Shown: in pieces, positions 1-64,000 of the stretch | Position numbering within the stretch: the first letter of the stretch is position 1 | How the letters are laid out: every line of letters begins with the position of its first letter | Assembly: GCF_016900315.1 (NCBI RefSeq) | Contig: NZ_JACSNQ010000001.1 | Location: forward strand, 124,001 to 188,000 | DNA: 64,000 nt | Direction of reading: 5' to 3' | From: Olsenella profusa | GTDB taxonomy: Bacteria > Actinomycetota > Coriobacteriia > Coriobacteriales > Atopobiaceae | The notes under the pieces: model-generated | Databases searched by the model: none | Told to the model about the DNA's origin: nothing | Seen by the model: the letters and a program-made list of their open reading frames with translations, nothing else | Position numbers and translations under genes: made by a program

Positions 1-76
1 CGCTCGGCCCCTCGATGATCTGCGGCGGGTCCGGGCGCGTCTGCATCTCGTCGCGCCCGTCGTTCTTCTCGTCCAT
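1..76 (-). CDS. N-terminus of an unidentified protein (cut by window edge)
   Basis: An ATG at 76 on the minus strand, preceded by a GAGAGGAG ribosome binding site, opens a frame that runs off the window. The 25 visible residues begin MDEKNDGRDEMQTRPDPP and are acidic and proline-containing, with no recognisable domain. The first codons carry a variant of the dispersed GTTCTTCTCG word (61-73), read here as DEKN. Function cannot be assigned. It lies downstream of the Nudix gene on the same strand, so it may belong to that transcript. Confidence 0.55.
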   Translation of the reverse strand, partial: MDEKNDGRDEMQTRPDPPQIIEGPS

Positions 77-158
77 GAGGCTCCTCTCGTCCGGTCAATC
101 TTAGCAGGGGCGGCCGCCAGGGGCGCGCCGCGCCCGCGAGGGCGCCCCCGGGCCGCAC

Positions 159-584
159 CTAGAGGTGCTCCACCCCGAAGGCCTCGTCCCAGAAGTAGCC
201 CAGGGAGGCGGCGAGGGCGGTGTCGGCCGGGAGCCACTCCACGTCGGTCAGCTCGTCCTGGGCGAGCCAGCGCAGCTCCTCGTGGACCGTCGGGTCGGCC
301 ACGGGCTCGGCGCCCGCCGCAAGCGAGCACACGTAGCAGTCCATCGTGAGGTGGAAGTCGGGGTAGTCGTACTCGACGGTGTCGTAGGGCCAGGCCAGGC
401 GCAGCTCGCAGCCGAGCTCCTCGGCGATCTCGCGGCGCAGGGCCTGCTCGGGGGTCTCGCCGGCCTCGACCTTGCCCCCGGGGAGCTCCCAGAGGCCGGC
501 CTGCTCCTTGCCCGGGGCCCTTCTCGCCGCCAGGACCCTCCCGTCGCGGTAGATGATTGCTGCGGCCACGTGCTTGGTCTGCAT
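159..584 (-). CDS. mutT: Nudix hydrolase, MutT-like (putative 8-oxo-dGTP diphosphatase)
   Basis: The 141-residue protein is a single Nudix domain. The complete Nudix box (G-x5-E-x7-REUxEExGU) lies at residues 37-59, with Gly37, Glu43, Arg51-Glu52 and Glu55-Glu56 all present; these bind the metal and catalyse hydrolysis of nucleoside diphosphate-X substrates. The LWELPGGK lead-in and short length fit the MutT subgroup that removes oxidised dGTP from the nucleotide pool, but substrate cannot be fixed from sequence. Its ATG directly abuts the TAG of the upstream thioesterase gene (585-587), so the two are almost certainly co-transcribed and coupled. The family call is firm, the 8-oxo-dGTP specificity is inferred. 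Confidence 0.85.
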   Translation of the reverse strand: MQTKHVAAAIIYRDGRVLAARRAPGKEQAGLWELPGGKVEAGETPEQALRREIAEELGCELRLAWPYDTVEYDYPDFHLTMDCYVCSLAAGAEPVADPTVHEELRWLAQDELTDVEWLPADTALAASLGYFWDEAFGVEHL

Positions 585-1307
585 CTATCCCTCCCTCTCC
601 TGAAGCCTGACGACGGCGTAGGTCGTTCCGAAGCCGTCCGTGAGGTCGACGTCCCAGCCGCGCTCGCAGGGGGATACCAGCGGTACCACCACGTCGTCGA
701 GGCGCGCCATGGAGCGGTACTGCACCTGCAGCGCGCCCACGGGCGCCTCGTGGCCGAGCGCTTCGAGCGCGTCCAGGGCGAGCCCCACGTACTGGGCGTT
801 GTTGACGTGGCGGTTGGTGTCGAGGTCGCGCCGGGTGACGGGGCGCTCCGGCGCGCGCTCTGCCGGTCTCGCCGGGCGGATGCGCCGCGGCAGCGGGGCC
901 ACCTCGAGGCGCGGCTCGTCGCTCAGGTAGGCGCGCTGGTCCTCTGGCACGCGCGTGGCGCGCCCCGCCGTGAAGTCATAGACGAACCACTGCGAGTCGG
1001 CCCGCACGAGCGGGGCGCCCTCCACGTCGCTCAGGCCGAAGCTCCTGAGCGCGTGGGCGCGCGTCATCTCGTAGCACCAGGTGGACGCCGTGACCTCCTC
1101 GCCGAAGGCCGGGAGCCGGTCGACCTCGATTGACCAGGTGGCCAGGACCCAGGCGAGCCCCCGCGAGGCCAGCCCGTCGATCCCCATGCCGAGCCCCAGG
1201 GACTGGAAGGTCGAGCAGTCCTGCAGGTAGTCCATCATGGAGACGAGCGAGAGCCGCCCCGTCTCGTCGCACTCGCTGTAGCGCACGCGCCCTGAAAAAG
1301 AGAACAT
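585..1307 (-). CDS. Acyl-ACP thioesterase
   Basis: A 240-residue double hot-dog protein of the bacterial FatA/FatB-like acyl-ACP thioesterase family, which hydrolyses acyl-ACP to free fatty acid and ends fatty acid elongation in the cytosol. The first hot-dog begins near residue 3 (FSGRVRYSECDETGRLS). The second carries DLDTNRHVNNAQYV at residues 161-174, the family signature with the Asn and His used in catalysis. Length matches bacterial family members. ATG at 1307 follows GAAGGGGG. It is first of a pair with the Nudix gene; the functional link is unclear. Divergent from the oxidoreductase at 1448. Confidence 0.85.
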   Translation of the reverse strand: MFSFSGRVRYSECDETGRLSLVSMMDYLQDCSTFQSLGLGMGIDGLASRGLAWVLATWSIEVDRLPAFGEEVTASTWCYEMTRAHALRSFGLSDVEGAPLVRADSQWFVYDFTAGRATRVPEDQRAYLSDEPRLEVAPLPRRIRPARPAERAPERPVTRRDLDTNRHVNNAQYVGLALDALEALGHEAPVGALQVQYRSMARLDDVVVPLVSPCERGWDVDLTDGFGTTYAVVRLQEREG

Positions 1308-1447
1308 CGAGCCCCCTTCGTCGTCTTACGCAGAACACGATACCAGTCAGGCGGTACGGGGCGCGTGGAAAGCACGGGCTGCGCTAGTATGGACACTCAC
1401 GTAGGCACAGAGGCGCCGGCCGGTCCGGCCAGGGAAAGGGGACTGCG

Positions 1448-2509
1448 ATGGGGACTCTCCGGTTTGCAACCATTGGCTCGAGCGGCATTGCCGAGCGCTT
1501 CTGCGAGGCGCTCGCCGAGGTGGAGGGCGCGGAGCTTACGGGCTGCTACTCGCGCGACCTTGGGCGCGCCCGCGCGTTTGGCGAGAAGTACGGCGCGAGG
1601 AGCTTCTTTGACAGCCTGGAGGCGCTTGCGGCCTCCGAAGACGTCGACGCCGTCTACGTTGCGAGCCCCAACGGCGCGCACGCCGCCCAGGCGCTCCAGA
1701 TGATCGCCGGCTGCAAGCACGTGCTCGTGGAGAAGGCGCTCGCCTCCAACGAGCGCGAGGCGCGCGAGGTCTTCGACGCCGCCCGCGCCTCCGGCGTGGT
1801 AGCGCTCGAGGCCATGCGCAACCTGCACGTGCCGAGCTTCGCCGCCATCGAGCGAGCCGTGGCCGAGGAGCTCGGCGAGGTGCGCCTGGCCACCCTGCGC
1901 TTCTCCAAGGTGACCTCGCGCATGGCGCGCCTGCGCGCCGGCGAGCGCCTCAACGTCTTTGACCCGGCGCTGGCCGGCGGCGCCCTCATGGATATCGGCG
2001 TCTACTGCGTGGAGCCGGCGGTGGCGCTCTTTGGCCGCCCGCAGGAGGTGCGCGCCCTGTCCGTGACCGCGCCCGTCCCCGGCTGCGCGCCGGACGACCC
2101 CTGCCAGACGATCGACCTTGCCGGCGAGGCCCTGCTCGGCTACGGGGACAAGGTCGTGAGCCTCTCATACGGCAAGATGAGCGACGACGTGCTGCCCTCC
2201 CAGGTGGCCGGTGAGCGCGCCACGCTGCTGTGGGACCAGACCTCCTGCCCGGTGAACCCGCGCGTGGCCGAGCACGAGGACAAGGGCCTCATCTTCCGCA
2301 TGGAGCAGGCGAGCACCCGGCCCATCCCCGTGGAGGTGCCGGCCAACGACATGGTCTGCGAGATCGACGACTTCGCCCGCGCGGTGCGTGGCGAGGAGGC
2401 GGCGCTGGCCTCTCGCGACCGCTTCGAGCGCGTGACCCTCGACTCGCTTGCCGTGATGGATGAGATCCGCCGCCAGGTGGGCGTGCGCTTCCCGGCTGAC
2501 GAGGCCTAG
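1448..2509 (+). CDS. Gfo/Idh/MocA family NAD(P)-dependent oxidoreductase
   Basis: A 353-residue protein with the two-domain Gfo/Idh/MocA plan. An N-terminal Rossmann fold has IGSSGIAERF at residues 9-18 in place of the usual GxGxxG. The family EKP motif is EKA at 95-97, so the lysine that helps bind cofactor is kept and the proline is not. The C-terminal alpha/beta domain starts near residue 125 and includes GGALMDIGVYCVEPA, typical of dehydrogenases acting on sugars or cyclitols. The substrate is not predictable. ATG at 1448 follows GGAAAGGGGAC. It stands alone between divergent and convergent neighbours. Confidence 0.85.
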   Translation: MGTLRFATIGSSGIAERFCEALAEVEGAELTGCYSRDLGRARAFGEKYGARSFFDSLEALAASEDVDAVYVASPNGAHAAQALQMIAGCKHVLVEKALASNEREAREVFDAARASGVVALEAMRNLHVPSFAAIERAVAEELGEVRLATLRFSKVTSRMARLRAGERLNVFDPALAGGALMDIGVYCVEPAVALFGRPQEVRALSVTAPVPGCAPDDPCQTIDLAGEALLGYGDKVVSLSYGKMSDDVLPSQVAGERATLLWDQTSCPVNPRVAEHEDKGLIFRMEQASTRPIPVEVPANDMVCEIDDFARAVRGEEAALASRDRFERVTLDSLAVMDEIRRQVGVRFPADEA

Positions 2510-2530
2510 GGGCGGCAGCGGCCTCCCTGA

Positions 2531-2571
2531 GGTTCTTCTCGCCGGGCGGGCCCGAGACCGCAGGGCCCGCC
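2531..2571. terminator. Hairpin between convergent genes, with dispersed motif attached
   Basis: GGCGGGCCC (2545-2553) pairs perfectly with GGGCCCGCC (2563-2571) around a 9-base loop, between the convergent oxidoreductase and lipid kinase genes. There is no clear U-tract, so termination is a guess. The dispersed word GGTTCTTCTCGCC occupies 2531-2543 and abuts the left arm. Confidence 0.4.
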
Positions 2572-2585
2572 TCCAGGCGGGTCCC

Positions 2586-3557
2586 CTACTTGGGGAAGGC
2601 GATGACGTCTGAGCCACCAAAGCGGGACGAGCCGTCGTCGGCGGTGCCGTAGGGGCTCATGGCGTCCACGACCATGCGGACCGCGCCGGGCAGCACCTGC
2701 GCCTCGTAGGAGCTCACGAGCTCCTCGACGACCTCGCCGTCAATCTCTATGGGCACGGGCTCCGAGCACGTCACGCGGATCTCGCGCCCCTTGAAGCTCT
2801 CGAGGTGCGGGCGGCCGATGGCCTTGCCGCTCTTGTCGACCAGCCCGAAGGCGAGGGGCTTCAGGAGCTGCGCGGCGTCCGAGGTCTCGAGCACTATGAC
2901 GTCGAGCAGCCCGTTGTCCATGCGGCAGTCCGGCACGAGCTGGATGTCCCCCTGGATCATGGCGCTGTTGGCCACGAGGCACGAGATGCCGTCGCGCTCG
3001 TGCGTACGGCCGTCCACGGTGATGGTGAAGTGGACCACGGCCGGGCGCGGGTTGGCGAGCGCCGCGGCGAAGTAGGCCGCCTGCCCCATGATGGCCTTGT
3101 TCGGCAGGGCGGCCTGCATGAGCTGGGCGTCGAAGCCCGTCCCTGACATGAGCGCAAAGCCGCGCACGCGCCGCTCGCCGCCCTCCGCCTCCCAGCCGAT
3201 CTCGCCGAGGTCGAGCTGCGCGGTCTTGCCCACGCGGCACGCGCGCGCCAGGGCCGAGGGCTCAGGCGCGTTGCCGACGTTGGCGCAGAATAGGTTGGCC
3301 GTTCCCGAGGGGAAGGCGCAGACGGGTACGTCGCGCCCGCGCAGCGCGTAGAGCAGCGCCGCCACGGTGCCGTCGCCGCCCGAGACCACCACCATGTCGA
3401 AGCGCTCGGCGTCGGCGCAGGCCTGGGCGGCGTCGAAGTCCCCCGCAAGCAGGCGCAGCACGCACTCGTCGCCGGCGCGGACGAGCGCCCGCTCAAACTG
3501 AAAGACGGCGTCTGAGCCGAAGCCCGACTTCGGGTTGTGGACGATGAGGGTGCGCAC
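2586..3557 (-). CDS. Diacylglycerol kinase family lipid kinase (DagK/YegS-like)
   Basis: A 323-residue protein of the DAGK catalytic family, cytosolic or membrane-associated, which phosphorylates diacylglycerol or a related lipid with ATP. It starts VRTLIVHNPKSGFGSDA with the nucleotide-binding NPKSG motif and has VVSGGDGTVAALL, the GGDGT signature, around residue 60. Length is typical. I place the start at the GTG at 3557 because GGGGAGGT lies 5 bases upstream and homology begins there. An ATG at 3656 would add 33 unlike residues and remove almost all leader. Convergent with the oxidoreductase, divergent from RNase D. Confidence 0.85.
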   Translation of the reverse strand: MRTLIVHNPKSGFGSDAVFQFERALVRAGDECVLRLLAGDFDAAQACADAERFDMVVVSGGDGTVAALLYALRGRDVPVCAFPSGTANLFCANVGNAPEPSALARACRVGKTAQLDLGEIGWEAEGGERRVRGFALMSGTGFDAQLMQAALPNKAIMGQAAYFAAALANPRPAVVHFTITVDGRTHERDGISCLVANSAMIQGDIQLVPDCRMDNGLLDVIVLETSDAAQLLKPLAFGLVDKSGKAIGRPHLESFKGREIRVTCSEPVPIEIDGEVVEELVSSYEAQVLPGAVRMVVDAMSPYGTADDGSSRFGGSDVIAFPK

Positions 3558-3682
3558 GGGTGACCTCCCCTGAGGGTGCGGCGTCTTTTGTGTCATCATA
3601 GTCCGGACGGCCCTGCCGATAAGCATCAGCCCGGGCCGGCAAGCCCAGTGTAGCAATCATTGCACGGAAGAATCGAGCGCCC

Positions 3683-4813
3683 TTGTACCTCTCAACGTCC
3701 GAAGAGCTCGCCGCGTTCTGCGAGCGCGCGTCCACCTGCAAGGTGCTCGCGGTTGACACGGAGTTCCTCCGCGAGAAGACCTACTACCCCAAGCTCTGCC
3801 TCGTGCAGGTTGCCGCCGGGGACGACATCGCGGCGGTCGACCCGCTGCGCGTGGAGGACCTCTCCCCGCTGGCCGCGCTGTTCCAGGACCCGGACGTGAC
3901 CAAGGTCTTCCACGCCTGCAGCCAGGACCTCGAGGTCCTTCTCGACGGGATGGGCGTGGTGTGCGCGCCGGTCTTTGATACGCAGGTCGCCGCGGCCTTC
4001 CTCGGGATGCGTCAGCAGGTGAGCTACGGGTCTCTGGTGGAGGCCTACTGCGGCGTGCACCTGCCCAAGGCCGAGTCCCTGACGGACTGGTCGCGCCGCC
4101 CGCTCGACCCCGAGCAGCTTGCCTACGCCGAGGACGACGTGCGCTACCTGCCCGGCATCTACGAGCGGATGATTTCCGATCTCACGCGCCGGGACCGCCT
4201 CTCGTGGGTGGGGCCCGAGATGGCCGAGCTCGTCGACGTCTCGCGCCTGCGGCGCGACCCGGCCGAGGCCTACCTGCGCCTGCGCCGCTCCGGCTCGCTC
4301 ACGCGCCGGCAGCTCGCCCTGGCCCGCGAGGTCTGCGCCTGGCGCGAGCGCGCCGCCGCGGAGCGCGACGTCCCGCGCAAGTGGGTCCTCTCCGACGAGG
4401 TGGTCGTGGAGGTGTGCAAGCGCGCCCCGGCGAGCCTTGAGCGCCTGCGCCGCGTGCGCGGCACCGAGCAGCTCTCCGAGCGCGACGCCCGCGGGGTCCT
4501 TGCCGCCGTGGAGCGCGGGCGCGCGTGCCCGGCCGACCAGTGCCCCAAGGTCGTGCGGCACGTGCGTCCCTCGCCCGAGACCGAGGGCGTGATCGACCTC
4601 ATGTACGCGGTGCTGCGCCTGGTTTCCGAGAAGAGCGGAGTGGCGGCCCAGCTCATCGCCACGCGTGACGACCTGCTGGAGTTCCTGCAGGCGCGCGACA
4701 CCTCCCGCCTGGCGTCCGGCTGGCGCTGGGAGCTCGCGGGCTCCACGCTCGAGCGGCTCCTGTCCGGCGAGGTGGGCCTCACCGTCAAGGACGGCAGGAT
4801 AGAGCTCCTGTAG
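3683..4813 (+). CDS. rnd: Ribonuclease D
   Basis: A 376-residue 3'-5' exoribonuclease for tRNA and stable RNA maturation. The DEDDy exonuclease domain covers about residues 5-170: VDTEF (Asp25, Glu27), HACSQDLE (Asp82) and YAEDD (Tyr148, Asp152) supply the four acidic metal ligands and the tyrosine. An HRDC helical domain follows near 205-285 (RRQLALAREVCAWRE). The start is the TTG at 3683, with only a weak GGAAG 12 bases upstream; no in-frame ATG or GTG precedes the domain. Stand-alone gene. Confidence 0.9.
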   Translation: MYLSTSEELAAFCERASTCKVLAVDTEFLREKTYYPKLCLVQVAAGDDIAAVDPLRVEDLSPLAALFQDPDVTKVFHACSQDLEVLLDGMGVVCAPVFDTQVAAAFLGMRQQVSYGSLVEAYCGVHLPKAESLTDWSRRPLDPEQLAYAEDDVRYLPGIYERMISDLTRRDRLSWVGPEMAELVDVSRLRRDPAEAYLRLRRSGSLTRRQLALAREVCAWRERAAAERDVPRKWVLSDEVVVEVCKRAPASLERLRRVRGTEQLSERDARGVLAAVERGRACPADQCPKVVRHVRPSPETEGVIDLMYAVLRLVSEKSGVAAQLIATRDDLLEFLQARDTSRLASGWRWELAGSTLERLLSGEVGLTVKDGRIELL

Positions 4814-4927
4814 GGGCTCGCGCATCGCGGCACGTCCGGGCACGGCTCCGGGGTCTGGGCCCGTGGTCCCGCGCTCCGCCCGGCGCGCGTGCTCGCGCCC
4901 CCGCCGTATTTCTGTCCGGTCGGTGGG

Positions 4928-4933
4928 TAGAAT
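4928..4933 (+). promoter_or_regulatory. Candidate -10 box (TAGAAT) for the zinc peptidase-xseAB operon
   Basis: TAGAAT lies 29 bases before the peptidase ATG. No good -35 box is visible at 16-18 bases upstream. Confidence 0.35.
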
Positions 4934-4961
4934 GGGGGTGTCGGCTCGGATTGGAGAGAAG

Positions 4962-5678
4962 ATGCCCCTTCACTTCTACGGATTCGGCCTCGGGTACGGG
5001 ATAGACCCGGGCTACCTGCTCATCGCGCTTGTGGCGCTGGTCATCGGCGGCGCGGCACAGGCTCACATCAGAAGCACCTACCGCAAGTGGTCCCAGGTGG
5101 ACGCCCACGTCCCCGGCACCGGCGCCGACGTGGCGCGCCGCATGCTCGCCGAGGGCGGCGCCTCCGGCGTGGGCATCACGCGCTGCGGGGGCAGCCTCAC
5201 GGACCACTACGACCCGCGTGACAACATGCTCCACCTCTCGGATGACAACTACCGCGGTGCCTCCGTTGCCTCGGTGGCCGTCGCCTGCCACGAGGCGGGC
5301 CACGCGATCCAGGCGGCAAAGGGCTTCGGCTTCTACCGCCTGCGCACCGCGCTCGTCCCCGCGGTCAACATCGCCCAGCAGTCCTGGGTCCTGGTGCTGC
5401 TGCTGGGCGTGGTGTTCAACTTCTTCGGCCTCGTGCAGCTGGCCATCGTGCTCTTTGCGGTGTCGGTGGTCTTTCAGCTGGTGACGCTCCCGGTGGAGAT
5501 CGACGCCTCGCGCCGGGCGGTGGCCTACCTCTCCGCCAACGGTGCGGGCCTTGACGAGAAGGGCGCGCGCTCGGTGCTCACCGCGGCCGCCCTCACCTAC
5601 GTGGCGGCCGCCCTCACCTCCATCATGCAGCTCGTCTACCTGCTCGGGCGCTACGGCGGCCGGGGCAACGACCAATGA
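4962..5678 (+). CDS. Membrane zinc metallopeptidase, YugP family
   Basis: A 238-residue membrane protein of the neutral zinc metallopeptidase 2 (YugP) family. A hydrophobic segment lies near residues 17-33, the zinc signature HEAGH at 110-114, and two further membrane segments near 133-170, with another hydrophobic stretch near the C-terminus. The physiological substrate is not known to me. The ATG at 4962 follows GGAGAG and begins the conserved N-terminus (MPLHFYGFG); an upstream ATG at 4863 gives unlike basic sequence. Its stop overlaps the xseA start (ATGA at 5675), so the peptidase and exonuclease VII genes are coupled, though no shared role is evident. Confidence 0.85.
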   Translation: MPLHFYGFGLGYGIDPGYLLIALVALVIGGAAQAHIRSTYRKWSQVDAHVPGTGADVARRMLAEGGASGVGITRCGGSLTDHYDPRDNMLHLSDDNYRGASVASVAVACHEAGHAIQAAKGFGFYRLRTALVPAVNIAQQSWVLVLLLGVVFNFFGLVQLAIVLFAVSVVFQLVTLPVEIDASRRAVAYLSANGAGLDEKGARSVLTAAALTYVAAALTSIMQLVYLLGRYGGRGNDQ

Positions 5679-7033
5679 GCGCCGCCCAGGGCGGCCAGGC
5701 CCCGCTCTCCGTCACCGACGCGGTGGCGCTTGCCAAGGGCGCCGTCTCCGCGTGGCCCACGCTCGTCGTCAACGGCGAGGTCTCGGGGTTTCGCGGTCCC
5801 AACGCGCGCTCGGGCCACTGCTACTTCGAGGTCAAGGACGATGGCGCCTCGATGAGCGTCATCGTATGGCGCGGCACCGCGGCCAAGATGGGCTTTCAGC
5901 TGCGTGACGGCCTGGCCGTCCAGCTCACCGGCAAGTTCGACGTCTACAAGGCCTCCGGCAAGCTCTCCTTCGTGGCGAGCAAGGTGGAGGCCGCCGGCGA
6001 GGGACTCCTGCGCCAGCAGGTCGCCGAGCTCGCCCGCAGGCTCGAGCGCGAGGGGCTCATGGACGAGTCGGCCAAGCGCCACGTCCCGGTGTTCTGCTCG
6101 CGCGTCTGCGTGGTGACCTCGCTCTCCGGCTCCGTGATCGAGGACGTCAAGCGTACGCTCGCGCGCCGCAACCCCCTCGTCGAGATCGACGTGGTGGGCT
6201 GCTCGGTGCAGGGGGCGGACGCCCCGGCCACCATCGTCCGCGCGCTCGCCACGGCCGCCTCAACGCGTCCCGACGCCATCCTGCTCGTGCGCGGCGGCGG
6301 CTCCTTCGAGGACCTCATGTGCTTCAACGACGAGGGCGTGGCGCGCGCGATCGCGGCTTGCCCCGTGCCCGTGGTCACCGGCATCGGCCACGAGCCCGAC
6401 ACCACGATCGCCGACATGGTGGCGGACCGCCGCGTCTCCACGCCCACCGCGGCGGCGGAGTCCGTGGCCCCGGCCATCAGCGACGTTGAGCGGCAGATGC
6501 TCCAGCGCCAGCTGCGCCTGGGACGCGCGATGTCCAACCTGCTCGCCGTGCGGCGGCAGCGCGTGGAGGCGCAGGCCCGCGTGATGGGCGCCGCCATGGA
6601 CTCCGAGTTCTCCCGGCGCCGCGTGGCGCTCGACGCGCTCGGCGCCCGGCGCTGCCTCACCGACCCCCTGGCGCCCCTGCACGACGCCGAGGCCGACCTC
6701 GCCCAGACCGCCGAGCGCCTGCACGAGGCGACGCCCCGGCTGCTCTTTCGGGCGGGGGAGGGCGTCGACCGCGTGGCCACGCGCCTCGCCGAGGCCGGGC
6801 CGCGCCTGCTGCGCGCGCCGGAGGCCACGCTCGCCCGGCTCGCGGGGCAGCTCGACGCGCTCTCGCCCCTGGCCGTGCTCGCGCGTGGCTACGCCATCGC
6901 GCGCGACGCGCGTGGCCACGTGGTGAAGGACGCCGCCGCGCTCTCTGCGGGCGACGAGGTGAGTGTGCTTCTGGGCAGCGGGTCCTTCTCGGCAGCCGTG
7001 ACCTCGACCGCCCCCGCACCAGCCGCAGACTAG
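5675..7033 (+). CDS. xseA: Exodeoxyribonuclease VII large subunit
   Basis: A 452-residue large subunit of exonuclease VII, which with XseB degrades single-stranded DNA from both ends in repair. An OB-fold DNA-binding domain covers about residues 1-105 (NGEVSGFRGPNARSGHCYFEVKD). The catalytic domain includes the characteristic RGGGSFEDL and the GIGHEPDTTI and DRRVSTPTAAAE stretches. The long helical C-terminal region and the ARGYAIARDA element complete the family plan at normal length. The ATG overlaps the preceding stop by four bases; xseB follows after 33 bases. Confidence 0.95.
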   Translation: MSAAQGGQAPLSVTDAVALAKGAVSAWPTLVVNGEVSGFRGPNARSGHCYFEVKDDGASMSVIVWRGTAAKMGFQLRDGLAVQLTGKFDVYKASGKLSFVASKVEAAGEGLLRQQVAELARRLEREGLMDESAKRHVPVFCSRVCVVTSLSGSVIEDVKRTLARRNPLVEIDVVGCSVQGADAPATIVRALATAASTRPDAILLVRGGGSFEDLMCFNDEGVARAIAACPVPVVTGIGHEPDTTIADMVADRRVSTPTAAAESVAPAISDVERQMLQRQLRLGRAMSNLLAVRRQRVEAQARVMGAAMDSEFSRRRVALDALGARRCLTDPLAPLHDAEADLAQTAERLHEATPRLLFRAGEGVDRVATRLAEAGPRLLRAPEATLARLAGQLDALSPLAVLARGYAIARDARGHVVKDAAALSAGDEVSVLLGSGSFSAAVTSTAPAPAAD

Positions 7034-7066
7034 CGTGGGGCAACCCACGCCCCGAGAGGAGAAGAC

Positions 7067-7339
7067 ATGGCAGAGAACACCTACCGTCCGATCGAGGAGA
7101 TGACCTTCAAGGAGGCCTCCGTGGAGCTCGAGCAGATCGTGCGCTCGCTGGAGGGCGGCGAGCTCGAGCTCGAGGAGTCGCTCGAGCGCTACGCCCGCGG
7201 CGTCGAGCTGCTCAAGAGCCTGCGCGAGCGCCTTTCCTCGGCCGAGCAGAAGGTGCGCGTCCTTTTGGACGCCACCGACGAGAACGCCCCGGTGACCGAC
7301 ACCGCCTCCGCCCCGAGCACCGCCTACCTGAACGAGTAG
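7067..7339 (+). CDS. xseB: Exodeoxyribonuclease VII small subunit
   Basis: A 90-residue protein matching XseB, the small helical subunit that coats the XseA coiled coil. It carries the family stretch MTFKEASVELEQIVRSLEGG followed by an acidic heptad-like helix (ELELEESLERYARGVELLKS). The ATG at 7067 follows GAGAGGAGAAG. The last 20 residues are a Thr/Ala/Ser-rich tail without structure. It sits immediately after xseA, as in most genomes. Confidence 0.93.
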   Translation: MAENTYRPIEEMTFKEASVELEQIVRSLEGGELELEESLERYARGVELLKSLRERLSSAEQKVRVLLDATDENAPVTDTASAPSTAYLNE

Positions 7340-7386
7340 CCCCGCCTGCGCCCTGTGCGCGTGCGGGAACACAGATTGGAGAGACC

Positions 7387-7731
7387 ATGTCCGACTGCAT
7401 CTTCTGCAAGCTCGCCAACGGCGAGATCCCCACCGAGTTCCTCTTCGAGGACGACAACGTCGTGGCCTTCCGCGACACCAACCCCCAGGCGCCCGTGCAC
7501 GTGCTCGTGGTGCCCAAGGCCCACTACGACAACTTCGTCGACGGCGTCCCCGCCGAGACGCTCGCCTCGATGGAGGCCGCCGTCAGGGCGGTCACCGAGA
7601 GGTGCGGCATCGCCGAGAGCGGCTTCCGCTGCATCATGAACACCGGCGCGGCCGCCGGCCAGACCGTGATGCACCTGCACATGCACGTGCTCGGCGGCTG
7701 CGACCTCGGCGAGGGGCTCCTGCCGGCCTAG
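7387..7731 (+). CDS. HIT family nucleotide hydrolase (HinT-like)
   Basis: A 114-residue histidine-triad protein. The triad HLHMHVLGG is at residues 96-104 (His96, His98, His100). The N-terminus DCIFCKLANGEIPTEFLFED is the standard HinT start with the Cys4/Cys7 pair seen in zinc-binding members. HinT enzymes hydrolyse purine phosphoramidates such as AMP-lysine. ATG at 7387 follows TTGGAGAG. Probably read from the upstream xse transcript; a GC-rich hairpin (7742-7764) without a U-tract lies just after the stop. Confidence 0.92.
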   Translation: MSDCIFCKLANGEIPTEFLFEDDNVVAFRDTNPQAPVHVLVVPKAHYDNFVDGVPAETLASMEAAVRAVTERCGIAESGFRCIMNTGAAAGQTVMHLHMHVLGGCDLGEGLLPA

Positions 7732-7833
7732 CCGCCCGGCGGCGCCGGCCGCAGGCGCCGGCGCGTGCCGGGACGGGCTCCTCTCGCACAAAACCCACAC
7801 GACCCCCCGTTCTTCTCGCCGGGCGGGAGGGCG

Positions 7834-7839
7834 TATTAT
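7834..7839 (+). promoter_or_regulatory. Candidate -10 box (TATTAT) for ackA
   Basis: TATTAT lies 52 bases before the ackA ATG. The dispersed word GTTCTTCTCGCC (7809-7820) falls across the expected -35 position, so no consensus -35 is seen. Confidence 0.4.
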
Positions 7840-7891
7840 ATGAACGTTGCTGAAAGGTCATCGGTGGGGGAGTCCCCGCGAGAGGAGAGTC

Positions 7892-9061
7892 ATGAACGTC
7901 CTTGTCATCAACGCCGGCAGCTCGTCGCTCAAGTACCAGCTCCTTGACGTCGACACGCGCGAGGTCTATGCGAAGGGCAACTGCGAGCGCATCGGCATCG
8001 ACGGCTCGTTCGTCGGCCACGAGGAGATGGGCGGCGAGAAGCAGAAGCTCGAGGTCGCGCTTCCCGACCACAAGACGGCGATCAAGTACGTCTTCGACAT
8101 CCTCAAGACCGTGGACAAGCCCATCGGCGGCATCGGCCACCGCGTGGTCCAGGGCGGCTGGTACTTCCCCGAGTCGGCCGTCGTGACCGACGAGACGCTC
8201 GCCCAGGTCCGCGAGGTCGCCCCGCTGGCGCCGCTCCACAACTACGCCGAGGCCGACGTCATCGAGATCTGCCGTGACATGTTCCCGGAGATCGGCAACG
8301 TCATCGTCCCGGACACCGCCTTCCACTACAACATGCCCGAGCGTGCCTGGCGCTACGCCCTGCCGCGCGACGTGGTGGACAAGTACCACGTCCGCAAGTA
8401 CGGCGCGCATGGCACGAGCCACCGCTTCATCTGGCGCACCGTCCACGAGCTCATGGGCGAGAAGACCCACAAGCTCGTGAGCTGCCACCTCGGCTCCGGC
8501 GCAAGCCTGTGCGCCATCGAGGACGGCAAGTGCATGGACACCACGATGGGCCTCACCCCGCTCGACGGCCTTATCATGGGCACGCGCTGCGGCACCGTCG
8601 ACCCGGCCACGGTCTTCTACCTCAACCGCGTGGGCGGCTACTCCATCGACGAGATCGACACGATGATGAACAAGCAGTCGGGCCTGCTCGCCGTCTCCGG
8701 CGTCTCCTCCGACTCCCGCGACATCGAGGCCGGCGCCGAGAAGGGCGACGAGCACTGCCAGATGGCCCTCGACATGTTCTACTACCGCACCTCCCAGCTC
8801 TTCGCCGAGATGGCCGCCTCGATGGAGGGCGTCGACACGATGGCCTTCACCGCCGGCATCGGCGAGAACTCGCCCGAGATGCGCGCCGGAGTGGCGCGCC
8901 GCCTCGCCTGGATGGGCGTCAAGATCGACGACGAGAAGAATGCCGTGCGCTCCGACGAGCCGCGCGTGATCTCCACCGACGACTCCGCCATCACCGTCAT
9001 GGTGGTCCCGACCAACGAGGAGTACATGATCGCCCTCGACGTCGAGGAGCTGCTCGGCTAG
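7892..9061 (+). CDS. ackA: Acetate kinase
   Basis: A 389-residue acetate kinase, converting acetyl phosphate and ADP to acetate and ATP, the energy-yielding end of acetate fermentation. The ASKHA fold signatures are clear: NVLVINAGSSSLKYQ at the N-terminus, GHRVVQGG near residue 85, the HGTSHR segment, and the FTAGIGENSPEMR stretch. The ATG at 7892 follows AGAGGAGAG and begins the conserved N-terminus, so an in-frame ATG at 7847 is rejected. It is not beside pta, which lies 5 kb away on the other strand. A strong terminator follows. Confidence 0.96.
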   Translation: MNVLVINAGSSSLKYQLLDVDTREVYAKGNCERIGIDGSFVGHEEMGGEKQKLEVALPDHKTAIKYVFDILKTVDKPIGGIGHRVVQGGWYFPESAVVTDETLAQVREVAPLAPLHNYAEADVIEICRDMFPEIGNVIVPDTAFHYNMPERAWRYALPRDVVDKYHVRKYGAHGTSHRFIWRTVHELMGEKTHKLVSCHLGSGASLCAIEDGKCMDTTMGLTPLDGLIMGTRCGTVDPATVFYLNRVGGYSIDEIDTMMNKQSGLLAVSGVSSDSRDIEAGAEKGDEHCQMALDMFYYRTSQLFAEMAASMEGVDTMAFTAGIGENSPEMRAGVARRLAWMGVKIDDEKNAVRSDEPRVISTDDSAITVMVVPTNEEYMIALDVEELLG

Positions 9062-9091
9062 TCTTGCCCCTGCATTCCGCCTGAAGTGACG

Positions 9092-9141
9092 GCCCCGGTG
9101 ACCGCCGTGCCCGAGAAGGGCCGGGTCACCGGGGCGCTTTT
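9092..9141 (+). terminator. Rho-independent terminator of ackA
   Basis: GCCCCGGTGACC (9092-9103) pairs perfectly with GGTCACCGGGGC (9124-9135), followed by GCTTTTG. A 12-base-pair stem. Confidence 0.85.
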
Positions 9142-9747
9142 GTGGGCGTCCCGCGCTGGCGCTTTGGGTAATACGGTCGTTGAGCGAGGGCATTACCGTC
9201 CGCTTAGGGATTGGCGGCCGTTGCGCGCGGGCGGGCCTTCCTGCTTAGGGATTGGCAGCCGTTGCGCTGTGATGCCCTCTGCACGCTTACAAAATCGAGT
9301 CTGTTACGACTCGGTCGTCTCTTTCCGGTGCTGAGAGCGGTAACGGCCCTCGTTTTCAAAGCGAATGTACCCGCTAGAACCGTAACAGCCTGAATTCTCT
9401 AAGCGGGGGACGACCCGACGGTGTAACGGCTCACGGTCCCTAAGCAGGAATCGCGCCATATCCTGCCACGGCCTCTTTTTTTCAAGCAGGCGGCCAACCA
9501 GACGGCTCAGCAAACGGAACTGAAGGCAACCCACCAAGCGGACCTGCAGGCGGCCAACCAGATGGTCCGTGCCCTTTCCTTCGTCGTACGGTTCGCCCGC
9601 ATTCGCGGGCAAACGAAAGAGGCCTGTGGCGGCAGGTGTGTCGAGCGACGCCCGCGGGCGCTCTGTTTCGGAAGTGTGGCCTCGCGTCGGAAATGCCGCC
9701 GGTTAAGTACAAAAAACTATGACGGAACCCCGACGGGAGGAACCCGC
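9142..9747. other. Gene-poor island of 606 bp between ackA and transporter remnant
   Basis: After the ackA terminator there is no convincing gene. The left half holds the family A repeat array. The right half contains a 17-base direct repeat (CAGGCGGCCAACCAGA core) at 9486-9502 and 9546-9562, exactly 60 bases apart. Read in frame on the plus strand both copies give QAANQ in a helix-like, Gln-rich stretch, possibly a decayed coding fragment. A small hairpin (GCCCGCATTCGCGGGC) lies near 9595-9610. Confidence 0.6.
9161..9445. repeat. Array of seven 25-bp bipartite repeats (family A, locus 1)
   Basis: Seven 25-base units share fixed spacing: GCTT at positions 1-4, usually A at 9, and GTT at 19-21, normally within CCGTTrCgC. 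Four are forward (9161-9185, 9202-9226, 9243-9267, 9285-9309) and three reverse (9338-9362, 9380-9404, 9421-9445), so the array is an inverted cluster. The middle of each unit varies. The same family recurs at 26414-26668. No gene is supported here. Confidence 0.75.
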
Positions 9748-10029
9748 ATGTCGCTTTCCGACCTCAGGCTCAGCCGCCGCCAGGCCCTTAGCTTCGGCGC
9801 CACCGCGCTCGCCCGTTCGGCCTTGCTCCCGCGACGGCGGGGAGGTGCCCGCTCCCGCAGACGACGCCTAGCCCGCCGAGGAGGCCACCCTTGACGCCGA
9901 GGCCTACGACGCGCTCTCCTCCACGTACCTCGTGGTGGCAGTGATTAACATCCTCATCAACTACTTGATCAACGAGGCGTCGGTCTACGTGGCCAGGAAG
10001 ACCGGCGTCACGATCATCCACTCGCAAGG
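9748..10029 (+). pseudogene. Remnant: solute-binding lipoprotein N-terminus joined to ABC permease C-terminus
   Basis: ATG at 9748 after GGGAGGAA encodes MSLSDLRLSRRQALSFGATALA, a twin-arginine-like signal (SRRQ) as in exported solute-binding proteins. The frame then shifts: a different frame reads DGGEVPAPADDA, a stop, then EEATLDAEAYDAL, typical of the linker after a lipoprotein cysteine. It passes directly into SSTYLVVAVINILINYLI (about 9922-9975), which looks like the last membrane helix of an amino-acid ABC permease. A frameshift, a stop and a large internal deletion are the simplest explanation. Fragment identities rest on recall of family sequences. Confidence 0.6.
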
Positions 10030-10032
10030 CGA

Positions 10033-10275
10033 TTGGAGGGCCGCGAGCTCGCCCGGGTGCGCGCCGAGCGCGGCATGGTCTTTCAGCAGTCCAACCTCTT
10101 CGCACAAATGACGATCCCCGACAACGCCACGCTGGGGCCGCGCGAGGTCCTGGGCATGGGCCGTGAGGAGGCCGAGGCCCGCGCGATGGAGCTCCTCAAG
10201 CGCGTGGGCGTGGCCGAGCAGGCCCACAAGGTCGCCGCGCAGCTCTTCGGCTGCCAGCAGCAGCGCGCTGCGCTA
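10033..10275 (+). pseudogene. Truncated amino-acid ABC transporter ATP-binding protein (GlnQ-like)
   Basis: The frame from 10033 reads a middle section of a polar amino-acid ABC ATPase: RVRAERGMVFQQSNLFAQMT contains the Q-loop (GMVFQQ), then NATLGPREVLGMGREEAEARA, and AAQLFGCQQQRAA, a damaged form of the LSGGQQQRVA signature in which SGG has become FGC. Walker A is missing upstream and Walker B downstream; the sequence ends where the minus-strand GNAT gene begins. With the preceding fragment it is the tail of a collapsed binding protein-permease-ATPase operon. It cannot encode an active ATPase. Confidence 0.8.
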
Positions 10276-10761
10276 TCGCACGAAGTGGTAGGCCACGCGC
10301 GGGGTGCCGTCCTCGCAGGTGATGGTCCCGCGCCGCACGAAGCCGGCGCGCTCGAGGGCGTGTTGCATCGGCAGGTTGCACTCGTGGGTGTCCGTGCGCA
10401 CGTTGTCGTGGCGCTCGCAGAGCCACCGCAGGAGCGCGCCGCCCCGCCCGTTGCCGGACACCGCCACGGCAAGGCGGTGCATCACCCAGTAGGGCCGGTC
10501 GTTCAGCCAGGACGCTCCCTCGATGCGGGCGTAGGTGCGGTCCGGTCCCGGCAGCACGCTCATGCAGGCCACAGGTCCCGCGCCCTCGTCGAGAACCCAG
10601 AGGACGCCCGCCGCGAGGTCCTTCTCGGCGCTTGCGCGGCCCGGGTAGCCGCCCGTCCACTGCACGGTGTTGCCGTGGGCGCGCATGAAGGCCCGCGCGG
10701 CGTCATAGATGCAGCAGACGGCGTCGAGATCCCGCTCCGTGGCCTGACGGATGACGCCCAT
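10273..10761 (-). CDS. GNAT family N-acetyltransferase
   Basis: A 162-residue GNAT-fold protein. MGVIRQATERDLDAVCCIYDAA is the usual beta1-alpha1 opening. MHRLAVAVSGNGRGGALLRWL near residue 95 is motif A, whose glycine-rich loop (here SGNGRGG, for Q/RxxGxG/A) binds the acetyl-CoA pyrophosphate. ALERAGFVRRGTITCEDG near the end is motif B. The substrate is not predictable. It starts one base before the stop of the upstream mutarotase gene, so the two are coupled. Its 3' end abuts and slightly overlaps the broken transporter remnant. Confidence 0.85.
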   Translation of the reverse strand: MGVIRQATERDLDAVCCIYDAARAFMRAHGNTVQWTGGYPGRASAEKDLAAGVLWVLDEGAGPVACMSVLPGPDRTYARIEGASWLNDRPYWVMHRLAVAVSGNGRGGALLRWLCERHDNVRTDTHECNLPMQHALERAGFVRRGTITCEDGTPRVAYHFVR

Positions 10762-10762
10762 G

Positions 10763-11647
10763 CTAGAAGGGCCTCACGAGGAAGGTCTTCTCGCAGCGCT
10801 CGCCGGGGGCCAGCGTGATGGTGCCGCGCTTCTCCTCGAAGACGTCGGACTCGTCGTAGGCCGTGGCGCAGCCCACCCAGGGCTCGATGGCCACGAACGG
10901 CGCCTCGGCCGAGGCCGTCCACACGCCGAGGTACTCGAAGCCGTCGAAGGCGAGCTCCACGCCGTGGCCGGCCGGCCCCACGAGGCGCACGCGACGCTCG
11001 GGGACGTCCACCAGGACCACGGTGAGCAGGCGCTCGAAGAGCTCGTGGGTGAGCGGGAGCACGTCGGAGTCACGCGTGAGCTCGTGTGTGACGGAGAAGT
11101 CGTGCAGGCCCGCCTCGTCGATCGTGGGCACCACGGCCGTCCAGGGGCGCGCGAACTCAAGGCGGTAGTCCGAGAAGGACGCGCCCTCGTCGCCGGGCGC
11201 GGGCACGTTGAAGGCGGGGTGGCCGCCGAGCGTGAACGGCAGGTCGACCGAGCCGGTGTTGGTGACTGCGAAGGTCTGCGCGAGCGCCCCGCCCTCGAGT
11301 GCGTAGGTCATGTTGAGCGTGAAGTCGAAGGGGTAGGCGGCGCGGGTCTCGTCAGTGGAGGCGAGCTCGAAGGTCACGCTCTTCTCGTCACGGCTGACGA
11401 CGCGGTGCTCGTAGAGGCGCGCGATGCCGTGGCGCTTGAGGCGCACGGGCCCCTGGGCGCTCTGGGCGCTGTCGTTTCGCAGGCAGCCGACGATGGGGAA
11501 GAGTACCGGCGCGCGGCGCGGCCAGAAGCGCTCGTCGCCCTGCCAGAGGTACTCGCCGCCATCGAGCGAGAGGCTCATGAGCTGGGCGCCCATCGGGTCC
11601 ACCGCGGCGCTGAGCGCGCCGTCGGAGATTGTCACGATCTCGGCCAT
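10763..11647 (-). CDS. Aldose 1-epimerase family protein (mutarotase-like, LacX type)
   Basis: A 294-residue galactose mutarotase-like protein. Recognisable stretches are MGAQLMSLSLDGGEYLWQGD, RRAPVLFPIVGCLRN, KRHGIARLYEH (with the conserved histidine), LGGHPAFNVP and the late FEYLGVWT and IEPWVGCATAY, which match the LacX/YeaD branch rather than GalM itself. Such proteins interconvert anomers of hexoses or hexose phosphates; the exact sugar is unknown. Coupled to the GNAT gene downstream. The upstream region (11648-11908) is divergent to pckA and carries the word GGTTCTTCTCGCC at 11699-11711. Confidence 0.85.
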   Translation of the reverse strand: MAEIVTISDGALSAAVDPMGAQLMSLSLDGGEYLWQGDERFWPRRAPVLFPIVGCLRNDSAQSAQGPVRLKRHGIARLYEHRVVSRDEKSVTFELASTDETRAAYPFDFTLNMTYALEGGALAQTFAVTNTGSVDLPFTLGGHPAFNVPAPGDEGASFSDYRLEFARPWTAVVPTIDEAGLHDFSVTHELTRDSDVLPLTHELFERLLTVVLVDVPERRVRLVGPAGHGVELAFDGFEYLGVWTASAEAPFVAIEPWVGCATAYDESDVFEEKRGTITLAPGERCEKTFLVRPF

Positions 11648-11810
11648 CGTTTCCCCCGTTCACGTTGACGCGCGGCGGTCCCCGGGCCCTGCGCCCGAGG
11701 TTCTTCTCGCCCGCGACTGACTGTCCAACCCCTTTAGGTTATCGGTTTTGGGCGGCTCGGAAGTCTCCATGTTGCTGAATGGAGCACCTGGCGCGGTAGG
11801 TGGGGCGCTG

Positions 11811-11819
11811 TGGCATAAT
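11811..11819 (+). promoter_or_regulatory. Candidate extended -10 (TGGCATAAT) for pckA
   Basis: TG-G-CATAAT lies about 90 bases before the pckA ATG, implying an untranslated leader of roughly 80 bases. No consensus -35 is visible. Confidence 0.45.
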
Positions 11820-11908
11820 AGCGTGGTGCGTGTCGCGCCCTCGGGGCCTCCGACCTGCGAAGTGCGTCGATAAGAGACGGCCGCGCGCCGTCATTTGAGG
11901 AGGTACGC

Positions 11909-13510
11909 ATGATCATCGAGGAACTTCTGCGCTATGGCATCGCCCACACCGAGGAGAAGACCGTCATCGACGCGTCTCCCGCGGTGCTGATCGAGACCGC
12001 CGTTGAGCGCGGCGAGGGCGAGCTCACGAGCACCGGCTCGCTCTCCGTCATCACGGGCCAGTACACCGGCCGCTCGCCCAAGGACCGCTTCATCGTGGAC
12101 ACGCCCGACGTCCACGACAAGATCGCCTGGGGCAGCGTCAACGTGCCGTTCTCCGTGGAGAACTACAACAAGGTCAAGGCGGAGGTCATCGGCCACCTCT
12201 CCGAGCGTCGCCTCTTCGTGGTGCACGGGCTGGCCGGCGCTGACCGCCGCTACTCCCGCAAGATCTGCGCCATCTGCGAGCTCGCGAGTCAGGCGCTCTT
12301 CGTCCACCAGATGCTCGTGCGCCCGGACGAGAAGGAGCTGCGCGACTTCGGCGAGGCGGACTTCGTGGTGATGGCCGCGCCGACGCTCAAGCTCGACCCG
12401 GAGGTGTACGGCACCCACTCCGAGGCGGCCGTCCTCATCAACTTCCAGGAGCGCATGATCCTCGTGGTGGGCACCCAGTACAGCGGCGAGATCAAGAAGG
12501 CGATCTTCTCCGTGATGAACTACCTGCTGCCCGTTGAGGACCACGTGCTCACCATGCACTGCTCCTGCAACATGAACCCGCGCTCGCACGGCACCACGGT
12601 CTTCTTCGGACTGTCCGGCACGGGCAAGACCACGCTTTCGGCCGCCGAGGACCGCCTGCTCATCGGCGACGACGAGCACGGCTGGGCGGACGACAAGGTC
12701 TTCAACATCGAGGGCGGCTGCTACGCCAAGACCATCGACATCACACCGGAGACCGAGCCGCAGATCTGGAACGCAATCCGCTTCGGCTCCATGTGCGAGA
12801 ACGTGGTCATCGACCCGGACACCCGCGTGGCCGACTACTTTGACACCTCGCTCACCGAGAACGGCCGCGTGGCCTACCCGGTGGAGTTCGTGCCGGGCGC
12901 GGTGACCAAGGGCCGCGCCAAGCGCACCCCGGACGTGGTGATCTTCCTCACGGCCGACGCCTTCGGCGTGCTGCCGCCGATCTCAAAGCTGGACCGCGAC
13001 GCCGCGATGTACCACTTCATGACCGGCTTCACCTCCAAGGTGGCGGGCACCGAGCGCGGCATCAAGGAGCCGCAGCCCACGTTCTCCTCGCTCTTCGGCG
13101 AGCCGTTCATGCCCCTTGACCCCAACGTCTACGCACAGATGCTCGGCGAGAAGATCGACCAGGGCGGCGTGCGCGTCTACCTCATCAACACCGGCTGGAC
13201 CGGCGGCCCCTATGGCACCGGCAAGCGCATGAAGCTCGCCTACACCCGCAAGATGGTCGAGGCCGCCCAGTCCGGCATCATCGACGACTGCGAGTTCGTC
13301 CACGACGAGCGCTTCAACCTCGACGTGCCCACCACCTGCCCGGGCGTGCCGTCCGAGCTGCTCAACGCTCGCAACACCTGGGAGGACCGCGCTGCCTACG
13401 ACAAGACCGCCGAGGCGCTGGCCCAGATGTTCGTGGACAACGCGGAGGACCGTCTGCAGACGATGGATCCCGAGGTCCGCGCCGCCGGCCCGCACCCGAT
13501 CATGGGCTAG
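11909..13510 (+). CDS. pckA: Phosphoenolpyruvate carboxykinase (ATP)
   Basis: A 533-residue ATP-dependent PEP carboxykinase, interconverting oxaloacetate plus ATP with PEP, CO2 and ADP. In fermentative bacteria it often runs towards CO2 fixation to oxaloacetate. Motifs: TGQYTGRSPKDRF near residue 50, the P-loop GLSGTGKTTLS at 234-244, the following GDDEHGW metal/ATP-binding stretch, and VYLINTGWTGG near the C-terminus. Length is standard. ATG at 11909 follows GAGGAGGT. A perfect 15-bp terminator hairpin follows the gene. Confidence 0.96.
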   Translation: MIIEELLRYGIAHTEEKTVIDASPAVLIETAVERGEGELTSTGSLSVITGQYTGRSPKDRFIVDTPDVHDKIAWGSVNVPFSVENYNKVKAEVIGHLSERRLFVVHGLAGADRRYSRKICAICELASQALFVHQMLVRPDEKELRDFGEADFVVMAAPTLKLDPEVYGTHSEAAVLINFQERMILVVGTQYSGEIKKAIFSVMNYLLPVEDHVLTMHCSCNMNPRSHGTTVFFGLSGTGKTTLSAAEDRLLIGDDEHGWADDKVFNIEGGCYAKTIDITPETEPQIWNAIRFGSMCENVVIDPDTRVADYFDTSLTENGRVAYPVEFVPGAVTKGRAKRTPDVVIFLTADAFGVLPPISKLDRDAAMYHFMTGFTSKVAGTERGIKEPQPTFSSLFGEPFMPLDPNVYAQMLGEKIDQGGVRVYLINTGWTGGPYGTGKRMKLAYTRKMVEAAQSGIIDDCEFVHDERFNLDVPTTCPGVPSELLNARNTWEDRAAYDKTAEALAQMFVDNAEDRLQTMDPEVRAAGPHPIMG

Positions 13511-13585
13511 CTGGCGCGCCTGCGCGGGGGGGCAGTGCGCTGCGTTGTGGCGCGCCGCGCCGCGCCGTGCGCGATTTCAGGGGAG

Positions 13586-13667
13586 TGTGCGTTTTCTGCG
13601 CAAGAAAGGCCGGGCCTGTGCGTCATCGCGCGCACAGGCCCGGCCATTTTGGCGGCCAAAACGCACA
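13586..13667. repeat. Large two-stem inverted repeat around the pckA terminator
   Basis: Outside the 15-bp terminator stem and a 12-base unpaired section on each side, TGTGCGTTTT (13586-13595) pairs with AAAACGCACA (13658-13667). The 37-base arms therefore look like two inverted copies of one unit with conserved ends and a variable middle, like the repeats at the other islands. The dispersed word follows at 13714-13726. Confidence 0.6.
13608..13650. terminator. Terminator between convergent pckA and pta
   Basis: GGCCGGGCCTGTGCG (13608-13622) pairs perfectly with CGCACAGGCCCGGCC (13631-13645) around an 8-base loop, followed by ATTTT. Preceding AAAG suggests partial bidirectionality. It is the core of a larger inverted repeat (13586-13667). 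Confidence 0.8.
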
Positions 13668-13752
13668 GCCCCGGGATTTTTCGCGCAAGAAGGGAACTAT
13701 CCCCAATTAATAGGGTTCTTCTCGCCGAGCGAGCCGTGGGCAGGAGCCTGGG

Positions 13753-14748
13753 CTACTCGTTCTTCTCGGCCATCTGGGCCTGGACGGCGGTGATGGCCAC
13801 CACGCCCACGATGTCGTCGGCTACGCAGCCGCGCGAGAGGTCGTTCACCGGCTTGGCGATGCCCTGCAGGATGGGGCCGTAGGCCTCGGCGTTGCCGAAG
13901 CGCTGGACGAGCTTGTAGCCGATGTTGCCCGTCTCGAGGTCGGGGAAGACGAGGACGTTGGCGTGGCCGGCGACGTCGCTCTCGGGCGCCTTGAGGGCGG
14001 CCACGGTCGGCACGATGGCGGCGTCGAGCTGCAGGTCGCCGTCGACGGCGAGGGAGGGGCGCTTCTCCTTGGCAAAGACGGTGGCCTCCTGGACCTTCTT
14101 GGCAACGTCGCCGCCGGCCGAGCCCATGGTGGAGTAGGAGAGCATGGCGACCTTGGGCTCGACGTCGCCCATGAAGGCGGTCCAGGACTCCGCGGACGCC
14201 AGGGCGATCTCGGAGAGCTCCTCGGCGGTGGGGGCGATGTTGAGGCCGCAGTCGGCGAAGATCAGCGTGCCGTCGGCGCCGTACTCGGGGGTCTTGGTGC
14301 ACATGACCATGAAGGCCGAGACGAGCTTGGTGCCCGGGGCGGTCTTGAGGATCTGCAGCGCCGGGCGCAGCGTGTTGGCGGTGGAGTGGCAGGCGCCGGA
14401 GACCAGGCCGTCGGCGTCGCCCATCTTGACCATCATGGTGCCGTAGTAGGTGGCGTCCATCATCTGGGCACGGGCCTGCTCGATGGTGACGCCCTTCTTG
14501 GCGCGGAGCTCGGCGAACTTCTGGGCGTAGGCCTCGTGCTTGGGGGCGGTGGGGCTCTTCGGGTCGATCACGGTCACGCCCTCGACGTCGATCGTCGCCG
14601 GGTCGCCCAGGATGACGAGGTTGGCCAGGTCCTCGGCCACGATCTTGCGCGCGGCCTCGAGGGTGCGCGGGTCCTCGCCCTCGGGCAGGACGATGGTCTT
14701 CTTGTCGGCCTTTGCCGCGGCCTTCATGCGGGCGAGAAAATCGCTCAT
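13753..14748 (-). CDS. pta: Phosphate acetyltransferase
   Basis: A 331-residue short-form Pta, converting acetyl-CoA and phosphate to acetyl phosphate for acetate kinase. The PTA_PTB domain fills the protein: [17 protein letters not shown] near the start, [20 protein letters not shown] in the middle, [15 protein letters not shown], and [29 protein letters not shown] near the end. ATG at 14748 follows a GGGAGC leader. The last residues AEKNE carry a variant of the dispersed word (13759-13771). Unlinked to ackA. A minus-strand TATAAT lies at 14847-14852. Confidence 0.95.
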   Translation of the reverse strand: [331 protein letters not shown]

Positions 14749-14846
14749 GGGTGCTCCCTTTCGTCTCCAGGCCAGATATGGCTCCTCCTATGCCGCATTT
14801 CCCGGAATATGTGCAGGTTGGCCGGGGCGTGCGGGCGTCAGGGCCC

Positions 14847-14852
14847 ATTATA
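14847..14852 (-). promoter_or_regulatory. -10 box (TATAAT) for pta
   Basis: Perfect TATAAT on the minus strand about 100 bases before the pta ATG. It faces away from the glf -10 box at 14865-14870, with only 12 bases between them. Confidence 0.5.
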
Positions 14853-14861
14853 GGAGCGAGG

Positions 14862-14870
14862 TGCTAGAAT
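14862..14870 (+). promoter_or_regulatory. Extended -10 (TGCTAGAAT) for glf
   Basis: The nine-base string TGCTAGAAT lies about 80 bases before the glf ATG and recurs exactly before two other genes (27962-27970, 46374-46382). No -35 consensus is seen, which fits extended -10 promoters. Confidence 0.5.
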
Positions 14871-14950
14871 CAGGCGGACGATTGGGCGAGCGCGCTCGTC
14901 CTTCTCGCCCCCAGACGGGGGCTGCCTCGTAGCCTGCTGAGAGGAATGGT

Positions 14951-16153
14951 ATGGGTATCGTGAACGGTCTGCCTGCGGGGTTCAACCCCGACACCTATGA
15001 CGCCATCGTCGTCGGCGCCGGATACGCGGGGGCTGTCTGCGCCCGTCGCCTGGCCGAGTCCTGCGGCTTCAAGGTGGCCATCCTTGAGCGGCGCGACCAC
15101 ATTGCCGGCAACGCCTACGACTACGTCGACGACGCGGGCATCCTCGTCCACAAGTACGGTCCCCACATCTACCACACCACGAGCGAGCGCGTGAACGAGT
15201 TCCTCTCGCGCTTCACCGAGTGGACCGACTACCAGCACAAGGTGCTCGCCAACATCCACGGCACGCTCATGCCGGTGCCGTTCAACCACCGCTCCCTCAA
15301 GCTCGCCTTCGGCGAGGAGAAGGGCGAGCAGCTCTACCAGAAGCTCGTGGCCACCTTCGGCGAGAACAAGAAGGTGCCGATCATGGAGCTTCGCGAGAAG
15401 AACGACCCGGAGCTCGTTGAGGTCGCCGACTACGTCTTCGAGAACGTCTTCCTGCACTACACGATGAAGCAGTGGGGCCAGACGCCCGACGAGATCGACC
15501 CCAGCGTCACCGGCCGCGTCCCCGTCTTCGTGGGCGACGACGACCGCTACTTCCCCGGAGCCCCCTACCAGGGCATGCCGGCCGAGGGCTACACCGCCCT
15601 CTTCGAGCACATGCTCGACCACGACTGCATCGACGTCTTCCTGGCCGTGGACGCGCGCGACCTGCTCAAGGTCAGCGAGACGAGCGTCAGCGTCTGCGGG
15701 CGCCCCTACGGCGGGGAGATCATCTACACCGGCCCGCTCGACGAGCTCTTCGGCCTCGACCTCGGCGCGCTGCCGTACCGCACGCTCGACATGGACTTCG
15801 AGACCCTCGACATGGACCAGTTCCAGCCCGTGGGCACCGTCAACTACACCACGAGCGAGGACTTCACCCGCATCACCGAGTTCAAGAACATGACCGGCCA
15901 GGTGGTGCCCGGCAAGACCACCATCATGCGTGAGTACCCCAAGGCCTACGAGCCCGGCTCCGGGGAGACCCCCTACTACGCCATCCTCGAGGATGACAAC
16001 CTCGCCCTCTACCGCCGCTACCGCGAGCGCGTCTCCGGTCTGGTGAACTTCCACTGCGTCGGGCGCCTGGCTGAGTACCGCTACTACGACATGGACGGCG
16101 TGGTGGCCTCCGCGCTTGACCTCTCCGACGAGATCATCTCCCAGCACAACTAG
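14951..16153 (+). CDS. glf: UDP-galactopyranose mutase
   Basis: A 400-residue flavoenzyme converting UDP-galactopyranose to UDP-galactofuranose for cell-surface glycans. The FAD-binding Rossmann motif VVGAGYAGAVCARRL starts at residue 20, later than usual because of a short N-terminal extension. Family stretches include RRDHIAGNAYDYVD, VHKYGPHIYHT, MPVPFNHRSL, NVFLHYTMKQWGQ, TGRVPVFVGDDDRYF and KAYEPGSGETPYYAI. ATG at 14951 follows TGAGAGGAAT. A glycosyltransferase follows after 126 bases, plausibly in the same surface polysaccharide pathway. Confidence 0.95.
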   Translation: MGIVNGLPAGFNPDTYDAIVVGAGYAGAVCARRLAESCGFKVAILERRDHIAGNAYDYVDDAGILVHKYGPHIYHTTSERVNEFLSRFTEWTDYQHKVLANIHGTLMPVPFNHRSLKLAFGEEKGEQLYQKLVATFGENKKVPIMELREKNDPELVEVADYVFENVFLHYTMKQWGQTPDEIDPSVTGRVPVFVGDDDRYFPGAPYQGMPAEGYTALFEHMLDHDCIDVFLAVDARDLLKVSETSVSVCGRPYGGEIIYTGPLDELFGLDLGALPYRTLDMDFETLDMDQFQPVGTVNYTTSEDFTRITEFKNMTGQVVPGKTTIMREYPKAYEPGSGETPYYAILEDDNLALYRRYRERVSGLVNFHCVGRLAEYRYYDMDGVVASALDLSDEIISQHN

Positions 16154-16161
16154 CCCCTCTG

Positions 16162-16185
16162 GCGGGCCCCGGCAACGGGGCCCGC
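16162..16185 (+). terminator. GC-rich hairpin after glf
   Basis: GCGGGCCCCG (16162-16171) pairs with CGGGGCCCGC (16176-16185) around a GCAA tetraloop. There is no U-tract, so it may only attenuate. The dispersed word GGTTCTTCTCGCC follows at 16207-16219. Confidence 0.5.
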
Positions 16186-16251
16186 ATGCTGACGCAGCCG
16201 GCGCGAGGTTCTTCTCGCCTGCCGCGTGCAGGGCCCGGGGCGGCCCCTTGA

Positions 16252-16257
16252 TACAAT
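16252..16257 (+). promoter_or_regulatory. Candidate -10 box (TACAAT) for the glycosyltransferase
   Basis: TACAAT (within TTGATACAATACGG) lies 22 bases before the ATG at 16280. No -35 consensus is visible. Confidence 0.4.
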
Positions 16258-16279
16258 ACGGCGACAAGGACTTCTGCCC

Positions 16280-17314
16280 ATGAAAAAGACCATCACCTTC
16301 GGCATCCCGTGCTACAACTCCGCGGACTACATGGACCACTGCATCGAGTCCATCCTCGAGGGCACAGGCTACGCGGAGGACGTGGAGATCGTCATCGTTG
16401 ACGACGGCTCCGCCAAGGACGACACGCCCGCCAAGGCCGATGCGTGGGCCGCGCGCCACCCCTCCCTCATCAAGGCCGTCCACCAGGAGAACGGCGGGCA
16501 CGGCGCCGCGGTCATGAAGGCGCTTGCCAACGCGAGCGGCGTCTACTTCAAGAACGTGGACTCCGACGACTGGGTGGACGCCGACGCCGTGATGGCGCTG
16601 CTCGAGCAGCTGCGCCGCTTCGTGGAGATCGGCGACCCGGTGGACCTGGTAATCACCAACTACGTCTACGAGCACGTCGAGGACGACACGCGTAACGTCG
16701 TGGACTACCGTCACGTGCTGCCGGTGGGCCGCGTCTTCACCTGGAACGACATGGGCCACTTCATGATGTGGCAGTACCTGCTCATGCACGCGCTCACCTA
16801 TCGCGTGGAGGTGCTGCGCGAGGCGGGCCTCAAGATGCCGCCGCACACCTTCTACGTGGATAACATCTACGCCTACGTGCCGTTCCCCAAGTGCCGCAGC
16901 CTCTACTACCTTGACGTCGACGTCTACCGCTACTTCATCGGCCGCGAGGACCAGTCCGTCAACGACAAGGTGCTCACGAGCCGCGTCGACCACTACTGGC
17001 GCGTGGCGCGCGTGATGATGCACGCCTACCACGTCTACCAGGACGTGGACTCCGTGAAGCTGCGCAGCTACATGATGAACTACTTCACGATCATCATGGC
17101 CATATGCTCGGTCTTCTCCAAGAAGAGCGACCGGCCGGACGCCATGGACGAGCTCCAGGCGCTTTGGGACGAGCTCAAGGCCTACGACACGCGGATGTAC
17201 CGTCGCGCGCGCCACGGCGTGGTGGGGCTTGCGACCAACCTGCCGGGCACCGTGGGCCGCGCGCTCACGCTGGCGGGCTACCGTGTGGCGCAGAAGCTGG
17301 TGAAGTTCAACTAG
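16280..17314 (+). CDS. Glycosyltransferase family 2
   Basis: A 344-residue GT-A fold glycosyltransferase. The N-terminal domain opens ITFGIPCYNSADYMDHCIES and has VIVDDGSAKDDT near residue 38 and KNVDSDDWVD at 91-100, where Asp94-Ser95-Asp96 form the DxD metal and nucleotide-sugar site. The C-terminal third lacks strong membrane segments, so it is probably cytosolic or peripheral. ATG at 16280 follows AAGGA; an upstream ATG at 16226 gives unlike sequence. Next to glf it may transfer galactofuranose or another surface sugar, but the donor and acceptor are inferred from context only. Confidence 0.85.
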   Translation: MKKTITFGIPCYNSADYMDHCIESILEGTGYAEDVEIVIVDDGSAKDDTPAKADAWAARHPSLIKAVHQENGGHGAAVMKALANASGVYFKNVDSDDWVDADAVMALLEQLRRFVEIGDPVDLVITNYVYEHVEDDTRNVVDYRHVLPVGRVFTWNDMGHFMMWQYLLMHALTYRVEVLREAGLKMPPHTFYVDNIYAYVPFPKCRSLYYLDVDVYRYFIGREDQSVNDKVLTSRVDHYWRVARVMMHAYHVYQDVDSVKLRSYMMNYFTIIMAICSVFSKKSDRPDAMDELQALWDELKAYDTRMYRRARHGVVGLATNLPGTVGRALTLAGYRVAQKLVKFN

Positions 17315-17337
17315 GCTCGCCGTACGCACGTGCAGGG

Positions 17338-17410
17338 GGAGCGCCCCGACCTCACCGTCCGCTCACTGGGTCTTGCCCAGAAGTCGCTGACGGGGAGGTC
17401 GGGGCGCTCC
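17338..17410. terminator. Large nested hairpin between convergent genes
   Basis: GGAGCGCCCCGACCTC (17338-17353) pairs perfectly with GAGGTCGGGGCGCTCC (17395-17410). The 41-base interior holds a second hairpin, CTGGG/CCCAG (17366-17380). It separates the plus-strand glycosyltransferase from the minus-strand P1 peptidase. There is no U-tract on either side, so a bidirectional terminator is likely but a structured RNA is possible. Confidence 0.6.
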
Positions 17411-17436
17411 TGTCACGCGCGGGGTCTCGCGGCGAA

Positions 17437-18447
17437 CTATGCGTCTCGAAGGTCGCGGGCGGCAGGGTAGCCGTAGGCCCCGTGCGCGGAGCGGGCACCG
17501 TCCACGATCGCGCGCCCGAGCGCACGCACGGCGAGTGCACCCACCACGTCCACCGGCGCCTCAACCGCGCCCGTGGCCATCACGAAGACGGTGTCGCCGT
17601 CGTTGGTGGTATGGGTGGGGGAGATGGCGTGGGCGTAGGCGTCGGCGGCCATCTGGGCAACCTTGGTGGCCTGTGCCTTGGTAAGCCGCGCGTTGGTGAC
17701 CACACAGGAGATGGTGGTGTTGGTGCGCTCGAGCGGCATCTGCGCCTCGTTGCCCAGCAGCGTCTCGACGCTGCTGGCAAGAGCCGTGCCGTCCGCCGTG
17801 CGCAGGCCCGCCACGCGCTCGCCGGTGTCCGGGTCCACCACGTCGCCGCAGGCGTTCACGGCCGAGACCGCCCCGCAGACGAGCTCTCCGGCGCGCTCCA
17901 CGTCCTCGCCGAGGCCCGATTTCATCGCACGCTCCGGGCCCGCGAGCTTGCCTATGGTGCAGCCGCAGCCCGCGCCCACGCAGCCGCGCTCGAGCGGCTC
18001 GCCGGCGTGCTCGAAGGCCGCCGCGCAGGCCGCACGGCCCTCCTCGACGCCGGGGCGCACGTGCGCGTCGCCGCAGGCAAGGTCGAACAGACACGCCCCC
18101 GAGACGATTGGCACCCGAGCCACGCCCACGTCGAGGCCGTACCCGCGGCGCTCGAGCTCCTCGGCCACGCCGCAGGAGGCGGCGAGTCCGTAGGCGCTCC
18201 CTCCGGAGAGCGCGACCGCGTGGAGCTCCTCGACGGTCTCCTCCGGGCGCAGCAGGTCGGTCTCGCGCGTGGCAGGGGCGCCGCCGCGCACGTCAACGCC
18301 CCCGACGCAGCCGTCGGGGCAGACGATGACGGTGCAGCCGGTGCCGGCGGCCTCGAGCGTGGCGTGGCCGGCCAGGACGCCGGGGATCTGGGTGATGCTT
18401 GCGATCGCGTGCGCCGCGGGGGCGTCGGCCGAGGTCGGGCTAGGCAA
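17437..18447 (-). CDS. P1 family peptidase (DmpA-like, S58)
   Basis: A 336-residue member of the P1/DmpA N-terminal nucleophile family (L-aminopeptidase/D-esterase type), which is made as one chain and usually cleaves itself into two. Family stretches are IPGVLAGHATLEAAGTGCTV, GCVGGVDVRGGAPATRETDLL, ALSGGSAYGLAA, and ERTNTTISCVVTNARLTKAQA, where the autoprocessing region is expected. I place the start at TTG 18447: AGGGAGGA lies 4 bases upstream and it overlaps the maf stop by 8 bases, implying coupling. Substrate unknown. Confidence 0.85.
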   Translation of the reverse strand: MPSPTSADAPAAHAIASITQIPGVLAGHATLEAAGTGCTVIVCPDGCVGGVDVRGGAPATRETDLLRPEETVEELHAVALSGGSAYGLAASCGVAEELERRGYGLDVGVARVPIVSGACLFDLACGDAHVRPGVEEGRAACAAAFEHAGEPLERGCVGAGCGCTIGKLAGPERAMKSGLGEDVERAGELVCGAVSAVNACGDVVDPDTGERVAGLRTADGTALASSVETLLGNEAQMPLERTNTTISCVVTNARLTKAQATKVAQMAADAYAHAISPTHTTNDGDTVFVMATGAVEAPVDVVGALAVRALGRAIVDGARSAHGAYGYPAARDLRDA

Positions 18448-19102
18448 GGGGTCCTCCCTTCTCGATGGCGCGCGCGACGAGGTCCTTCTCGCCGATGAGC
18501 GAGCCGAGCTCGCGGACGAGGCGTGACACGGGCAGGCCGACGACGTTTTGGTAGTCGCCGCGTATGGAGCGCACGAGCAGCCGACCGGCGCCCTGGATGC
18601 CGTAGGCGCCCGCCTTGTCACGGGGCTCGCCGCTGGCCACGTAGGCCGCGACCTCGGTCTCGGTGAGCTCCCAGAAGGTGACGTCGGTAGTCTCGACGAA
18701 GTATGTCTCGCGCGCCCCTCCCGCCACGGCTTGGTCAGGGGCGAGGAGACAGGCACCCGTGGAGACATGGTGCGTGCGGCCGGAGAGCTCGCGCAGCATC
18801 CGGGCCGCGTCGGCGTCGTCGGCGGGCTTGCCGAGCACCTCGCCGTCGTCGTCCCAGACGATGGTGTCCGCGGCCACGAGGGCCCGTGCGCCGTCCGTGC
18901 CGTCGAGCAGCCGTGACAGGACCGCGCGGGCCTTCTGGCGCGCGAGCCTCCCGACGAGCTCCACCGGGCTCTCCGCTTCGCGGCGCGTCTCGTCGATGTC
19001 CGCCGGCGCCACCGTGAGCGCAAAGCCGGCCTGCTCGAGCAGCTCGCGACGCCGCGGCGACTGCGACGCCAGAATCAGGTGCACGTTCTCTGTGGGTCCC
19101 AC
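18440..19102 (-). CDS. maf: Maf-like nucleotide pyrophosphatase
   Basis: A 220-residue Maf/HAM1-like protein, a house-cleaning pyrophosphatase for modified or non-canonical nucleotides that is also linked to septum control. Signatures: LILASQSPRRRELLEQAG at the start with the SxSPRR phosphate-binding motif, PADIDET, LVAADTIVWDDDGEVLGKP, and the late DKAGAYGIQGAG and VGLPVSRL. The C-terminal extension SLIGEKDLVARAIEKGGPLA is not part of the conserved domain, and its GEKD is encoded by the dispersed word (18481-18493). Coupled to the P1 peptidase downstream. Confidence 0.9.
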   Translation of the reverse strand: MGPTENVHLILASQSPRRRELLEQAGFALTVAPADIDETRREAESPVELVGRLARQKARAVLSRLLDGTDGARALVAADTIVWDDDGEVLGKPADDADAARMLRELSGRTHHVSTGACLLAPDQAVAGGARETYFVETTDVTFWELTETEVAAYVASGEPRDKAGAYGIQGAGRLLVRSIRGDYQNVVGLPVSRLVRELGSLIGEKDLVARAIEKGGPLA

Positions 19103-19143
19103 GTCTCACTCCTCACTGTGCGTCGCGGGGTGCGCGCCGCATA

Positions 19144-19173
19144 CAAAAAGGCGGGAGCCGATCGGCCCCCGCC
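19144..19173 (-). terminator. Terminator of the ferredoxin gene
   Basis: On the minus strand GGCGGGGGCC-GATC-GGCTCCCGCC (19150-19173, one mismatch) is followed by TTTTT (19149-19145). Confidence 0.75.
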
Positions 19174-19196
19174 AGGCGTTCGATGACGACTGCCAG

Positions 19197-19382
19197 CTAC
19201 TCGACCGTGATGGCGGAGACGGGGCAGTTGTCGGCGGCCTCCTGAGCGCTGTCCTCGGCGTCCTCGGGCACGTCCTCCTCGATGGCGACGGCCACGCCGT
19301 CGTCGGAGATGGAGAAGACGTCCGGGCAGGTGCCCTCGCAGAGCCCGCAGCCGATGCAATCCTCGTTAACAGTAGCCTTCAT
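19197..19382 (-). CDS. Ferredoxin, single [4Fe-4S] cluster
   Basis: A 61-residue ferredoxin, an electron carrier of the Thermotoga type. MKATVNEDCIGCGLCEGTCP gives Cys9, Cys12 and Cys15, and the distant NCP supplies Cys53 as fourth ligand. Cys19 is also present; in relatives it can form a disulfide with a mid-chain cysteine, which is absent here. The middle is very acidic. ATG at 19382 follows GAGAGGAACC; an ATG further upstream gives unlike sequence. It stands alone between maf and the repeat island, with its own terminator. Confidence 0.93.
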   Translation of the reverse strand: MKATVNEDCIGCGLCEGTCPDVFSISDDGVAVAIEEDVPEDAEDSAQEAADNCPVSAITVE

Positions 19383-19565
19383 GTTTGGTTCCTCTCTCTT
19401 GCCTGAGCCCCCTGCCCAGGTTTCCTCACTTTTGTACCCGTTTTGCCCCATGCGCGCAACCGTCACCCGCGTATAGCCCAAAAAGACGCCCCAGCGGCTC
19501 TGAGCTGCGGATTATTCCTAGCGTTGCGCGGGGAATTATGCGAGGGGCGCTTCCCGTGCGCTGCT

Positions 19566-19739
19566 GACTCGCCCGTGGTCACGTCAAGTGGCTGAAGCGT
19601 GACTTCGAGCGAGCCGTGCATCAACGCCTCGTTCAAAGTCACGCAATCGGCGAGAAGAACGTGACGAAGAGCGAGTCGACCCGTTGAAACTCGCCCGAAG
19701 TCACGCTCTGAGAGGGCAAAGCGTGACTTCGGGCGAGTC
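19566..19739. repeat. Six alternating inverted repeats (GCGTGACTTCGGGCGAGTC family)
   Basis: Near-copies of the 19-base unit GCGTGACTTCGGGCGAGTC occur at 19566-19585 (reverse), 19597-19615 (forward), 19626-19644 (reverse), 19659-19677 (forward), 19688-19706 (reverse) and 19721-19739 (forward, exact). Neighbouring forward-reverse pairs can fold into hairpins. The dispersed word GGCGAGAAGAAC (19649-19660) lies between the second and third pairs. The whole 406-base gap 19383-19788 contains no gene I can support. Confidence 0.7.
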
Positions 19740-19788
19740 GCGTAGCGCGAGCTCGGCATCAGACACAAGCGGTCGCCAGCGCGCCCGA

Positions 19789-21120
19789 CTACGCGCGCTC
19801 GAGCAGCGTGACCGTCTCGACGTGGAAGGTCTGCGGGAACAGGTCGACCGGCGTCACGCGGGCGGGCGCGAAGGTGCCGGCCTCAGCAAAGCGGGCGAGG
19901 TCGCGCGCCAGCGTGGCCGGGTCGCAACTCACGTAGGCGATCGCGCGCGCCGGCTGCTCGGAGAGGCGGCTCACCACGTCGGCGGCAAGGCCCGCGCGCG
20001 GCGGGTCGACCACGATGACGTCGGCGTCCACGTCGGGGAACTCGCGCCCGGCGTCCCCGCCGATGGGGTCGACGTTGTCGAGCCCGGCGGAGTCGATGTT
20101 GCGGCGCAGGTCGCGCACGGCCGGTCCGTAGGACTCCACCGCGGAGACGAAGCCCGCACGACGCGCGAGCGGCAGCGTGAAGGTGCCTGCGCCGCAGTAG
20201 AGGTCCATGGCCTCCTCGTCCGCGGCGGGGCGGAGCGCCTCGAGCACGAGGTCGACGAGCTTCTCGGCGCCGCGCGTGTTCACCTGGAAGAAGGACGGGG
20301 CCGACACGCGCATGCGCTCGTCGCCTACCTGCTCGCCCCAGGAGCCCGCGCCGGAGAGACACTCGACCCCGGCGATCTTGCGGGCCTTGGCCGGGCCCTT
20401 CTGCATGACGCGCACCACCGAGGTGGGGGAGAGCGCGTCGGCGAGTACCTTGGCCGCCTGGGCGCGCGGGAAGCCGCCGGGACGGTCCCAGAGCGCCACC
20501 TCCACCTCGCGCGTGCGCTGGGAGACGCGGATGCCCACGCGCTCGAGGTCGAGGTGGTGGCTGCCCGCGAGGTAGCCGAGCGCGCCGGAGACGGCCTTCA
20601 CGGCCTTGGCGTGGCGGCGGTCCAGCAGGGCGCAGGACGTGACCTTCACCACGTCCTTCTCGCCCCGGCCGTGCATGCCCAGGGAGACGCGTCCGCCCTC
20701 GTGCGAGACGGCGAGCTCGACCTTGTTGCGGTAGCCCCATGGCTCGGACGGCGAGACGAGCGGCGCCACGAGGGCCTCGGCGCGCTCCGTGCCCATGCGG
20801 CCCACGCGCGCGAGGGCGTCGACCACGCCGGCGCGCTTGGCCTGCGTCTGCGCCTCGTAGGAGAGCGCGGCCCAGGGGCAGCCGCCGCAGACGCTCGCGT
20901 AGGGGCAGGCGGGCGTCACGCGCGCGTCCGAGCCTGAGAGCACCTCGAGGGTCGTCGCGTGCGCCCAGCGGTCCTCCTCGCGGTCGACGCGGACGCGGAC
21001 GGTGTCGCCCGCCACGGCGCCGCTCACAAAGATCGCCTTGCCCTCGGCGTCGTGCGCGACGGCGTCGGGGCCGTAGGACATGCGCTCGACGGTCAGCTCG
21101 AGCTCCCGTTGCTGGCTCAC
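19789..21120 (-). CDS. 23S rRNA/tRNA uracil-5-methyltransferase, RumA/TrmA family
   Basis: A 443-residue SAM-dependent RNA methyltransferase forming 5-methyluridine. An N-terminal TRAM-like RNA-binding domain covers about residues 5-65. ACPYASVCGGCPW at 71-83 (Cys72, Cys78, Cys81) with a later Cys near 162 forms the [4Fe-4S] site of the RumA branch. The SAM domain has MDLYCGAGTFTLPLA and VVDPPRAGL, and YVSCDPATLARD holds the catalytic cysteine. Which uridine is modified cannot be told. Start is GTG at 21120, overlapping the ppk stop by three bases (GTGA), so it is coupled to ppk. Confidence 0.92.
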   Translation of the reverse strand: MSQQRELELTVERMSYGPDAVAHDAEGKAIFVSGAVAGDTVRVRVDREEDRWAHATTLEVLSGSDARVTPACPYASVCGGCPWAALSYEAQTQAKRAGVVDALARVGRMGTERAEALVAPLVSPSEPWGYRNKVELAVSHEGGRVSLGMHGRGEKDVVKVTSCALLDRRHAKAVKAVSGALGYLAGSHHLDLERVGIRVSQRTREVEVALWDRPGGFPRAQAAKVLADALSPTSVVRVMQKGPAKARKIAGVECLSGAGSWGEQVGDERMRVSAPSFFQVNTRGAEKLVDLVLEALRPAADEEAMDLYCGAGTFTLPLARRAGFVSAVESYGPAVRDLRRNIDSAGLDNVDPIGGDAGREFPDVDADVIVVDPPRAGLAADVVSRLSEQPARAIAYVSCDPATLARDLARFAEAGTFAPARVTPVDLFPQTFHVETVTLLERA

Positions 21121-23723
21121 TCGTCACCCCCGCCAAAGAGGGTGCCGAAGGCCTGGCCAAAGAGGGAGAGCGCGCGCGAGACGCGACCGCGCTTGCGCGG
21201 CGCGGCAGCCGGCCGCGTGGGAGCGGGGGCCGGAGCTGCCGGGGCGGTGCGCTCCGGCGAGAAGGACGCGGGTGCCGCGGGCTCGCTCGGAGCCGTCGCG
21301 GCAGGCGTGGGCGTTGCGGGCGCGACCTCGGGCGCCGGCTGCGGCGCCGCGGGCTCGACGGCCTGCTCGACCGGCGTAGCCGGCTCGGCGGCGGCCTCGG
21401 CGACCTCCTCCGCGGGCTCCTCCCTCACCGAGGCGAGCGCGGGGACCGCGTCCTCGGCGGGCTTGATCTTCTCGGCGCGGCCGGCGCGGGAGCGCTCCTC
21501 CGCGGCGGCGCGGGCCCTCTGGTAGGCCTCCAGCAGCAGCTCCTCCTGGCAGTTCATGCGCGGGGCACCGGGGTCGGCGTCCACGTGCGCCCAGGTACCC
21601 TGGGCGGTGAGCTGGCGGGCCTTGACGTTGTCGGAGAGCTGGAGCCGCACGAAGTGTCGGACGATCTCCGAGCACGCCGGGTCGCGCACCGGGAAGGCGA
21701 TCTCCACGCGGCGCTCGGTGTTTCTCGTCATCATGTCGGCGCTGGAGAGGTAGATCGTGTCCATGTCCTCGCCGAAGGCGTAGATGCGGGCGTGCTCGAG
21801 GAAGCGGCCCGCGATCTGGCGCACCACGAGGCCGTCGGTCTTGCCGGGGACGCCCGCCTTGATGCAGCAGATGCCGCGGACGATCATCACGACCTTGACG
21901 CCCGCCTCGCAGGCCTCGGAGATCTTGTCGATGACGTCGCGGTCCGTGAGGGAGTTCATCTTGAGGACGACCTTGGCCGGCTCTCCGGCGCGGGCGTGGG
22001 AGATCTCGCGGTCGAGGCCGCGCATGACGAGCGGCTTCAGGCTCACCGGCGCCACGCCGAGGTGGCGGTAGGTGCCGCGAAGGTTGCCGAGCGAGAGGTT
22101 GCGGAAGAACGTGTTGCCGTCCGCGCCGATGCCCTCGTCGGCGGTGAGGAGCATGAAGTCGGAGTAGAGCTTGGCGGTCTTCTCGTTGAAGTTGCCGGTG
22201 CCGAGGCAGGTGATGCGGCTGATGCCGTCACGGTCGTGGTAGGTGATCTGGCAGATCTTGGAGTGGCACTTGAAGCCCTCGGAGCCGTAGATCACCGTGC
22301 AGCCGGCGTCTTCGAGACGCTCGGCCCAGGCGATGTTGTTCGCCTCGTCGAAGCGGGCGCGCAGCTCCATGAGCACGGTCACGTCCTTGCCGGCCTCGGC
22401 GGCGCTGATGAGGCTCTCGCAGAGGTGCGAGCTCTTGGCCACGCGGTAGAGCGTGATCTTGATGGAGATGCAGGCGTCGTCGCCGGAGGCCTCGCGCACG
22501 AGGCGCAGCAGCGGCGTCATGGACTCGTAGGGGTAGGTGAGCAGGACGTCGTGGTCCTCCACCTGGCCGCGCATGGGCTGGGAGAGGTCGACCATCGAGG
22601 AGATCTGCGGCTCGAAGGAGCGGAACACGCAGGCGGCGTGCTCGTGGTCGGGGATGTGGGACTCGAGCCCGTAGACGTAGCCGAGGTCGATGGGGCGGGT
22701 GAGGCGGAAGATGCGTCGCGGCTCCAGTGCGAGCTCGTCGGCGATGAAGCCCTCGAGCGCCTTGCCGAGCTTGCCGCGGATCTCAAGGCGCACCGGCTGG
22801 AGGCGCTGGCGGAGCTTGAGAACCTTCTTCATGTGCTGGCGGTAGTCCTCCTCCTCCTCGACGCCCTCGCCGTCCGGGTCGATGTCGGCGTTGCGGGTCA
22901 CGCGGATCACAGCCGAGCGCTTGGGGACGTAGTCGCCGAAGCACTGGTCGAGGCAGGTCTGGAGCACGTCCTCGAGCAGCGTGTAGCGCCACGCCTTGCC
23001 CGTGGAGGGCAGCGCCACCACGCGCTGCTCGGTGGCCGGGACCTCGATGATGCCCAGAAGGCCGGTCTCGTCCGTGCCGTCGAGCGAGCAGGCCACGAAG
23101 AGGCGGCCGTTCCTCAGGTTGGGGAAGGGGTGGCGCGGGTCGACGATGAGCGGCGAGATGATCGGCGCGAGCCGGCGGTCGAAGTGGCGCTGCACGGCCG
23201 CGCGGTCGGCCTCGGTGTAGTCGGCGGGGGAGACGCGCACGAGCCCGCGCTCGGCGAGAAGCGCCTCGACCTCGGCGAGCCCGCGCTCGTGGCGCTCGAT
23301 GAGCGGCGGCAGCGCCTCGAAGATGGCGTCGAGCTGCTCGGCAGGCGTCATGTTGGACTTGTTGTCCTTGGGCTGGTTCTTGAGGGAGGCGAGGTCGGAG
23401 AGGCCGCCCACGCGGATCATGAACCACTCGTCGAGGTTGGACTCCACGATCTCGCAGAACTTGAGGCGCTCGAAGATCGGCACGGCGGGGTCGTAGGCCT
23501 CGTCGAGGATGCGGTCGTCAAAGCGCAGCCAGCTGATCTCGCGGTTCTGGGTGTAGGAGAAGTCGCGCGCGGGCTTGTCCTTGCCGGACTTGGGGGACTT
23601 GTCCTTCTCGCCCTTCTCCGACTTGTCGCCCTTCTCGCCCTTGGCCGGCTTGACGCGGTCCTTCTCCTTGGGGCGCGTCTCGACGACGTCGGCGCGCGTG
23701 TCCTTGTCCAGTTCCTTGCTCAT
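21117..23723 (-). CDS. ppk: Polyphosphate kinase 1 with long charged and Ala/Pro-rich tails
   Basis: An 868-residue PPK1, which builds polyphosphate from ATP at the membrane. The catalytic core runs from about residue 60 (NREISWLRFDDRILDEA) to about 715, with GFKCHSKICQI holding the phosphorylated His487, GTGNFNEKTA, and GRFLEHARIYAF with the second histidine. It is 150-170 residues longer than usual: the first 55 residues are a Lys/Glu repeat (KGEKGDKSEKGEKDK) and the last 150 are Ala/Pro/Glu-rich, ending in a basic patch and LFGQAFGTLFGGGDE. ATG at 23723 follows GGAG. Coupled to the RNA methyltransferase. Confidence 0.95.
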   Translation of the reverse strand: MSKELDKDTRADVVETRPKEKDRVKPAKGEKGDKSEKGEKDKSPKSGKDKPARDFSYTQNREISWLRFDDRILDEAYDPAVPIFERLKFCEIVESNLDEWFMIRVGGLSDLASLKNQPKDNKSNMTPAEQLDAIFEALPPLIERHERGLAEVEALLAERGLVRVSPADYTEADRAAVQRHFDRRLAPIISPLIVDPRHPFPNLRNGRLFVACSLDGTDETGLLGIIEVPATEQRVVALPSTGKAWRYTLLEDVLQTCLDQCFGDYVPKRSAVIRVTRNADIDPDGEGVEEEEDYRQHMKKVLKLRQRLQPVRLEIRGKLGKALEGFIADELALEPRRIFRLTRPIDLGYVYGLESHIPDHEHAACVFRSFEPQISSMVDLSQPMRGQVEDHDVLLTYPYESMTPLLRLVREASGDDACISIKITLYRVAKSSHLCESLISAAEAGKDVTVLMELRARFDEANNIAWAERLEDAGCTVIYGSEGFKCHSKICQITYHDRDGISRITCLGTGNFNEKTAKLYSDFMLLTADEGIGADGNTFFRNLSLGNLRGTYRHLGVAPVSLKPLVMRGLDREISHARAGEPAKVVLKMNSLTDRDVIDKISEACEAGVKVVMIVRGICCIKAGVPGKTDGLVVRQIAGRFLEHARIYAFGEDMDTIYLSSADMMTRNTERRVEIAFPVRDPACSEIVRHFVRLQLSDNVKARQLTAQGTWAHVDADPGAPRMNCQEELLLEAYQRARAAAEERSRAGRAEKIKPAEDAVPALASVREEPAEEVAEAAAEPATPVEQAVEPAAPQPAPEVAPATPTPAATAPSEPAAPASFSPERTAPAAPAPAPTRPAAAPRKRGRVSRALSLFGQAFGTLFGGGDE

Positions 23724-23875
23724 GGGAGCTCCGCCCCTTCTCTGTGTGCGGCGCCACGCGGGCGCCGGAATATGGCATCTTCTGATGATAGCAGCCGGGT
23801 GCCCGCCCGGGCGGGCCGGGTGAGTTATGGTTGTGAAAGGCATTTCAGGAAGGCGAGGTCTCAAGGGGAGGGCCC

Positions 23876-25201
23876 GTGTACGAAGGACTCAACGTGCGCT
23901 CGGAGATCGGGCGCCTGCGCAAGGTCATGCTCTACCGGCCGGGGGCGGAGCTCCTGAACCTCTCACCGGACACCCTGGGGCCGCTGCTCTTTGACGACAT
24001 CCCCTTCCTCGAGGAGGCCCAGCGCGAGCACGACGCCTTCGCGCAGTTGCTGCGTGACGAGGGCGTGGAGGTGCTCTACCTCGACGAGCTCGTGGCCGAG
24101 GCGCTCGACGCGGCACCGGGGGCGCGTGCCGCCTTCTGCGAGCGCTGGATCGACGAGTCGGGCCTTGCGGGCCGCGCCGCGCGGCAGGCCGTGCGCGAGC
24201 TCCTCGATGACATTACGGACACCCGCGCGCTCGTGCGCCGCTGCATCGCCGGCGTGCGCGTGGACGAGCTCGGGCTCTCCCCGGCGCGCGCTGCGTCGCT
24301 CGCGGACCTCGTGCTCACGGACGCCAACGCGAGCACGCCCCTTGCCATCGACCCGATCCCCAACATCTACTTCACGCGCGACACCTTCTCCGTGATCGGC
24401 GCGGGCGCCTCCGTGAACCGCATGCTCACCACCACCCGCCGGCGCGAGAGCATCTTCGGCGAGTTCGTGCTGCGCCACCACCCCGTCTACGGCGGAGCGC
24501 CGCTCTGGTACACGCCGGAGGCCCCCTACCACATCGAGGGTGGCGACATCCTGGTCCTGGGCCCGGACGTGGTGGGCGTGGGCATCTCCGAGCGCACCTC
24601 GGCCGCGGCCGTGGACGTGCTCGCGCACCGCCTCCTCTGGGGCGGGACGGACCCGTCGGGCGGCGAGCGCCCCGGGCAGAGTGGTCCGGGCGCGGCGGGC
24701 GAGAAGAACCCGGCCGCGCTGCCCGACTCCGGCATCCGCCGGGTGATGGCCTTCTCGATCCCGCACAAGCGCTCCTTCATGCACCTCGACACCGTGTTCA
24801 CGCAGGTGGACGTCGACACCTTCACGGTGCACCCGGGCATCCTGGGGACGCTCCACGTCTTCGAGCTCACCCGCGGGGCGCGCCCCGGCGAGGTGACCAT
24901 CCGCGAACTCGACGAGTCGCTCGACGTGGCGCTTGCCCGCGCGCTCGGGCTGGATGCGGTCCGGCTCATCAAGTGCGGCGGGGACGATGCCATCGCCGCA
25001 GCGCGCGAGCAGTGGAACGACGGCTCCAACACGCTGGCCGTGCGGCCCGGGCGCGTCCTGGTCTACCAGCGAAACGCCGTCACCAACGACATCCTGGCGC
25101 GCGCGGGCGTCGAGCTTCTGGAGGTGCCCTCCGCCGAGCTCTCCCGCGGGCGCGGCGGCCCGCACTGCATGTCGATGGCTTTCTGGCGCGACGCGCTGTA
25201 G
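23876..25201 (+). CDS. arcA: Arginine deiminase with an internal low-complexity insert
   Basis: A 441-residue arginine deiminase (arginine to citrulline plus ammonia), first step of the ATP-yielding arginine deiminase route and of acid defence. Family motifs: SEIGRLRKVMLYRPG, FTRDTFSVIG, YHIEGGDI and, at the end, GRGGPHCMSM with catalytic Cys431. It is about 30 residues long for the family: residues 254-284 form a Gly/Pro/Ser-rich insert between ISERTSAAAVDVLAHRL and the conserved HKRSFMHLDT region. The insert contains GEKNP, encoded by the dispersed word (24698-24710). Start is GTG at 23876 after AGGGGAGG. arcB follows. Confidence 0.95.
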   Translation: MYEGLNVRSEIGRLRKVMLYRPGAELLNLSPDTLGPLLFDDIPFLEEAQREHDAFAQLLRDEGVEVLYLDELVAEALDAAPGARAAFCERWIDESGLAGRAARQAVRELLDDITDTRALVRRCIAGVRVDELGLSPARAASLADLVLTDANASTPLAIDPIPNIYFTRDTFSVIGAGASVNRMLTTTRRRESIFGEFVLRHHPVYGGAPLWYTPEAPYHIEGGDILVLGPDVVGVGISERTSAAAVDVLAHRLLWGGTDPSGGERPGQSGPGAAGEKNPAALPDSGIRRVMAFSIPHKRSFMHLDTVFTQVDVDTFTVHPGILGTLHVFELTRGARPGEVTIRELDESLDVALARALGLDAVRLIKCGGDDAIAAAREQWNDGSNTLAVRPGRVLVYQRNAVTNDILARAGVELLEVPSAELSRGRGGPHCMSMAFWRDAL

Positions 25202-25294
25202 GGGAGCGCCCGCCGGCCGCGGGTCCTTCTCGCCGGGCGCGTCGCGCCGGTTTCGCCCCGGTCAACGGGGTGCGCGACCGCCTGTGCCCTGAGG

Positions 25295-25300
25295 TACAAT
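25295..25300 (+). promoter_or_regulatory. Candidate -10 box (TACAAT) for arcB
   Basis: TACAAT lies 35 bases before the arcB ATG in the 133-base arcA-arcB gap, so arcB may have its own promoter. The word GGTCCTTCTCGCC is at 25222-25234. Confidence 0.4.
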
Positions 25301-25334
25301 CGGGGCCTGCTCATCACCCCGAAGGGAGAAGAAC

Positions 25335-26333
25335 ATGGCCGTCAGCCTCACCGGACGCAACTTCCTCAAGCTCCTCGACTTCACGCCCGAGGAGATTCGC
25401 TACCTCATCGACCTCTCCGCCGAGCTCAAGGAGAAGAAGCACGCGGGCGAGCCCCACCGCTACCTCGAGAGCAAAAACGTCGCCCTCATCTTCGAGAAGA
25501 CGTCCACGCGCACGCGCTGCTCCTTCGAGGTGGGCGCTGCCGACCTCGGCATGCACGCGGTCTATCTGGACCCGAGCGCGAGCCAGATCGGAAAGAAGGA
25601 GTCGATCGCCGACACCGCGCGCGTCCTCGGGCGCATGTTCGACGGCATCGAGTACCGCGGCTTCGGCCAGGAGCGCGTCGAGGAGCTCGCCGCCTACGCG
25701 GGCGTGCCGGTGTGGAACGGCCTCACCACCGAGTTCCACCCCACGCAGATGATCGCCGACGTCCTCACGATGGAGGAGGAGTTCGGCCGTGACGGCATGC
25801 GCGGGCGCAAGGTCACCTTCATGGGAGACGCGGGCAACAACGTGGGCAACTCGCTCATGGTGGTCTGCGCCAAGCTCGGCATCGACTTCTGCGCCTGCGG
25901 GCCTGCCGAGCAGATGCCGGACGCCAAGCTGGTGGAGACCTGCCGCGCCGTGGCCGCCGAGACGGGCGCCACGATCGCGCTGACGCCGGACGTCGACGAG
26001 GGCGCCCGCGACGCGAGCGTTATCTACACCGACATCTGGGTCTCGATGGGCGAGTCCTCCGACCTCTGGGGCGAGCGCATCCGCCTGCTCTCCCCGTACC
26101 AGGTGAACGCCGAGCTCATGGCCAAGGCCGCCCCCGACGCGATCTTCATGCACTGCCTGCCGAGCTTCCACGACCGCAAGACCACGATCGGCGAGGAGGT
26201 CTACGAGAAGTTCGGCCTGGGTGAGCTCGAGGTGACCGACGAGGTCTTCGAGGGCCCGCGCAGCCGCGTCTTCGACGAGGCCGAGAACCGCCTGCACTCG
26301 ATTAAGGCGGTGATGCTGGCCACGCTGCGCTAG
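25335..26333 (+). CDS. arcB: Ornithine carbamoyltransferase (catabolic)
   Basis: A 332-residue ornithine carbamoyltransferase. The carbamoyl phosphate motif STRTR is at residues 57-61 within FEKTSTRTRCSFE. HPTQMIAD follows near residue 135, and the ornithine-binding MGESSDLWGERI and HCLPSFHD segments are intact. Length and the N-terminus (LTGRNFLKLLDFTPEEI) fit the catabolic enzyme that turns citrulline into carbamoyl phosphate and ornithine, as does its place after arcA. No carbamate kinase (arcC) or arginine-ornithine antiporter (arcD) gene is in the window. ATG at 25335 follows AAGGGAGAAG. Confidence 0.95.
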   Translation: MAVSLTGRNFLKLLDFTPEEIRYLIDLSAELKEKKHAGEPHRYLESKNVALIFEKTSTRTRCSFEVGAADLGMHAVYLDPSASQIGKKESIADTARVLGRMFDGIEYRGFGQERVEELAAYAGVPVWNGLTTEFHPTQMIADVLTMEEEFGRDGMRGRKVTFMGDAGNNVGNSLMVVCAKLGIDFCACGPAEQMPDAKLVETCRAVAAETGATIALTPDVDEGARDASVIYTDIWVSMGESSDLWGERIRLLSPYQVNAELMAKAAPDAIFMHCLPSFHDRKTTIGEEVYEKFGLGELEVTDEVFEGPRSRVFDEAENRLHSIKAVMLATLR

Positions 26334-26413
26334 GACGACCGGGCGCCTGGCCCGGACCCCAGCGCCCGGCGAGAAGAACGCGCGGGGCGCTGAGGTGTTT
26401 TGCGCGCCTGGGC

Positions 26414-26668
26414 GCTTGCAAAATGCCGGCCGTTGCGCGGCGCGGGCGCGTTCCTGCTTTGAGATTGGGGGATGGCGCGCCGTTGGTCGCGGCGGCGCTT
26501 TGAAATGCTTTGAAATCGGGGCCCGTTGCGGCCTGCGCGGACGTGTTTTCGCCCGGCAGGCCGCAACGGGCCCCGCTCTTTAAGCAACTGTGTACACCGG
26601 GGCGCAACGGTCCCCGATCCCTAAGCAGAAACGCTTGGCCGGGCCGCGACACCCCGCGTTTTCCAAGC
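26414..26668. repeat. Array of five 25-bp bipartite repeats (family A, locus 2)
   Basis: The same family as 9161-9445, with identical spacing (GCTT at 1-4, GT at 19-20): forward copies at 26414-26438 and 26507-26531, reverse copies at 26561-26585, 26602-26626 and 26644-26668 (GTC for GTT in the last). A further forward copy near 26457 has an 8-base expansion. The second and third copies form a hairpin with a perfect 19-bp stem (26517-26535 with 26557-26575). Confidence 0.75.
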
Positions 26669-26701
26669 AGCACGCAACCGGCTGCCACAGCGTCGCCCCG
26701 T

Positions 26702-26752
26702 GGCGAGAAGAACGTCCCGAAGCCGACGCTTACGCCGAGCGTTCTTCTCGCC
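26702..26752. terminator. Inverted pair of dispersed words forming a 13-bp hairpin
   Basis: GGCGAGAAGAACG (26702-26714) and CGTTCTTCTCGCC (26740-26752) are exact reverse complements between the convergent arcB and trpS genes. Termination is inferred from position only. Confidence 0.45.
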
Positions 26753-26809
26753 GGGTCGCCTGGGTGACGGGTTGGAATGGCCTGGGTAGCCCCGGCTCTT
26801 GGCAGGCGG

Positions 26810-27859
26810 CTAGTACACCATCCCCATGGCCTCGCGGACCTCCGCCAGGGTGGCTGCGGCCACCTCGCGGGCGCGACGGTTGCCCTCGTGGATGACGTCG
26901 GCCACGTAGTCCCTGTCCTTCTCGATCTGGGTGCGGCGCTCGCGGATGGGGGCGAAGTAGGTGTTCACGGCCTCGGTGACGTACTTCTTGAGCTGGCCGG
27001 CGCCGTCCATGCCGATCTCCTCGGCGATCTCCCTGGGGTCGCGGCCGCTGCAGATGCCGGCGGTGGTGAGCAGGCCGGAGATCTCGGGGCGCGTCTCCGG
27101 GTCAAAGGTGATCATGCGCTCGGAGTCGCTCTTGGACTTCTTGATGAGCTTCGCCGTCTCCTCGGCGGTCATGGAGATCGAGATCGCGTTGCCGTAGGAC
27201 TTGCTCATCTTGCGGCCGTCGAGGCCCGGGAGCAGCGGCGTGGAGGTGAGCAGCCCCGCCGGCTCCGGGAAGACGTGGCCGTAGCGCTCGTTGAAGCGGC
27301 GGGCGATCTTGTCGGTTATCTCGATGTGGGGGAGCTGGTCGCGGCCCACCGGGACGACGTTGGCCTTGCAGAAGAGGATGTCGCAGGCCTGGTGGACCGG
27401 GTAGGTGAGCAGCAGCCCGGTGAGCGCGTGGCCGGAGGCCTCCTGCTCGGCCTTGACGGTGGGGTTGCGCTCCATCTCAGCCTCGGTGACGAGGGAGAGG
27501 AACGGCAGCATGAGCTGGTTGAGCTCGGGCACGGCCGAGTGGGTGAAGATCGTGGTCTTGTCGGGGTCGATGCCGCAGGCCAGGTAGTCGATCACCATGT
27601 TGTAGACGTTGTCGGCGATGTGCTCGGTGGTGTCGCGGTCGGTGATGACCTGGTAGTCGGCGATGACGATGTTGGTGCGCACGCCCATGTCCTGCATCCG
27701 CACGCGGTCGATGAGCGTGCCGAAGTAGTGGCCGAGGTGCAGCCGCCCGGTGGGGCGGTCGCCGCTGAGCATCGTGTAGGCGCCGGCGTTCTTCTGGAGG
27801 TCGACGTGGACCTCGTCGCTGCGGCGCAGCGCCGCCTCGTAGCTTCCCTCGTTAGGCAT
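26810..27859 (-). CDS. trpS: Tryptophanyl-tRNA synthetase
   Basis: A 349-residue class I aminoacyl-tRNA synthetase charging tRNA-Trp. The HIGH-type motif is HLGHY at residues 41-45, preceded by the TrpRS stretch MLSGDRPTGRL. VGRDQLPHIEITDKIARRFN and the KMSKS signature (GRKMSKSYGNAI) follow. Length and motif spacing are normal for bacterial TrpRS. ATG at 27859 follows AAGGAGTC. The leader between it and the divergent fthC gene is short; I see no T-box. A variant of the dispersed word (GTTCTTCTCGAC, 27895-27906) lies there. Confidence 0.95.
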   Translation of the reverse strand: MPNEGSYEAALRRSDEVHVDLQKNAGAYTMLSGDRPTGRLHLGHYFGTLIDRVRMQDMGVRTNIVIADYQVITDRDTTEHIADNVYNMVIDYLACGIDPDKTTIFTHSAVPELNQLMLPFLSLVTEAEMERNPTVKAEQEASGHALTGLLLTYPVHQACDILFCKANVVPVGRDQLPHIEITDKIARRFNERYGHVFPEPAGLLTSTPLLPGLDGRKMSKSYGNAISISMTAEETAKLIKKSKSDSERMITFDPETRPEISGLLTTAGICSGRDPREIAEEIGMDGAGQLKKYVTEAVNTYFAPIRERRTQIEKDRDYVADVIHEGNRRAREVAAATLAEVREAMGMVY

Positions 27860-27961
27860 GGTGACTCCTTGCGTGTCAGCGCCGCGGGCGGCGCGTTCTT
27901 CTCGACGGCCCCTAATGGTACGGCAAACGCGCGGTCTGTGGTGGGGAGGGCGGCAAAACCC

Positions 27962-27970
27962 TGCTAGAAT
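27962..27970 (+). promoter_or_regulatory. Extended -10 (TGCTAGAAT) for the cyclo-ligase gene
   Basis: Exact copy of the TGCTAGAAT string seen before glf and the cyclophilin gene, about 35 bases before the GTG at 28006. Confidence 0.5.
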
Positions 27971-28005
27971 GGAGCGGTTAGGTCAGCGACGCGAGGGGAG
28001 AGCCC

Positions 28006-28608
28006 GTGGCAAGCTCATATGGCACGGACGCCGACAAGAGCTCCCTCAGGAGCAACTACCTCGCTGTCCGCGGGACCCTGCCCCAGGCGAACCGCGCCAC
28101 CGCAGACGCCCGCATCCGGGAGGCGCTTTCCGGCTTCGAGCTCTTCGAGCGGGCGCGCGTGGTGCTTGCCTACGTCTCCTTCGGCCCTGAGGTCGACACC
28201 CGTACGCTCATTGGGGGGCTGCTCGCCGAGGGCCGTCGCGTGGCGGTCCCGCGCGTGGAGCGCGCCTGGCACAAGATGTCCTTCTCTGAGATTGCGTCCT
28301 TTGACGAGCTTTCGCCGGGAACGATGGGCATCCTCGAGCCGCCCGCAGACACCCCCAAGCTCACGGTGCCGGACATGGTTCGGACGGTCTGCCTGGTGCC
28401 GGGCCTCGTCTTTGACGGGGCGGGCCGCCGCGTGGGCTACGGCGGCGGCTACTACGACCGCTTCCTCGCGTTCTACCCCGGGGAAAAGATCGGCTTGGCG
28501 CGGGCCACGATGCTCTCGTCGAACCCCCTGCCCGCAGACGCCCTCGACGTGCCCGTGGACTTCATCGCCACCGAAGGCTCCGTCTGGAACTGCCGCGCAT
28601 ACCGCTAG
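28006..28608 (+). CDS. 5-formyltetrahydrofolate cyclo-ligase
   Basis: A 200-residue enzyme converting 5-formyl-THF and ATP to 5,10-methenyl-THF in folate salvage. Characteristic parts: the basic N-terminus (KSSLRSNYLAVRGTL) used in ATP binding, VLAYVSFGPEVDTRTLI, VPRVERAWHKMSF, and the glycine-rich GYGGGYYDRFL near residue 145 followed by the DVPVDFIATE ending. Start is GTG at 28006 after GGGGAGAG. It converges on the EIIB-dehydroquinase gene with a 42-base gap. Confidence 0.92.
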   Translation: MASSYGTDADKSSLRSNYLAVRGTLPQANRATADARIREALSGFELFERARVVLAYVSFGPEVDTRTLIGGLLAEGRRVAVPRVERAWHKMSFSEIASFDELSPGTMGILEPPADTPKLTVPDMVRTVCLVPGLVFDGAGRRVGYGGGYYDRFLAFYPGEKIGLARATMLSSNPLPADALDVPVDFIATEGSVWNCRAYR

Positions 28609-28650
28609 CACGCGGTGCGGCGTGCGGGGCCCGGCCTGACGCGCGTCGCG

Positions 28651-29574
28651 CTACAGCCCCAGGTGCGCCGCCATATCGAACATGGCCTTGCGGTAGCCGT
28701 CCACGCCCATGCCGGTGATGGTCTCGAAGCAGGCGGCGCGGATGTAGCTCACCTGGCGGAACTCCTCGCGCTCGTCCACCTTGGAGATGTGAATCTCAAT
28801 CATCGGCAGGCCCACGGCCTTGGCGGCGTCGAGCAGGGCTATTGAGGTGTGGGTGTAGGCGCCCGGGTTGATGATGATGCCCGCGTAGCTGCCGTAGGCG
28901 TCCTGGATGGCGTCGATGAGGTCGCCCTCGTGGTTGGACTGGAAGCAGGTGCAGCCGGCAAAGCCCGCGTCGGTGGCGGACGTCTGGCAGAGCCGCAGCA
29001 GGGACTGGTAGGAGTCGTGCCCGTAGATGTCAGGCTCGCGGATGCCGAGCATGTTGATGTTGGGGCCGTTGATCACGAGCACGCGCGCGGGCGCCGCGTC
29101 GGCGACGGGGGCCTCGTCCTCCGGCTCGTCGGCGTCGTCGATGCCGTCGAGCAGGCTCACGAGGTCGTCGACCGAGGGGGCGCTGCGCGGACCGAGGGCC
29201 TCCTCGGCGTCCTCCTCGTTCTGGACGATGGCGGCGTCGCGCAGCGGGTTCTGGGTGATGTGGACGTGGATGGCGGGCTTGCGGGGCCCCTCGACGTCGT
29301 CAAAGACCTTCTCGTTGGCCTCGATGCCGGTGAGCTCCACAAGGGCCTCGTGCACGGCCTCCACCTTGCCGGGCCCAAAGACGACCTCGATGCCGTTGGT
29401 GCCGCGCTTCACGTAGCCGAGCACGCCGCGCGCGGCGGAGAGCTGCTCGGTGTTCACGAGGCTGGGATCCTCGGTGAGAATCCTGAGACGAGTCATGCAG
29501 ATGTCGTTTGCCGTCACGTTGTCACGGCCGCCCACGGCCGCAAGGACCTCTTCCGCGATCTGCCGTCTGTCCAC
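28651..29574 (-). CDS. aroQ: PTS EIIB-like domain fused to type II 3-dehydroquinate dehydratase
   Basis: A 307-residue two-domain protein. Residues 1-82 look like a glucose-type PTS EIIB domain, with NDICMTRLRI keeping the phosphorylatable cysteine (Cys26), and GVLGYVKRGTN and IEVVFGPGKVEAV. Residues 83-163 are an acidic linker. Residues 164-307 are a full type II dehydroquinase: RVLVINGPNINMLG, REPDIYG with the catalytic Tyr, FQSNHEGDLID, NPGAYTHTSIAL and IEIHISKVDEREEFR. It dehydrates 3-dehydroquinate to 3-dehydroshikimate, the one shikimate step missing from the main aro run upstream. The start is GTG at 29574. No other PTS gene is near. Domain calls are firm, the purpose of the fusion is unknown. 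Confidence 0.9.
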   Translation of the reverse strand: MDRRQIAEEVLAAVGGRDNVTANDICMTRLRILTEDPSLVNTEQLSAARGVLGYVKRGTNGIEVVFGPGKVEAVHEALVELTGIEANEKVFDDVEGPRKPAIHVHITQNPLRDAAIVQNEEDAEEALGPRSAPSVDDLVSLLDGIDDADEPEDEAPVADAAPARVLVINGPNINMLGIREPDIYGHDSYQSLLRLCQTSATDAGFAGCTCFQSNHEGDLIDAIQDAYGSYAGIIINPGAYTHTSIALLDAAKAVGLPMIEIHISKVDEREEFRQVSYIRAACFETITGMGVDGYRKAMFDMAAHLGL

Positions 29575-29744
29575 GTCGCGACCCTTCCTGTCGTCGAATC
29601 GCGAGCTGGAGCCCCGTCTCCACCCGTATCAATCCGCGATTGCATCATCGTGTATCTCTAGGCAGTATAGATGCTCACCTCGCACGGCGGGGCTTGACCG
29701 CCGAGCGGCGCGGCAGACGGCTGCACGCTCCAGAAAATGTGCGC

Positions 29745-29775
29745 ATGATACAAAGGGACAGCCCCTTTGTATCAT
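29745..29775. repeat. 13-bp palindrome (REP-like or operator) before the isomerase gene
   Basis: ATGATACAAAGGG (29745-29757) and CCCTTTGTATCAT (29763-29775) are perfect inverted arms around ACAGC. The palindrome ends 20 bases before the ATG at 29796, so it may be an operator or a terminator. Its centre GGGACAGCCCC (29755-29765) recurs inverted just after the gene at 31529-31539, inside the end of aroEK. Confidence 0.65.
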
Positions 29776-29795
29776 TGTCCTGAGGGAGGTTCGCT

Positions 29796-31514
29796 ATGAG
29801 CTACGACAGGTACCCCGAGACGAGCGTCGAGGGCTTTGACAGCGAGGCCTGCGAGGGCGCCCAGGCGGTGCGCGAGCGCCTGGCGCAGATCGGGCGCGAC
29901 GTGCGGGTCCTCACCGTGGAGTGCTACCCGGGGGTGGACGAGGAGGTCTTCCGGCTCGTGCGCGACGCCTTCCGCCCCGACGTCGTGGTGCGCGGCGAGG
30001 ACGTCTTCTTCGACGGGGACACCCTCACTCGCATGATGCGCCCCCACCTCACCGACGACCGCGTGCGCGGCGTGATGTTCTACGGGCGCATGGAGGACTT
30101 CGTCGACCAGGAGGTTCTTCTCGCCGCGCGCGCCGCTATCCCCGCGACGGGGCGCGTGCTCGTCTACGGCGTGGGCGCGAGCCTCGTGAGCAGGGGAGAC
30201 GCGCTTGTCTACTGCGACCTTGCGCGCTGGGAGATAACGCTTCGCTACCGCGCCGGCATGCCCAACTTCAAGCAGCAAAACGGGGGCGAGGACCCCCTGC
30301 GCAAGATAAAGCGCGGCTACTTCGTGGAGTGGCGCATAGCCGACAAGCGCAAGGCGGCCCTGCTGGGGGACATCGACTGGCTGCTCGACTCCAACGAGCG
30401 GGGGTGTCCGCGCCTCGTCTCCGGCGAGGGCCTCCGGGCGGGCCTGCGCGCCGTGGCGAGAAGACCCTTCCGCCTGGTGCCCTACTTCGACCCGGGCGTG
30501 TGGGGCGGCCAGTGGATGAGGGAGGTCTGCGGGCTGGACAAAGACGCGCCCAACTACGCCTGGGCGTTTGACGGCGTGCCCGAGGAGAACAGCCTCTACC
30601 TGCGCTTCGGTGAGGTGCGCGTGGAGGTGCCGGCCATGGACCTGGTGCTCTTCCAGCCGGTCGAGCTGCTGGGGATGAGGAACTACTGCCGCTTCGGCGC
30701 GGAGTTTCCCATCCGCTTCGACTTCCTCGACACGATGGGCGGGCAGAACCTGAGCCTGCAGGTGCACCCGATGACCGAGTACATCCGGAGCCACTTTGGC
30801 ATGGCCTACACGCAGGACGAGAGCTACTACATCCTGGACGCGGCACCGGACGGCGCGGTCTACCTGGGCCTCAGGGACGGCGTGGACCCCGCCGAGATGG
30901 AGCGCGACCTGCGGCGCGCCCAGGAGGGCGGGCCGGCCTTCCCGGTGGAGCGCTACGTCAACCGCTTCCCGGCCAGGCGGCACGACCACTTTCTCATCCC
31001 CGCGGGCACGCCCCACTGCTCCGCGGCCAACACGATGGTGCTCGAGATCTCGGCCACGCCCTACAACTTCACGTTCAAGCTCTGGGACTGGGACCGGGTG
31101 GGCTTCGACGGGCTGCCGCGGCCCATCCACATCGACGACGGCATGCGCAACATCCAGTGGGGCCGGACGACCGCGTGGGTGCGCGAGAACCTCGTCAACG
31201 CCTGCGAGGTCGTGCAAGAGGGCGAGGGCTTCCGCGAGGAGCACACCGGCCTCCACGAGCTCGAGTTCATCGAGACCCGCCGCCTGACCGCGAGCCGGGC
31301 GACGGAGCACGACGCCTCCGAGGGCGTCAACGTGCTGAACCTCGTGGAGGGGGAGGCGGCCGTGGTGGAGAGCCCCGAGGGGAGCTTCGAGCCCCTGACG
31401 GTGCACTACGCGGAGACGTTCATCGTGCCGGCGGCGTGCGGGCGCTACACGATGCGCCCCGAGCGCGCGGGGGACACGATCGTGTTCGTGAAGGCCTTCG
31501 TGCGTCAGCGCTAG
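29796..31514 (+). CDS. Class I mannose-6-phosphate isomerase with extra N-terminal domain
   Basis: A 572-residue protein. From about residue 228 it is a type I phosphomannose isomerase: YFDPGVWGGQWM, GGQNLSLQVHPMTEY (zinc-binding Gln and His), DESYYIL (Glu) and LIPAGTPHCSAANTMVLEIS. It would convert mannose-6-phosphate and fructose-6-phosphate. The first 225 residues (VRVLTVECYPGVDEEVF, GVMFYGRMEDFVDQE, KIKRGYFVEWRIADK) are a separate domain I cannot name; no P-loop is present. ATG follows GAGGGAGG. The gene interrupts the minus-strand aro block and its stop overlaps the aroEK stop (CTAG). Codons at 30113-30125 carry the dispersed word, read EVLLA. Confidence 0.85.
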   Translation: MSYDRYPETSVEGFDSEACEGAQAVRERLAQIGRDVRVLTVECYPGVDEEVFRLVRDAFRPDVVVRGEDVFFDGDTLTRMMRPHLTDDRVRGVMFYGRMEDFVDQEVLLAARAAIPATGRVLVYGVGASLVSRGDALVYCDLARWEITLRYRAGMPNFKQQNGGEDPLRKIKRGYFVEWRIADKRKAALLGDIDWLLDSNERGCPRLVSGEGLRAGLRAVARRPFRLVPYFDPGVWGGQWMREVCGLDKDAPNYAWAFDGVPEENSLYLRFGEVRVEVPAMDLVLFQPVELLGMRNYCRFGAEFPIRFDFLDTMGGQNLSLQVHPMTEYIRSHFGMAYTQDESYYILDAAPDGAVYLGLRDGVDPAEMERDLRRAQEGGPAFPVERYVNRFPARRHDHFLIPAGTPHCSAANTMVLEISATPYNFTFKLWDWDRVGFDGLPRPIHIDDGMRNIQWGRTTAWVRENLVNACEVVQEGEGFREEHTGLHELEFIETRRLTASRATEHDASEGVNVLNLVEGEAAVVESPEGSFEPLTVHYAETFIVPAACGRYTMRPERAGDTIVFVKAFVRQR

Positions 31515-32866
31515 AGCGATGGTGCGAGGGGGCTGTCCCTTCGCGTCAGCTGCAGGGCGAGCTCGGCGTCCCCGGCGGCAGATCCCGTGCAGGGCAGTAC
31601 CACGTCCGCCCACGCGCGGTAGAGCCCCATCCGCTCCGCGGCGAGCTGCTCGACGCCGCGCGCCTGGGACATCGGACGCCCCTCGTCCGAGAGCTCGGAG
31701 AGCGGGCGGTCCAGCAGGACGATCCGGCCGTTCTGGTGGAGCAGGTCGTAGTTCTCCGGACGCGTGACCACGCCGCCGCCGCAGGCTATGACGAGCCCGG
31801 AGCGGGCGCCGTAGGAGCCGGTGACCCGGGTCTCGACCGCGCGGAACGCGTCCTCGCCGTCCTGGCGGATGATCTCTTCGGCGCTGCGACCGCACTCCAG
31901 GTGGATGGCCTCGTCCAGGTCGACGAAGGGCCTGCCCATGAGCCGCGCGAGCGCCCGCCCGCAGGAGGTCTTGCCCGCGCCCGGCATGCCGATGAGCACC
32001 ACGTTCTCGGTCCGCGCGTACAGCTCCGCCTCGATCGGCGCCACGAGCGCGTCATCGAGCTCCACGCCCTGGAAGAGCTCGCTCGAGTAGAGCGCCTGCG
32101 CCACGAGCATCGCAAGGCCGCTCTCGCACACGATCCCGTGGCGCTCGGCCGCCAGGCAGACCCCCGTGCGCTCCGGGTTGTAGACCACGTCGAGCACGCC
32201 TCGAAGGCCCGTGAGGGCGTCGAGCACCTCCTCGTCCAGCGGGGAGGCCGGGCAGGCGGGGTACATGCCCACCGGCGTCGTGTTGACGATCAGGGCGGCG
32301 TCCGGGTGGCGCTCCGCGAGGCCGTCGTAGGTCTCGGGCCCGCGGCGCGAGACCACCACGACGCGCGCCCCCACCTCGGGGTCCTCGAGCGCGGCCTGGA
32401 CGGCCTGGCTCGCCCCGCCGCTCCCGAGCACGAGGGCCGTGCGGCCGCAGAGCGCCTCGTGCGCCGAGCAGCCGAGCCGCTGGCGGCAGAAGCGCGCAAG
32501 CATCCAAGCAAAGCCGAGGACGTCGGTGTTCTCAGCGAGGACGCTGCCGTCCTCACGCCGCACGAGGGTGTTTGCCACCCCGAGCCGCTCCACGCGCGGG
32601 CTGCGCTCGTCGGCGAGCTCGGCGGCCTGCCGCTTGTAGGGGATGGTCACGTTGAGGCCGCGCCATGAGCCCCCGCGCACGAAGGGCGCCACCTCGTCGG
32701 GCTCGAGGTCGTGTAGCTCGTAGGGGGCAGACCCCAGCCGCTCGTGGATCTCGCGCGACCAGCTGTGGCCGAGCGGGTGGCCCACCAGCCCGAAGGGCGC
32801 GTCAGCCGCCGGCACGTCCGGGAGCAGCATGCCCGCGCCGGCCTCGAGGTTCTTCTCGCCGGCCAC
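31511..32866 (-). CDS. aroEK: Shikimate dehydrogenase-shikimate kinase fusion
   Basis: A 451-residue bifunctional enzyme. Residues 20-282 are AroE: FGLVGHPLGHSWSREIH, NVTIPYK with catalytic Lys78, ENTDVLGF with Asp115, the NADP loop GSGGAS at 148-153, and VNTTPVGMYP. Residues 287-451 are AroK: GMPGAGKTSCG at 293-303 is Walker A, DLDEAIHLECGRSAEEI follows, and CGGGVVTRPEN is the shikimate site. It reduces 3-dehydroshikimate and phosphorylates shikimate. Start is GTG at 32866, with its GGAGGTGAT ribosome site inside the end of pheA. The N-terminus MAGEKNLEAG is encoded by the dispersed word (32848-32860). Confidence 0.95.
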   Translation of the reverse strand: MAGEKNLEAGAGMLLPDVPAADAPFGLVGHPLGHSWSREIHERLGSAPYELHDLEPDEVAPFVRGGSWRGLNVTIPYKRQAAELADERSPRVERLGVANTLVRREDGSVLAENTDVLGFAWMLARFCRQRLGCSAHEALCGRTALVLGSGGASQAVQAALEDPEVGARVVVVSRRGPETYDGLAERHPDAALIVNTTPVGMYPACPASPLDEEVLDALTGLRGVLDVVYNPERTGVCLAAERHGIVCESGLAMLVAQALYSSELFQGVELDDALVAPIEAELYARTENVVLIGMPGAGKTSCGRALARLMGRPFVDLDEAIHLECGRSAEEIIRQDGEDAFRAVETRVTGSYGARSGLVIACGGGVVTRPENYDLLHQNGRIVLLDRPLSELSDEGRPMSQARGVEQLAAERMGLYRAWADVVLPCTGSAAGDAELALQLTRRDSPLAPSL

Positions 32867-32867
32867 G

Positions 32868-34019
32868 CTAGATCACCTCCGTGTAGCTGCCGAGGAAGCG
32901 GCACTGCTGGCAGAGGCTGCCGATGGTGGCCATGAGGGAGCTGAACTCGGGCGCGGCCGCCGGGCAGGCGATGTCGAAGTAGAACATGAACTCGAAGTCG
33001 CGCTCCGGGATGGGGCGGCTCTCCAGCTTGAGGATGTTGATGTCGAGCGCGTAGAACTTGGCGAGCAGCTTGTAGAGGGTGCCCGGCTCGTGGTTGAGCA
33101 CGATCATGAGGGAGGCGCGGTCGGCGCCGGGGTAGATCTCCAGCTGCTTGGAGATGCAGGCGAAGCGGGTGTAGTTGTTGTCGCGGTCCTGGACGGCCGA
33201 GGCGAGCACCTCGAGGCCGTAGAGGTCGGCGCAGGGGCGCGAGGAGAGCGCGGCCACGTCCGTGCGGCCGGACTCCGCCACGCGCCGGGCCGCCACGGCG
33301 GTGTTCTCGCAGACGTGGACGGAGACGTCGGGCAGGCCGGAGAGGAACTCGGCGCACTGGTTGATGGCCTGCTCGTGGCTGTAGATGTCCCGGATCGAGG
33401 AGAGCCCGGCGCCGGGTAGGGCCAGCAGGTTGTGGTCGATCTTGACGCGGGTGGTGCGGACCACGTAGAAGGAGTGCTCCATCATGAGGTCGTACATCTG
33501 GTTGACCGAGCCGGCCGTGGAGTTCTCCAGCGGCAGCACGCCGTAGCGCGCAAGCCCCTGCTCCACGGTGCGGAAGACCGCATCGAAGGTGGGCGCGTAG
33601 CTGATCTGGGGGTGGCGGAAGATGCGCTCGGCGGCAATCTGCGAGTAGGCGCCCTCGACGCCCTGGCAGGCCACGTGGGCCGAGGGCGGGAAGAGCTCGG
33701 GGGTGGCCGCGCGAGCCTGCTGGATGCGGCCGAGCGTGGGGTCGTCGGCCGCGTCGGCGAGAAGCGCGTGCTGGCGCGAGCGGGACGCCTCCATGAGGAG
33801 CTCCATCAGCACCTGCGCGTAGGTCTCGAGGTCCTCGGGCGCGCGGGAGGCGGCGTCGGCCACCTTGGCGCGCTCGCGGGCCGGGTCGAAGACGCGCATG
33901 CCGTGCTCGCGCTTGTAGGCGGCGACGTCGCCCGCGACCTCGGCGCGCTCCGAGAAGAGGCGGAAGATCTCCGCGTCGATCCGGTCAATCTCCTGTCTCA
34001 GCTCAGAAAGCTCTGGCAT
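32868..34019 (-). CDS. pheA: Chorismate mutase-prephenate dehydratase (P-protein)
   Basis: A 383-residue bifunctional enzyme making phenylpyruvate from chorismate. The AroQ-type chorismate mutase covers about residues 1-90 (LSELRQEIDRIDAEIFRLFS). Prephenate dehydratase runs from about 108 to 290, with GVEGAYSQIAAERIF, LPLENSTAGSVNQMYDLM and the catalytic YTRFACIS. A C-terminal ACT domain (SLMIVLNHEPGTLYKLL, ILKLESRPIP) is the usual phenylalanine feedback site. ATG at 34019 follows AAGGAG. It lies between aroC and aroEK in the aro run. Confidence 0.95.
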   Translation of the reverse strand: MPELSELRQEIDRIDAEIFRLFSERAEVAGDVAAYKREHGMRVFDPARERAKVADAASRAPEDLETYAQVLMELLMEASRSRQHALLADAADDPTLGRIQQARAATPELFPPSAHVACQGVEGAYSQIAAERIFRHPQISYAPTFDAVFRTVEQGLARYGVLPLENSTAGSVNQMYDLMMEHSFYVVRTTRVKIDHNLLALPGAGLSSIRDIYSHEQAINQCAEFLSGLPDVSVHVCENTAVAARRVAESGRTDVAALSSRPCADLYGLEVLASAVQDRDNNYTRFACISKQLEIYPGADRASLMIVLNHEPGTLYKLLAKFYALDINILKLESRPIPERDFEFMFYFDIACPAAAPEFSSLMATIGSLCQQCRFLGSYTEVI

Positions 34020-34090
34020 GTCAGCTCCTTGCTCACGTGTTTTTTCTGGGTGCGCCCGCCTGCGCACGAATGGCGACGCGGGGCGGCCGC

Positions 34091-35206
34091 CTACTCGGCC
34101 GGCCAGGCAAGCAGCGCGTCGGCCAGGCCGAGGGCACAGACGGCCTCGACCACCGGGACGGCGCGGATCACAGCGGTGGTGTCGTGGCGGCCGTGGACCT
34201 TGAGGCGGGCCGGCTCCATACGGGTGAGGTCAACCGAGTCCTGCTCCACCATCACGCTGGAGATCGGCTTGAACGCGCAGCGCACGAGCACGGGCGCACC
34301 GGTGGTAATGCCGCCGAGGATGCCGCCGGCGTTGTTGGTGCGCGGGACGCAGGCGCCGTCGCGGACCTCGTAGGGGTCGTTGTTCTGGGTGCCGCGCAGG
34401 CGCGCCACGCCAAAGCCGCGGCCGAACTCCACGCCCTTGACCGCGGGGATGCCAAAGAGGTCGCGCGCGAGCACGTTCTCGATGCCGTCGAACATCGGCG
34501 AGCCCACGCCGGCGGGAAGGCCGAGCGCCACGCACTCGACGATGCCGCCGACGGTGTCCTTCTCGGCGCGCGCGGACATCACGGCGGCCACCATCCGCTC
34601 GCCGGCGTCGGTGTCGATGACCGGCACGCGGCGGCCGTCGCCGAGGGCGTCGACCTGGCGGCGGAGCTCGGAGGCGGCCTCGGGCGAGTTGTCGAGCGCC
34701 GAGAAGGGCACGTCCTCGACGCCCGCGAGCTCGGCGACGTGCGCCCGTACGGTCACGCCGCGCGTGGCGAGCCACTGCAACGCGATCCCGCCGGCCACGC
34801 AGAGCGGGCCGGTGAGCCTGCCGGAGAAGTGCCCGCCGCCGGGGACGTCCTGCGCGCCGTGCCACTTGGCCCAGGCCGCGAAGTCGGCATGCCCGGGGCG
34901 CGGGACGGTGAGCAGGTTGTTGTAGTCGGCCGAGCGGGTATTGGTGTTCTCGATGACCGCCGCGAGGGGCGCGCCGCAGGTCTCGCCGCGGGGGTTGAGG
35001 CCGGAGACGATCCGCGGGGCGTCGGGCTCCTTGCGCGGCGTGGACCAGGGGTCGCGGCCCGGGGCCCTCCTTGCCACGAAGGTCGCGAGGGCCTCGGTGT
35101 CGACCTTGAGGCCGGAGGGCAGGCCCTCCATGACGCAGCCGACGGCGGGGGAGTGGGACTGGCCGAACACGGTGACGCGCAGCGCGCTTCCAAGCGTAGA
35201 GGGCAT
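34091..35206 (-). CDS. aroC: Chorismate synthase
   Basis: A 371-residue chorismate synthase, which removes phosphate from EPSP with reduced FMN as cofactor. Signatures: LRVTVFGQSHSPAVGCVMEG at the N-terminus (with the conserved His), VPRPGHADFAAWAKW, GGGHFSGRLTGPLCVAG, and FGRGFGVARLRGTQNND, then RTNNAGGILGGI and the late RHDTTAVIRAVPVVEA. The ATG at 35206 shares one base with the aroA stop (TGATG), so translation is coupled. An ATG further upstream lies inside aroA and is rejected. Confidence 0.96.
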   Translation of the reverse strand: MPSTLGSALRVTVFGQSHSPAVGCVMEGLPSGLKVDTEALATFVARRAPGRDPWSTPRKEPDAPRIVSGLNPRGETCGAPLAAVIENTNTRSADYNNLLTVPRPGHADFAAWAKWHGAQDVPGGGHFSGRLTGPLCVAGGIALQWLATRGVTVRAHVAELAGVEDVPFSALDNSPEAASELRRQVDALGDGRRVPVIDTDAGERMVAAVMSARAEKDTVGGIVECVALGLPAGVGSPMFDGIENVLARDLFGIPAVKGVEFGRGFGVARLRGTQNNDPYEVRDGACVPRTNNAGGILGGITTGAPVLVRCAFKPISSVMVEQDSVDLTRMEPARLKVHGRHDTTAVIRAVPVVEAVCALGLADALLAWPAE

Positions 35207-36522
35207 CAGCTCTCCTTTCGGTACGTGCCGCCGAGGCGGCCGAGGTCCTCGAAGAAGCCGGGGTAGGACTTGGCGACGCACTCGGCGCCGAGGATGGTCA
35301 CCGGGCGCGTGCAGCGCGCGGCGAGCACGGCCGCCATCATCGCGATGCGGTGGTCGCCCGCGGCGTCGACAGTGCCGCCGGCGAGCTCGCGGACGCCCTC
35401 GATGACGAGGCCGTCGTCGGTTGCCCGTGCGCGCCCGCCGAGGGCGCAGATCGCGGCGGAGACGGTCTCGAGGCGGTCGGACTCCTTGAGACGCAGGCGC
35501 GCCGCCCCCGTGATGCGGGTGGTGCCCTCGGCGAGGGCGGCCACCGCGGCGAGGGGCGGGACGAGGTCGGGGCAGTTGGACACGTCGATCACGCGGCCGG
35601 CAAGGGCGTCGTGGGCACAGGCGGCCCCCTCGGAGCCGCGCAGGACGCGGGCGCCGAGAAGGGCGAGCGCGGCGAGAACCTGCCGGTCGCCCTGCGTGCT
35701 CCTCACGTCGAGGCCGCGCACGGAGACGCCGGCCTCGGAGAGTGCGCCCGCGGCGAGCCAGAACGCGGCGCCCGACCAGTCCCCGCCCACCGAGACCGTG
35801 CCCGGGGAGCTGAGGCGCTCGGCGCCGCCGACCACGTACGAGCGAGCGGGGGCGCCGCTGTCCTCGGTGCGCCCCTCGTCGACCGTCACGCCGAAGCGTG
35901 CGAGCGCGGCGACGGTGATGCCGATGTAGGGGAGCGACTCCACCGGCTCGCTGACCACGACCTCGGTCGGTGCCCCCATGAGCGGGGCGGCCAGCAGCAG
36001 GCCGCTCACGTACTGGGATGAGACGTTTCCGGGCAGCGAGAAGCGCCCCGGCCGCAGGCGTCCGGAGACGCGCAGGGGCACCTGGCCCTGGGGCGTGAGG
36101 CCCACGCCGTGCGCCACGAGCTCCTCGTAGAGTGGGGAGAGCGGACGCTGGGGGAGCCTGCCGTGGCCGGTGAGGCTGGCCTCGCAGCCGAGGGCCGCCA
36201 CGACGGGCAGCAGGAAGCGCAGGGTGGAGCCGGACTCGCCGCAGTCGAGCAGGGCGCCCGTGGCGGGCGCGGGGATGTTGTCGGTGGCGGAGGTGCCAGG
36301 GACCGGCACCACGCGGAAGCCCCGTCGGGTGCGGGTGATGTGCGCGCCGAGCGCCTCGAGGCAGCGCGCGGTGGCATCGATGTCATCTGAGGTGGTGGTG
36401 CAGTCGATGTCGGTGGTGCCGGGGGCGAAGGCCGCGCAGATGAGCAGGCGGTGCGCCTCCGACTTCGAGGACGGCGCGGAGACCTCTCCGGTGAGGGAGC
36501 CGGGGCTGACGGTGACGTTCAC
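35206..36522 (-). CDS. aroA: 3-phosphoshikimate 1-carboxyvinyltransferase (EPSP synthase)
   Basis: A 438-residue EPSP synthase joining PEP and shikimate-3-phosphate. Key stretches: SAPSSKSEAHRLLICAAFA near residue 15 with the substrate-binding Lys, DCGESGSTLRFLLPV near 93, PGNVSSQYVSGLLLAAP, and LRLKESDRLETVS near 345 with the catalytic Glu, then GDHRIAMMAAVLA. Start is GTG at 36522 after AGGAGGAA, 9 bases after the aroB stop. Coupled to aroC by a one-base overlap. Confidence 0.96.
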   Translation of the reverse strand: MNVTVSPGSLTGEVSAPSSKSEAHRLLICAAFAPGTTDIDCTTTSDDIDATARCLEALGAHITRTRRGFRVVPVPGTSATDNIPAPATGALLDCGESGSTLRFLLPVVAALGCEASLTGHGRLPQRPLSPLYEELVAHGVGLTPQGQVPLRVSGRLRPGRFSLPGNVSSQYVSGLLLAAPLMGAPTEVVVSEPVESLPYIGITVAALARFGVTVDEGRTEDSGAPARSYVVGGAERLSSPGTVSVGGDWSGAAFWLAAGALSEAGVSVRGLDVRSTQGDRQVLAALALLGARVLRGSEGAACAHDALAGRVIDVSNCPDLVPPLAAVAALAEGTTRITGAARLRLKESDRLETVSAAICALGGRARATDDGLVIEGVRELAGGTVDAAGDHRIAMMAAVLAARCTRPVTILGAECVAKSYPGFFEDLGRLGGTYRKES

Positions 36523-36531
36523 GGCTTCCTC

Positions 36532-37656
36532 CTAGCGTCCGAGCTCGACGAGCTCGCGGAGCTCGTCGAGGCCCACGCGGCGGACCTCGCAGCGGCCGAC
36601 CTCCACGGGGACGACCACGTTGACCGCCTCCCCGTGGCGCTTCTTGTCGTGGGCCATGTAGTGCATGAGCAGGTCGGCCGGCAGCTCGCTTCCGGTGGGC
36701 AGGCCGTGGGCGGCCACGCAGCGCTCGATGCGCGTGGCCGTCTCGCCCGAGCACCAGCCGCGCCGCGCCGAGGCGCGCGCCATCATGCAGAGGCCGGCCG
36801 CCACGCAGGAGCCGTGGCCAAGCGTGAACTCGCTTGCCGCCTCGATGGCGTGGCCGATCGTGTGGCCGAGGTTGAGGGTCTGGCGCACGCCGGCCTCGCG
36901 CTCGTCGGCCTGTACCACGTCGCGCTTGATCTCGACGTTGCGCGCTACCACGTCGACGAGGCTCGCCTCGTCGTGGCGAAGCTTCGTGAGCGGGCGCTCG
37001 GTCAGGCGGTCGAGCAGGGCTGCGTCGGCAAGCACCGCGTGCTTGACCACCTCGCCGCAGGAGTCCCGGAAGAGCTCGTCGGGGACCGTGGCGAGGGTGC
37101 GGACGTCGGCCACCACGGCGCACGGCTGCCAGAAGGCGCCCGCGAGGTTCTTGCCGGCCTCCAGGTCCACGGCCGTTTTGCCGCCGACCGAGGAGTCCAC
37201 CATCGCAAGCAGCGAGGTCGGCACCTGTACCACGGCAACGCCGCGCAGGTAGAGGGCAGCGGCGAGGCCGGCCACGTCCCCGGCGACGCCGCCGCCGAGC
37301 GCGACCACCACGTCGGATCGGCCGAGCTCGCGTGCCGCGAGCGCCTCGAGGATCTCGCCCAGCGTGGAGAGGCGCTTGTGACGCTCGCCGGCGGGGAATA
37401 CCACGCGCTCGGCCACGTCGTAGCCGGCCGCCGCCAGAGACGCCTCGGCCGCGTCCGCGTAGAGCGGGGCCACGTGGGTCTCGCTCACCACGCAGCAGCG
37501 CGCGCCTCCCGCCGCCTCGCGGGCAACCGCGCCCAGCTCGGGGAGGATGCCGGCGCCCACGTGCACGTCGTAGGCCGCGGAGGCCCCCACGTGCACGAGG
37601 CGGGTCGCCACGCCCGGGTCCTTCTCGCCGCGCGTGTCGTCGCAACGCTCGCTCAT
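36532..37656 (-). CDS. aroB: 3-dehydroquinate synthase
   Basis: A 374-residue NAD- and zinc-dependent 3-dehydroquinate synthase, converting DAHP to 3-dehydroquinate. Characteristic: FPAGERHKRLSTLGEILEAL, VVALGGGVAGDVAGLAAA, VQVPTSLLAMVDSSVGGKTA near residue 130, the zinc ligands within CGEVVKHAVL, LNLGHTIGHAIE and later HGSCVAAGL. The first 18 residues (MSERCDDTRGEKDPGVAT) precede the domain; GEKD there is encoded by the dispersed word (37617-37629). ATG at 37656 overlaps the tyrA stop (ATGA). Confidence 0.96.
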   Translation of the reverse strand: MSERCDDTRGEKDPGVATRLVHVGASAAYDVHVGAGILPELGAVAREAAGGARCCVVSETHVAPLYADAAEASLAAAGYDVAERVVFPAGERHKRLSTLGEILEALAARELGRSDVVVALGGGVAGDVAGLAAALYLRGVAVVQVPTSLLAMVDSSVGGKTAVDLEAGKNLAGAFWQPCAVVADVRTLATVPDELFRDSCGEVVKHAVLADAALLDRLTERPLTKLRHDEASLVDVVARNVEIKRDVVQADEREAGVRQTLNLGHTIGHAIEAASEFTLGHGSCVAAGLCMMARASARRGWCSGETATRIERCVAAHGLPTGSELPADLLMHYMAHDKKRHGEAVNVVVPVEVGRCEVRRVGLDELRELVELGR

Positions 37657-38525
37657 CTGCCCTCGACCTCCCGCTTGATCCGGTCGCCCTCGGCGAGAAG
37701 CGCCTCCAGCCGGTCGGCGTCGTGCTCGTCGATGGCGTCCTTGTACGCCTGTAGGTTAGCGATGATGGTGCCGATCTCCTCGGAGAGGAAGTCGGCGTTG
37801 TCCAGGAAGAGCTCGGTCCACATGGGCGCGTTCAAGCGCGCCACGCGGGTGAGGTCCTTGTAGGAGCCGGCCGAGAAACCCTTGTGCTCGCGGGCGGTCG
37901 GGCTCTTGACGTAGGCGTTGGAGACCACGTGCGCGAGCTGCGAGGTGAAGGCGATGATGCGGTCGTGCTCCTCGGCGGTGGCAAGCGTGAAGCTGCCGAA
38001 GGCGCAGGGGGCGAGCAGCTCCTTCAGCCGCTCGAGCACCTCGGCGCGCGCAAAGTCGTCCATCTCGGGCGGGACCACCACGAGCGGCGCGCCCTTGAAC
38101 ATCGTGGCGCGGGAGTGGGCGAAGCCGGAGTACTGCGTGCCGGCCATCGGGTGGCAGCCCACGAAGGTGAAGGGGCGCCCGGCGCAGATGGCCTCGCAGC
38201 GGGCGCAGATGACGCGCTTCACGCCCACCGTGTCGATGACGATGGCGCCCTCGCCCACGAGCGGCGCGTTCTTCTTGAGCCACTCGATGGCGGAGGCGGG
38301 GTAGCCCGCGAGGATGATGAGCTCGCAGGTGCCGACGGTCGTTTCGTCGAGCTCGCCGGTCACGGTCTCGATCATCGCGAGCTCGAGCGTGGAGCGGGTG
38401 CGGTTCCAGGCGTAGACCTCCACGCCCGCCGCCGCGAAGGCGCGCGCGAACGAGCCGCCCATGAGCCCGAGCCCCACGACGCCGATGCGTCCCCTGACGA
38501 CGCCCTCCCCAAGCTGGCGCGCCAT
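37653..38525 (-). CDS. tyrA: Prephenate dehydrogenase
   Basis: A 290-residue prephenate dehydrogenase leading to tyrosine. The NAD-binding motif is GRIGVVGLGLMGGSFARAF near residue 13. VIDTVGVKRVI and FVGCHPMAGTQYSGFAHS form the substrate region with the conserved His. HDRIIAFTSQLAHVVSNAY and the helical end complete the dimerisation domain. There is no ACT domain, unlike some Gram-positive relatives. I choose ATG 38525, one base after the aroF stop, with GAGG inside aroF; a longer frame upstream runs through aroF and is rejected. Confidence 0.93.
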   Translation of the reverse strand: MARQLGEGVVRGRIGVVGLGLMGGSFARAFAAAGVEVYAWNRTRSTLELAMIETVTGELDETTVGTCELIILAGYPASAIEWLKKNAPLVGEGAIVIDTVGVKRVICARCEAICAGRPFTFVGCHPMAGTQYSGFAHSRATMFKGAPLVVVPPEMDDFARAEVLERLKELLAPCAFGSFTLATAEEHDRIIAFTSQLAHVVSNAYVKSPTAREHKGFSAGSYKDLTRVARLNAPMWTELFLDNADFLSEEIGTIIANLQAYKDAIDEHDADRLEALLAEGDRIKREVEGR

Positions 38526-38526
38526 G

Positions 38527-39552
38527 CTAGGCCTCCTCGACCGGGGCGCAGACGGCCTCGCGGATGAGGGCGATGCGGCGCATGGCGTCGTCGAACTGGG
38601 CGGGGGTGAGCGCCTGGGCGCCGTCCGACCAGGCCTCGGCGGGGCAGTTGTGGACCTCGATCTCAAGCGCGTCTGCGCCCGCCGCGGTGGCGGCGTAGGC
38701 GGCCGGGCGCACGTAGCGGGTGTAGCCGGTGGAGTGGCTGGGGTCGGCCACCACGGGCAGGTGGGTCAGGTGGTGGAGCACCGGGATGGCGTTGACGTCG
38801 AAGGTGTTCCTCGTGCGCGTCTCGAAGGTGCGGATGCCGCGCTCGCAGAGCATGACGCTCTGGTTGCCCTCGCTCATCACGTACTCGGCGCTCATGAGCA
38901 GCTCGTCGATGGTCTCGGACATGCCGCGCTTGAGCAGCACCGGCCGGCCCGCGCGCCCCACCTCGCGCAGGAGCGGGAAGTTCTGGGCGTTGCGCGCGCC
39001 GATCTGCAGGACGTCGACGCCCTTCTCGACGAACATCTCCACGTCGCGCGGGTCCATGACCTCGGTCACGACGGGCATGTCGAGCTCGCCGCCGGCCTCC
39101 ATGAGCAGGTCGAGGCCCTTCTCGCCCATGCCCTGACTCGTGTAGGGGGAGGTGCGGGGCTTGTAGGCGCCGCCGCGCAGCATCGTGGCGCCGGCGGCCT
39201 TGACCGCGCGGGCGATGGTGAGGAGGTTCTCGCCCTCCACCGAGCACGGCCCGGCGATGACCTGGAAGTTGCCGCCGCCCACGAGCACGCCGTGGCCGCA
39301 GTCGACGACGGTGTCCTCCGGGTGGAACTTGCGATTGGCGAGCTTGTAGGGCTCGGTCACGCGCTGGACGCGCTCGACGATGTCCATGCTCTCCAGCAGG
39401 AACGGGTCGATGCGCGTGGTGTCGCCGATGATGCCGACGATGGTCTCGTTGTCGCCCTGGGAGACGTTGGTCTTGAAGCCACGGTCCTCGATCCAGCGGA
39501 CGAGGTGGTCCAGCTGCTCCTTGGTGGCCGTGTCCTTGATGACGGTTATCAT
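38527..39552 (-). CDS. aroF: DAHP synthase (3-deoxy-7-phosphoheptulonate synthase), type I-beta
   Basis: A 341-residue first enzyme of the shikimate pathway, condensing PEP and erythrose-4-phosphate. Residues 1-70 form a ferredoxin-like regulatory domain (MITVIKDTATKEQLDHLV) as in Thermotoga-type enzymes. The barrel follows: VIAGPCSVEGENLL, MLRGGAYKPRTSPYTSQG, LQIGARNAQNFPLL, VLLKRGMSETIDELL, and VVADPSHSTGYTRYV with the metal ligands. ATG at 39552 follows CCGGAGA. It heads the minus-strand aro run. Confidence 0.95.
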   Translation of the reverse strand: MITVIKDTATKEQLDHLVRWIEDRGFKTNVSQGDNETIVGIIGDTTRIDPFLLESMDIVERVQRVTEPYKLANRKFHPEDTVVDCGHGVLVGGGNFQVIAGPCSVEGENLLTIARAVKAAGATMLRGGAYKPRTSPYTSQGMGEKGLDLLMEAGGELDMPVVTEVMDPRDVEMFVEKGVDVLQIGARNAQNFPLLREVGRAGRPVLLKRGMSETIDELLMSAEYVMSEGNQSVMLCERGIRTFETRTRNTFDVNAIPVLHHLTHLPVVADPSHSTGYTRYVRPAAYAATAAGADALEIEVHNCPAEAWSDGAQALTPAQFDDAMRRIALIREAVCAPVEEA

Positions 39553-39684
39553 GCGGGGTCTCCGGTTCTTGTATCGGGAAAAGTGCCGGTCGATGGTATC
39601 ACAGGGATGTGACGGCGAGGTTACGCCCCGCGGGGGTGCGCCGTGGGGGTCTCGTGGGGCGGCGGGGCGGGGTGGCACGGCCCC

Positions 39685-39724
39685 GCGGCGCGAGCCCGGC
39701 GGCGCGAGCCCGGCGGCGCGGGCG
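39685..39724. repeat. 14-bp tandem repeat, 2.8 copies
   Basis: GCGGCGCGAGCCCG occurs at 39685-39698 and 39699-39712, with a partial third copy to 39724, between aroF and the tRNA gene. Confidence 0.7.
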
Positions 39725-39755
39725 CAATCTCGGGGCAGCCGCGCGCAAAGTCCGC

Positions 39756-39761
39756 TATACT
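39756..39761 (+). promoter_or_regulatory. -10 box (TATACT) of tRNA-Arg
   Basis: TATACT lies 12 bases before the mature tRNA 5' end. No consensus -35 is seen. Confidence 0.5.
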
Positions 39762-39773
39762 GTCCTCTCGCAC

Positions 39774-39850
39774 GCGCCCATAGCTCAGTGGATTAGAGCG
39801 TCTGCCTCCGGAGCAGAAGGTCGTGGGTTCGAATCCCCCTGGGCGCGCCA
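39774..39850 (+). tRNA. tRNA-Arg (anticodon CCG), CCA encoded
   Basis: A 77-base cloverleaf. Acceptor arms GCGCCCA (39774-39780) and TGGGCGC (39840-39846) pair, followed by discriminator G and an encoded CCA. The D arm contains TAGCTCAGTGGATTAGAGC. The anticodon stem TCTGC/GCAGA encloses loop CTCCGGA, giving anticodon CCG (39808-39810), which reads CGG arginine codons. The T loop has GGTTCGAATCC. A strong terminator follows. Confidence 0.95.
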
Positions 39851-39860
39851 CGCAGGTCCG

Positions 39861-39888
39861 GCCCGGCCGCACATGGCCGGGCTTTTTT
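39861..39888 (+). terminator. Terminator of tRNA-Arg
   Basis: GCCCGGCC (39861-39868) pairs with GGCCGGGC (39875-39882), followed by TTTTTT. Confidence 0.9.
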
Positions 39889-39952
39889 GTGTCGTGGGGC
39901 GGTCCGTACGCACGGCTCTTCTCGCGGTTCTTCTCGCCTTGTGCGCTAGGCC

Positions 39953-40090
39953 GTTAGGAATCGCGGCACCTTTGGCTCTCCGGGGGCGCTTTGGTTAGGA
40001 TTTGTCGCACTTTTTGCCCGTCTGGGCCAAAGGTGCGCCGTTTCCTAACGATGAGTGGGCGCGTTGGCACAAGGTGCGTCGTTTCTTAAC
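39953..40090. repeat. Four 25-bp bipartite repeats in inverted arrangement (family W)
   Basis: Forward copies at 39953-39977 and 39994-40018 and reverse copies at 40025-40049 and 40066-40090 share GTTAGGA at positions 1-7 and GCACCTTTGG near 14-23, with a variable middle. The arrangement copies that of family A although the sequence differs. A tandem pair of the dispersed word (CTCTTCTCGC 39916-39925, GGTTCTTCTCGCC 39926-39938) precedes it. The 390-base gap 39853-40242 holds no gene I can support. Confidence 0.7.
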
Positions 40091-40242
40091 GGCCGGCACC
40101 CGACGCCCGGCATGGGGCCGCGGCAGCTCCCGAAACCGCACCCCCCGCCCGCCCCGCCGCCAAGTCTCTCTTTTTCGTAAGGTTTGCCGACGGCCGCTGC
40201 GGGCGTGGCACAATGGACGCCACGACCAACGGGAGGAGCGAG

Positions 40243-42640
40243 ATGTCAGAGCGGGCGGGCCAGACCGACGGCGAGAAGAACCTCGGCCACCTCGGCCTCA
40301 CGGAGGCCGAGGTGGCCGAGCGCGTCGCCGCGGGCCGCACCAACGCCAACACCGACGTCAAGACCAAGTCCGTGCGCCAGATTGTGGCCGAGCACGCCCT
40401 AACGCTGTTCAACGCCGTGAACCTGGCGCTGGCCGTGCTCGTGCTCCTCACCGGGCAGTACCGAAACCTCCTCTTCATGGTCGTGGTCCTTGCCAACCTG
40501 CTGATCGGCGTGGTCCAGGAGGTCCGCGCCAAGCGCATGGTGGACAAGCTCACGATTCTCACCCAGAAGGAGGTCACCGTCATCCGCGCGGCCGGCGAGC
40601 TTTCGCTGCCCCCCTCCGAGCTCGTGGCCGACGACCTCGTCCGGCTGGCCCACGGCGACCAGGTGCCCGCCGACGCCGTGATCGTCTCCGGCAACGTCTC
40701 CATGAACGAGAGCCTGCTCACCGGCGAGGCCACCCCCGTCTCCAAGGGTCCCGGCGACGAGCTGCTCTCGGGCAGCTTCGTCGACGCCGGCAGCCTTGTG
40801 GCGCGCGTTACGCGCGTCGGCGCCGAGGGCTACGCCGCGCGGATCAACGCCGAGGCCAAGTACGTCAAGCCCGTCCGCTCGGAGATCCAGGACACGCTCA
40901 GGGCCATCATCCGCCTGGGCACCGAGGCGCTCGTGCCGCTGGGGCTCGGCCTCTTCCTGCGCAGCCTCCTCATGGACGGCGGCAGCCTCGAGGACGCGAT
41001 CCTCACCTCCGTGGCGGCCGTCATCGGCATGATCCCGCAGGGCCTCGTGCTGCTCACCTCTTCGGTGCTCGCCATCGCCACCTTCCGCCTGGGGCGCAGG
41101 ATGGTGCTCGTGCAGCAGACCTACTGCGTGGAGACGCTCGCGCGCGTGGACACGCTCTGCCTGGACAAGACCGGCACCATCACCACCGGCGAGATGGAGG
41201 TCGCAAGCGTCGTGGGCGCCCCCGGGACCTCCTCCGCCGAGGCGGCCCGCGCCCTTGTCGCCATCGCCTCAGCAAACGAGGCGGACGCCAACGAGACCGC
41301 CCGCGCGATCCTGCGCCACGCCGCCGAGAAGAACCTCGCGCCCGAGCCGGTCTCCCGCGCCGTGCCCTTCTCGTCCGCCCGCAAGCTCTCCGGCTGCGTC
41401 ACCGCCTCGGGCCGCGCGCTCGTCATGGGGGCGGCCGCCTTCGTGCTGGGGCCTGCGCGTACGGGCGAGGCCGACGCGCTCGCCCGCGCCTTCGACGCCA
41501 CCGAGCGCGTGCTCGTGGTGGGCGAGGCGGCAGGCTTTGACGAGGGGGGCGTCCCCGTCGGCGAGGTGCGCCTGCTCGGCTGCGTGGCCATCCGCGACGA
41601 GATTCGACCCACCGCCGAGGCGACCATGCGCTACTTCGTCGAGCAGGGCGTGGAGCTGCGCGTCATCTCCGGCGACGACCCGCGCACCGTCTCGGCCATC
41701 GCCGCGCGCGCCGGGGTGCCGCAGGCGGGCCGCTACGTGGACGCCACCACGCTCGACACCTCCGAGCGGCTCGAGGAGGCCGTCGACGCCGCGCGCGTCT
41801 TCGGCCGCGTGACGCCGCAGCAGAAGCGCGAGATCGTCCGCGCCCTGCACCGCCGCGGCCGCACCGTGGCCATGACCGGTGACGGCGTGAACGACGTGCT
41901 CGCCCTGCGCGAGGCGGACTGCTCGGTGGCCATGGCGTCGGGCTCGGCCGCGGCGCGCAACGTCTCCGAGATCGTCCTCGCCGACAACGACTTCGCCCAC
42001 ATGCCCGAGGTTGTGGCCGAGGGGCGCCGCTCGATCAACAACCTCCAGCGCTCCGCCGCGCTCTTCCTGGTCAAGACGGTCTTCACCGCGGTGCTTGCCC
42101 TCGTGTGCATCCTCATGCCGCCCTACCCGTTCATCCCCATCCAGATGTCGCTGCTCTCCACGGCCGTCATCGGCATCCCCTCGTTCGTGCTCGCCCTCGA
42201 GCCCAACCACGAGCTCGTCCGCGGCAACTTCCTCGCCAACGTCCTCGCGCGCTCGCTGCCCGCCTCGATCGCCATCGTGGTCGCGCTCGTGGCCGAGCTC
42301 GTCTGCGGCCGCGCCCTCGACCACTCCTTCGACGAGATCTCCACGGTCTGCACCGTGCTCGTGGCCTGCGTGGGCGTGGCGCTCGTGTGGAGGATCTCCC
42401 AGCCGCTCACGCCGCTGCGCGCGGTCCTTCTCGCCGTGATCGTGGCCATTGTTGCGCTTGGGTGTACGGTCTTTGCCCCATTCTTCGAGATCTCGGGACT
42501 TACGGGTAGCATGGGCGTGGTGATGGCCGCGGCGGGCGTCGCGGCCATCGCGTGCTTCAACTGGATGTATGACCGCGCCCAGCGCGGGTATGAGACCAAC
42601 GAGCGCTTCGCGCGCCTCGTGAGGATGGTGGAGGGCAGAC

Positions 42641-42654
<14 letters not shown>
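40243..42654 (+). CDS. P-type cation-transporting ATPase (CtpE-like)
   Basis: An 803-residue P-type ATPase. Actuator motif LTGEATPVSK and phosphorylation motif DKTGTIT (Asp308) are present, as are GDGVNDVLAL and the transmembrane helix IPQGLVLLTSSVLAIA. That last motif and the lack of N-terminal metal-binding domains resemble actinobacterial CtpE, reported to move calcium, so a calcium role is a family-based guess. About ten membrane helices are expected. ATG at 40243 follows GGGAGGAG; an in-frame ATG at 40213 lacks one. Residues 10-14 (GEKNL) are encoded by the dispersed word (40270-40282). It overlaps aconitase by 14 bases. Confidence 0.88.
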
Positions 42655-45339
<2,685 letters not shown>

Positions 45340-45343
<4 letters not shown>

Positions 45344-46338
45344 AGTGTCCGACCTGCGGGGCCGTCGTCCCTGACGGCGCGCTCACCTGCCCCTCGTGCC
45401 ATGCCGAGCTTGACGTGACGCAGCGCATCACGCTCTCCGAGGCAACCTGGTGCCCCGAGTGCGGCGCGCTCGTGGAGCCTGGTGCCGACGTCTGCCCCAA
45501 GTGCGGCACGTCGCTCGCGCCGGACCTCCCAAGGCGGCATACCCGCGACCTCGACCTCCCGGACATAGGCAACACCGGCGTGATGGACGCTCTTGGGGAC
45601 GGCTCGGACGCCACGGGGGTCATGACGCGCATAGAGAGCGCGATTCCCCCGGCGGACGCCGAGGAGTCGCGTTCGGCCGCACGAGACCACATGCCGCGCC
45701 CACGGGCCTTCGGGCTCGCGGCGCTTCTCGCCGTGGTGTTGGTGGGCGGCGCCGCATTGCTCATAACCCATCCGTGGAACCCCTCGGCAACGATGACCCG
45801 TGCCACCGAGCCGGCCGACACCTCCATGTCTGGCTTTCCGGGCGTCGTGGAGTCCCTGACCGGGCAGGATGGCTCCTCGGCCGCCCAGGGGGAGTCCGAC
45901 GACTCCCCTGACGGGCCCGCGGACCCGCTCGAGGCCCTCACGCAGGCTCACCAGAGCCTCGCGGACCTCTCCGACCGCGTGGACGCGAGCGAGGCGTCCC
46001 TGCGCGACGTCGGTGTCTCCGGCACGGCGGACGAGCGCTCGGCCGGCCTTGCCGCCGCGCAGCAGAACGCGCTCGACGTCTCAAACCTCATCGAGCGCGT
46101 CGGCATGCTCGACGACGCCGGGGGCACCTACGCCGAGGCACGGGACAACCTGCTGACGCTCGGCAACTGGCTGCGCAACCGCTGCGACGCCCTCACGGAG
46201 TCCTGGCAGCGCTCCGTTGACGCGGAGGGCCCCGCGGCGAGCGCTCAGTCCATCCTCGCGCCCGTTGACGCCGCCACCGACTACGCCCGGCTCTTCGAGG
46301 AGAACATCGACGCCTGGGATCCCTCCAACAACGGCTGA
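45340..46338 (+). CDS. Double zinc-ribbon membrane protein of unknown function
   Basis: A 332-residue protein of no family I can name. Two zinc ribbons start it: Cys3-Cys6-Cys17-Cys20 and Cys38-Cys41-Cys52-Cys55 (CPTCG, CPSC, CPECG, CPKCG). A polar linker leads to one membrane helix at residues 123-143 (FGLAALLAVVLVGGAALLI), so the ribbons are probably cytosolic and the Ser/Asp-rich, helical C-terminal part (about 145-332) outside. ATG at 45340 overlaps the aconitase stop (ATGA); a longer frame starts inside acnA. Comparable zinc-ribbon membrane proteins act in sensing or stress, but nothing here shows that. Confidence 0.75.
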
Positions 46339-46373
46339 CCCCGTCTGCCGAATATGTGAAACACGTTGCATCC

Positions 46374-46382
46374 TGCTAGAAT
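46374..46382 (+). promoter_or_regulatory. Extended -10 (TGCTAGAAT) for the cyclophilin gene
   Basis: Third exact copy of TGCTAGAAT in the window, 52 bases before the ATG at 46434. Confidence 0.5.
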
Positions 46383-46433
46383 TTAGGGAGCTAAGCGATG
46401 GGCGACGTGTGCCGCCCGTTTGGAAGGATTGAC

Positions 46434-46982
46434 ATGGGATTCATCAAAGACCCGCTCTATGTCCCGGCCTACGAGGTCGTGGGTGACGAGGTGGCCGTCT
46501 TCGACACCTCGCGCGGCATCATCCGCGTGAGGCTCGACGGCGAGGGCGCCCCCGTTCACGTCGCCAACTTCTGCGAGCTGGCCGGCAGCGGCTTCTACGA
46601 CGGCCTCAAGTTCCACCGCTACGTGCCTGGCTTCGTTATCCAGGGCGGCTGCCCCAACACGCGCGAGATGACGAGCGAGCAGGTTGCGCGTGGGGAGGTC
46701 GGCCCCACCGGCCGTCCCGGCACGGGCGGCCCCGGCTATCGCATCCGCCAGGAGTACACCACCAACCCGCGCAACTCGCACGACGACGGCGCCCTTGCGA
46801 TGGCGCGCTCGATGGACCCGGACTCCGCGGGCTCCCAGTTCTACTTCTGCCTTGGTCCCCAGCACGGGCTGGACTCCGGCTATACCGTCTTTGGCCAGAC
46901 CATCGAGGGCAAGGACGTCATAGGCGAGCTTCGTGCGGGAGACGTCATCAACTCCGTACGAATCGAGCACCTCGGCGCGTAG
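46434..46982 (+). CDS. Peptidyl-prolyl cis-trans isomerase, cyclophilin type
   Basis: A 182-residue cyclophilin that speeds proline isomerisation during folding. The domain covers most of the protein: VFDTSRGIIRVRLDGEGAPVHVANF, FYDGLKFHRYVPGFVIQGG with the catalytic Arg-containing FHR motif, GALAMARSMDPDSAGSQFYF, and YTVFGQTIEGKDVI. No signal peptide is seen, so it is cytosolic. ATG at 46434 follows GGAAGGA; an ATG at 46398 has no such site. A TPR membrane protein gene follows after 25 bases. Confidence 0.92.
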   Translation: MGFIKDPLYVPAYEVVGDEVAVFDTSRGIIRVRLDGEGAPVHVANFCELAGSGFYDGLKFHRYVPGFVIQGGCPNTREMTSEQVARGEVGPTGRPGTGGPGYRIRQEYTTNPRNSHDDGALAMARSMDPDSAGSQFYFCLGPQHGLDSGYTVFGQTIEGKDVIGELRAGDVINSVRIEHLGA

Positions 46983-47007
46983 CGCCGCGTTATCCCGGGA
47001 GGGCATT

Positions 47008-48312
47008 GTGAACCAGCAGGCATACGAGTCCGGAAAGCGTGCGTACCAGAGTGGTGACTGGATTGGCGCCGTCACCTTGCTCGGTGAGGCGCGCCGGCCC
47101 GGCGAGCCCGCCGGTGAGGTTGATCACCTGCGTGGCAACGCCTACATGAAGCTCGGACAGTTCGAGTCGGCGGCCACGGCCTACGAGTCGGCCCTCGCGG
47201 ACGCCTCCTACGGCAAGCACGGTGCCCTGAGCTGCAACCTCGGCCGCGCCCTCCTCGCCGCCGGGCGCGTCCAGGAGGCGGTGGCGCCGCTCACCGACGC
47301 CGCCTCTGACGACTCCTACGCCACGCCCTACAAGGCCTACATGGCGCTTGGCTCCGCCTACGAGAGGCTGGGGGACGTCCGCAACGCCGGCATCGCCTAC
47401 CGCAGCGCCGCGATCGACGAGTCCAACCCCGCGCCGGCCACCGCCCTCTCCAACCTCGGCAGCTGCTTCATGCGGCTCGGGCGCGCCGTGGACGCCGTGG
47501 AGGCCTACCGCACCGCCCTCGACTTCACAACCCCGCTTGAGAGCCAGAACCAGATCTGGTGCGACCTCGGCCTCGCGTACGTGGCCGCCAACCGCATGAA
47601 CGAGGCCGTTGACGCCTTTGGGCGCGCCACCGCGGACGGCACCCTCGAACTTAGCCCCGAGGCCCAGGCGTCCTATGACGCCGCGCGCAAGGCCGTCGCC
47701 GCCATCGGCAGCCGTCGCCCCTCCGAGACCGACGCCATGCTCGCCGCGGCGGGCTATGCGACTCCGATCGACCCGCTCGACCCCACGGGCGCCTCCGGCG
47801 AGCTCATGCCCTCCCCGGAGGACACCGGGTTCTTCTCGATTTCCGAGAAGGACATCGTGGAGCAGGAGCGCGCCAATCGCAAGGTGCGCCGCAAGCACCG
47901 CCACACCGGGCTCAAGGTCCTCATCGTGATTCTCGTCCTGCTTGTGATTGCCGCCGGCGCCGCCTTCTTCGCCTACACGCAGGGCTATGGATGGCCCACC
48001 CAGCAGGCGGTCGCCGAGGAGCTCTTCCAGGCCAAGACCGACGGCGCTGACATCGAGCCCTATCTCGCCACCGGCACCTCCGCCACGCAGGTGCAGGAGA
48101 TCTCCGACTCGCTGCCCGCCGGGGCGCAGGTCTCGGTCACCGGCTGCGACCGCTCCATGAACGCCTCCACCGTCTACCTCACGGCCACCCTTGCGGACTC
48201 CGGCGAGGTCGACTACACCCTCGAGATGGTCCGAGACGGCATTGGCTGGAAGGTCAGCTCCGTCACGCCGAGCTTCCTCTCCGAGGACGCCTCGTCCACC
48301 ACGACGAACTAG
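47008..48312 (+). CDS. TPR-repeat protein with one membrane helix
   Basis: A 434-residue protein with about six tetratricopeptide repeats over residues 1-220 (for example AYMKLGQFESAATAYESALA, LGSCFMRLGRAVDAVEAY and LGLAYVAANRMNEAVDAFGR). A basic stretch (NRKVRRKHRH) precedes a membrane helix near 299-320 (LIVILVLLVIAAGAAFFAY), leaving an extracytoplasmic domain of about 110 residues. The TPR part would be cytosolic and bind partners. Start is GTG at 47008 after GGGAGGG. It sits 15 bases before mreB, so a role with the elongation machinery is possible, but this is inference from position. Confidence 0.8.
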   Translation: MNQQAYESGKRAYQSGDWIGAVTLLGEARRPGEPAGEVDHLRGNAYMKLGQFESAATAYESALADASYGKHGALSCNLGRALLAAGRVQEAVAPLTDAASDDSYATPYKAYMALGSAYERLGDVRNAGIAYRSAAIDESNPAPATALSNLGSCFMRLGRAVDAVEAYRTALDFTTPLESQNQIWCDLGLAYVAANRMNEAVDAFGRATADGTLELSPEAQASYDAARKAVAAIGSRRPSETDAMLAAAGYATPIDPLDPTGASGELMPSPEDTGFFSISEKDIVEQERANRKVRRKHRHTGLKVLIVILVLLVIAAGAAFFAYTQGYGWPTQQAVAEELFQAKTDGADIEPYLATGTSATQVQEISDSLPAGAQVSVTGCDRSMNASTVYLTATLADSGEVDYTLEMVRDGIGWKVSSVTPSFLSEDASSTTTN

Positions 48313-48327
48313 GCAGGTACGCTGCTC

Positions 48328-49371
48328 ATGTCTATCATCGACTCACTGTTTGGGGAGTACGGCGGGGACCTTGCCATCGACCTTGGCACGGCCAACACGC
48401 TCGTGGCCGTGCGGGGCCAGGGGATCGTCATCAACGAGCCCTCGGTCGTCGCCATCGACAAGAGCGAGAGCCGCGTCCTGGCCGTTGGCGCCGACGCCAA
48501 GCGCATGATTGGCCGCACGCCCGGCTCCATCATCGCCGAGCGCCCGCTCAAGGACGGCGTCATCGCCGACTTCGACGTCACCGAGGTCATGCTGCGCTAC
48601 TTCATCGAGAAGGCGCGCGAGCGCCGCTACCCGTGGAGCCCCCGGCCTCGCGTGGTTGTGTGCGTGCCGTCCGGCGTGACCTCCGTGGAGAAGCGCGCGG
48701 TCTTCGAGGCCACCATCCAGGCCGGCGCGCGTCAGGCCTACCTCATCGAGGAGCCGATGGCGGCCGCCATCGGCGCGGACCTGCCCATCGAGGACCCGAC
48801 CGGCTCCATGGTCGTCGACATCGGCGGTGGCACCACCGAGGTCGCCGTCATCTCGATGGGCGGCATCGTCGTCGCCCAGTCCATCCGGACGGCTGGAGAC
48901 GAGTTCGACCAGACGATCCTCCAGCACGTCCGCGATGCCTACAATCTCTCCATTGGCGAGCGCACCGCCGAGGACATCAAGATCAAGGTCGGCTCCGCGG
49001 CCCCGCTCGCCGAGGAGCTTGACGTCGAGGTCAACGGACGAGACGTCATGAGCGGACTGCCCAAGAGCGTCCGGATCGAGAGCGAGGAGATTCGTCGGGC
49101 GCTCGACCGCCCGCTTGACGAGGTCACGAAGGCCGTCAAGGACGCCCTCGACGTCACCCCGCCCGACCTCGCCTCGGACCTCATGTACTACGGCATCCTC
49201 CTCACTGGCGGCGGCGGTCTTCTGCGCGGTCTCGACCAGCGCCTGCGCGAGGAGACCGGCGTTCCCGTCAACGTGAGCCCCACGGCCCTCGAGAACGTCG
49301 TGAACGGGTGCGCGAAGGTCCTCGAGGCCAACGCGCTCTCGGGCGGCTTCGTCCAGAGCACGGGCCAGTAG
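48328..49371 (+). CDS. mreB: Rod shape-determining protein MreB
   Basis: A 347-residue bacterial actin that organises lateral wall synthesis at the inner membrane face. The actin-fold phosphate loops are clear: DLAIDLGTANTLVAVRGQG near residue 14, VVDIGGGTTEVAVISMGG near 162, and the adenosine-binding GILLTGGGGLLRGLD near 288. VVVCVPSGVTSVEKRAV is also diagnostic. Length is standard. It opens the mreB-mreC-mreD-PBP2-rodA run, consistent with a rod-shaped or elongating cell. Confidence 0.97.
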   Translation: MSIIDSLFGEYGGDLAIDLGTANTLVAVRGQGIVINEPSVVAIDKSESRVLAVGADAKRMIGRTPGSIIAERPLKDGVIADFDVTEVMLRYFIEKARERRYPWSPRPRVVVCVPSGVTSVEKRAVFEATIQAGARQAYLIEEPMAAAIGADLPIEDPTGSMVVDIGGGTTEVAVISMGGIVVAQSIRTAGDEFDQTILQHVRDAYNLSIGERTAEDIKIKVGSAAPLAEELDVEVNGRDVMSGLPKSVRIESEEIRRALDRPLDEVTKAVKDALDVTPPDLASDLMYYGILLTGGGGLLRGLDQRLREETGVPVNVSPTALENVVNGCAKVLEANALSGGFVQSTGQ

Positions 49372-49373
49372 GC

Positions 49374-50417
49374 GTGCCCCTCACCTCAGGCGGCCGGCCT
49401 CAGGCGCCGAGCCTCGGCAACAGCAGGCAGTCAACGGGCGGGCGGGCGCTCGTCATCTGCGCCGTTGTGTCGGTCGCGCTCTTCACCGTGAGCTGTCGCA
49501 CGGGCGAGGGCGGCCCCCTCGGCATGGTCCGCGGCGCCTTCCAGACCGTCACCTCCCCGGTGCGCTATCTCGGCGCGACCGTGGCGGCGCCCTTCCAGGG
49601 GCTTGGCAACATCTTCACCAACCTCACCGCCGACCAGGCCACGCTCTCCGAGCTCCAGCAGGAAAACGACGAGCTCCGGGCGCGCAACGTCGAGCTCGAG
49701 GAGGACGCGCAGACCGCGCAGCGCCTCCAGGACCTGCTCGACCTGCGTGACGCGAACAGCCTCCAGTCCACGGCGGCGCGCATCATCTCTGGCTCGTCCG
49801 ACTCCTGGAGCTCCACCGTGACCATCGACAAGGGCACGTCCTCGGGGCTTTCCGTAGGTATGCCCGTGACCTCCTCGAGCGGCGTCATCGGGCAGATCGT
49901 CGAGTGTGGCGCCACCACCTCGACGGTGCGCCTGCTCACGGACGAGAACTCATCGATATCGGCCATGGTGCAGTCGAGCCGTGCCCAGGGCATGATCGAG
50001 GGCTCGGCCACCGGTGAGGTCTCCCTCACGCTCATCCGCACAAATCAGGAGGTGAACGTCGGAGACGTCATCATCACGGGCGGCCTGGGCGGCGTCTTCC
50101 CGAAGGGGCTTCCCATCGGCCAGGTGACGAGCGTCGAGAACAACCCCGGAGACCTCTACCTCGACATCGTCGTCGAGCTCTTCGCCCGTACCGAGAGCTC
50201 CGAGGAGGTGCTCGTCATCACCTCGCTCAGCGAGGGGCAGCAGGCGAGCGCCGAGGACATCGCCGAGGCGGACGCGCAGGAAAGCACGGACACTCCGGCG
50301 GCCGACGACGGGTCTGCGGCCGACGACGGCCAGGGTGACGGGGAGGCCTCCGGCGAGGGTGCCGAGTCTCAGGGCGCCGACGCGGACGGAGCCCCTTCTG
50401 ACGGGTCCTTGGAGTAG
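49374..50417 (+). CDS. mreC: Rod shape-determining protein MreC
   Basis: A 347-residue MreC. A membrane anchor lies near residues 24-42 (ALVICAVVSVALFTVS). A coiled coil follows at about 80-125 (LQQENDELRARNVELEEDAQ), then the beta-rich domain with VTIDKGTSSGLSVGMPV and GVIGQIVECG, ending in VTSVENNPGDLYLDIVVEL. The last 65 residues are an acidic Ala/Asp/Gly tail beyond the conserved domain. Start is GTG at 49374, two bases after the mreB stop, with a weak ribosome site; no ATG fits better. Confidence 0.93.
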   Translation: MPLTSGGRPQAPSLGNSRQSTGGRALVICAVVSVALFTVSCRTGEGGPLGMVRGAFQTVTSPVRYLGATVAAPFQGLGNIFTNLTADQATLSELQQENDELRARNVELEEDAQTAQRLQDLLDLRDANSLQSTAARIISGSSDSWSSTVTIDKGTSSGLSVGMPVTSSSGVIGQIVECGATTSTVRLLTDENSSISAMVQSSRAQGMIEGSATGEVSLTLIRTNQEVNVGDVIITGGLGGVFPKGLPIGQVTSVENNPGDLYLDIVVELFARTESSEEVLVITSLSEGQQASAEDIAEADAQESTDTPAADDGSAADDGQGDGEASGEGAESQGADADGAPSDGSLE

Positions 50418-50425
50418 GGGGAGCC

Positions 50426-50977
50426 ATGATCGTTGCCGACAAGAACCGCGACATGCGGACGCTCGTCGTCCTTGCCCTCATCTGCGGCGTGCTGCAGCTC
50501 TCCCTCGCCCCCAACCTCGGGCTCGGCAACGGGCGCGCCAACTTCGCCCTCGTCTTCTCGGCGTGCGTGTCCCTTACCGTCGGGGGCCGCCGCGGCGTGA
50601 TCGCCGGGTTCTGCTCGGGGCTCTTCTTCGACCTCTCCACGACCGGCCCCGTCGGGCTCATGGCCTTCTGCCTCACCGTCTCCAGCTACCTGCTCGGCAT
50701 GGAGGGGCGCGACCGCATGTCTGGTGACCTCGCCTTCTCCGTGGGGGCGTTCTCCGTCTTCGCGCTGGCCGTCTCGCTCGTCTATCACCTCGCCATGCTG
50801 CTCGTGGGCCAGGCCGACTCCCTCATCGACGTCGTCTTCCTGAGGACGCTCCCCACCGCCTTCCTCACGGTCGTCTTCTTCCTGCCCTTCGCCTACTACT
50901 TCTCGCGCCTGCGCTCCTCCGGTCCGAGCCTCGGCGGCTCGCGTCGCGGCAGCCACCTCACCACGAGGGGGCTCTAG
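50426..50977 (+). CDS. mreD: Rod shape-determining protein MreD
   Basis: A 183-residue integral membrane protein with about five hydrophobic helices (for example LVVLALICGVLQLSLAP and VGAFSVFALAVSLVYHLAML). The GFCSGLFFDLSTTGPVGLMA stretch is typical of MreD. Size and its place between mreC and the PBP2 gene support the call. ATG at 50426 follows TAGGGGGAG, 8 bases after mreC. Confidence 0.9.
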   Translation: MIVADKNRDMRTLVVLALICGVLQLSLAPNLGLGNGRANFALVFSACVSLTVGGRRGVIAGFCSGLFFDLSTTGPVGLMAFCLTVSSYLLGMEGRDRMSGDLAFSVGAFSVFALAVSLVYHLAMLLVGQADSLIDVVFLRTLPTAFLTVVFFLPFAYYFSRLRSSGPSLGGSRRGSHLTTRGL

Positions 50978-50984
50978 GGGACCT

Positions 50985-53024
50985 ATGGACCTCACGCTCG
51001 TCATCGTCATAGCCTGCGTCGTCGTAGCCGTGGCCCTCATCGCTGTCTTCGTCGTGTTTGGGCGCTCGGAGGCCAACTACACCTTCGACATCGGCGGCGC
51101 CGCCCCGAGGGCCTCGGGCGGCTCGGACTCCTCTGGCGACAAGACGCTCTCGGGACGCCTCGTCGGCCTCGCGGTCTTCGTCGGCGCCGCCTTCACCGCG
51201 CTGCTGGCCCGCCTCTGGTCCATGCAGCTCGTCTCGAGCGAGCAGTACGCCGAGCAGGCGGAGAGCAACAGCACCTCCACCGTCTACACGCAGGCGCCGC
51301 GCGGCCGCATCCTCGACCGCAACGGTCGCGAGATCGTCGGCAACCGTCCGAGCCTCACCGTGGTGGCAAGCTCGGACGTCCTGGACGACGACGTCGAGGT
51401 GCAGCTCCTCGGCAACCTCATCGGCATGCCGGCCCAGGCCGTCCGCCGCAAGATACAGGACACCTCGGAGGGGCAGCAGAGCCTGAGAACGGTCTCCGTG
51501 GACGTCTCGCGGCGCGTGGTCGCCTACATCGGGGAGCACCCCGAGGCCTTCCCGGGGGTCGAGGTGCAGGCGCGCACGCAGCGCTCCTACCCGTACGGCT
51601 CGCTCGCCGCGCACGTCGTGGGCTACACCGGCACCGTGACCCAGGAGCAGCTCGAGGCGAGCCAGGACGACTCCTCGGAGAGCTCGATCACCTACCGCTC
51701 CGGCGACATCGTGGGCCAGACCGGCGTCGAGGCGCAGTACGAAAGCGTGCTGCAGGGGGTTCGCGGCGAGCAGAAGGTCTACGTCGACGCCAGCGGCAAC
51801 GTCCTGGAGTACTCGACCAACGTGGAGCCCCAGAGCGGCTCGGACCTCGTGCTCACGATCGACCTCGACATCCAGCGCGCCGCCGAGGAGTCCCTCGAGC
51901 GCGTCATGGGGGAGCTGCGCGACACGGGATACCCCGCCACGGGAGGCTGCGTCATCGCCGTCGACTGCACCAACGGCGAGGTCATCGCCATGGCGAGCGC
52001 GCCGACCTTCTCGCCGAACGTCTTCACCGGCGGCATCTCCACCACCGACTGGGAGGCTTTCCAGGCGGAGGACGCCCACTACCCGATGATGAACCGCGCC
52101 ATTGCGGGACAGTACCCCTCCGGCTCGGTCATCAAGCCGCTCACCTCCTTCGCGGCGCTCGACTACGGCATCTGCAACACCGACTCGACCTGGTACTGCT
52201 CGGGCTGGTGGACCTGGGACGGCAACCCCAACTCGCTTCCCGTGATGAAGTGCTGGTGGGAGACGGGCCACGGCACGATGAGCCTTGCCGACGGCATCAC
52301 CTACTCCTGCGACGTCGTGTTCTACGAGATCGGCAAGGGATTCTACAACACCGGCAGCGAGGGCATGCAGGAGACCTTCCGCCGCTACGGACTCGGCTCC
52401 CTCACCGAGATCGACCTGCCCGGCGAGGCCTCCGGCCGCGTCCCGGACGCGCAGTGGAAGTGGGACTACTTCAAGGGCCTCGGCTACTCCGACTCCGACG
52501 CCACCTGGCAGGGTGGCGACAACTGCAACATCGCCATAGGCCAGGGCGACATGCTCGTCACCGCCATCCAGATGGTGTGCGCCTACTGCAGCATCGCCAA
52601 CGGCGGACCCGTCTGGCGCCCGCACGTCATGAAGGGCGTGCGTGCCAAGGTGGGGGACGGCTTCGTCTCCGAGTACAAGTGCGAGCAGATTCGCGACGTC
52701 GAGGAGGACCAGGCCTACCGTGACGTCATCGCCCAGGGCATGGAGGGCGTCATCTACCGCGAGGACCCCACGCAGGCCTCGCACTGGACCAACCTGGACG
52801 TCCCGGTGCGGGGCAAGACAGGCACGGCCGAGCAGCCGGGCGGGGACCCAATCGGCTGGTTTATCGCCTACGCCCCGGCGGACGACCCCAAGTACGTGAT
52901 CGGCGGCAACATGGACCGCGTCCTGCAGGGCGCGAGCTCGGCCATGTACGTGGTGCGCGACGTCTTTGGCGCCATCTACGGGCAGCCGGACACCTCTTCG
53001 GCAACGACGACGATCGCGGACTAG
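50985..53024 (+). CDS. mrdA: Penicillin-binding protein 2 (class B transpeptidase)
   Basis: A 679-residue class B PBP that cross-links wall peptides during elongation. There are hydrophobic segments near residues 4-25 and 59-78; the first is unusual because one anchor is normal. The PBP dimerisation domain (RGRILDRNGREIVGNRPSL) is followed by the transpeptidase domain with SGSVIK (Ser381, Lys384), SCD at 441-443 and KTGTAE at 611-616, giving all three catalytic motifs. ATG at 50985 lies 7 bases after mreD. Pairs with RodA next door. Confidence 0.95.
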   Translation: MDLTLVIVIACVVVAVALIAVFVVFGRSEANYTFDIGGAAPRASGGSDSSGDKTLSGRLVGLAVFVGAAFTALLARLWSMQLVSSEQYAEQAESNSTSTVYTQAPRGRILDRNGREIVGNRPSLTVVASSDVLDDDVEVQLLGNLIGMPAQAVRRKIQDTSEGQQSLRTVSVDVSRRVVAYIGEHPEAFPGVEVQARTQRSYPYGSLAAHVVGYTGTVTQEQLEASQDDSSESSITYRSGDIVGQTGVEAQYESVLQGVRGEQKVYVDASGNVLEYSTNVEPQSGSDLVLTIDLDIQRAAEESLERVMGELRDTGYPATGGCVIAVDCTNGEVIAMASAPTFSPNVFTGGISTTDWEAFQAEDAHYPMMNRAIAGQYPSGSVIKPLTSFAALDYGICNTDSTWYCSGWWTWDGNPNSLPVMKCWWETGHGTMSLADGITYSCDVVFYEIGKGFYNTGSEGMQETFRRYGLGSLTEIDLPGEASGRVPDAQWKWDYFKGLGYSDSDATWQGGDNCNIAIGQGDMLVTAIQMVCAYCSIANGGPVWRPHVMKGVRAKVGDGFVSEYKCEQIRDVEEDQAYRDVIAQGMEGVIYREDPTQASHWTNLDVPVRGKTGTAEQPGGDPIGWFIAYAPADDPKYVIGGNMDRVLQGASSAMYVVRDVFGAIYGQPDTSSATTTIAD

Positions 53025-53042
53025 CGAGAGGGGAGGCGGGAC

Positions 53043-54254
53043 ATGGCAACCGAGATGACCGGTCCGGGAACCCCCTCGGCGGGGCTCTCCTCGATCGCGC
53101 AGCGGGTCCGCCGCCGCGGAGGCGCCCACGTAAGCGGCCGCAAGGGGCCGCTCGACGGGGTCTACCTCAGCCAGCTCGTCCCCACGCTGCTCATCCTCGT
53201 GATCAGCGTGGCCAACATGTGGGTCTGCTCGCTTGCGCTTGACAACGTGAGCTTCCCGAACCACCTCGTGGGCATCGCCTTGGGGCTCGCTGCCGCGGCG
53301 GTGGTGTGGCGCTACGACTACCGTGCGCTCGCCAACATGACCACAGCCCTCTTCGTGCTTGCCTGCGTGCTCATGGTGCTGCCGCGCGTCCCGGGCCTCG
53401 GCGTCGAGGGCGGCTACGGCATGGTCGGCTGGGTGAGGATCGGCCCGCTAAGCTTCCAGCCCTCCGAGCCCGGCAAGATCGTGACCATCTTCCTCATGGC
53501 CTCGGCCTGCGCGCAGTACAACGGCAAGATCGACGACTTCAGGGACTACGCCAAGCTCTGCGGGACCCTGCTCGTGCCGCTGCTGCTCATCCTCTCGCTC
53601 GACCTCGGCACGGGCCTGGTGGTCTTCGTGCTCGGCGCCGCGGTCATCATCTGCAGCGGTGCCCCGCGCTCCTGGGTGCTCGGGACCGTGGCGCTGATCG
53701 TGGGTGCCGCCGCCTTCGTGGTCATCGAGTCGAGCATCGAGGGCATCCCGCACATCCTTCAGGAGTACCAGCTGACGCGCCTCACCGTCTTCATGAACCC
53801 CACGGCGGACGCCTCGGGCGACGGCTACAACCTGCTGCAGGCCATGATCGCGGTGGGCTCGGGGGGCCTTCTCGGAAAGGGCTTCGGCAACGCCTCCCAG
53901 GCGCTCTCCGGCTTCCTCCCGATGGCCGGAACGGACTTCATCTTCGCGACCTTCGCCGAGCAGTTCGGCTTCGTCGGCTCCGTCGTGCTTCTCGCCCTGT
54001 ATGCGTGGATGATCCTGTCCACGGTCCTTCTGGCCATGAGGATGGAGTCGGCCTTCTCCAAGCTCGTGCTCGTGGGGTGCGCGGCGATGTGGACGTTCCA
54101 GGTCCTGGAGAGCGTGGGGATGTGCATCGGGATCATGCCGATCACGGGCATCCCGCTGCCCTTCATGACCTACGGTTCGTCCTCGATGGTGGTGCAGCTC
54201 GTGGCGGTGGGTATCGTGCAGTCCGTGTGGCGGCACCGGCAGAAGGCCGCCTAG
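53043..54254 (+). CDS. rodA: Rod shape SEDS peptidoglycan polymerase RodA
   Basis: A 403-residue SEDS-family glycosyltransferase that polymerises lipid II with PBP2. About ten membrane helices follow a basic N-terminus. Family stretches: GWVRIGPLSFQPSEPGKIVT, LSLDLGTGLVVFVLG with the conserved Asp, LLQAMIAVGSGGLLGKGFG, MAGTDFIFATFAEQFGFVG and MPITGIPLPFMTYGSSSMV. ATG at 53043 follows GAGAGGGGAGGCGG. Last gene of the shape-determining set. Confidence 0.95.
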   Translation: MATEMTGPGTPSAGLSSIAQRVRRRGGAHVSGRKGPLDGVYLSQLVPTLLILVISVANMWVCSLALDNVSFPNHLVGIALGLAAAAVVWRYDYRALANMTTALFVLACVLMVLPRVPGLGVEGGYGMVGWVRIGPLSFQPSEPGKIVTIFLMASACAQYNGKIDDFRDYAKLCGTLLVPLLLILSLDLGTGLVVFVLGAAVIICSGAPRSWVLGTVALIVGAAAFVVIESSIEGIPHILQEYQLTRLTVFMNPTADASGDGYNLLQAMIAVGSGGLLGKGFGNASQALSGFLPMAGTDFIFATFAEQFGFVGSVVLLALYAWMILSTVLLAMRMESAFSKLVLVGCAAMWTFQVLESVGMCIGIMPITGIPLPFMTYGSSSMVVQLVAVGIVQSVWRHRQKAA

Positions 54255-54300
54255 GCGGCGCGTGGGATTTCGGGGCGTTGGGCCCCTGAGGGGAGACAAG

Positions 54301-55242
54301 GTGGCAAAAGGCGGCTGGACGGCGGCGCGCGTGGCGGAGGTGCTCTCCTCCGGTCGTGCCGCGATCAAGGGACGAGACGCGCGTGTGGCCCTGCACGTCC
54401 GCGTGGACCCCACGTGCCCGCACTCGCTCGCGTGCGCGGTGAGAGACGCGCTCGTCCCCGAGCGCCCGGGCGGTGTGGTCGAGGTCTGCTCGCTTGCGAG
54501 CGAGCCCGGCTCCGGCGCCGAGCCCGTCGACGCGGCGCTCGTGCTCGTAGGGGTGGACGCCGCCGCTGCGGTGGGCGTGGCCGCCTCCTACGCGCGCTCG
54601 GGGGTGAACGTGGCCTTCGTGGTCGAGGGCGCCCTCGACGCCCCCGAGGTGGAGCTCCCCGAACAGGCGGCGGCGCTCGTGGGGGTCGTCGCCGCCTCGA
54701 GCGCCGAGGCCCTTCCCGATCGCCTCGCGGCCTGGCTCGCGCGCGTCTGCGCCCACCCGCTCGCCCTGGCGGCCAACTTCCCGGCCTGCCGGCGCGCCGT
54801 GGTCGACGCGCTCGTCGCGCGCTGCGCGGTGGAGAACGCCGCGGTGGGCGCGATCTCCCTCATCCCGGGCTCCGACCTTCCCATCATGTGCGCCAACCAG
54901 GCCAAGCTCGCCCTCGACGTGGCCGCGGCCTACGGCCGGGGCGTCGACGCCTCGCGGGCTGCCGAGCTCGCCGGGGTCCTCGCGGGCGGCCTCACCTGGC
55001 GCGCGCTGGCCCGCGCGCTCGTGGGCGCGCTGCCGGGCGTCGGGGGGCTCGTCAAGGCCGGCGTCGGCTTCGGCGGGACGATGGCCGTCGGGCAGGCGCT
55101 GCGCCTACGCTTCGAGGCGGAGGACGCCCTTGCCGGCCGTGACGCGCATGAGGGGGCAACGGGCGAGGCCGCGCCGGTCCTTCTCGCCACCGCAGAGGAC
55201 GCGGACGACGGCTACGTGACCATCGAGGGGGGTGCGGCATGA
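54301..55242 (+). CDS. DUF697-like protein of unknown function
   Basis: A 313-residue protein. Residues 180-270 resemble the DUF697 domain found in some GTPase-associated membrane proteins: AVGAISLIPGSDLPIMCANQ, LALDVAAAYGRG, and the glycine-rich ALPGVGGLVKAGVGFGGT that may enter the membrane. The first 175 residues are Ala/Val-rich with a Rossmann-like pattern (VDAALVLVGVDAAAA) but no P-loop. Start is GTG at 54301 after GAGGGGAGA. The last four bases overlap the radical SAM gene. Role unknown; position after rodA suggests an envelope link. Confidence 0.7.
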   Translation: MAKGGWTAARVAEVLSSGRAAIKGRDARVALHVRVDPTCPHSLACAVRDALVPERPGGVVEVCSLASEPGSGAEPVDAALVLVGVDAAAAVGVAASYARSGVNVAFVVEGALDAPEVELPEQAAALVGVVAASSAEALPDRLAAWLARVCAHPLALAANFPACRRAVVDALVARCAVENAAVGAISLIPGSDLPIMCANQAKLALDVAAAYGRGVDASRAAELAGVLAGGLTWRALARALVGALPGVGGLVKAGVGFGGTMAVGQALRLRFEAEDALAGRDAHEGATGEAAPVLLATAEDADDGYVTIEGGAA

Positions 55243-57116
55243 GGGCGCGCCGCGAGAGCCTCTTCCACCTGGTCGAGCCGCTGCTGCCGCACGTTGAGCA
55301 CCCGGCCCGCTACCTGGACCACGAGTGGGGCTCCGTCCAGGGCCAGGACGGCCCCTTCCACATGGCCATGGTCTACGCCGACGTCTACGAGGTGGGCCAG
55401 CCGAACCTCGCCGTCTCCATCCTCTACAACGCCGTGAACGCGCAGGAGGGCATGAGCTGCGAGCGGTGCTTCCTGCCGTGGAAGGACATGGCCGCGCTCA
55501 TGCGCGCGCACGGCGTCCCGCTGCTCTCCCTGGAGGCCGCAGCGCCCCTGGCCTCCTTTGACGCAATCGGCTTCACGCTCGCCCACGAGCTCATCGCCAC
55601 CAACGTCCTCGAGGCCCTCGACCTGGCCGGGATCGTCCTGCGTGCCGCCGACCGCGACGAGGACGACCCAATCATCCTGGCCGGCGGCCCCTCCGCCTGG
55701 AACTGCGAGCCGCTTGCCCCCGCGCTCGACGCCGTCCTTCTGGGTGACGGCGAGGAGCACATCGTCGAGGTCTGCGCCTGCATCCGCGACGCGCGCGCCG
55801 AGGGCGCGAGCCGCCTCGAGATCCTGCGCAGGCTCGCGCGGGTGCCCGGCACCTACGTGCCCGCGCTCTACGACGTGGTGGTTGACGAGGGCGCCACGCG
55901 CTGGGGGCGCGCCGTGCCGCGCGCCGGGGAGGACGTGCCGGCGACGGTGCTCAAGCGCTGCCTGCAGGACTTTGCCGGGACCCCGGCCGTGGCGCAGCGG
56001 ATCGTCCCGTACATGGGCATCGTGCAGGATCGCCTCTCCGTGGAGGTGCTGCGCGGCTGCGCGCGGGGCTGCCGCTTCTGCCAGGCCGGCATGACCTACC
56101 GGCCGGTCCGCGAGCGCCCGGCGGACCAGGTGGTCCCCTGCGCCGTCGAGGGGCTCCTCGCCAGCGGGCACAACGAGGTCTCGCTCACCTCGCTCTCCAC
56201 GACCGACCACTCCCAGTGCGCCGAGATCCTCGACGGCATGAACCGGGCGCTTGCGGGGCGCGGCGTGCGCGTCTCAATCCCGTCGCAGCGCCTGGACTCC
56301 TTTGGCGTTGAGATGGCGGCCGCGGTGGCCGGCGGCAAGCGCGGCGGGCTCACCTTTGCGCCCGAGGCGGGCAGCCAGCGCCTGCGCGACGTCATCAACA
56401 AGAACGTCACCGAGCAGGACGTGGAGCGCGCGGCGAGAAACGCCTTCGAGAACGGCTGGCGGCGGATGAAGCTCTACTTCATGATGGGGCTCCCCACCGA
56501 GACGGACGAGGACGTGGTCGGCATAGCCCGCCTGTCCGAGCGCGTGCTCGAGATCGGGCGCGAGGTGGTGGGCGGCGGCCCCAAGAGCGGAGTGTCGGTC
56601 TCCATCTCCGTGGCGGTGCTCGTCCCCAAGGCGTTCACGCCCTTCCAGTGGCAGGGGCAGTGCCGCCCCGACGAGGTGCGCCGGCGCCAGCAGCTGCTGC
56701 TCTCAGAGATCCGCGACCGCGCGATCCGCGTCTCCTACCACGACGCCGGCGTCTCGCTCGTGGAGGGGGCGCTCTCGAGGATGGGCCGCGCCGGGTTCGA
56801 CCTGCTGCTCGCCGCCCACGTACACGGCTGCTCCTTCGACGCCTGGACGAGCGAGTTCAGCCTCGAGGCATGGGAGGCGGCCGCGGCTGACTGCGGGCTC
56901 GACCTCGAGGACGTGGCCTGCGAGGAGTTCCCGCTCACGGCAGCGCTCCCGTGGGACCACACCTCTCCCGGCGTCTCCAAGGGCTTCCTGCAGCGCGAGT
57001 GGAGAAGGGCGGTGGAGGGCGTGACCACGCCCGACTGCACGCGCACGAGCTGCACCGGCTGCGGGGTCTGCCCGACGCTCGGCGTCCACAACGTCATCCA
57101 GGGGGTGCGCGCATGA
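55239..57116 (+). CDS. Radical SAM protein of the TIGR03960 type
   Basis: A 625-residue radical SAM enzyme with an N-terminal B12-binding-like region (about 60-200). The cluster motif CxxxCxxC is CARGCRFC, with Cys274, Cys278 and Cys281. EVSLTSLSTTDHSQC, FAPEAGSQRLRDVINKN and KLYFMMGLPTETDED are typical. CTRTSCTGCGVCP at the end suggests a second iron-sulfur site. Such proteins usually stand before a DUF2344 gene, as here, and are often near rplU; their reaction is not known to me. ATG overlaps the previous stop (ATGA). Confidence 0.88.
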   Translation: MRARRESLFHLVEPLLPHVEHPARYLDHEWGSVQGQDGPFHMAMVYADVYEVGQPNLAVSILYNAVNAQEGMSCERCFLPWKDMAALMRAHGVPLLSLEAAAPLASFDAIGFTLAHELIATNVLEALDLAGIVLRAADRDEDDPIILAGGPSAWNCEPLAPALDAVLLGDGEEHIVEVCACIRDARAEGASRLEILRRLARVPGTYVPALYDVVVDEGATRWGRAVPRAGEDVPATVLKRCLQDFAGTPAVAQRIVPYMGIVQDRLSVEVLRGCARGCRFCQAGMTYRPVRERPADQVVPCAVEGLLASGHNEVSLTSLSTTDHSQCAEILDGMNRALAGRGVRVSIPSQRLDSFGVEMAAAVAGGKRGGLTFAPEAGSQRLRDVINKNVTEQDVERAARNAFENGWRRMKLYFMMGLPTETDEDVVGIARLSERVLEIGREVVGGGPKSGVSVSISVAVLVPKAFTPFQWQGQCRPDEVRRRQQLLLSEIRDRAIRVSYHDAGVSLVEGALSRMGRAGFDLLLAAHVHGCSFDAWTSEFSLEAWEAAAADCGLDLEDVACEEFPLTAALPWDHTSPGVSKGFLQREWRRAVEGVTTPDCTRTSCTGCGVCPTLGVHNVIQGVRA

Positions 57117-57883
57117 GCCGCCGTCAGATCCAGCCGACCCCGGCTCGCCCGCAGGACCTGCCGACCAAGGCCGAGCTCGCGCGCCTGCGCGTTGAGTACG
57201 GCAAGGACGCGCGCCTGGCGTTTCTGGGGCACCTCGACCTCATCGGCACCGTGGAGCGCTGCGTGCGCCGCTCGGGGCTGCCGTTCTCCATCGGCAACGG
57301 CTTCGCGAGGCGGATGCGCATCCAGTTCTCGAGCGCGCTGCCGGTGGGGGCGAGCTCGGCCTGCGAGCTCTTCGACGTCCGCCTCACCGAGCGGGTGGGG
57401 GAGGACGAGGCCCTCGAGCGGCTGTCCGCGGCGACCCCGGCGGCGCTCGCGCCCCTGCGCTGCTCCTACGTGGACCCGCGGCTCCCGGCCCTGGAGGCCT
57501 GGCTGAACCGCGCCACCTGGGAGGTCGAGCTCCTGGGCGCCCCCTTCGGGACCGACGACCTCCTGTCCGGCATCGAGGCGGTGCGCGCCCGGGGAGAGAT
57601 CTCCTACCTGCGTGGGGAGCGCAGGAAGCACGTGGACGTGGGCGCCACCCTCGTCGGCGTCGAGGAGGCGGGCGCGGGGAGGCTGCGCATCGAGACGCGC
57701 TCGACGCCGGCCGGCGCCCTCAGGCCGCAGGTCCTTCTCGACGCGGCGCGCGCCGAGAAGGACCTGGGAGCCCCGGAGGCCGTGAGGGTCAGGAGGGCCC
57801 TCCAGCGCCACGAGGGCGAAGATGGGCGTCTTGTGGAACCTTTCGGTCCCTTTGGCACTGAGGCCCCCACACCAGTATCCTGA
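57113..57883 (+). CDS. DUF2344 (TIGR03936 family) protein, partner of the radical SAM protein
   Basis: A 256-residue protein. LRVEYGKDARLAFLGHLDLI and RRSGLPFSIGNGFARRMRIQ are the family opening, followed by GASSACELFDVRLTERV. In other genomes the domain occurs next to, or fused to, the preceding radical SAM protein, which points to a shared but undefined reaction. Its ATG overlaps the radical SAM stop by four bases. The end is unstructured. An rng-type ribonuclease gene often found before rplU in such clusters is absent here. Confidence 0.85.
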   Translation: MSRRQIQPTPARPQDLPTKAELARLRVEYGKDARLAFLGHLDLIGTVERCVRRSGLPFSIGNGFARRMRIQFSSALPVGASSACELFDVRLTERVGEDEALERLSAATPAALAPLRCSYVDPRLPALEAWLNRATWEVELLGAPFGTDDLLSGIEAVRARGEISYLRGERRKHVDVGATLVGVEEAGAGRLRIETRSTPAGALRPQVLLDAARAEKDLGAPEAVRVRRALQRHEGEDGRLVEPFGPFGTEAPTPVS

Positions 57884-57959
57884 GCAAGGTTCGCGTTGTC
57901 CGGCGCGGCCTGCAAACCGTCTTTTCCCTTACGGTCCCGCAGGTCACGGCAACTCCTCG

Positions 57960-57988
57960 TTGACGAGCCGCGACGGCGCTAGTAATAT
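57960..57988 (+). promoter_or_regulatory. Sigma70-type promoter of rplU-rpmA
   Basis: TTGACG (57960-57965), a 17-base spacer, then TAATAT (57983-57988). This is the best -35/-10 pair I found in the window. It implies a leader of about 35 bases before rplU. Confidence 0.75.
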
Positions 57989-58030
57989 AAGCAACTGTTG
58001 CATCAACGCCAGCAATGAAGGGTTTCGCAC

Positions 58031-58339
58031 ATGTACGCTATCGTAGCAACTGGTGGCAAGCAGTATAAGGTTGCCAAGGGCGACGTCATCGACGTCGAGA
58101 AGCTCGACGCGCAGCCTGGCGACAAGGTCGAGCTCCCCGTCCTTCTCCTGAACGACGGCGACAAGACCATCGTTGGCTCTGCCCCGCTCCAGGACAAGAA
58201 GGTCACTGCCGAGGTCGTCGAGCAGTTCAAGGGCGAGAAGGTCCTCGTCTTCAAGTTCAAGAAGCGCAAGCGCTACAGCCGCACCAAGGGTCACCGTCAG
58301 AACCTGACGAAGCTCAAGGTTGTCGAGCTCCCCGCGTAA
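58031..58339 (+). CDS. rplU: Ribosomal protein L21 (bL21)
   Basis: A 102-residue large-subunit ribosomal protein. MYAIVATGGKQYKVAKGDVI is the standard start, and KKRKRYSRTKGHRQNLTKLK the standard basic C-terminal region that contacts 23S rRNA. ATG at 58031 follows AATGAAGGG. Its own promoter lies just upstream, and rpmA follows after 39 bases, the near-universal pairing. Confidence 0.97.
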   Translation: MYAIVATGGKQYKVAKGDVIDVEKLDAQPGDKVELPVLLLNDGDKTIVGSAPLQDKKVTAEVVEQFKGEKVLVFKFKKRKRYSRTKGHRQNLTKLKVVELPA

Positions 58340-58378
58340 GTTTCCCACCTCGGTTCTTTTCAGAAGGCAGGTACCACC

Positions 58379-58627
58379 ATGGCTCACAAGAAAGGCCTCG
58401 GCTCGTCCCGTAACGGCCGTGACTCGCAGGCTCAGCGCCTCGGCACCAAGCGCTATGCCGGCCAGTTCGTGAAGGCTGGCGAGATTCTCGTCCGTCAGCG
58501 CGGCACGCATATCCACCCCGGTGACAACGTCGGCATCGGCAAGGACGACACGCTCTTCGCCCTGACTGCCGGCACCGTGGAGTTCACCAAGGGCGTCAAG
58601 CACAAGGTGCACGTCCGCGAGGCCTAA
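58379..58627 (+). CDS. rpmA: Ribosomal protein L27 (bL27)
   Basis: An 82-residue ribosomal protein whose N-terminus reaches the peptidyl transferase centre. It begins [20 protein letters not shown], without the cleavable extension found in Firmicutes and fusobacteria, and has [22 protein letters not shown] at 58379 follows AAGGCAGG. A strong terminator follows. Confidence 0.97.
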
Positions 58628-60154
<1,527 letters not shown>

Positions 60155-60155
60155 C

Positions 60156-61268
60156 ATGGCCGCCCCCGCGCTCGTGGTCGCCAAGGTCGGCTCGTCGACG
60201 CTCGTGGACGAAACGGGCGCCCTCGACGCCGCCTTCGTCCGCGAGCTCTGCGACCAGGTCGCGCGCCTCATGGCGGCCGGCACCCGCGTGGTGGTGGTCT
60301 CCTCGGGCGCCGTGGCGGCCGGCCGCGACGTCCTCGGCTTCTCCGAGCGCCCGACGGACATGGCGAGCCTGCAAGCCTGCGCCGCAGCCGGGCAGGCGCG
60401 CCTCACGCAGGCCTACGCCGACGTGCTCGCCGAGCGCGGCATCCCGTGCGCGCAGGTGCTGCTCACCCGGCGCGACGTCATGGACCGCGAGGCGTTCCTG
60501 AGCGCGCGCACCACGCTGACGCGCCTTCTCGAGCTCGGCGCGGTGCCCGTGGTCAACGAGAACGACACCATCTCGACGGCCGAGTTTGCCTTCGGCGACA
60601 ACGACATGCTCGGCGCGCTCGTGGCGGCCCTTGCGGGCGCCGAACTCTACGTCATCCTGTCCGACGTCGACGGGCTCTACACCGCGAACCCGCAGGAGGA
60701 CCCGGACGCCCGCCTCATCGAGCGCGTGAGCGAGGTGGACCACGCCATCACGGCCATGGCCGGCGGCGCCGGCACCTCCTTCGGCACGGGCGGGATGTCC
60801 TCCAAGCTCCGTGCCGCGCGCGCCATGCTCGCCGCAGGCGTGCCCACCGTGATCTGCCGCGGACGGCGCCCGGACGCCCTTGTGGACGTGGCGTCCGGTC
60901 AGCCCGTCGGCACCCGCTTCGAGGCCCCTGCCGGCGCGCCGCACGAGGGCGGCCGCAAGCTCTGGATCGGCCTTGCCGAGGTGCCGCGCGGCACCATCGC
61001 GCTCGACGCCGGCGCCGAGCGCGCGGTGCTCGAGCGCGGGGCCTCGATCCTGCCGGTGGGCGTGGCGTCCACGAGCGGCACCTACGCCGCCGGGGACGTG
61101 GTCTCGGTGACCACGGAGTCCGGCGAGCTCATCGGGCGCGGCATCGCCCGCTACTCCTCGGAGGACATGCAGCGCGTGCGGGGCCTGCGCCTGGACGTCA
61201 TCGCGCGCTTCCTCGGCGAGGCGGGCGCCCAGCCGGCCGTGCACCGAGACGACCTGCTCGTGTTCTGA
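60156..61268 (+). CDS. proB: Glutamate 5-kinase
   Basis: A 370-residue first enzyme of proline synthesis, phosphorylating glutamate. The amino-acid kinase domain covers about 1-260: VVAKVGSSTLVDE, VVVVSSGAVAAGRDVLG, PVVNENDTISTAEFAFGDND, ILSDVDGLYTANP and GTSFGTGGMSSKLRAA. A PUA domain follows at about 280-360. ATG at 60156 is one base after the obgE stop with GGGGAGGA before it. proA follows after 24 bases. Confidence 0.96.
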   Translation: MAAPALVVAKVGSSTLVDETGALDAAFVRELCDQVARLMAAGTRVVVVSSGAVAAGRDVLGFSERPTDMASLQACAAAGQARLTQAYADVLAERGIPCAQVLLTRRDVMDREAFLSARTTLTRLLELGAVPVVNENDTISTAEFAFGDNDMLGALVAALAGAELYVILSDVDGLYTANPQEDPDARLIERVSEVDHAITAMAGGAGTSFGTGGMSSKLRAARAMLAAGVPTVICRGRRPDALVDVASGQPVGTRFEAPAGAPHEGGRKLWIGLAEVPRGTIALDAGAERAVLERGASILPVGVASTSGTYAAGDVVSVTTESGELIGRGIARYSSEDMQRVRGLRLDVIARFLGEAGAQPAVHRDDLLVF

Positions 61269-61292
61269 GAGACCAACGTGAGGGGAGAGACC

Positions 61293-62552
61293 ATGTCAGA
61301 GGCACTGAGGAAGGCACAGCTCGCCCGGGACGCCGCGCCCGCGCTCGCCGCGGCGGCGGCCGGCGTGCGATCGGGAGCCATCGCGGCCGCCGGGCGCCTC
61401 ATCCTCGAGCGTGCCGACGAGATCTGCGCCGCCAACGCCCGCGACCTCTCGCGCGCCCGGGCGGCGGGCATGAGTGCGCCGCTCCAGGACCGTCTGCTGC
61501 TCGACCATGCGCGTCTTGCGTCCATCGCCTCCTCGCTCGAGGAGATCTCGCGCCAGGCGGACCCGCTCGGGCGCGTGCTGGGCGGCTCGACGCTCGCCTG
61601 CGGGGCGCGCGTCGAGCAGGTCCGCGTGCCGCTCGGCGTGGTCGCCATCGTCTACGAGGCGCGCCCCAACGTCACGGCCGACGCCTTCGCCCTCTGCGTG
61701 CGCTCCGGCAACGCCTGCGTCCTCAAGGGAGGGTCTGCGGCCAATGAGTCGTGCGCCGCGCTCGCCGCCGCCTGCGCCGACGCGCTCGCCGAGGCGGGCC
61801 TGCCCGTGGGCGCCGTGCAGTACGTGGCCGACGACGCGGCCCACACCGAGACCGCCGCGCTCATCCGCGCCCGCGGCCTCGTCGACGTGCTCATCCCGCG
61901 CGGCGGCGCCTCGCTCATCCGCTCCTGCGTGGAGGGCGCCACGGTGCCCGTCATCGAGACCGGCACCGGCAACTGCCACATCTACCTGCACCGCGACGCT
62001 GACGTCCAGAAGGCGGTGGACATCGTCGTCAACGCCAAGTGCAGCCGTCCCGGCGTCTGCAACGCCGCCGAGTCCCTGCTCGTGGACGCCTGCGCCGCCG
62101 AGCGCCTCCTGCCGCCCGTCCTTCTCGCCCTCTCCGGGCACGGGGTCGAGCTCGTGGGGGACGCCCGCGCCCGTCAGGTGGCCGAGGCCGCCGGCGTGGC
62201 CATGGGGGAGGCGAGCGAGGAGGACTGGGGCACCGAGTATTTGGACCTCAAGATGAGCGTCGCGTGCGTGGAGGACGTCGACGCCGCCGTCGCGCACGTC
62301 AACCGCTACAGCACGCACCACTCCGAGGCCATCGTGAGCGAGTCCTACGCCGCCTGCGAGCGCTTCCTGGCGGGCGTCGACTCGGCGGCCGTCTACGCCA
62401 ACGCCTCCACGCGCTTTACTGACGGCGGCGTCTTCGGGCTGGGCGGCGAGATCGGCATCTCCACGCAGAAGCTCCACGCCCGCGGCCCGATGGGGGCCGA
62501 GGCCCTCACCACCACCAAGTACGTGGTCCGCGGGGAGGGGCAGGTCCGATGA
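61293..62552 (+). CDS. proA: Glutamate-5-semialdehyde dehydrogenase (gamma-glutamyl phosphate reductase)
   Basis: A 419-residue second proline enzyme, reducing glutamyl phosphate with NADPH. Family parts: VRVPLGVVAIVYEARPNVT, CVLKGGSAANES, LIPRGGASLIRSCVEGATVP, ETGTGNCHIYLHRDAD, and CSRPGVCNAAESLLVD with catalytic Cys256, then GGVFGLGGEIGISTQKLHARGP split over the end. ATG at 61293 follows GGGGAGAG. Its stop overlaps the nadD start (ATGA). Confidence 0.95.
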   Translation: MSEALRKAQLARDAAPALAAAAAGVRSGAIAAAGRLILERADEICAANARDLSRARAAGMSAPLQDRLLLDHARLASIASSLEEISRQADPLGRVLGGSTLACGARVEQVRVPLGVVAIVYEARPNVTADAFALCVRSGNACVLKGGSAANESCAALAAACADALAEAGLPVGAVQYVADDAAHTETAALIRARGLVDVLIPRGGASLIRSCVEGATVPVIETGTGNCHIYLHRDADVQKAVDIVVNAKCSRPGVCNAAESLLVDACAAERLLPPVLLALSGHGVELVGDARARQVAEAAGVAMGEASEEDWGTEYLDLKMSVACVEDVDAAVAHVNRYSTHHSEAIVSESYAACERFLAGVDSAAVYANASTRFTDGGVFGLGGEIGISTQKLHARGPMGAEALTTTKYVVRGEGQVR

Positions 62553-63256
62553 GCGTGGACGCCTCCGCCCTGCGCGCCGCCGACCTGCCGGTCCTGGGGC
62601 TCGACGGCGCCCGCACCTACCGGCTCGGTATCATGGGCGGCACCTTCGACCCGATCCACTACGGCCACCTCGTCGCCGCCGAGCAGGCCTTCGACGACCT
62701 CGGGCTCGACCTCGTGGTGTTCATGCCGGCGGGACGCCCCGCCTTCAAGCAGGGCAGGGACGTCACCTCGGGGGAGGAGCGCTTCGCGATGACGCTTCTG
62801 GCCACCGCGGACAACCCCCACTTCGTGGCCTCGCGCTTCGAGGTCGACCGCGCGGGCGTCACCTACACCGCCGACACGCTGCGGCTGCTCCGCGCGCTCT
62901 ACCCGGATAACGTCGAGTTCTACTTCATCACCGGCGCCGACGCCATCACCGAGATCGTCACGTGGCGAGACGCCGCCGACATCGCCCGGCTCGCCCACCT
63001 CGTGGCGGCCACGCGCCCCGGCTACGACCTCGACCGCGCCTGGGACACCATCGCCGCCTCGGGACTCGACTTCGACGTCACCTACCTCTCCGTGCCCGCG
63101 CTCGCCATCTCCTCGAGCTACCTGCGCGAGCGCCTAGGCGCCGGGCAGGGCCTGCGCTACCTCACGCCCGACCCCGTGACCGGCTACCTGCACAAGCACG
63201 GCCTCTACGGGGCGCCGCGCAACCGCTACGGCCAGACCGAGGAGGTGGTCGCGTGA
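62549..63256 (+). CDS. nadD: Nicotinate-nucleotide adenylyltransferase
   Basis: A 235-residue enzyme making nicotinate adenine dinucleotide from NaMN and ATP. The nucleotidyltransferase motif GIMGGTFDPIHYGH is at residues 27-40, and the second ATP motif (ISSSYLRERLGAG) near 190. TADTLRLLRALYPDNVEFYFITGAD is typical. About 24 residues precede the domain, but the ATG overlaps the proA stop and no closer start has a ribosome site. Confidence 0.94.
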   Translation: MSVDASALRAADLPVLGLDGARTYRLGIMGGTFDPIHYGHLVAAEQAFDDLGLDLVVFMPAGRPAFKQGRDVTSGEERFAMTLLATADNPHFVASRFEVDRAGVTYTADTLRLLRALYPDNVEFYFITGADAITEIVTWRDAADIARLAHLVAATRPGYDLDRAWDTIAASGLDFDVTYLSVPALAISSSYLRERLGAGQGLRYLTPDPVTGYLHKHGLYGAPRNRYGQTEEVVA

Positions 63257-63918
63257 GCGGCTCCGGCAAGGCGAGAAGGGCCGGCGAGCGGAAGGCGGAC
63301 CGCCCCGAGTACACGGACGCCCAGCGGGCCCTGCTCGGGCGCATCGAGGCCGACGTGCGCGCGCATCTCGCGCCCAAGCCGCGTCGGCTCGCCCACTCGC
63401 TCTCCGTGGCGTCGACCGCCGAGTCCCTTGCCCGGACCTACGGCACCGACCCCTTCCTCGCACGCTGCGCGGGGCTCCTGCACGACTGGGAGAAGGTCGC
63501 CTCCGGCGCCGAGCAGGAGGCGCGCGCCCGCGAGCTCGGCATCGACCTGGGCGTCGACCTTGCGCTCGTGAGGCCGCTCCTGCACGGGATCATCGCCGCG
63601 CGCGAGCTGCCGGCGCGCTACCCTGAGCTTCCCGGCGAGGTCTGGCGGGCCATCGCGGTCCACACTACGGCCGCGTCCGAGATGGGGCCGCTCGACGAGG
63701 TGCTCTTCGTGGCCGACGGCATCGAGCCGCTGCGCCCCTCCACCCCCGGCATCGAGCGGACGCGCTCGCTGGTGGGCGAGCTTCCCCTCGACGACCTCTT
63801 CTGGGAGTCCTTCGTGGGCGGCATCGTCTACGTCCTCGAGGGAGGGCGCTACCTCTATCCCGGCACCATCGACGTGTACAATGCTCTCGCGGCCGCCCGT
63901 GCCGCCACCAACGCGTAA
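63253..63918 (+). CDS. yqeK: HD-domain hydrolase, YqeK family
   Basis: A 221-residue protein with an HD domain from about residue 30: RLAHSLSVASTAESLA supplies the first His and LLHDWEK the His-Asp pair, with VHTTAASEM and VADGIEPLR later. YqeK-type proteins hydrolyse diadenosine tetraphosphate symmetrically to ADP, and usually lie between nadD and rsfS, as here. The start is GTG at 63253, overlapping the nadD stop. The first 25 residues are basic and not conserved. Confidence 0.9.
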   Translation: MSGSGKARRAGERKADRPEYTDAQRALLGRIEADVRAHLAPKPRRLAHSLSVASTAESLARTYGTDPFLARCAGLLHDWEKVASGAEQEARARELGIDLGVDLALVRPLLHGIIAARELPARYPELPGEVWRAIAVHTTAASEMGPLDEVLFVADGIEPLRPSTPGIERTRSLVGELPLDDLFWESFVGGIVYVLEGGRYLYPGTIDVYNALAAARAATNA

Positions 63919-63927
63919 GGAGACTGC

Positions 63928-64000
63928 ATGCCCTCAACCCCGTTCGAGCTCGCCCGCGTCGCCGCGCTTGCGGCAGACTCCAAGAAGGCGGGAGACATCG
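63928..64000 (+). CDS. rsfS: Ribosomal silencing factor RsfS, N-terminus (cut by window edge)
   Basis: ATG at 63928 follows AAGGAGA and opens MPSTPFELARVAALAADSKK, then AGDI, before the window ends. The ALAADSKKAGDI stretch is the usual start of RsfS (Iojap), which binds L14 and blocks subunit joining. The position straight after nadD-yqeK supports the call. Confidence 0.85.
   Translation, partial: MPSTPFELARVAALAADSKKAGDI

Follow-up and report, generated by a model that had tools for sequence, protein, structure and literature searches.

To our knowledge, a word that tags DNA as "self" during uptake has so far been reported in two bacterial families only. The DUS of the Neisseriaceae, whose binding protein is ComP, is an asymmetric word of 10-12 bp found in very many copies, without orientation bias, in excess between genes and in dialects that share a common core (PMC3630211, PMC1939737). 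The USS of the Pasteurellaceae is likewise short, abundant and asymmetric; it occurs in two dialects, and its receptor has been predicted as PpdA/ComN (PMC12616744). Both DUS and USS are non-palindromic, lack orientation bias and are commoner in noncoding DNA than expected, with 35% and 65% of the copies lying in genes in the two model species (PMC1939737). Micrococcus luteus, an actinobacterium, has comEA and comEC together with Tad/Flp pili instead of ComG, and its transformation requires these pili; the accessible part of that report names no uptake sequence for the process (PMC6370729). DNA uptake is also reduced in a cpaF mutant of Liberibacter crescens (PMC8513845).

The word analyzed here, with consensus GTYCTTCTCGCC, comes from a Thermophilibacter-like member of the Atopobiaceae (Actinomycetota). 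With a probability of about 0.72 judged from sequence data, we read it as serving an Atopobiaceae lineage as its DNA uptake sequence. It resembles the DUS in its asymmetry, very high copy number, balanced orientation, intergenic excess and shared-core dialects, and differs from both DUS and USS in being unrelated to them in sequence. The USS has AT-rich flanks, and none are seen here. The host further differs in belonging to a Gram-positive-type actinobacterial lineage and in having a single T2SSE ATPase, of the Tad type, whereas the USS is served by Gram-negative type IV pilus machinery.

Abundance in the window and in the genome

The window, i.e., the whole 64-kb stretch of DNA under study, holds 24 copies of the word, each at the coordinate and on the strand assigned by an earlier, sequence-only reading; 100 dinucleotide shuffles gave a mean of 0.04 and a largest count of 1. 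That reading's other tallies were reproduced: the 13-mer GGTTCTTCTCGCC occurs nine times (seven forward, two reverse), and 12 of the 24 copies fall between genes under independent gene calls, which place 54 genes over 90.5% of the window. The form GTTCTTCTCGCC is intergenic between convergent genes at 2532..2543 (+), 13715..13726 (+) and 26368..26379 (-), upstream of acetate kinase at 7809..7820 (+), between divergent genes and upstream of PEP carboxykinase at 11700..11711 (+), between tandem genes at 16208..16219 (+) and 19649..19660 (-), downstream of tRNA-Arg at 39927..39938 (+), and in an inverted pair at 26702..26713 (-) and 26741..26752 (+). Inside genes, it is found at 24698..24709 (-, arginine deiminase), 30114..30125 (+), 32849..32860 (+, a gene with shikimate dehydrogenase and kinase domains) and 40270..40281 (-, E1-E2 ATPase). 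The form GTCCTTCTCGCC is intergenic at 14898..14909 (+, divergent genes) and 25223..25234 (+, tandem genes); its in-gene copies are at 18482..18493 (+), 20653..20664 (+), 21256..21267 (-) and 23601..23612 (+) (both in polyphosphate kinase), 37618..37629 (+, 3-dehydroquinate synthase), 42424..42435 (+, E1-E2 ATPase), 55177..55188 (+) and 62118..62129 (+, aldehyde dehydrogenase family). The window's strand split of 18:6 is local, as the genome-wide split is 442 forward to 413 reverse.

Altogether, the 2.07-Mb genome carries 855 copies, about one per 2.4 kb, against a single copy of the reversed word. The enrichment is therefore not limited to the window, nor are the counts at control level, the two outcomes by which the sequence-only reading would have been refuted: the genome-wide count exceeds that of the reversed word, and those of a 464-kb sample exceed Markov and codon-shuffle expectations. 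This sample contains 219 words. Of these, 132 are noncoding, where an order-3 Markov model predicts 0.2, and 87 are coding, where 50 rounds of synonymous-codon shuffling of the called genes give 35.8 (sd 3.9, maximum 44). Density is thereby eight-fold higher in noncoding (1.76/kb) than in coding DNA (0.22/kb), noncoding being whatever lies outside our own gene caller's calls, so that genes missed by the caller contribute some false intergenic sites. Exact, one-mismatch and two-mismatch copies in the noncoding part number 132, 65 and 52, compared with 0.2, 5.2 and 40.6 expected; exact copies thus outnumber those with one mismatch, and 35 of the 65 single mismatches fall at positions 2 and 11. 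The flanks are barely conserved in this sample, with a weak preference for A at the second base upstream and for G directly downstream.

Placement and rival explanations

One could envision the word as the site of a chromosome-organizing protein, nucleoid-associated or acting in segregation, that needs many dispersed copies. We consider this unlikely, even though it would suit a word that is genome-wide, biased towards intergenic DNA and non-randomly spaced, gaps of 100-1000 bp being scarcer than under an exponential distribution. Absence from the one prophage sampled, recognized by PHROG terminase, portal, head and tail matches, would fit such a site as well as an uptake sequence that is rare in recently acquired DNA: against an expectation of about 5 words, this single element has 0 over its 20 to 21.7 kb, but the bare core CTTCTCG is only mildly rarer in it (0.70 vs 1.11 per kb). 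The terminase family PF03354 was matched in 0 of 31 genomes of the genus. The word is not palindromic, whereas most sites of dimeric proteins are, and the change of dialect among genera and near-loss in one congeneric genome (G208, below) would be odd for an essential site. The missing correlation with com genes is not counted against such a protein, since, unlike an uptake sequence, it needs no competence.

The sequence-only reading had suggested a nucleoid or segregation site, of which a dispersed nucleoid-protein site keeps a low probability; the data speak against KOPS-like and matS/parS-like versions. KOPS is rejected for want of polarity towards the terminus, which is seen neither in the sampled contigs nor in the whole-genome count, nor with dialect words along the complete chromosome of a relative, examined in 20 stretches. 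There, with the origin not mapped, the stretches were divided where the GC skew turns: the first eight hold 17/17 words on the two strands and the remaining twelve 28/24. Dialect words occur in 17 of these 20 stretches and are thus not confined to one region, which argues against matS and parS.

The same data bear on the recombination hot spot that the sequence-only reading had also put forward, namely a Chi-type word acting on the repair helicase-nuclease. Chi and KOPS are, like the Atopobiaceae word, short, asymmetric and over-represented, but they are polar relative to replication, whose direction Chi-like words should follow. In addition to the lack of polarity in contigs, genome and complete relative, neighboring words more than 500 bp apart show no orientation bias (-+ 41, +- 39, ++ 36, -- 29). 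Despite the word's asymmetry and great abundance, we regard a hot spot as very improbable and drop that proposal.

We attach similarly little weight to a transcription-level element, whether the site of a regulator, a part of a promoter or the stem of a terminator. Such an element would account for the 132 of 219 copies in noncoding DNA and for an excess of close pairs (28 closer than 100 bp, vs 10.2 expected), but not for the 87 copies inside genes, nor for words between tandem genes (n=75) pointing with the gene direction in 41 cases and against it in 34. Tandem, convergent and divergent gaps, into which 128 of the 132 noncoding words could be typed, are similar in word density, with no clear preference. 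In Neisseria, DUS in inverted pairs go along with terminators (PMC3630211), whereas inverted pairs are not favored here (17 of the 28 close pairs, near half); terminator pairs are therefore rejected.

A word left behind by a mobile repeat, or produced by codon usage and composition, is hardly credible: in-gene copies do favor the Gly-Glu-Lys-Asn/Asp (52/87) and Val-Leu-Leu-Ala (23/87) frames, which inflates the loose core, but flanks are barely conserved, relatives at in-gene site 20653 mostly differ by substitution, the noncoding excess and the excess over synonymous shuffles stand, and the word persists at 52% GC in genus g14. As a separate observation, 109 of the 134 copies of the word CGGAGAGC share a single strand and reading frame within genes, which probably reflects codon usage.

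The alignments involved 11 window sites and 23 Thermophilibacter-like loci. Three sites were alignable in at least 10 loci (22, 18 and 16), five in one to six and three in none, so site turnover is hardly measured. Some of the 22 loci aligned at 14898 carry the same word or a GTT form; at 20653, most aligned relatives, among those listed, have a substituted sequence of the same length and a few have gaps.

Dialects among relatives and the competence genes

Thirty of 31 congeneric genomes carry 227-855 copies; the remaining one, G208, which is complete, carries 40. Among the 197 genomes of the class that were surveyed, copy numbers in other families run from 0 to 15, with genus g51 (44 and 48) as the exception. 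Dialects that share a G--(C/T)TTCTCG core, and are likewise denser between genes, are present in genomes sampled from several other genera: GYYCTTCTCGCC(C) in G052, GCNCTTCTCGCC(G/T) in G016, GCTCTTCTCG in G048, YTTCTCGGCA(G) in G047 and GtNCTTCTCGCca in genus g14 (G042 and G014, 52% GC). Gene calls were combined with dialect words, picked on the same samples later used for counting, in six relatives (G055, G227, G052, G016, G048 and G047). There, the words have 2.2 to 8 times the density in noncoding DNA that they have in genes, with strands balanced. Counts based on gene calls leave out the g14 and g28 samples and L022; the G042 row of one dialect count pools G042 with two G014 stretches of the same genus, and G026, G036 and G054 were left out of dialect sampling because their stretches were too short. 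Motif refinement slid to codon structure for the word's own genome, G055 and G016, for which noncoding counts were therefore relied on.

The loose core CTTCTCG shows no general intergenic preference (0.99/kb noncoding vs 1.12/kb coding in G052; 1.02 vs 1.38 in G048), because a codon-favored frame also produces it. No dominant word was found in seven sampled genomes of other genera. In noncoding DNA, TTCTCG reaches 0.6 to 3.2 times simple expectation in these seven and 4.3 times in G208, so that genomes with and without the word are not sharply separated. Nor did a dominant word appear in 20 kb of G029 or in 34 kb of G003, although the G003 genome has 638 copies, so absence from a small sample is weak evidence.

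The search for com and pil genes that the sequence-only reading had called for uncovered comEA-comEC and a Tad/Flp pilus cluster with a Flp-like pilin. ComEC and a T2SSE ATPase occur in 60 of 61 genomes of the family and in 31 of 31 of the genus; since they are found in genomes that have the word and in genomes that lack it, they do not discriminate between the two. Gene loss as the cause of the few words in G208 is rejected, since comEA, comEC and the Tad genes look intact there. Comparison of Tad proteins singled out no candidate for a word-specific receptor, those of word-rich G227 and word-poor G208 being about equally like those of the word's own genome. Among the titles listed in a search of open-access literature, none pointed to an uptake or transformation experiment on these organisms, and the eight papers there that contain the word have titles on unrelated subjects.

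A putative uptake sequence and its consequences

Asymmetry, intergenic preference, the excess of exact copies, dialects with a common core and a genome with comEA, comEC and Tad genes all support an uptake sequence, as the sequence-only reading had ventured. The features of the word match the published ones of DUS and USS more closely than they match Chi, KOPS and matS, promoters and terminators, or mobile repeats, which makes this the best reading. Probably, the word is read by Tad-pilus competence machinery. We infer competence from the com and Tad genes, and further that uptake is biased by the word and may rest on a Tad pilin as receptor. In such a scheme, a component of the competence apparatus exposed on the cell surface, most plausibly a minor Tad/Flp pilus subunit, would bind double-stranded DNA carrying the word in either orientation. 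The pilus would then hand the DNA to ComEA and ComEC, one strand entering and recombining. Because word-bearing fragments would be imported and recombined more frequently than others, the word would accumulate through point mutation and biased uptake wherever sequence is free to vary, as in intergenic DNA and tolerant codons. Drift in receptor preference could give rise to the dialects.

We lean towards the view that the word represents a third, independent origin of self-recognizing uptake, the first in a Gram-positive lineage and the first tied to Tad/Flp pili, with at least five genus-level dialects that might act as mating barriers among gut Atopobiaceae. If true, it would be the first DNA uptake sequence outside the Proteobacteria, and an independent case in the Actinomycetota, with another type of pilus, would test whether uptake specificity arises via receptor bias and molecular drive. 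It would also mean that common gut anaerobes exchange, or recently exchanged, genes by transformation, and adding the right word to DNA could make them practically accessible to genetics.

Abundance and anatomy of the word

The sequence-only reading had claimed 24 copies of the word in the window, nine of them exact 13-mers and twelve lying between genes. All 24 are present on the strands claimed, against a mean of 0.04 after dinucleotide shuffling; 9 of the 24 match the 13-mer and 12 of the 24 are intergenic relative to 54 called genes. Window proteins are mainly housekeeping (Pfam scan, n = 40 proteins). The window has one tRNA gene, and 1.2 kb without a called gene (9062-10272) follows acetate kinase. 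Its PEP carboxykinase is 94-96% identical to those of Thermophilibacter provencensis, T. mediterraneus and T. gallinarum and 98% identical to that of an uncultured Atopobiaceae, identities that suggest a Thermophilibacter-like organism (Atopobiaceae, Coriobacteriia, Actinomycetota).

Throughout this genome, a 2.07-Mb assembly of 56 contigs with 93% completeness, the word occurs 855 times (442 forward, 413 reverse) against a single copy of the reversed control word. Thirty of the 31 own-genus genomes carry 227-855 copies and the remaining one, G208, has 40; reversed-word controls number 0-4. Among the 61 family genomes counted, genus g30 shows 291 and 305 copies and the remaining genera 0-144. 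Across 197 genomes counted in the class, families other than its own hold 0-15 copies, genus g51 excepted. In that genus, G161 and G222 contain 44 and 48 copies versus 4 and 1 reversed, more than other genomes of their family.

The anatomy of the word was studied in 464 kb (the window plus 20 stretches, 22% of the genome). Ranked by excess over an order-3 Markov model, the foremost 12-mers were GTTCTTCTCGCC (125 seen, 0.73 expected), its shift GGTTCTTCTCGC, and GTCCTTCTCGCC (94 seen, 0.9 expected), and the rest of the top 14 were mostly shifts or extensions, one, GTGTACGTACCC, coming from another family. Noncoding DNA holds 132 of the 219 copies (1.76/kb) and coding DNA 87 (0.22/kb). Exact, one-mismatch and two-mismatch copies number 132, 65 and 52 in noncoding DNA (0.2, 5.2 and 40.6 expected) and 87, 152 and 366 in coding DNA (1.1, 26.8 and 222 expected), single mismatches clustering at positions 2 and 11 (35/65 noncoding, 108/152 coding). 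Synonymous-codon shuffling leaves genes with 35.8 exact words (sd 3.9) versus the 87 seen; these lie chiefly in two registers, antisense to the gene (52 copies) or sense (23 copies), in phase 0. Because the flanks show weak preferences alone (A at -2 and G at +1, each in about half; G or C at -1), the word is not a piece of some longer repeat.

Other noncoding repeats were met in the same sample. All 31 copies of TGTACGTACCC are noncoding, mostly in arrays of period ~21-22 bp inverted about a centre (L087:15645-15792, L093:12732-12878, L095:6005-6280, L096:8616-8783, L089:12374-12503, L086:4075-4200); in four cases two inverted copies of the word, 45 bp apart, occupy the centre and flank GACGTTTYCGCAG. 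A second iteron family, TTCCTAAC, mostly GATTCCTAACG, has 24 copies, often ~41 bp apart in inverted arrays (window 39953-39960, minus strand, and 40042-40049, plus strand; L089:5767-6028, L087:14219-14439, L099:18318-19985).

Arrangement along the chromosome

Neighbours more than 500 bp apart show near-equal orientations (-+ 41, +- 39, ++ 36, -- 29). Spacings of 100-1000 bp fall below the exponential prediction and those under 100 bp above it (28 versus 10.2 expected), 17 of these 28 pairs being inverted. Among 128 noncoding words flanked by genes on both sides, tandem gaps (41.9 kb) hold 75, of which 41 point with the genes and 34 against them, convergent gaps (14.6 kb) hold 30 and divergent gaps (15.2 kb) hold 23. 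On the complete g30 chromosome G052, sampled as 20 stretches 120 kb apart, GYYCTTCTCGCC occurs in 17 stretches, with the strands split 17/17 over the first eight stretches and 28/24 over the remaining twelve; the sampled stretches show no strand polarity. One of the three stretches lacking this dialect word, L127:1-20000, is a prophage of lower GC, 0.599, with PHROG matches to a helicase loader, a terminase, a portal, and head and tail proteins. No dialect word was found in a viral-collection contig whose terminase is 100% identical to that of L127, and TerL_ATPase (PF03354) had no match in any of the 31 own-genus genomes.

Dialects in relatives

Around CTTCTCG, noncoding DNA reads G(T/C)(C/T)CTTCTCG(C/G)C in G055 (own genus), G(C/T)(T/C)CTTCTCGCC(C) in G052 and GC-CTTCTCGCC(G/T) in G016. 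Word excess in all DNA gave (C/T)TTCTCGGCA(G) for G047, GCTCTTCTCG for G048 and CTTCTCGCCA for genus g14 and G011; motif refinement gave G-cyTTCTCGGCA, then C (G047), GmyCTTCTCG, then C (G048), and Gt-CTTCTCG, then A (G042). Counted with each relative's own dialect word, noncoding and coding densities per kb were 1.69 and 0.39 (G055), 0.46 and 0.16 (G227, a word-rich relative), 0.41 and 0.17 (G052), 0.73 and 0.09 (G016), 0.91 and 0.41 (G048) and 0.95 and 0.29 (G047), with balanced strands in each; with the bare core CTTCTCG the noncoding preference vanishes in G052 and G048. No dominant word emerged from 80-100 kb each of G060, G037, G012, G017, G024, G028 and G021, though TTCTCG in their noncoding DNA reaches as much as 3.2-fold over a simple expectation. 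Within the family set, the four own-genus genomes contain 2017-2355 copies of the loose pattern GNNCTTCTCGNC versus 101-125 for the control, and eight further genomes contain 1348-1676, an abundance that owes something to codon usage.

Machinery and the uptake reading

Known uptake sequences are asymmetric, unoriented and noncoding-rich, explained by biased uptake plus mutation (PMC1939737), and come in dialects (PMC3630211); transformation through Tad/Flp pili is described in an actinobacterium (PMC6370729), as is DNA uptake through them in Liberibacter crescens (PMC8513845). A 2025 paper names such words for two families alone (PMC12616744), and literature searches, judged by their listings, gave no report of one in Coriobacteriia. 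On the sequence features tested, the word and published uptake sequences are alike.

Near the competence end of the machinery the genome carries comEA-comEC, at the start of a contig; it also carries a Tad cluster comprising CpaB-, CpaE-, CpaF-, TadB-, TadC-, Flp- and TadE/TadG-like genes, of which CpaF, TadB, TadC and CpaB are backed by Pfam matches and the others named by position and sequence look. It has one T2SSE ATPase match. Of the 61 family genomes, 60 have ComEC and T2SSE, as do all 31 of the own genus.

Two results chiefly stand against the uptake reading or lack an explanation: G208, and the failure of word and machinery to correlate. The complete G208 genome (loci L203-L212, L223, L225) has three copies of the word in the 200 kb sampled, and its noncoding DNA yielded no flanking consensus around TTCTCG. 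Its comEA, comEC and Tad cluster appear intact; where both were compared, these proteins resemble their own-genome counterparts about as closely as do those of G227. This mismatch may mean that uptake bias was lost at the receptor level, or that the word has another role. We favour the word as a putative DNA uptake sequence, a reading to which we give a probability of roughly 0.7.
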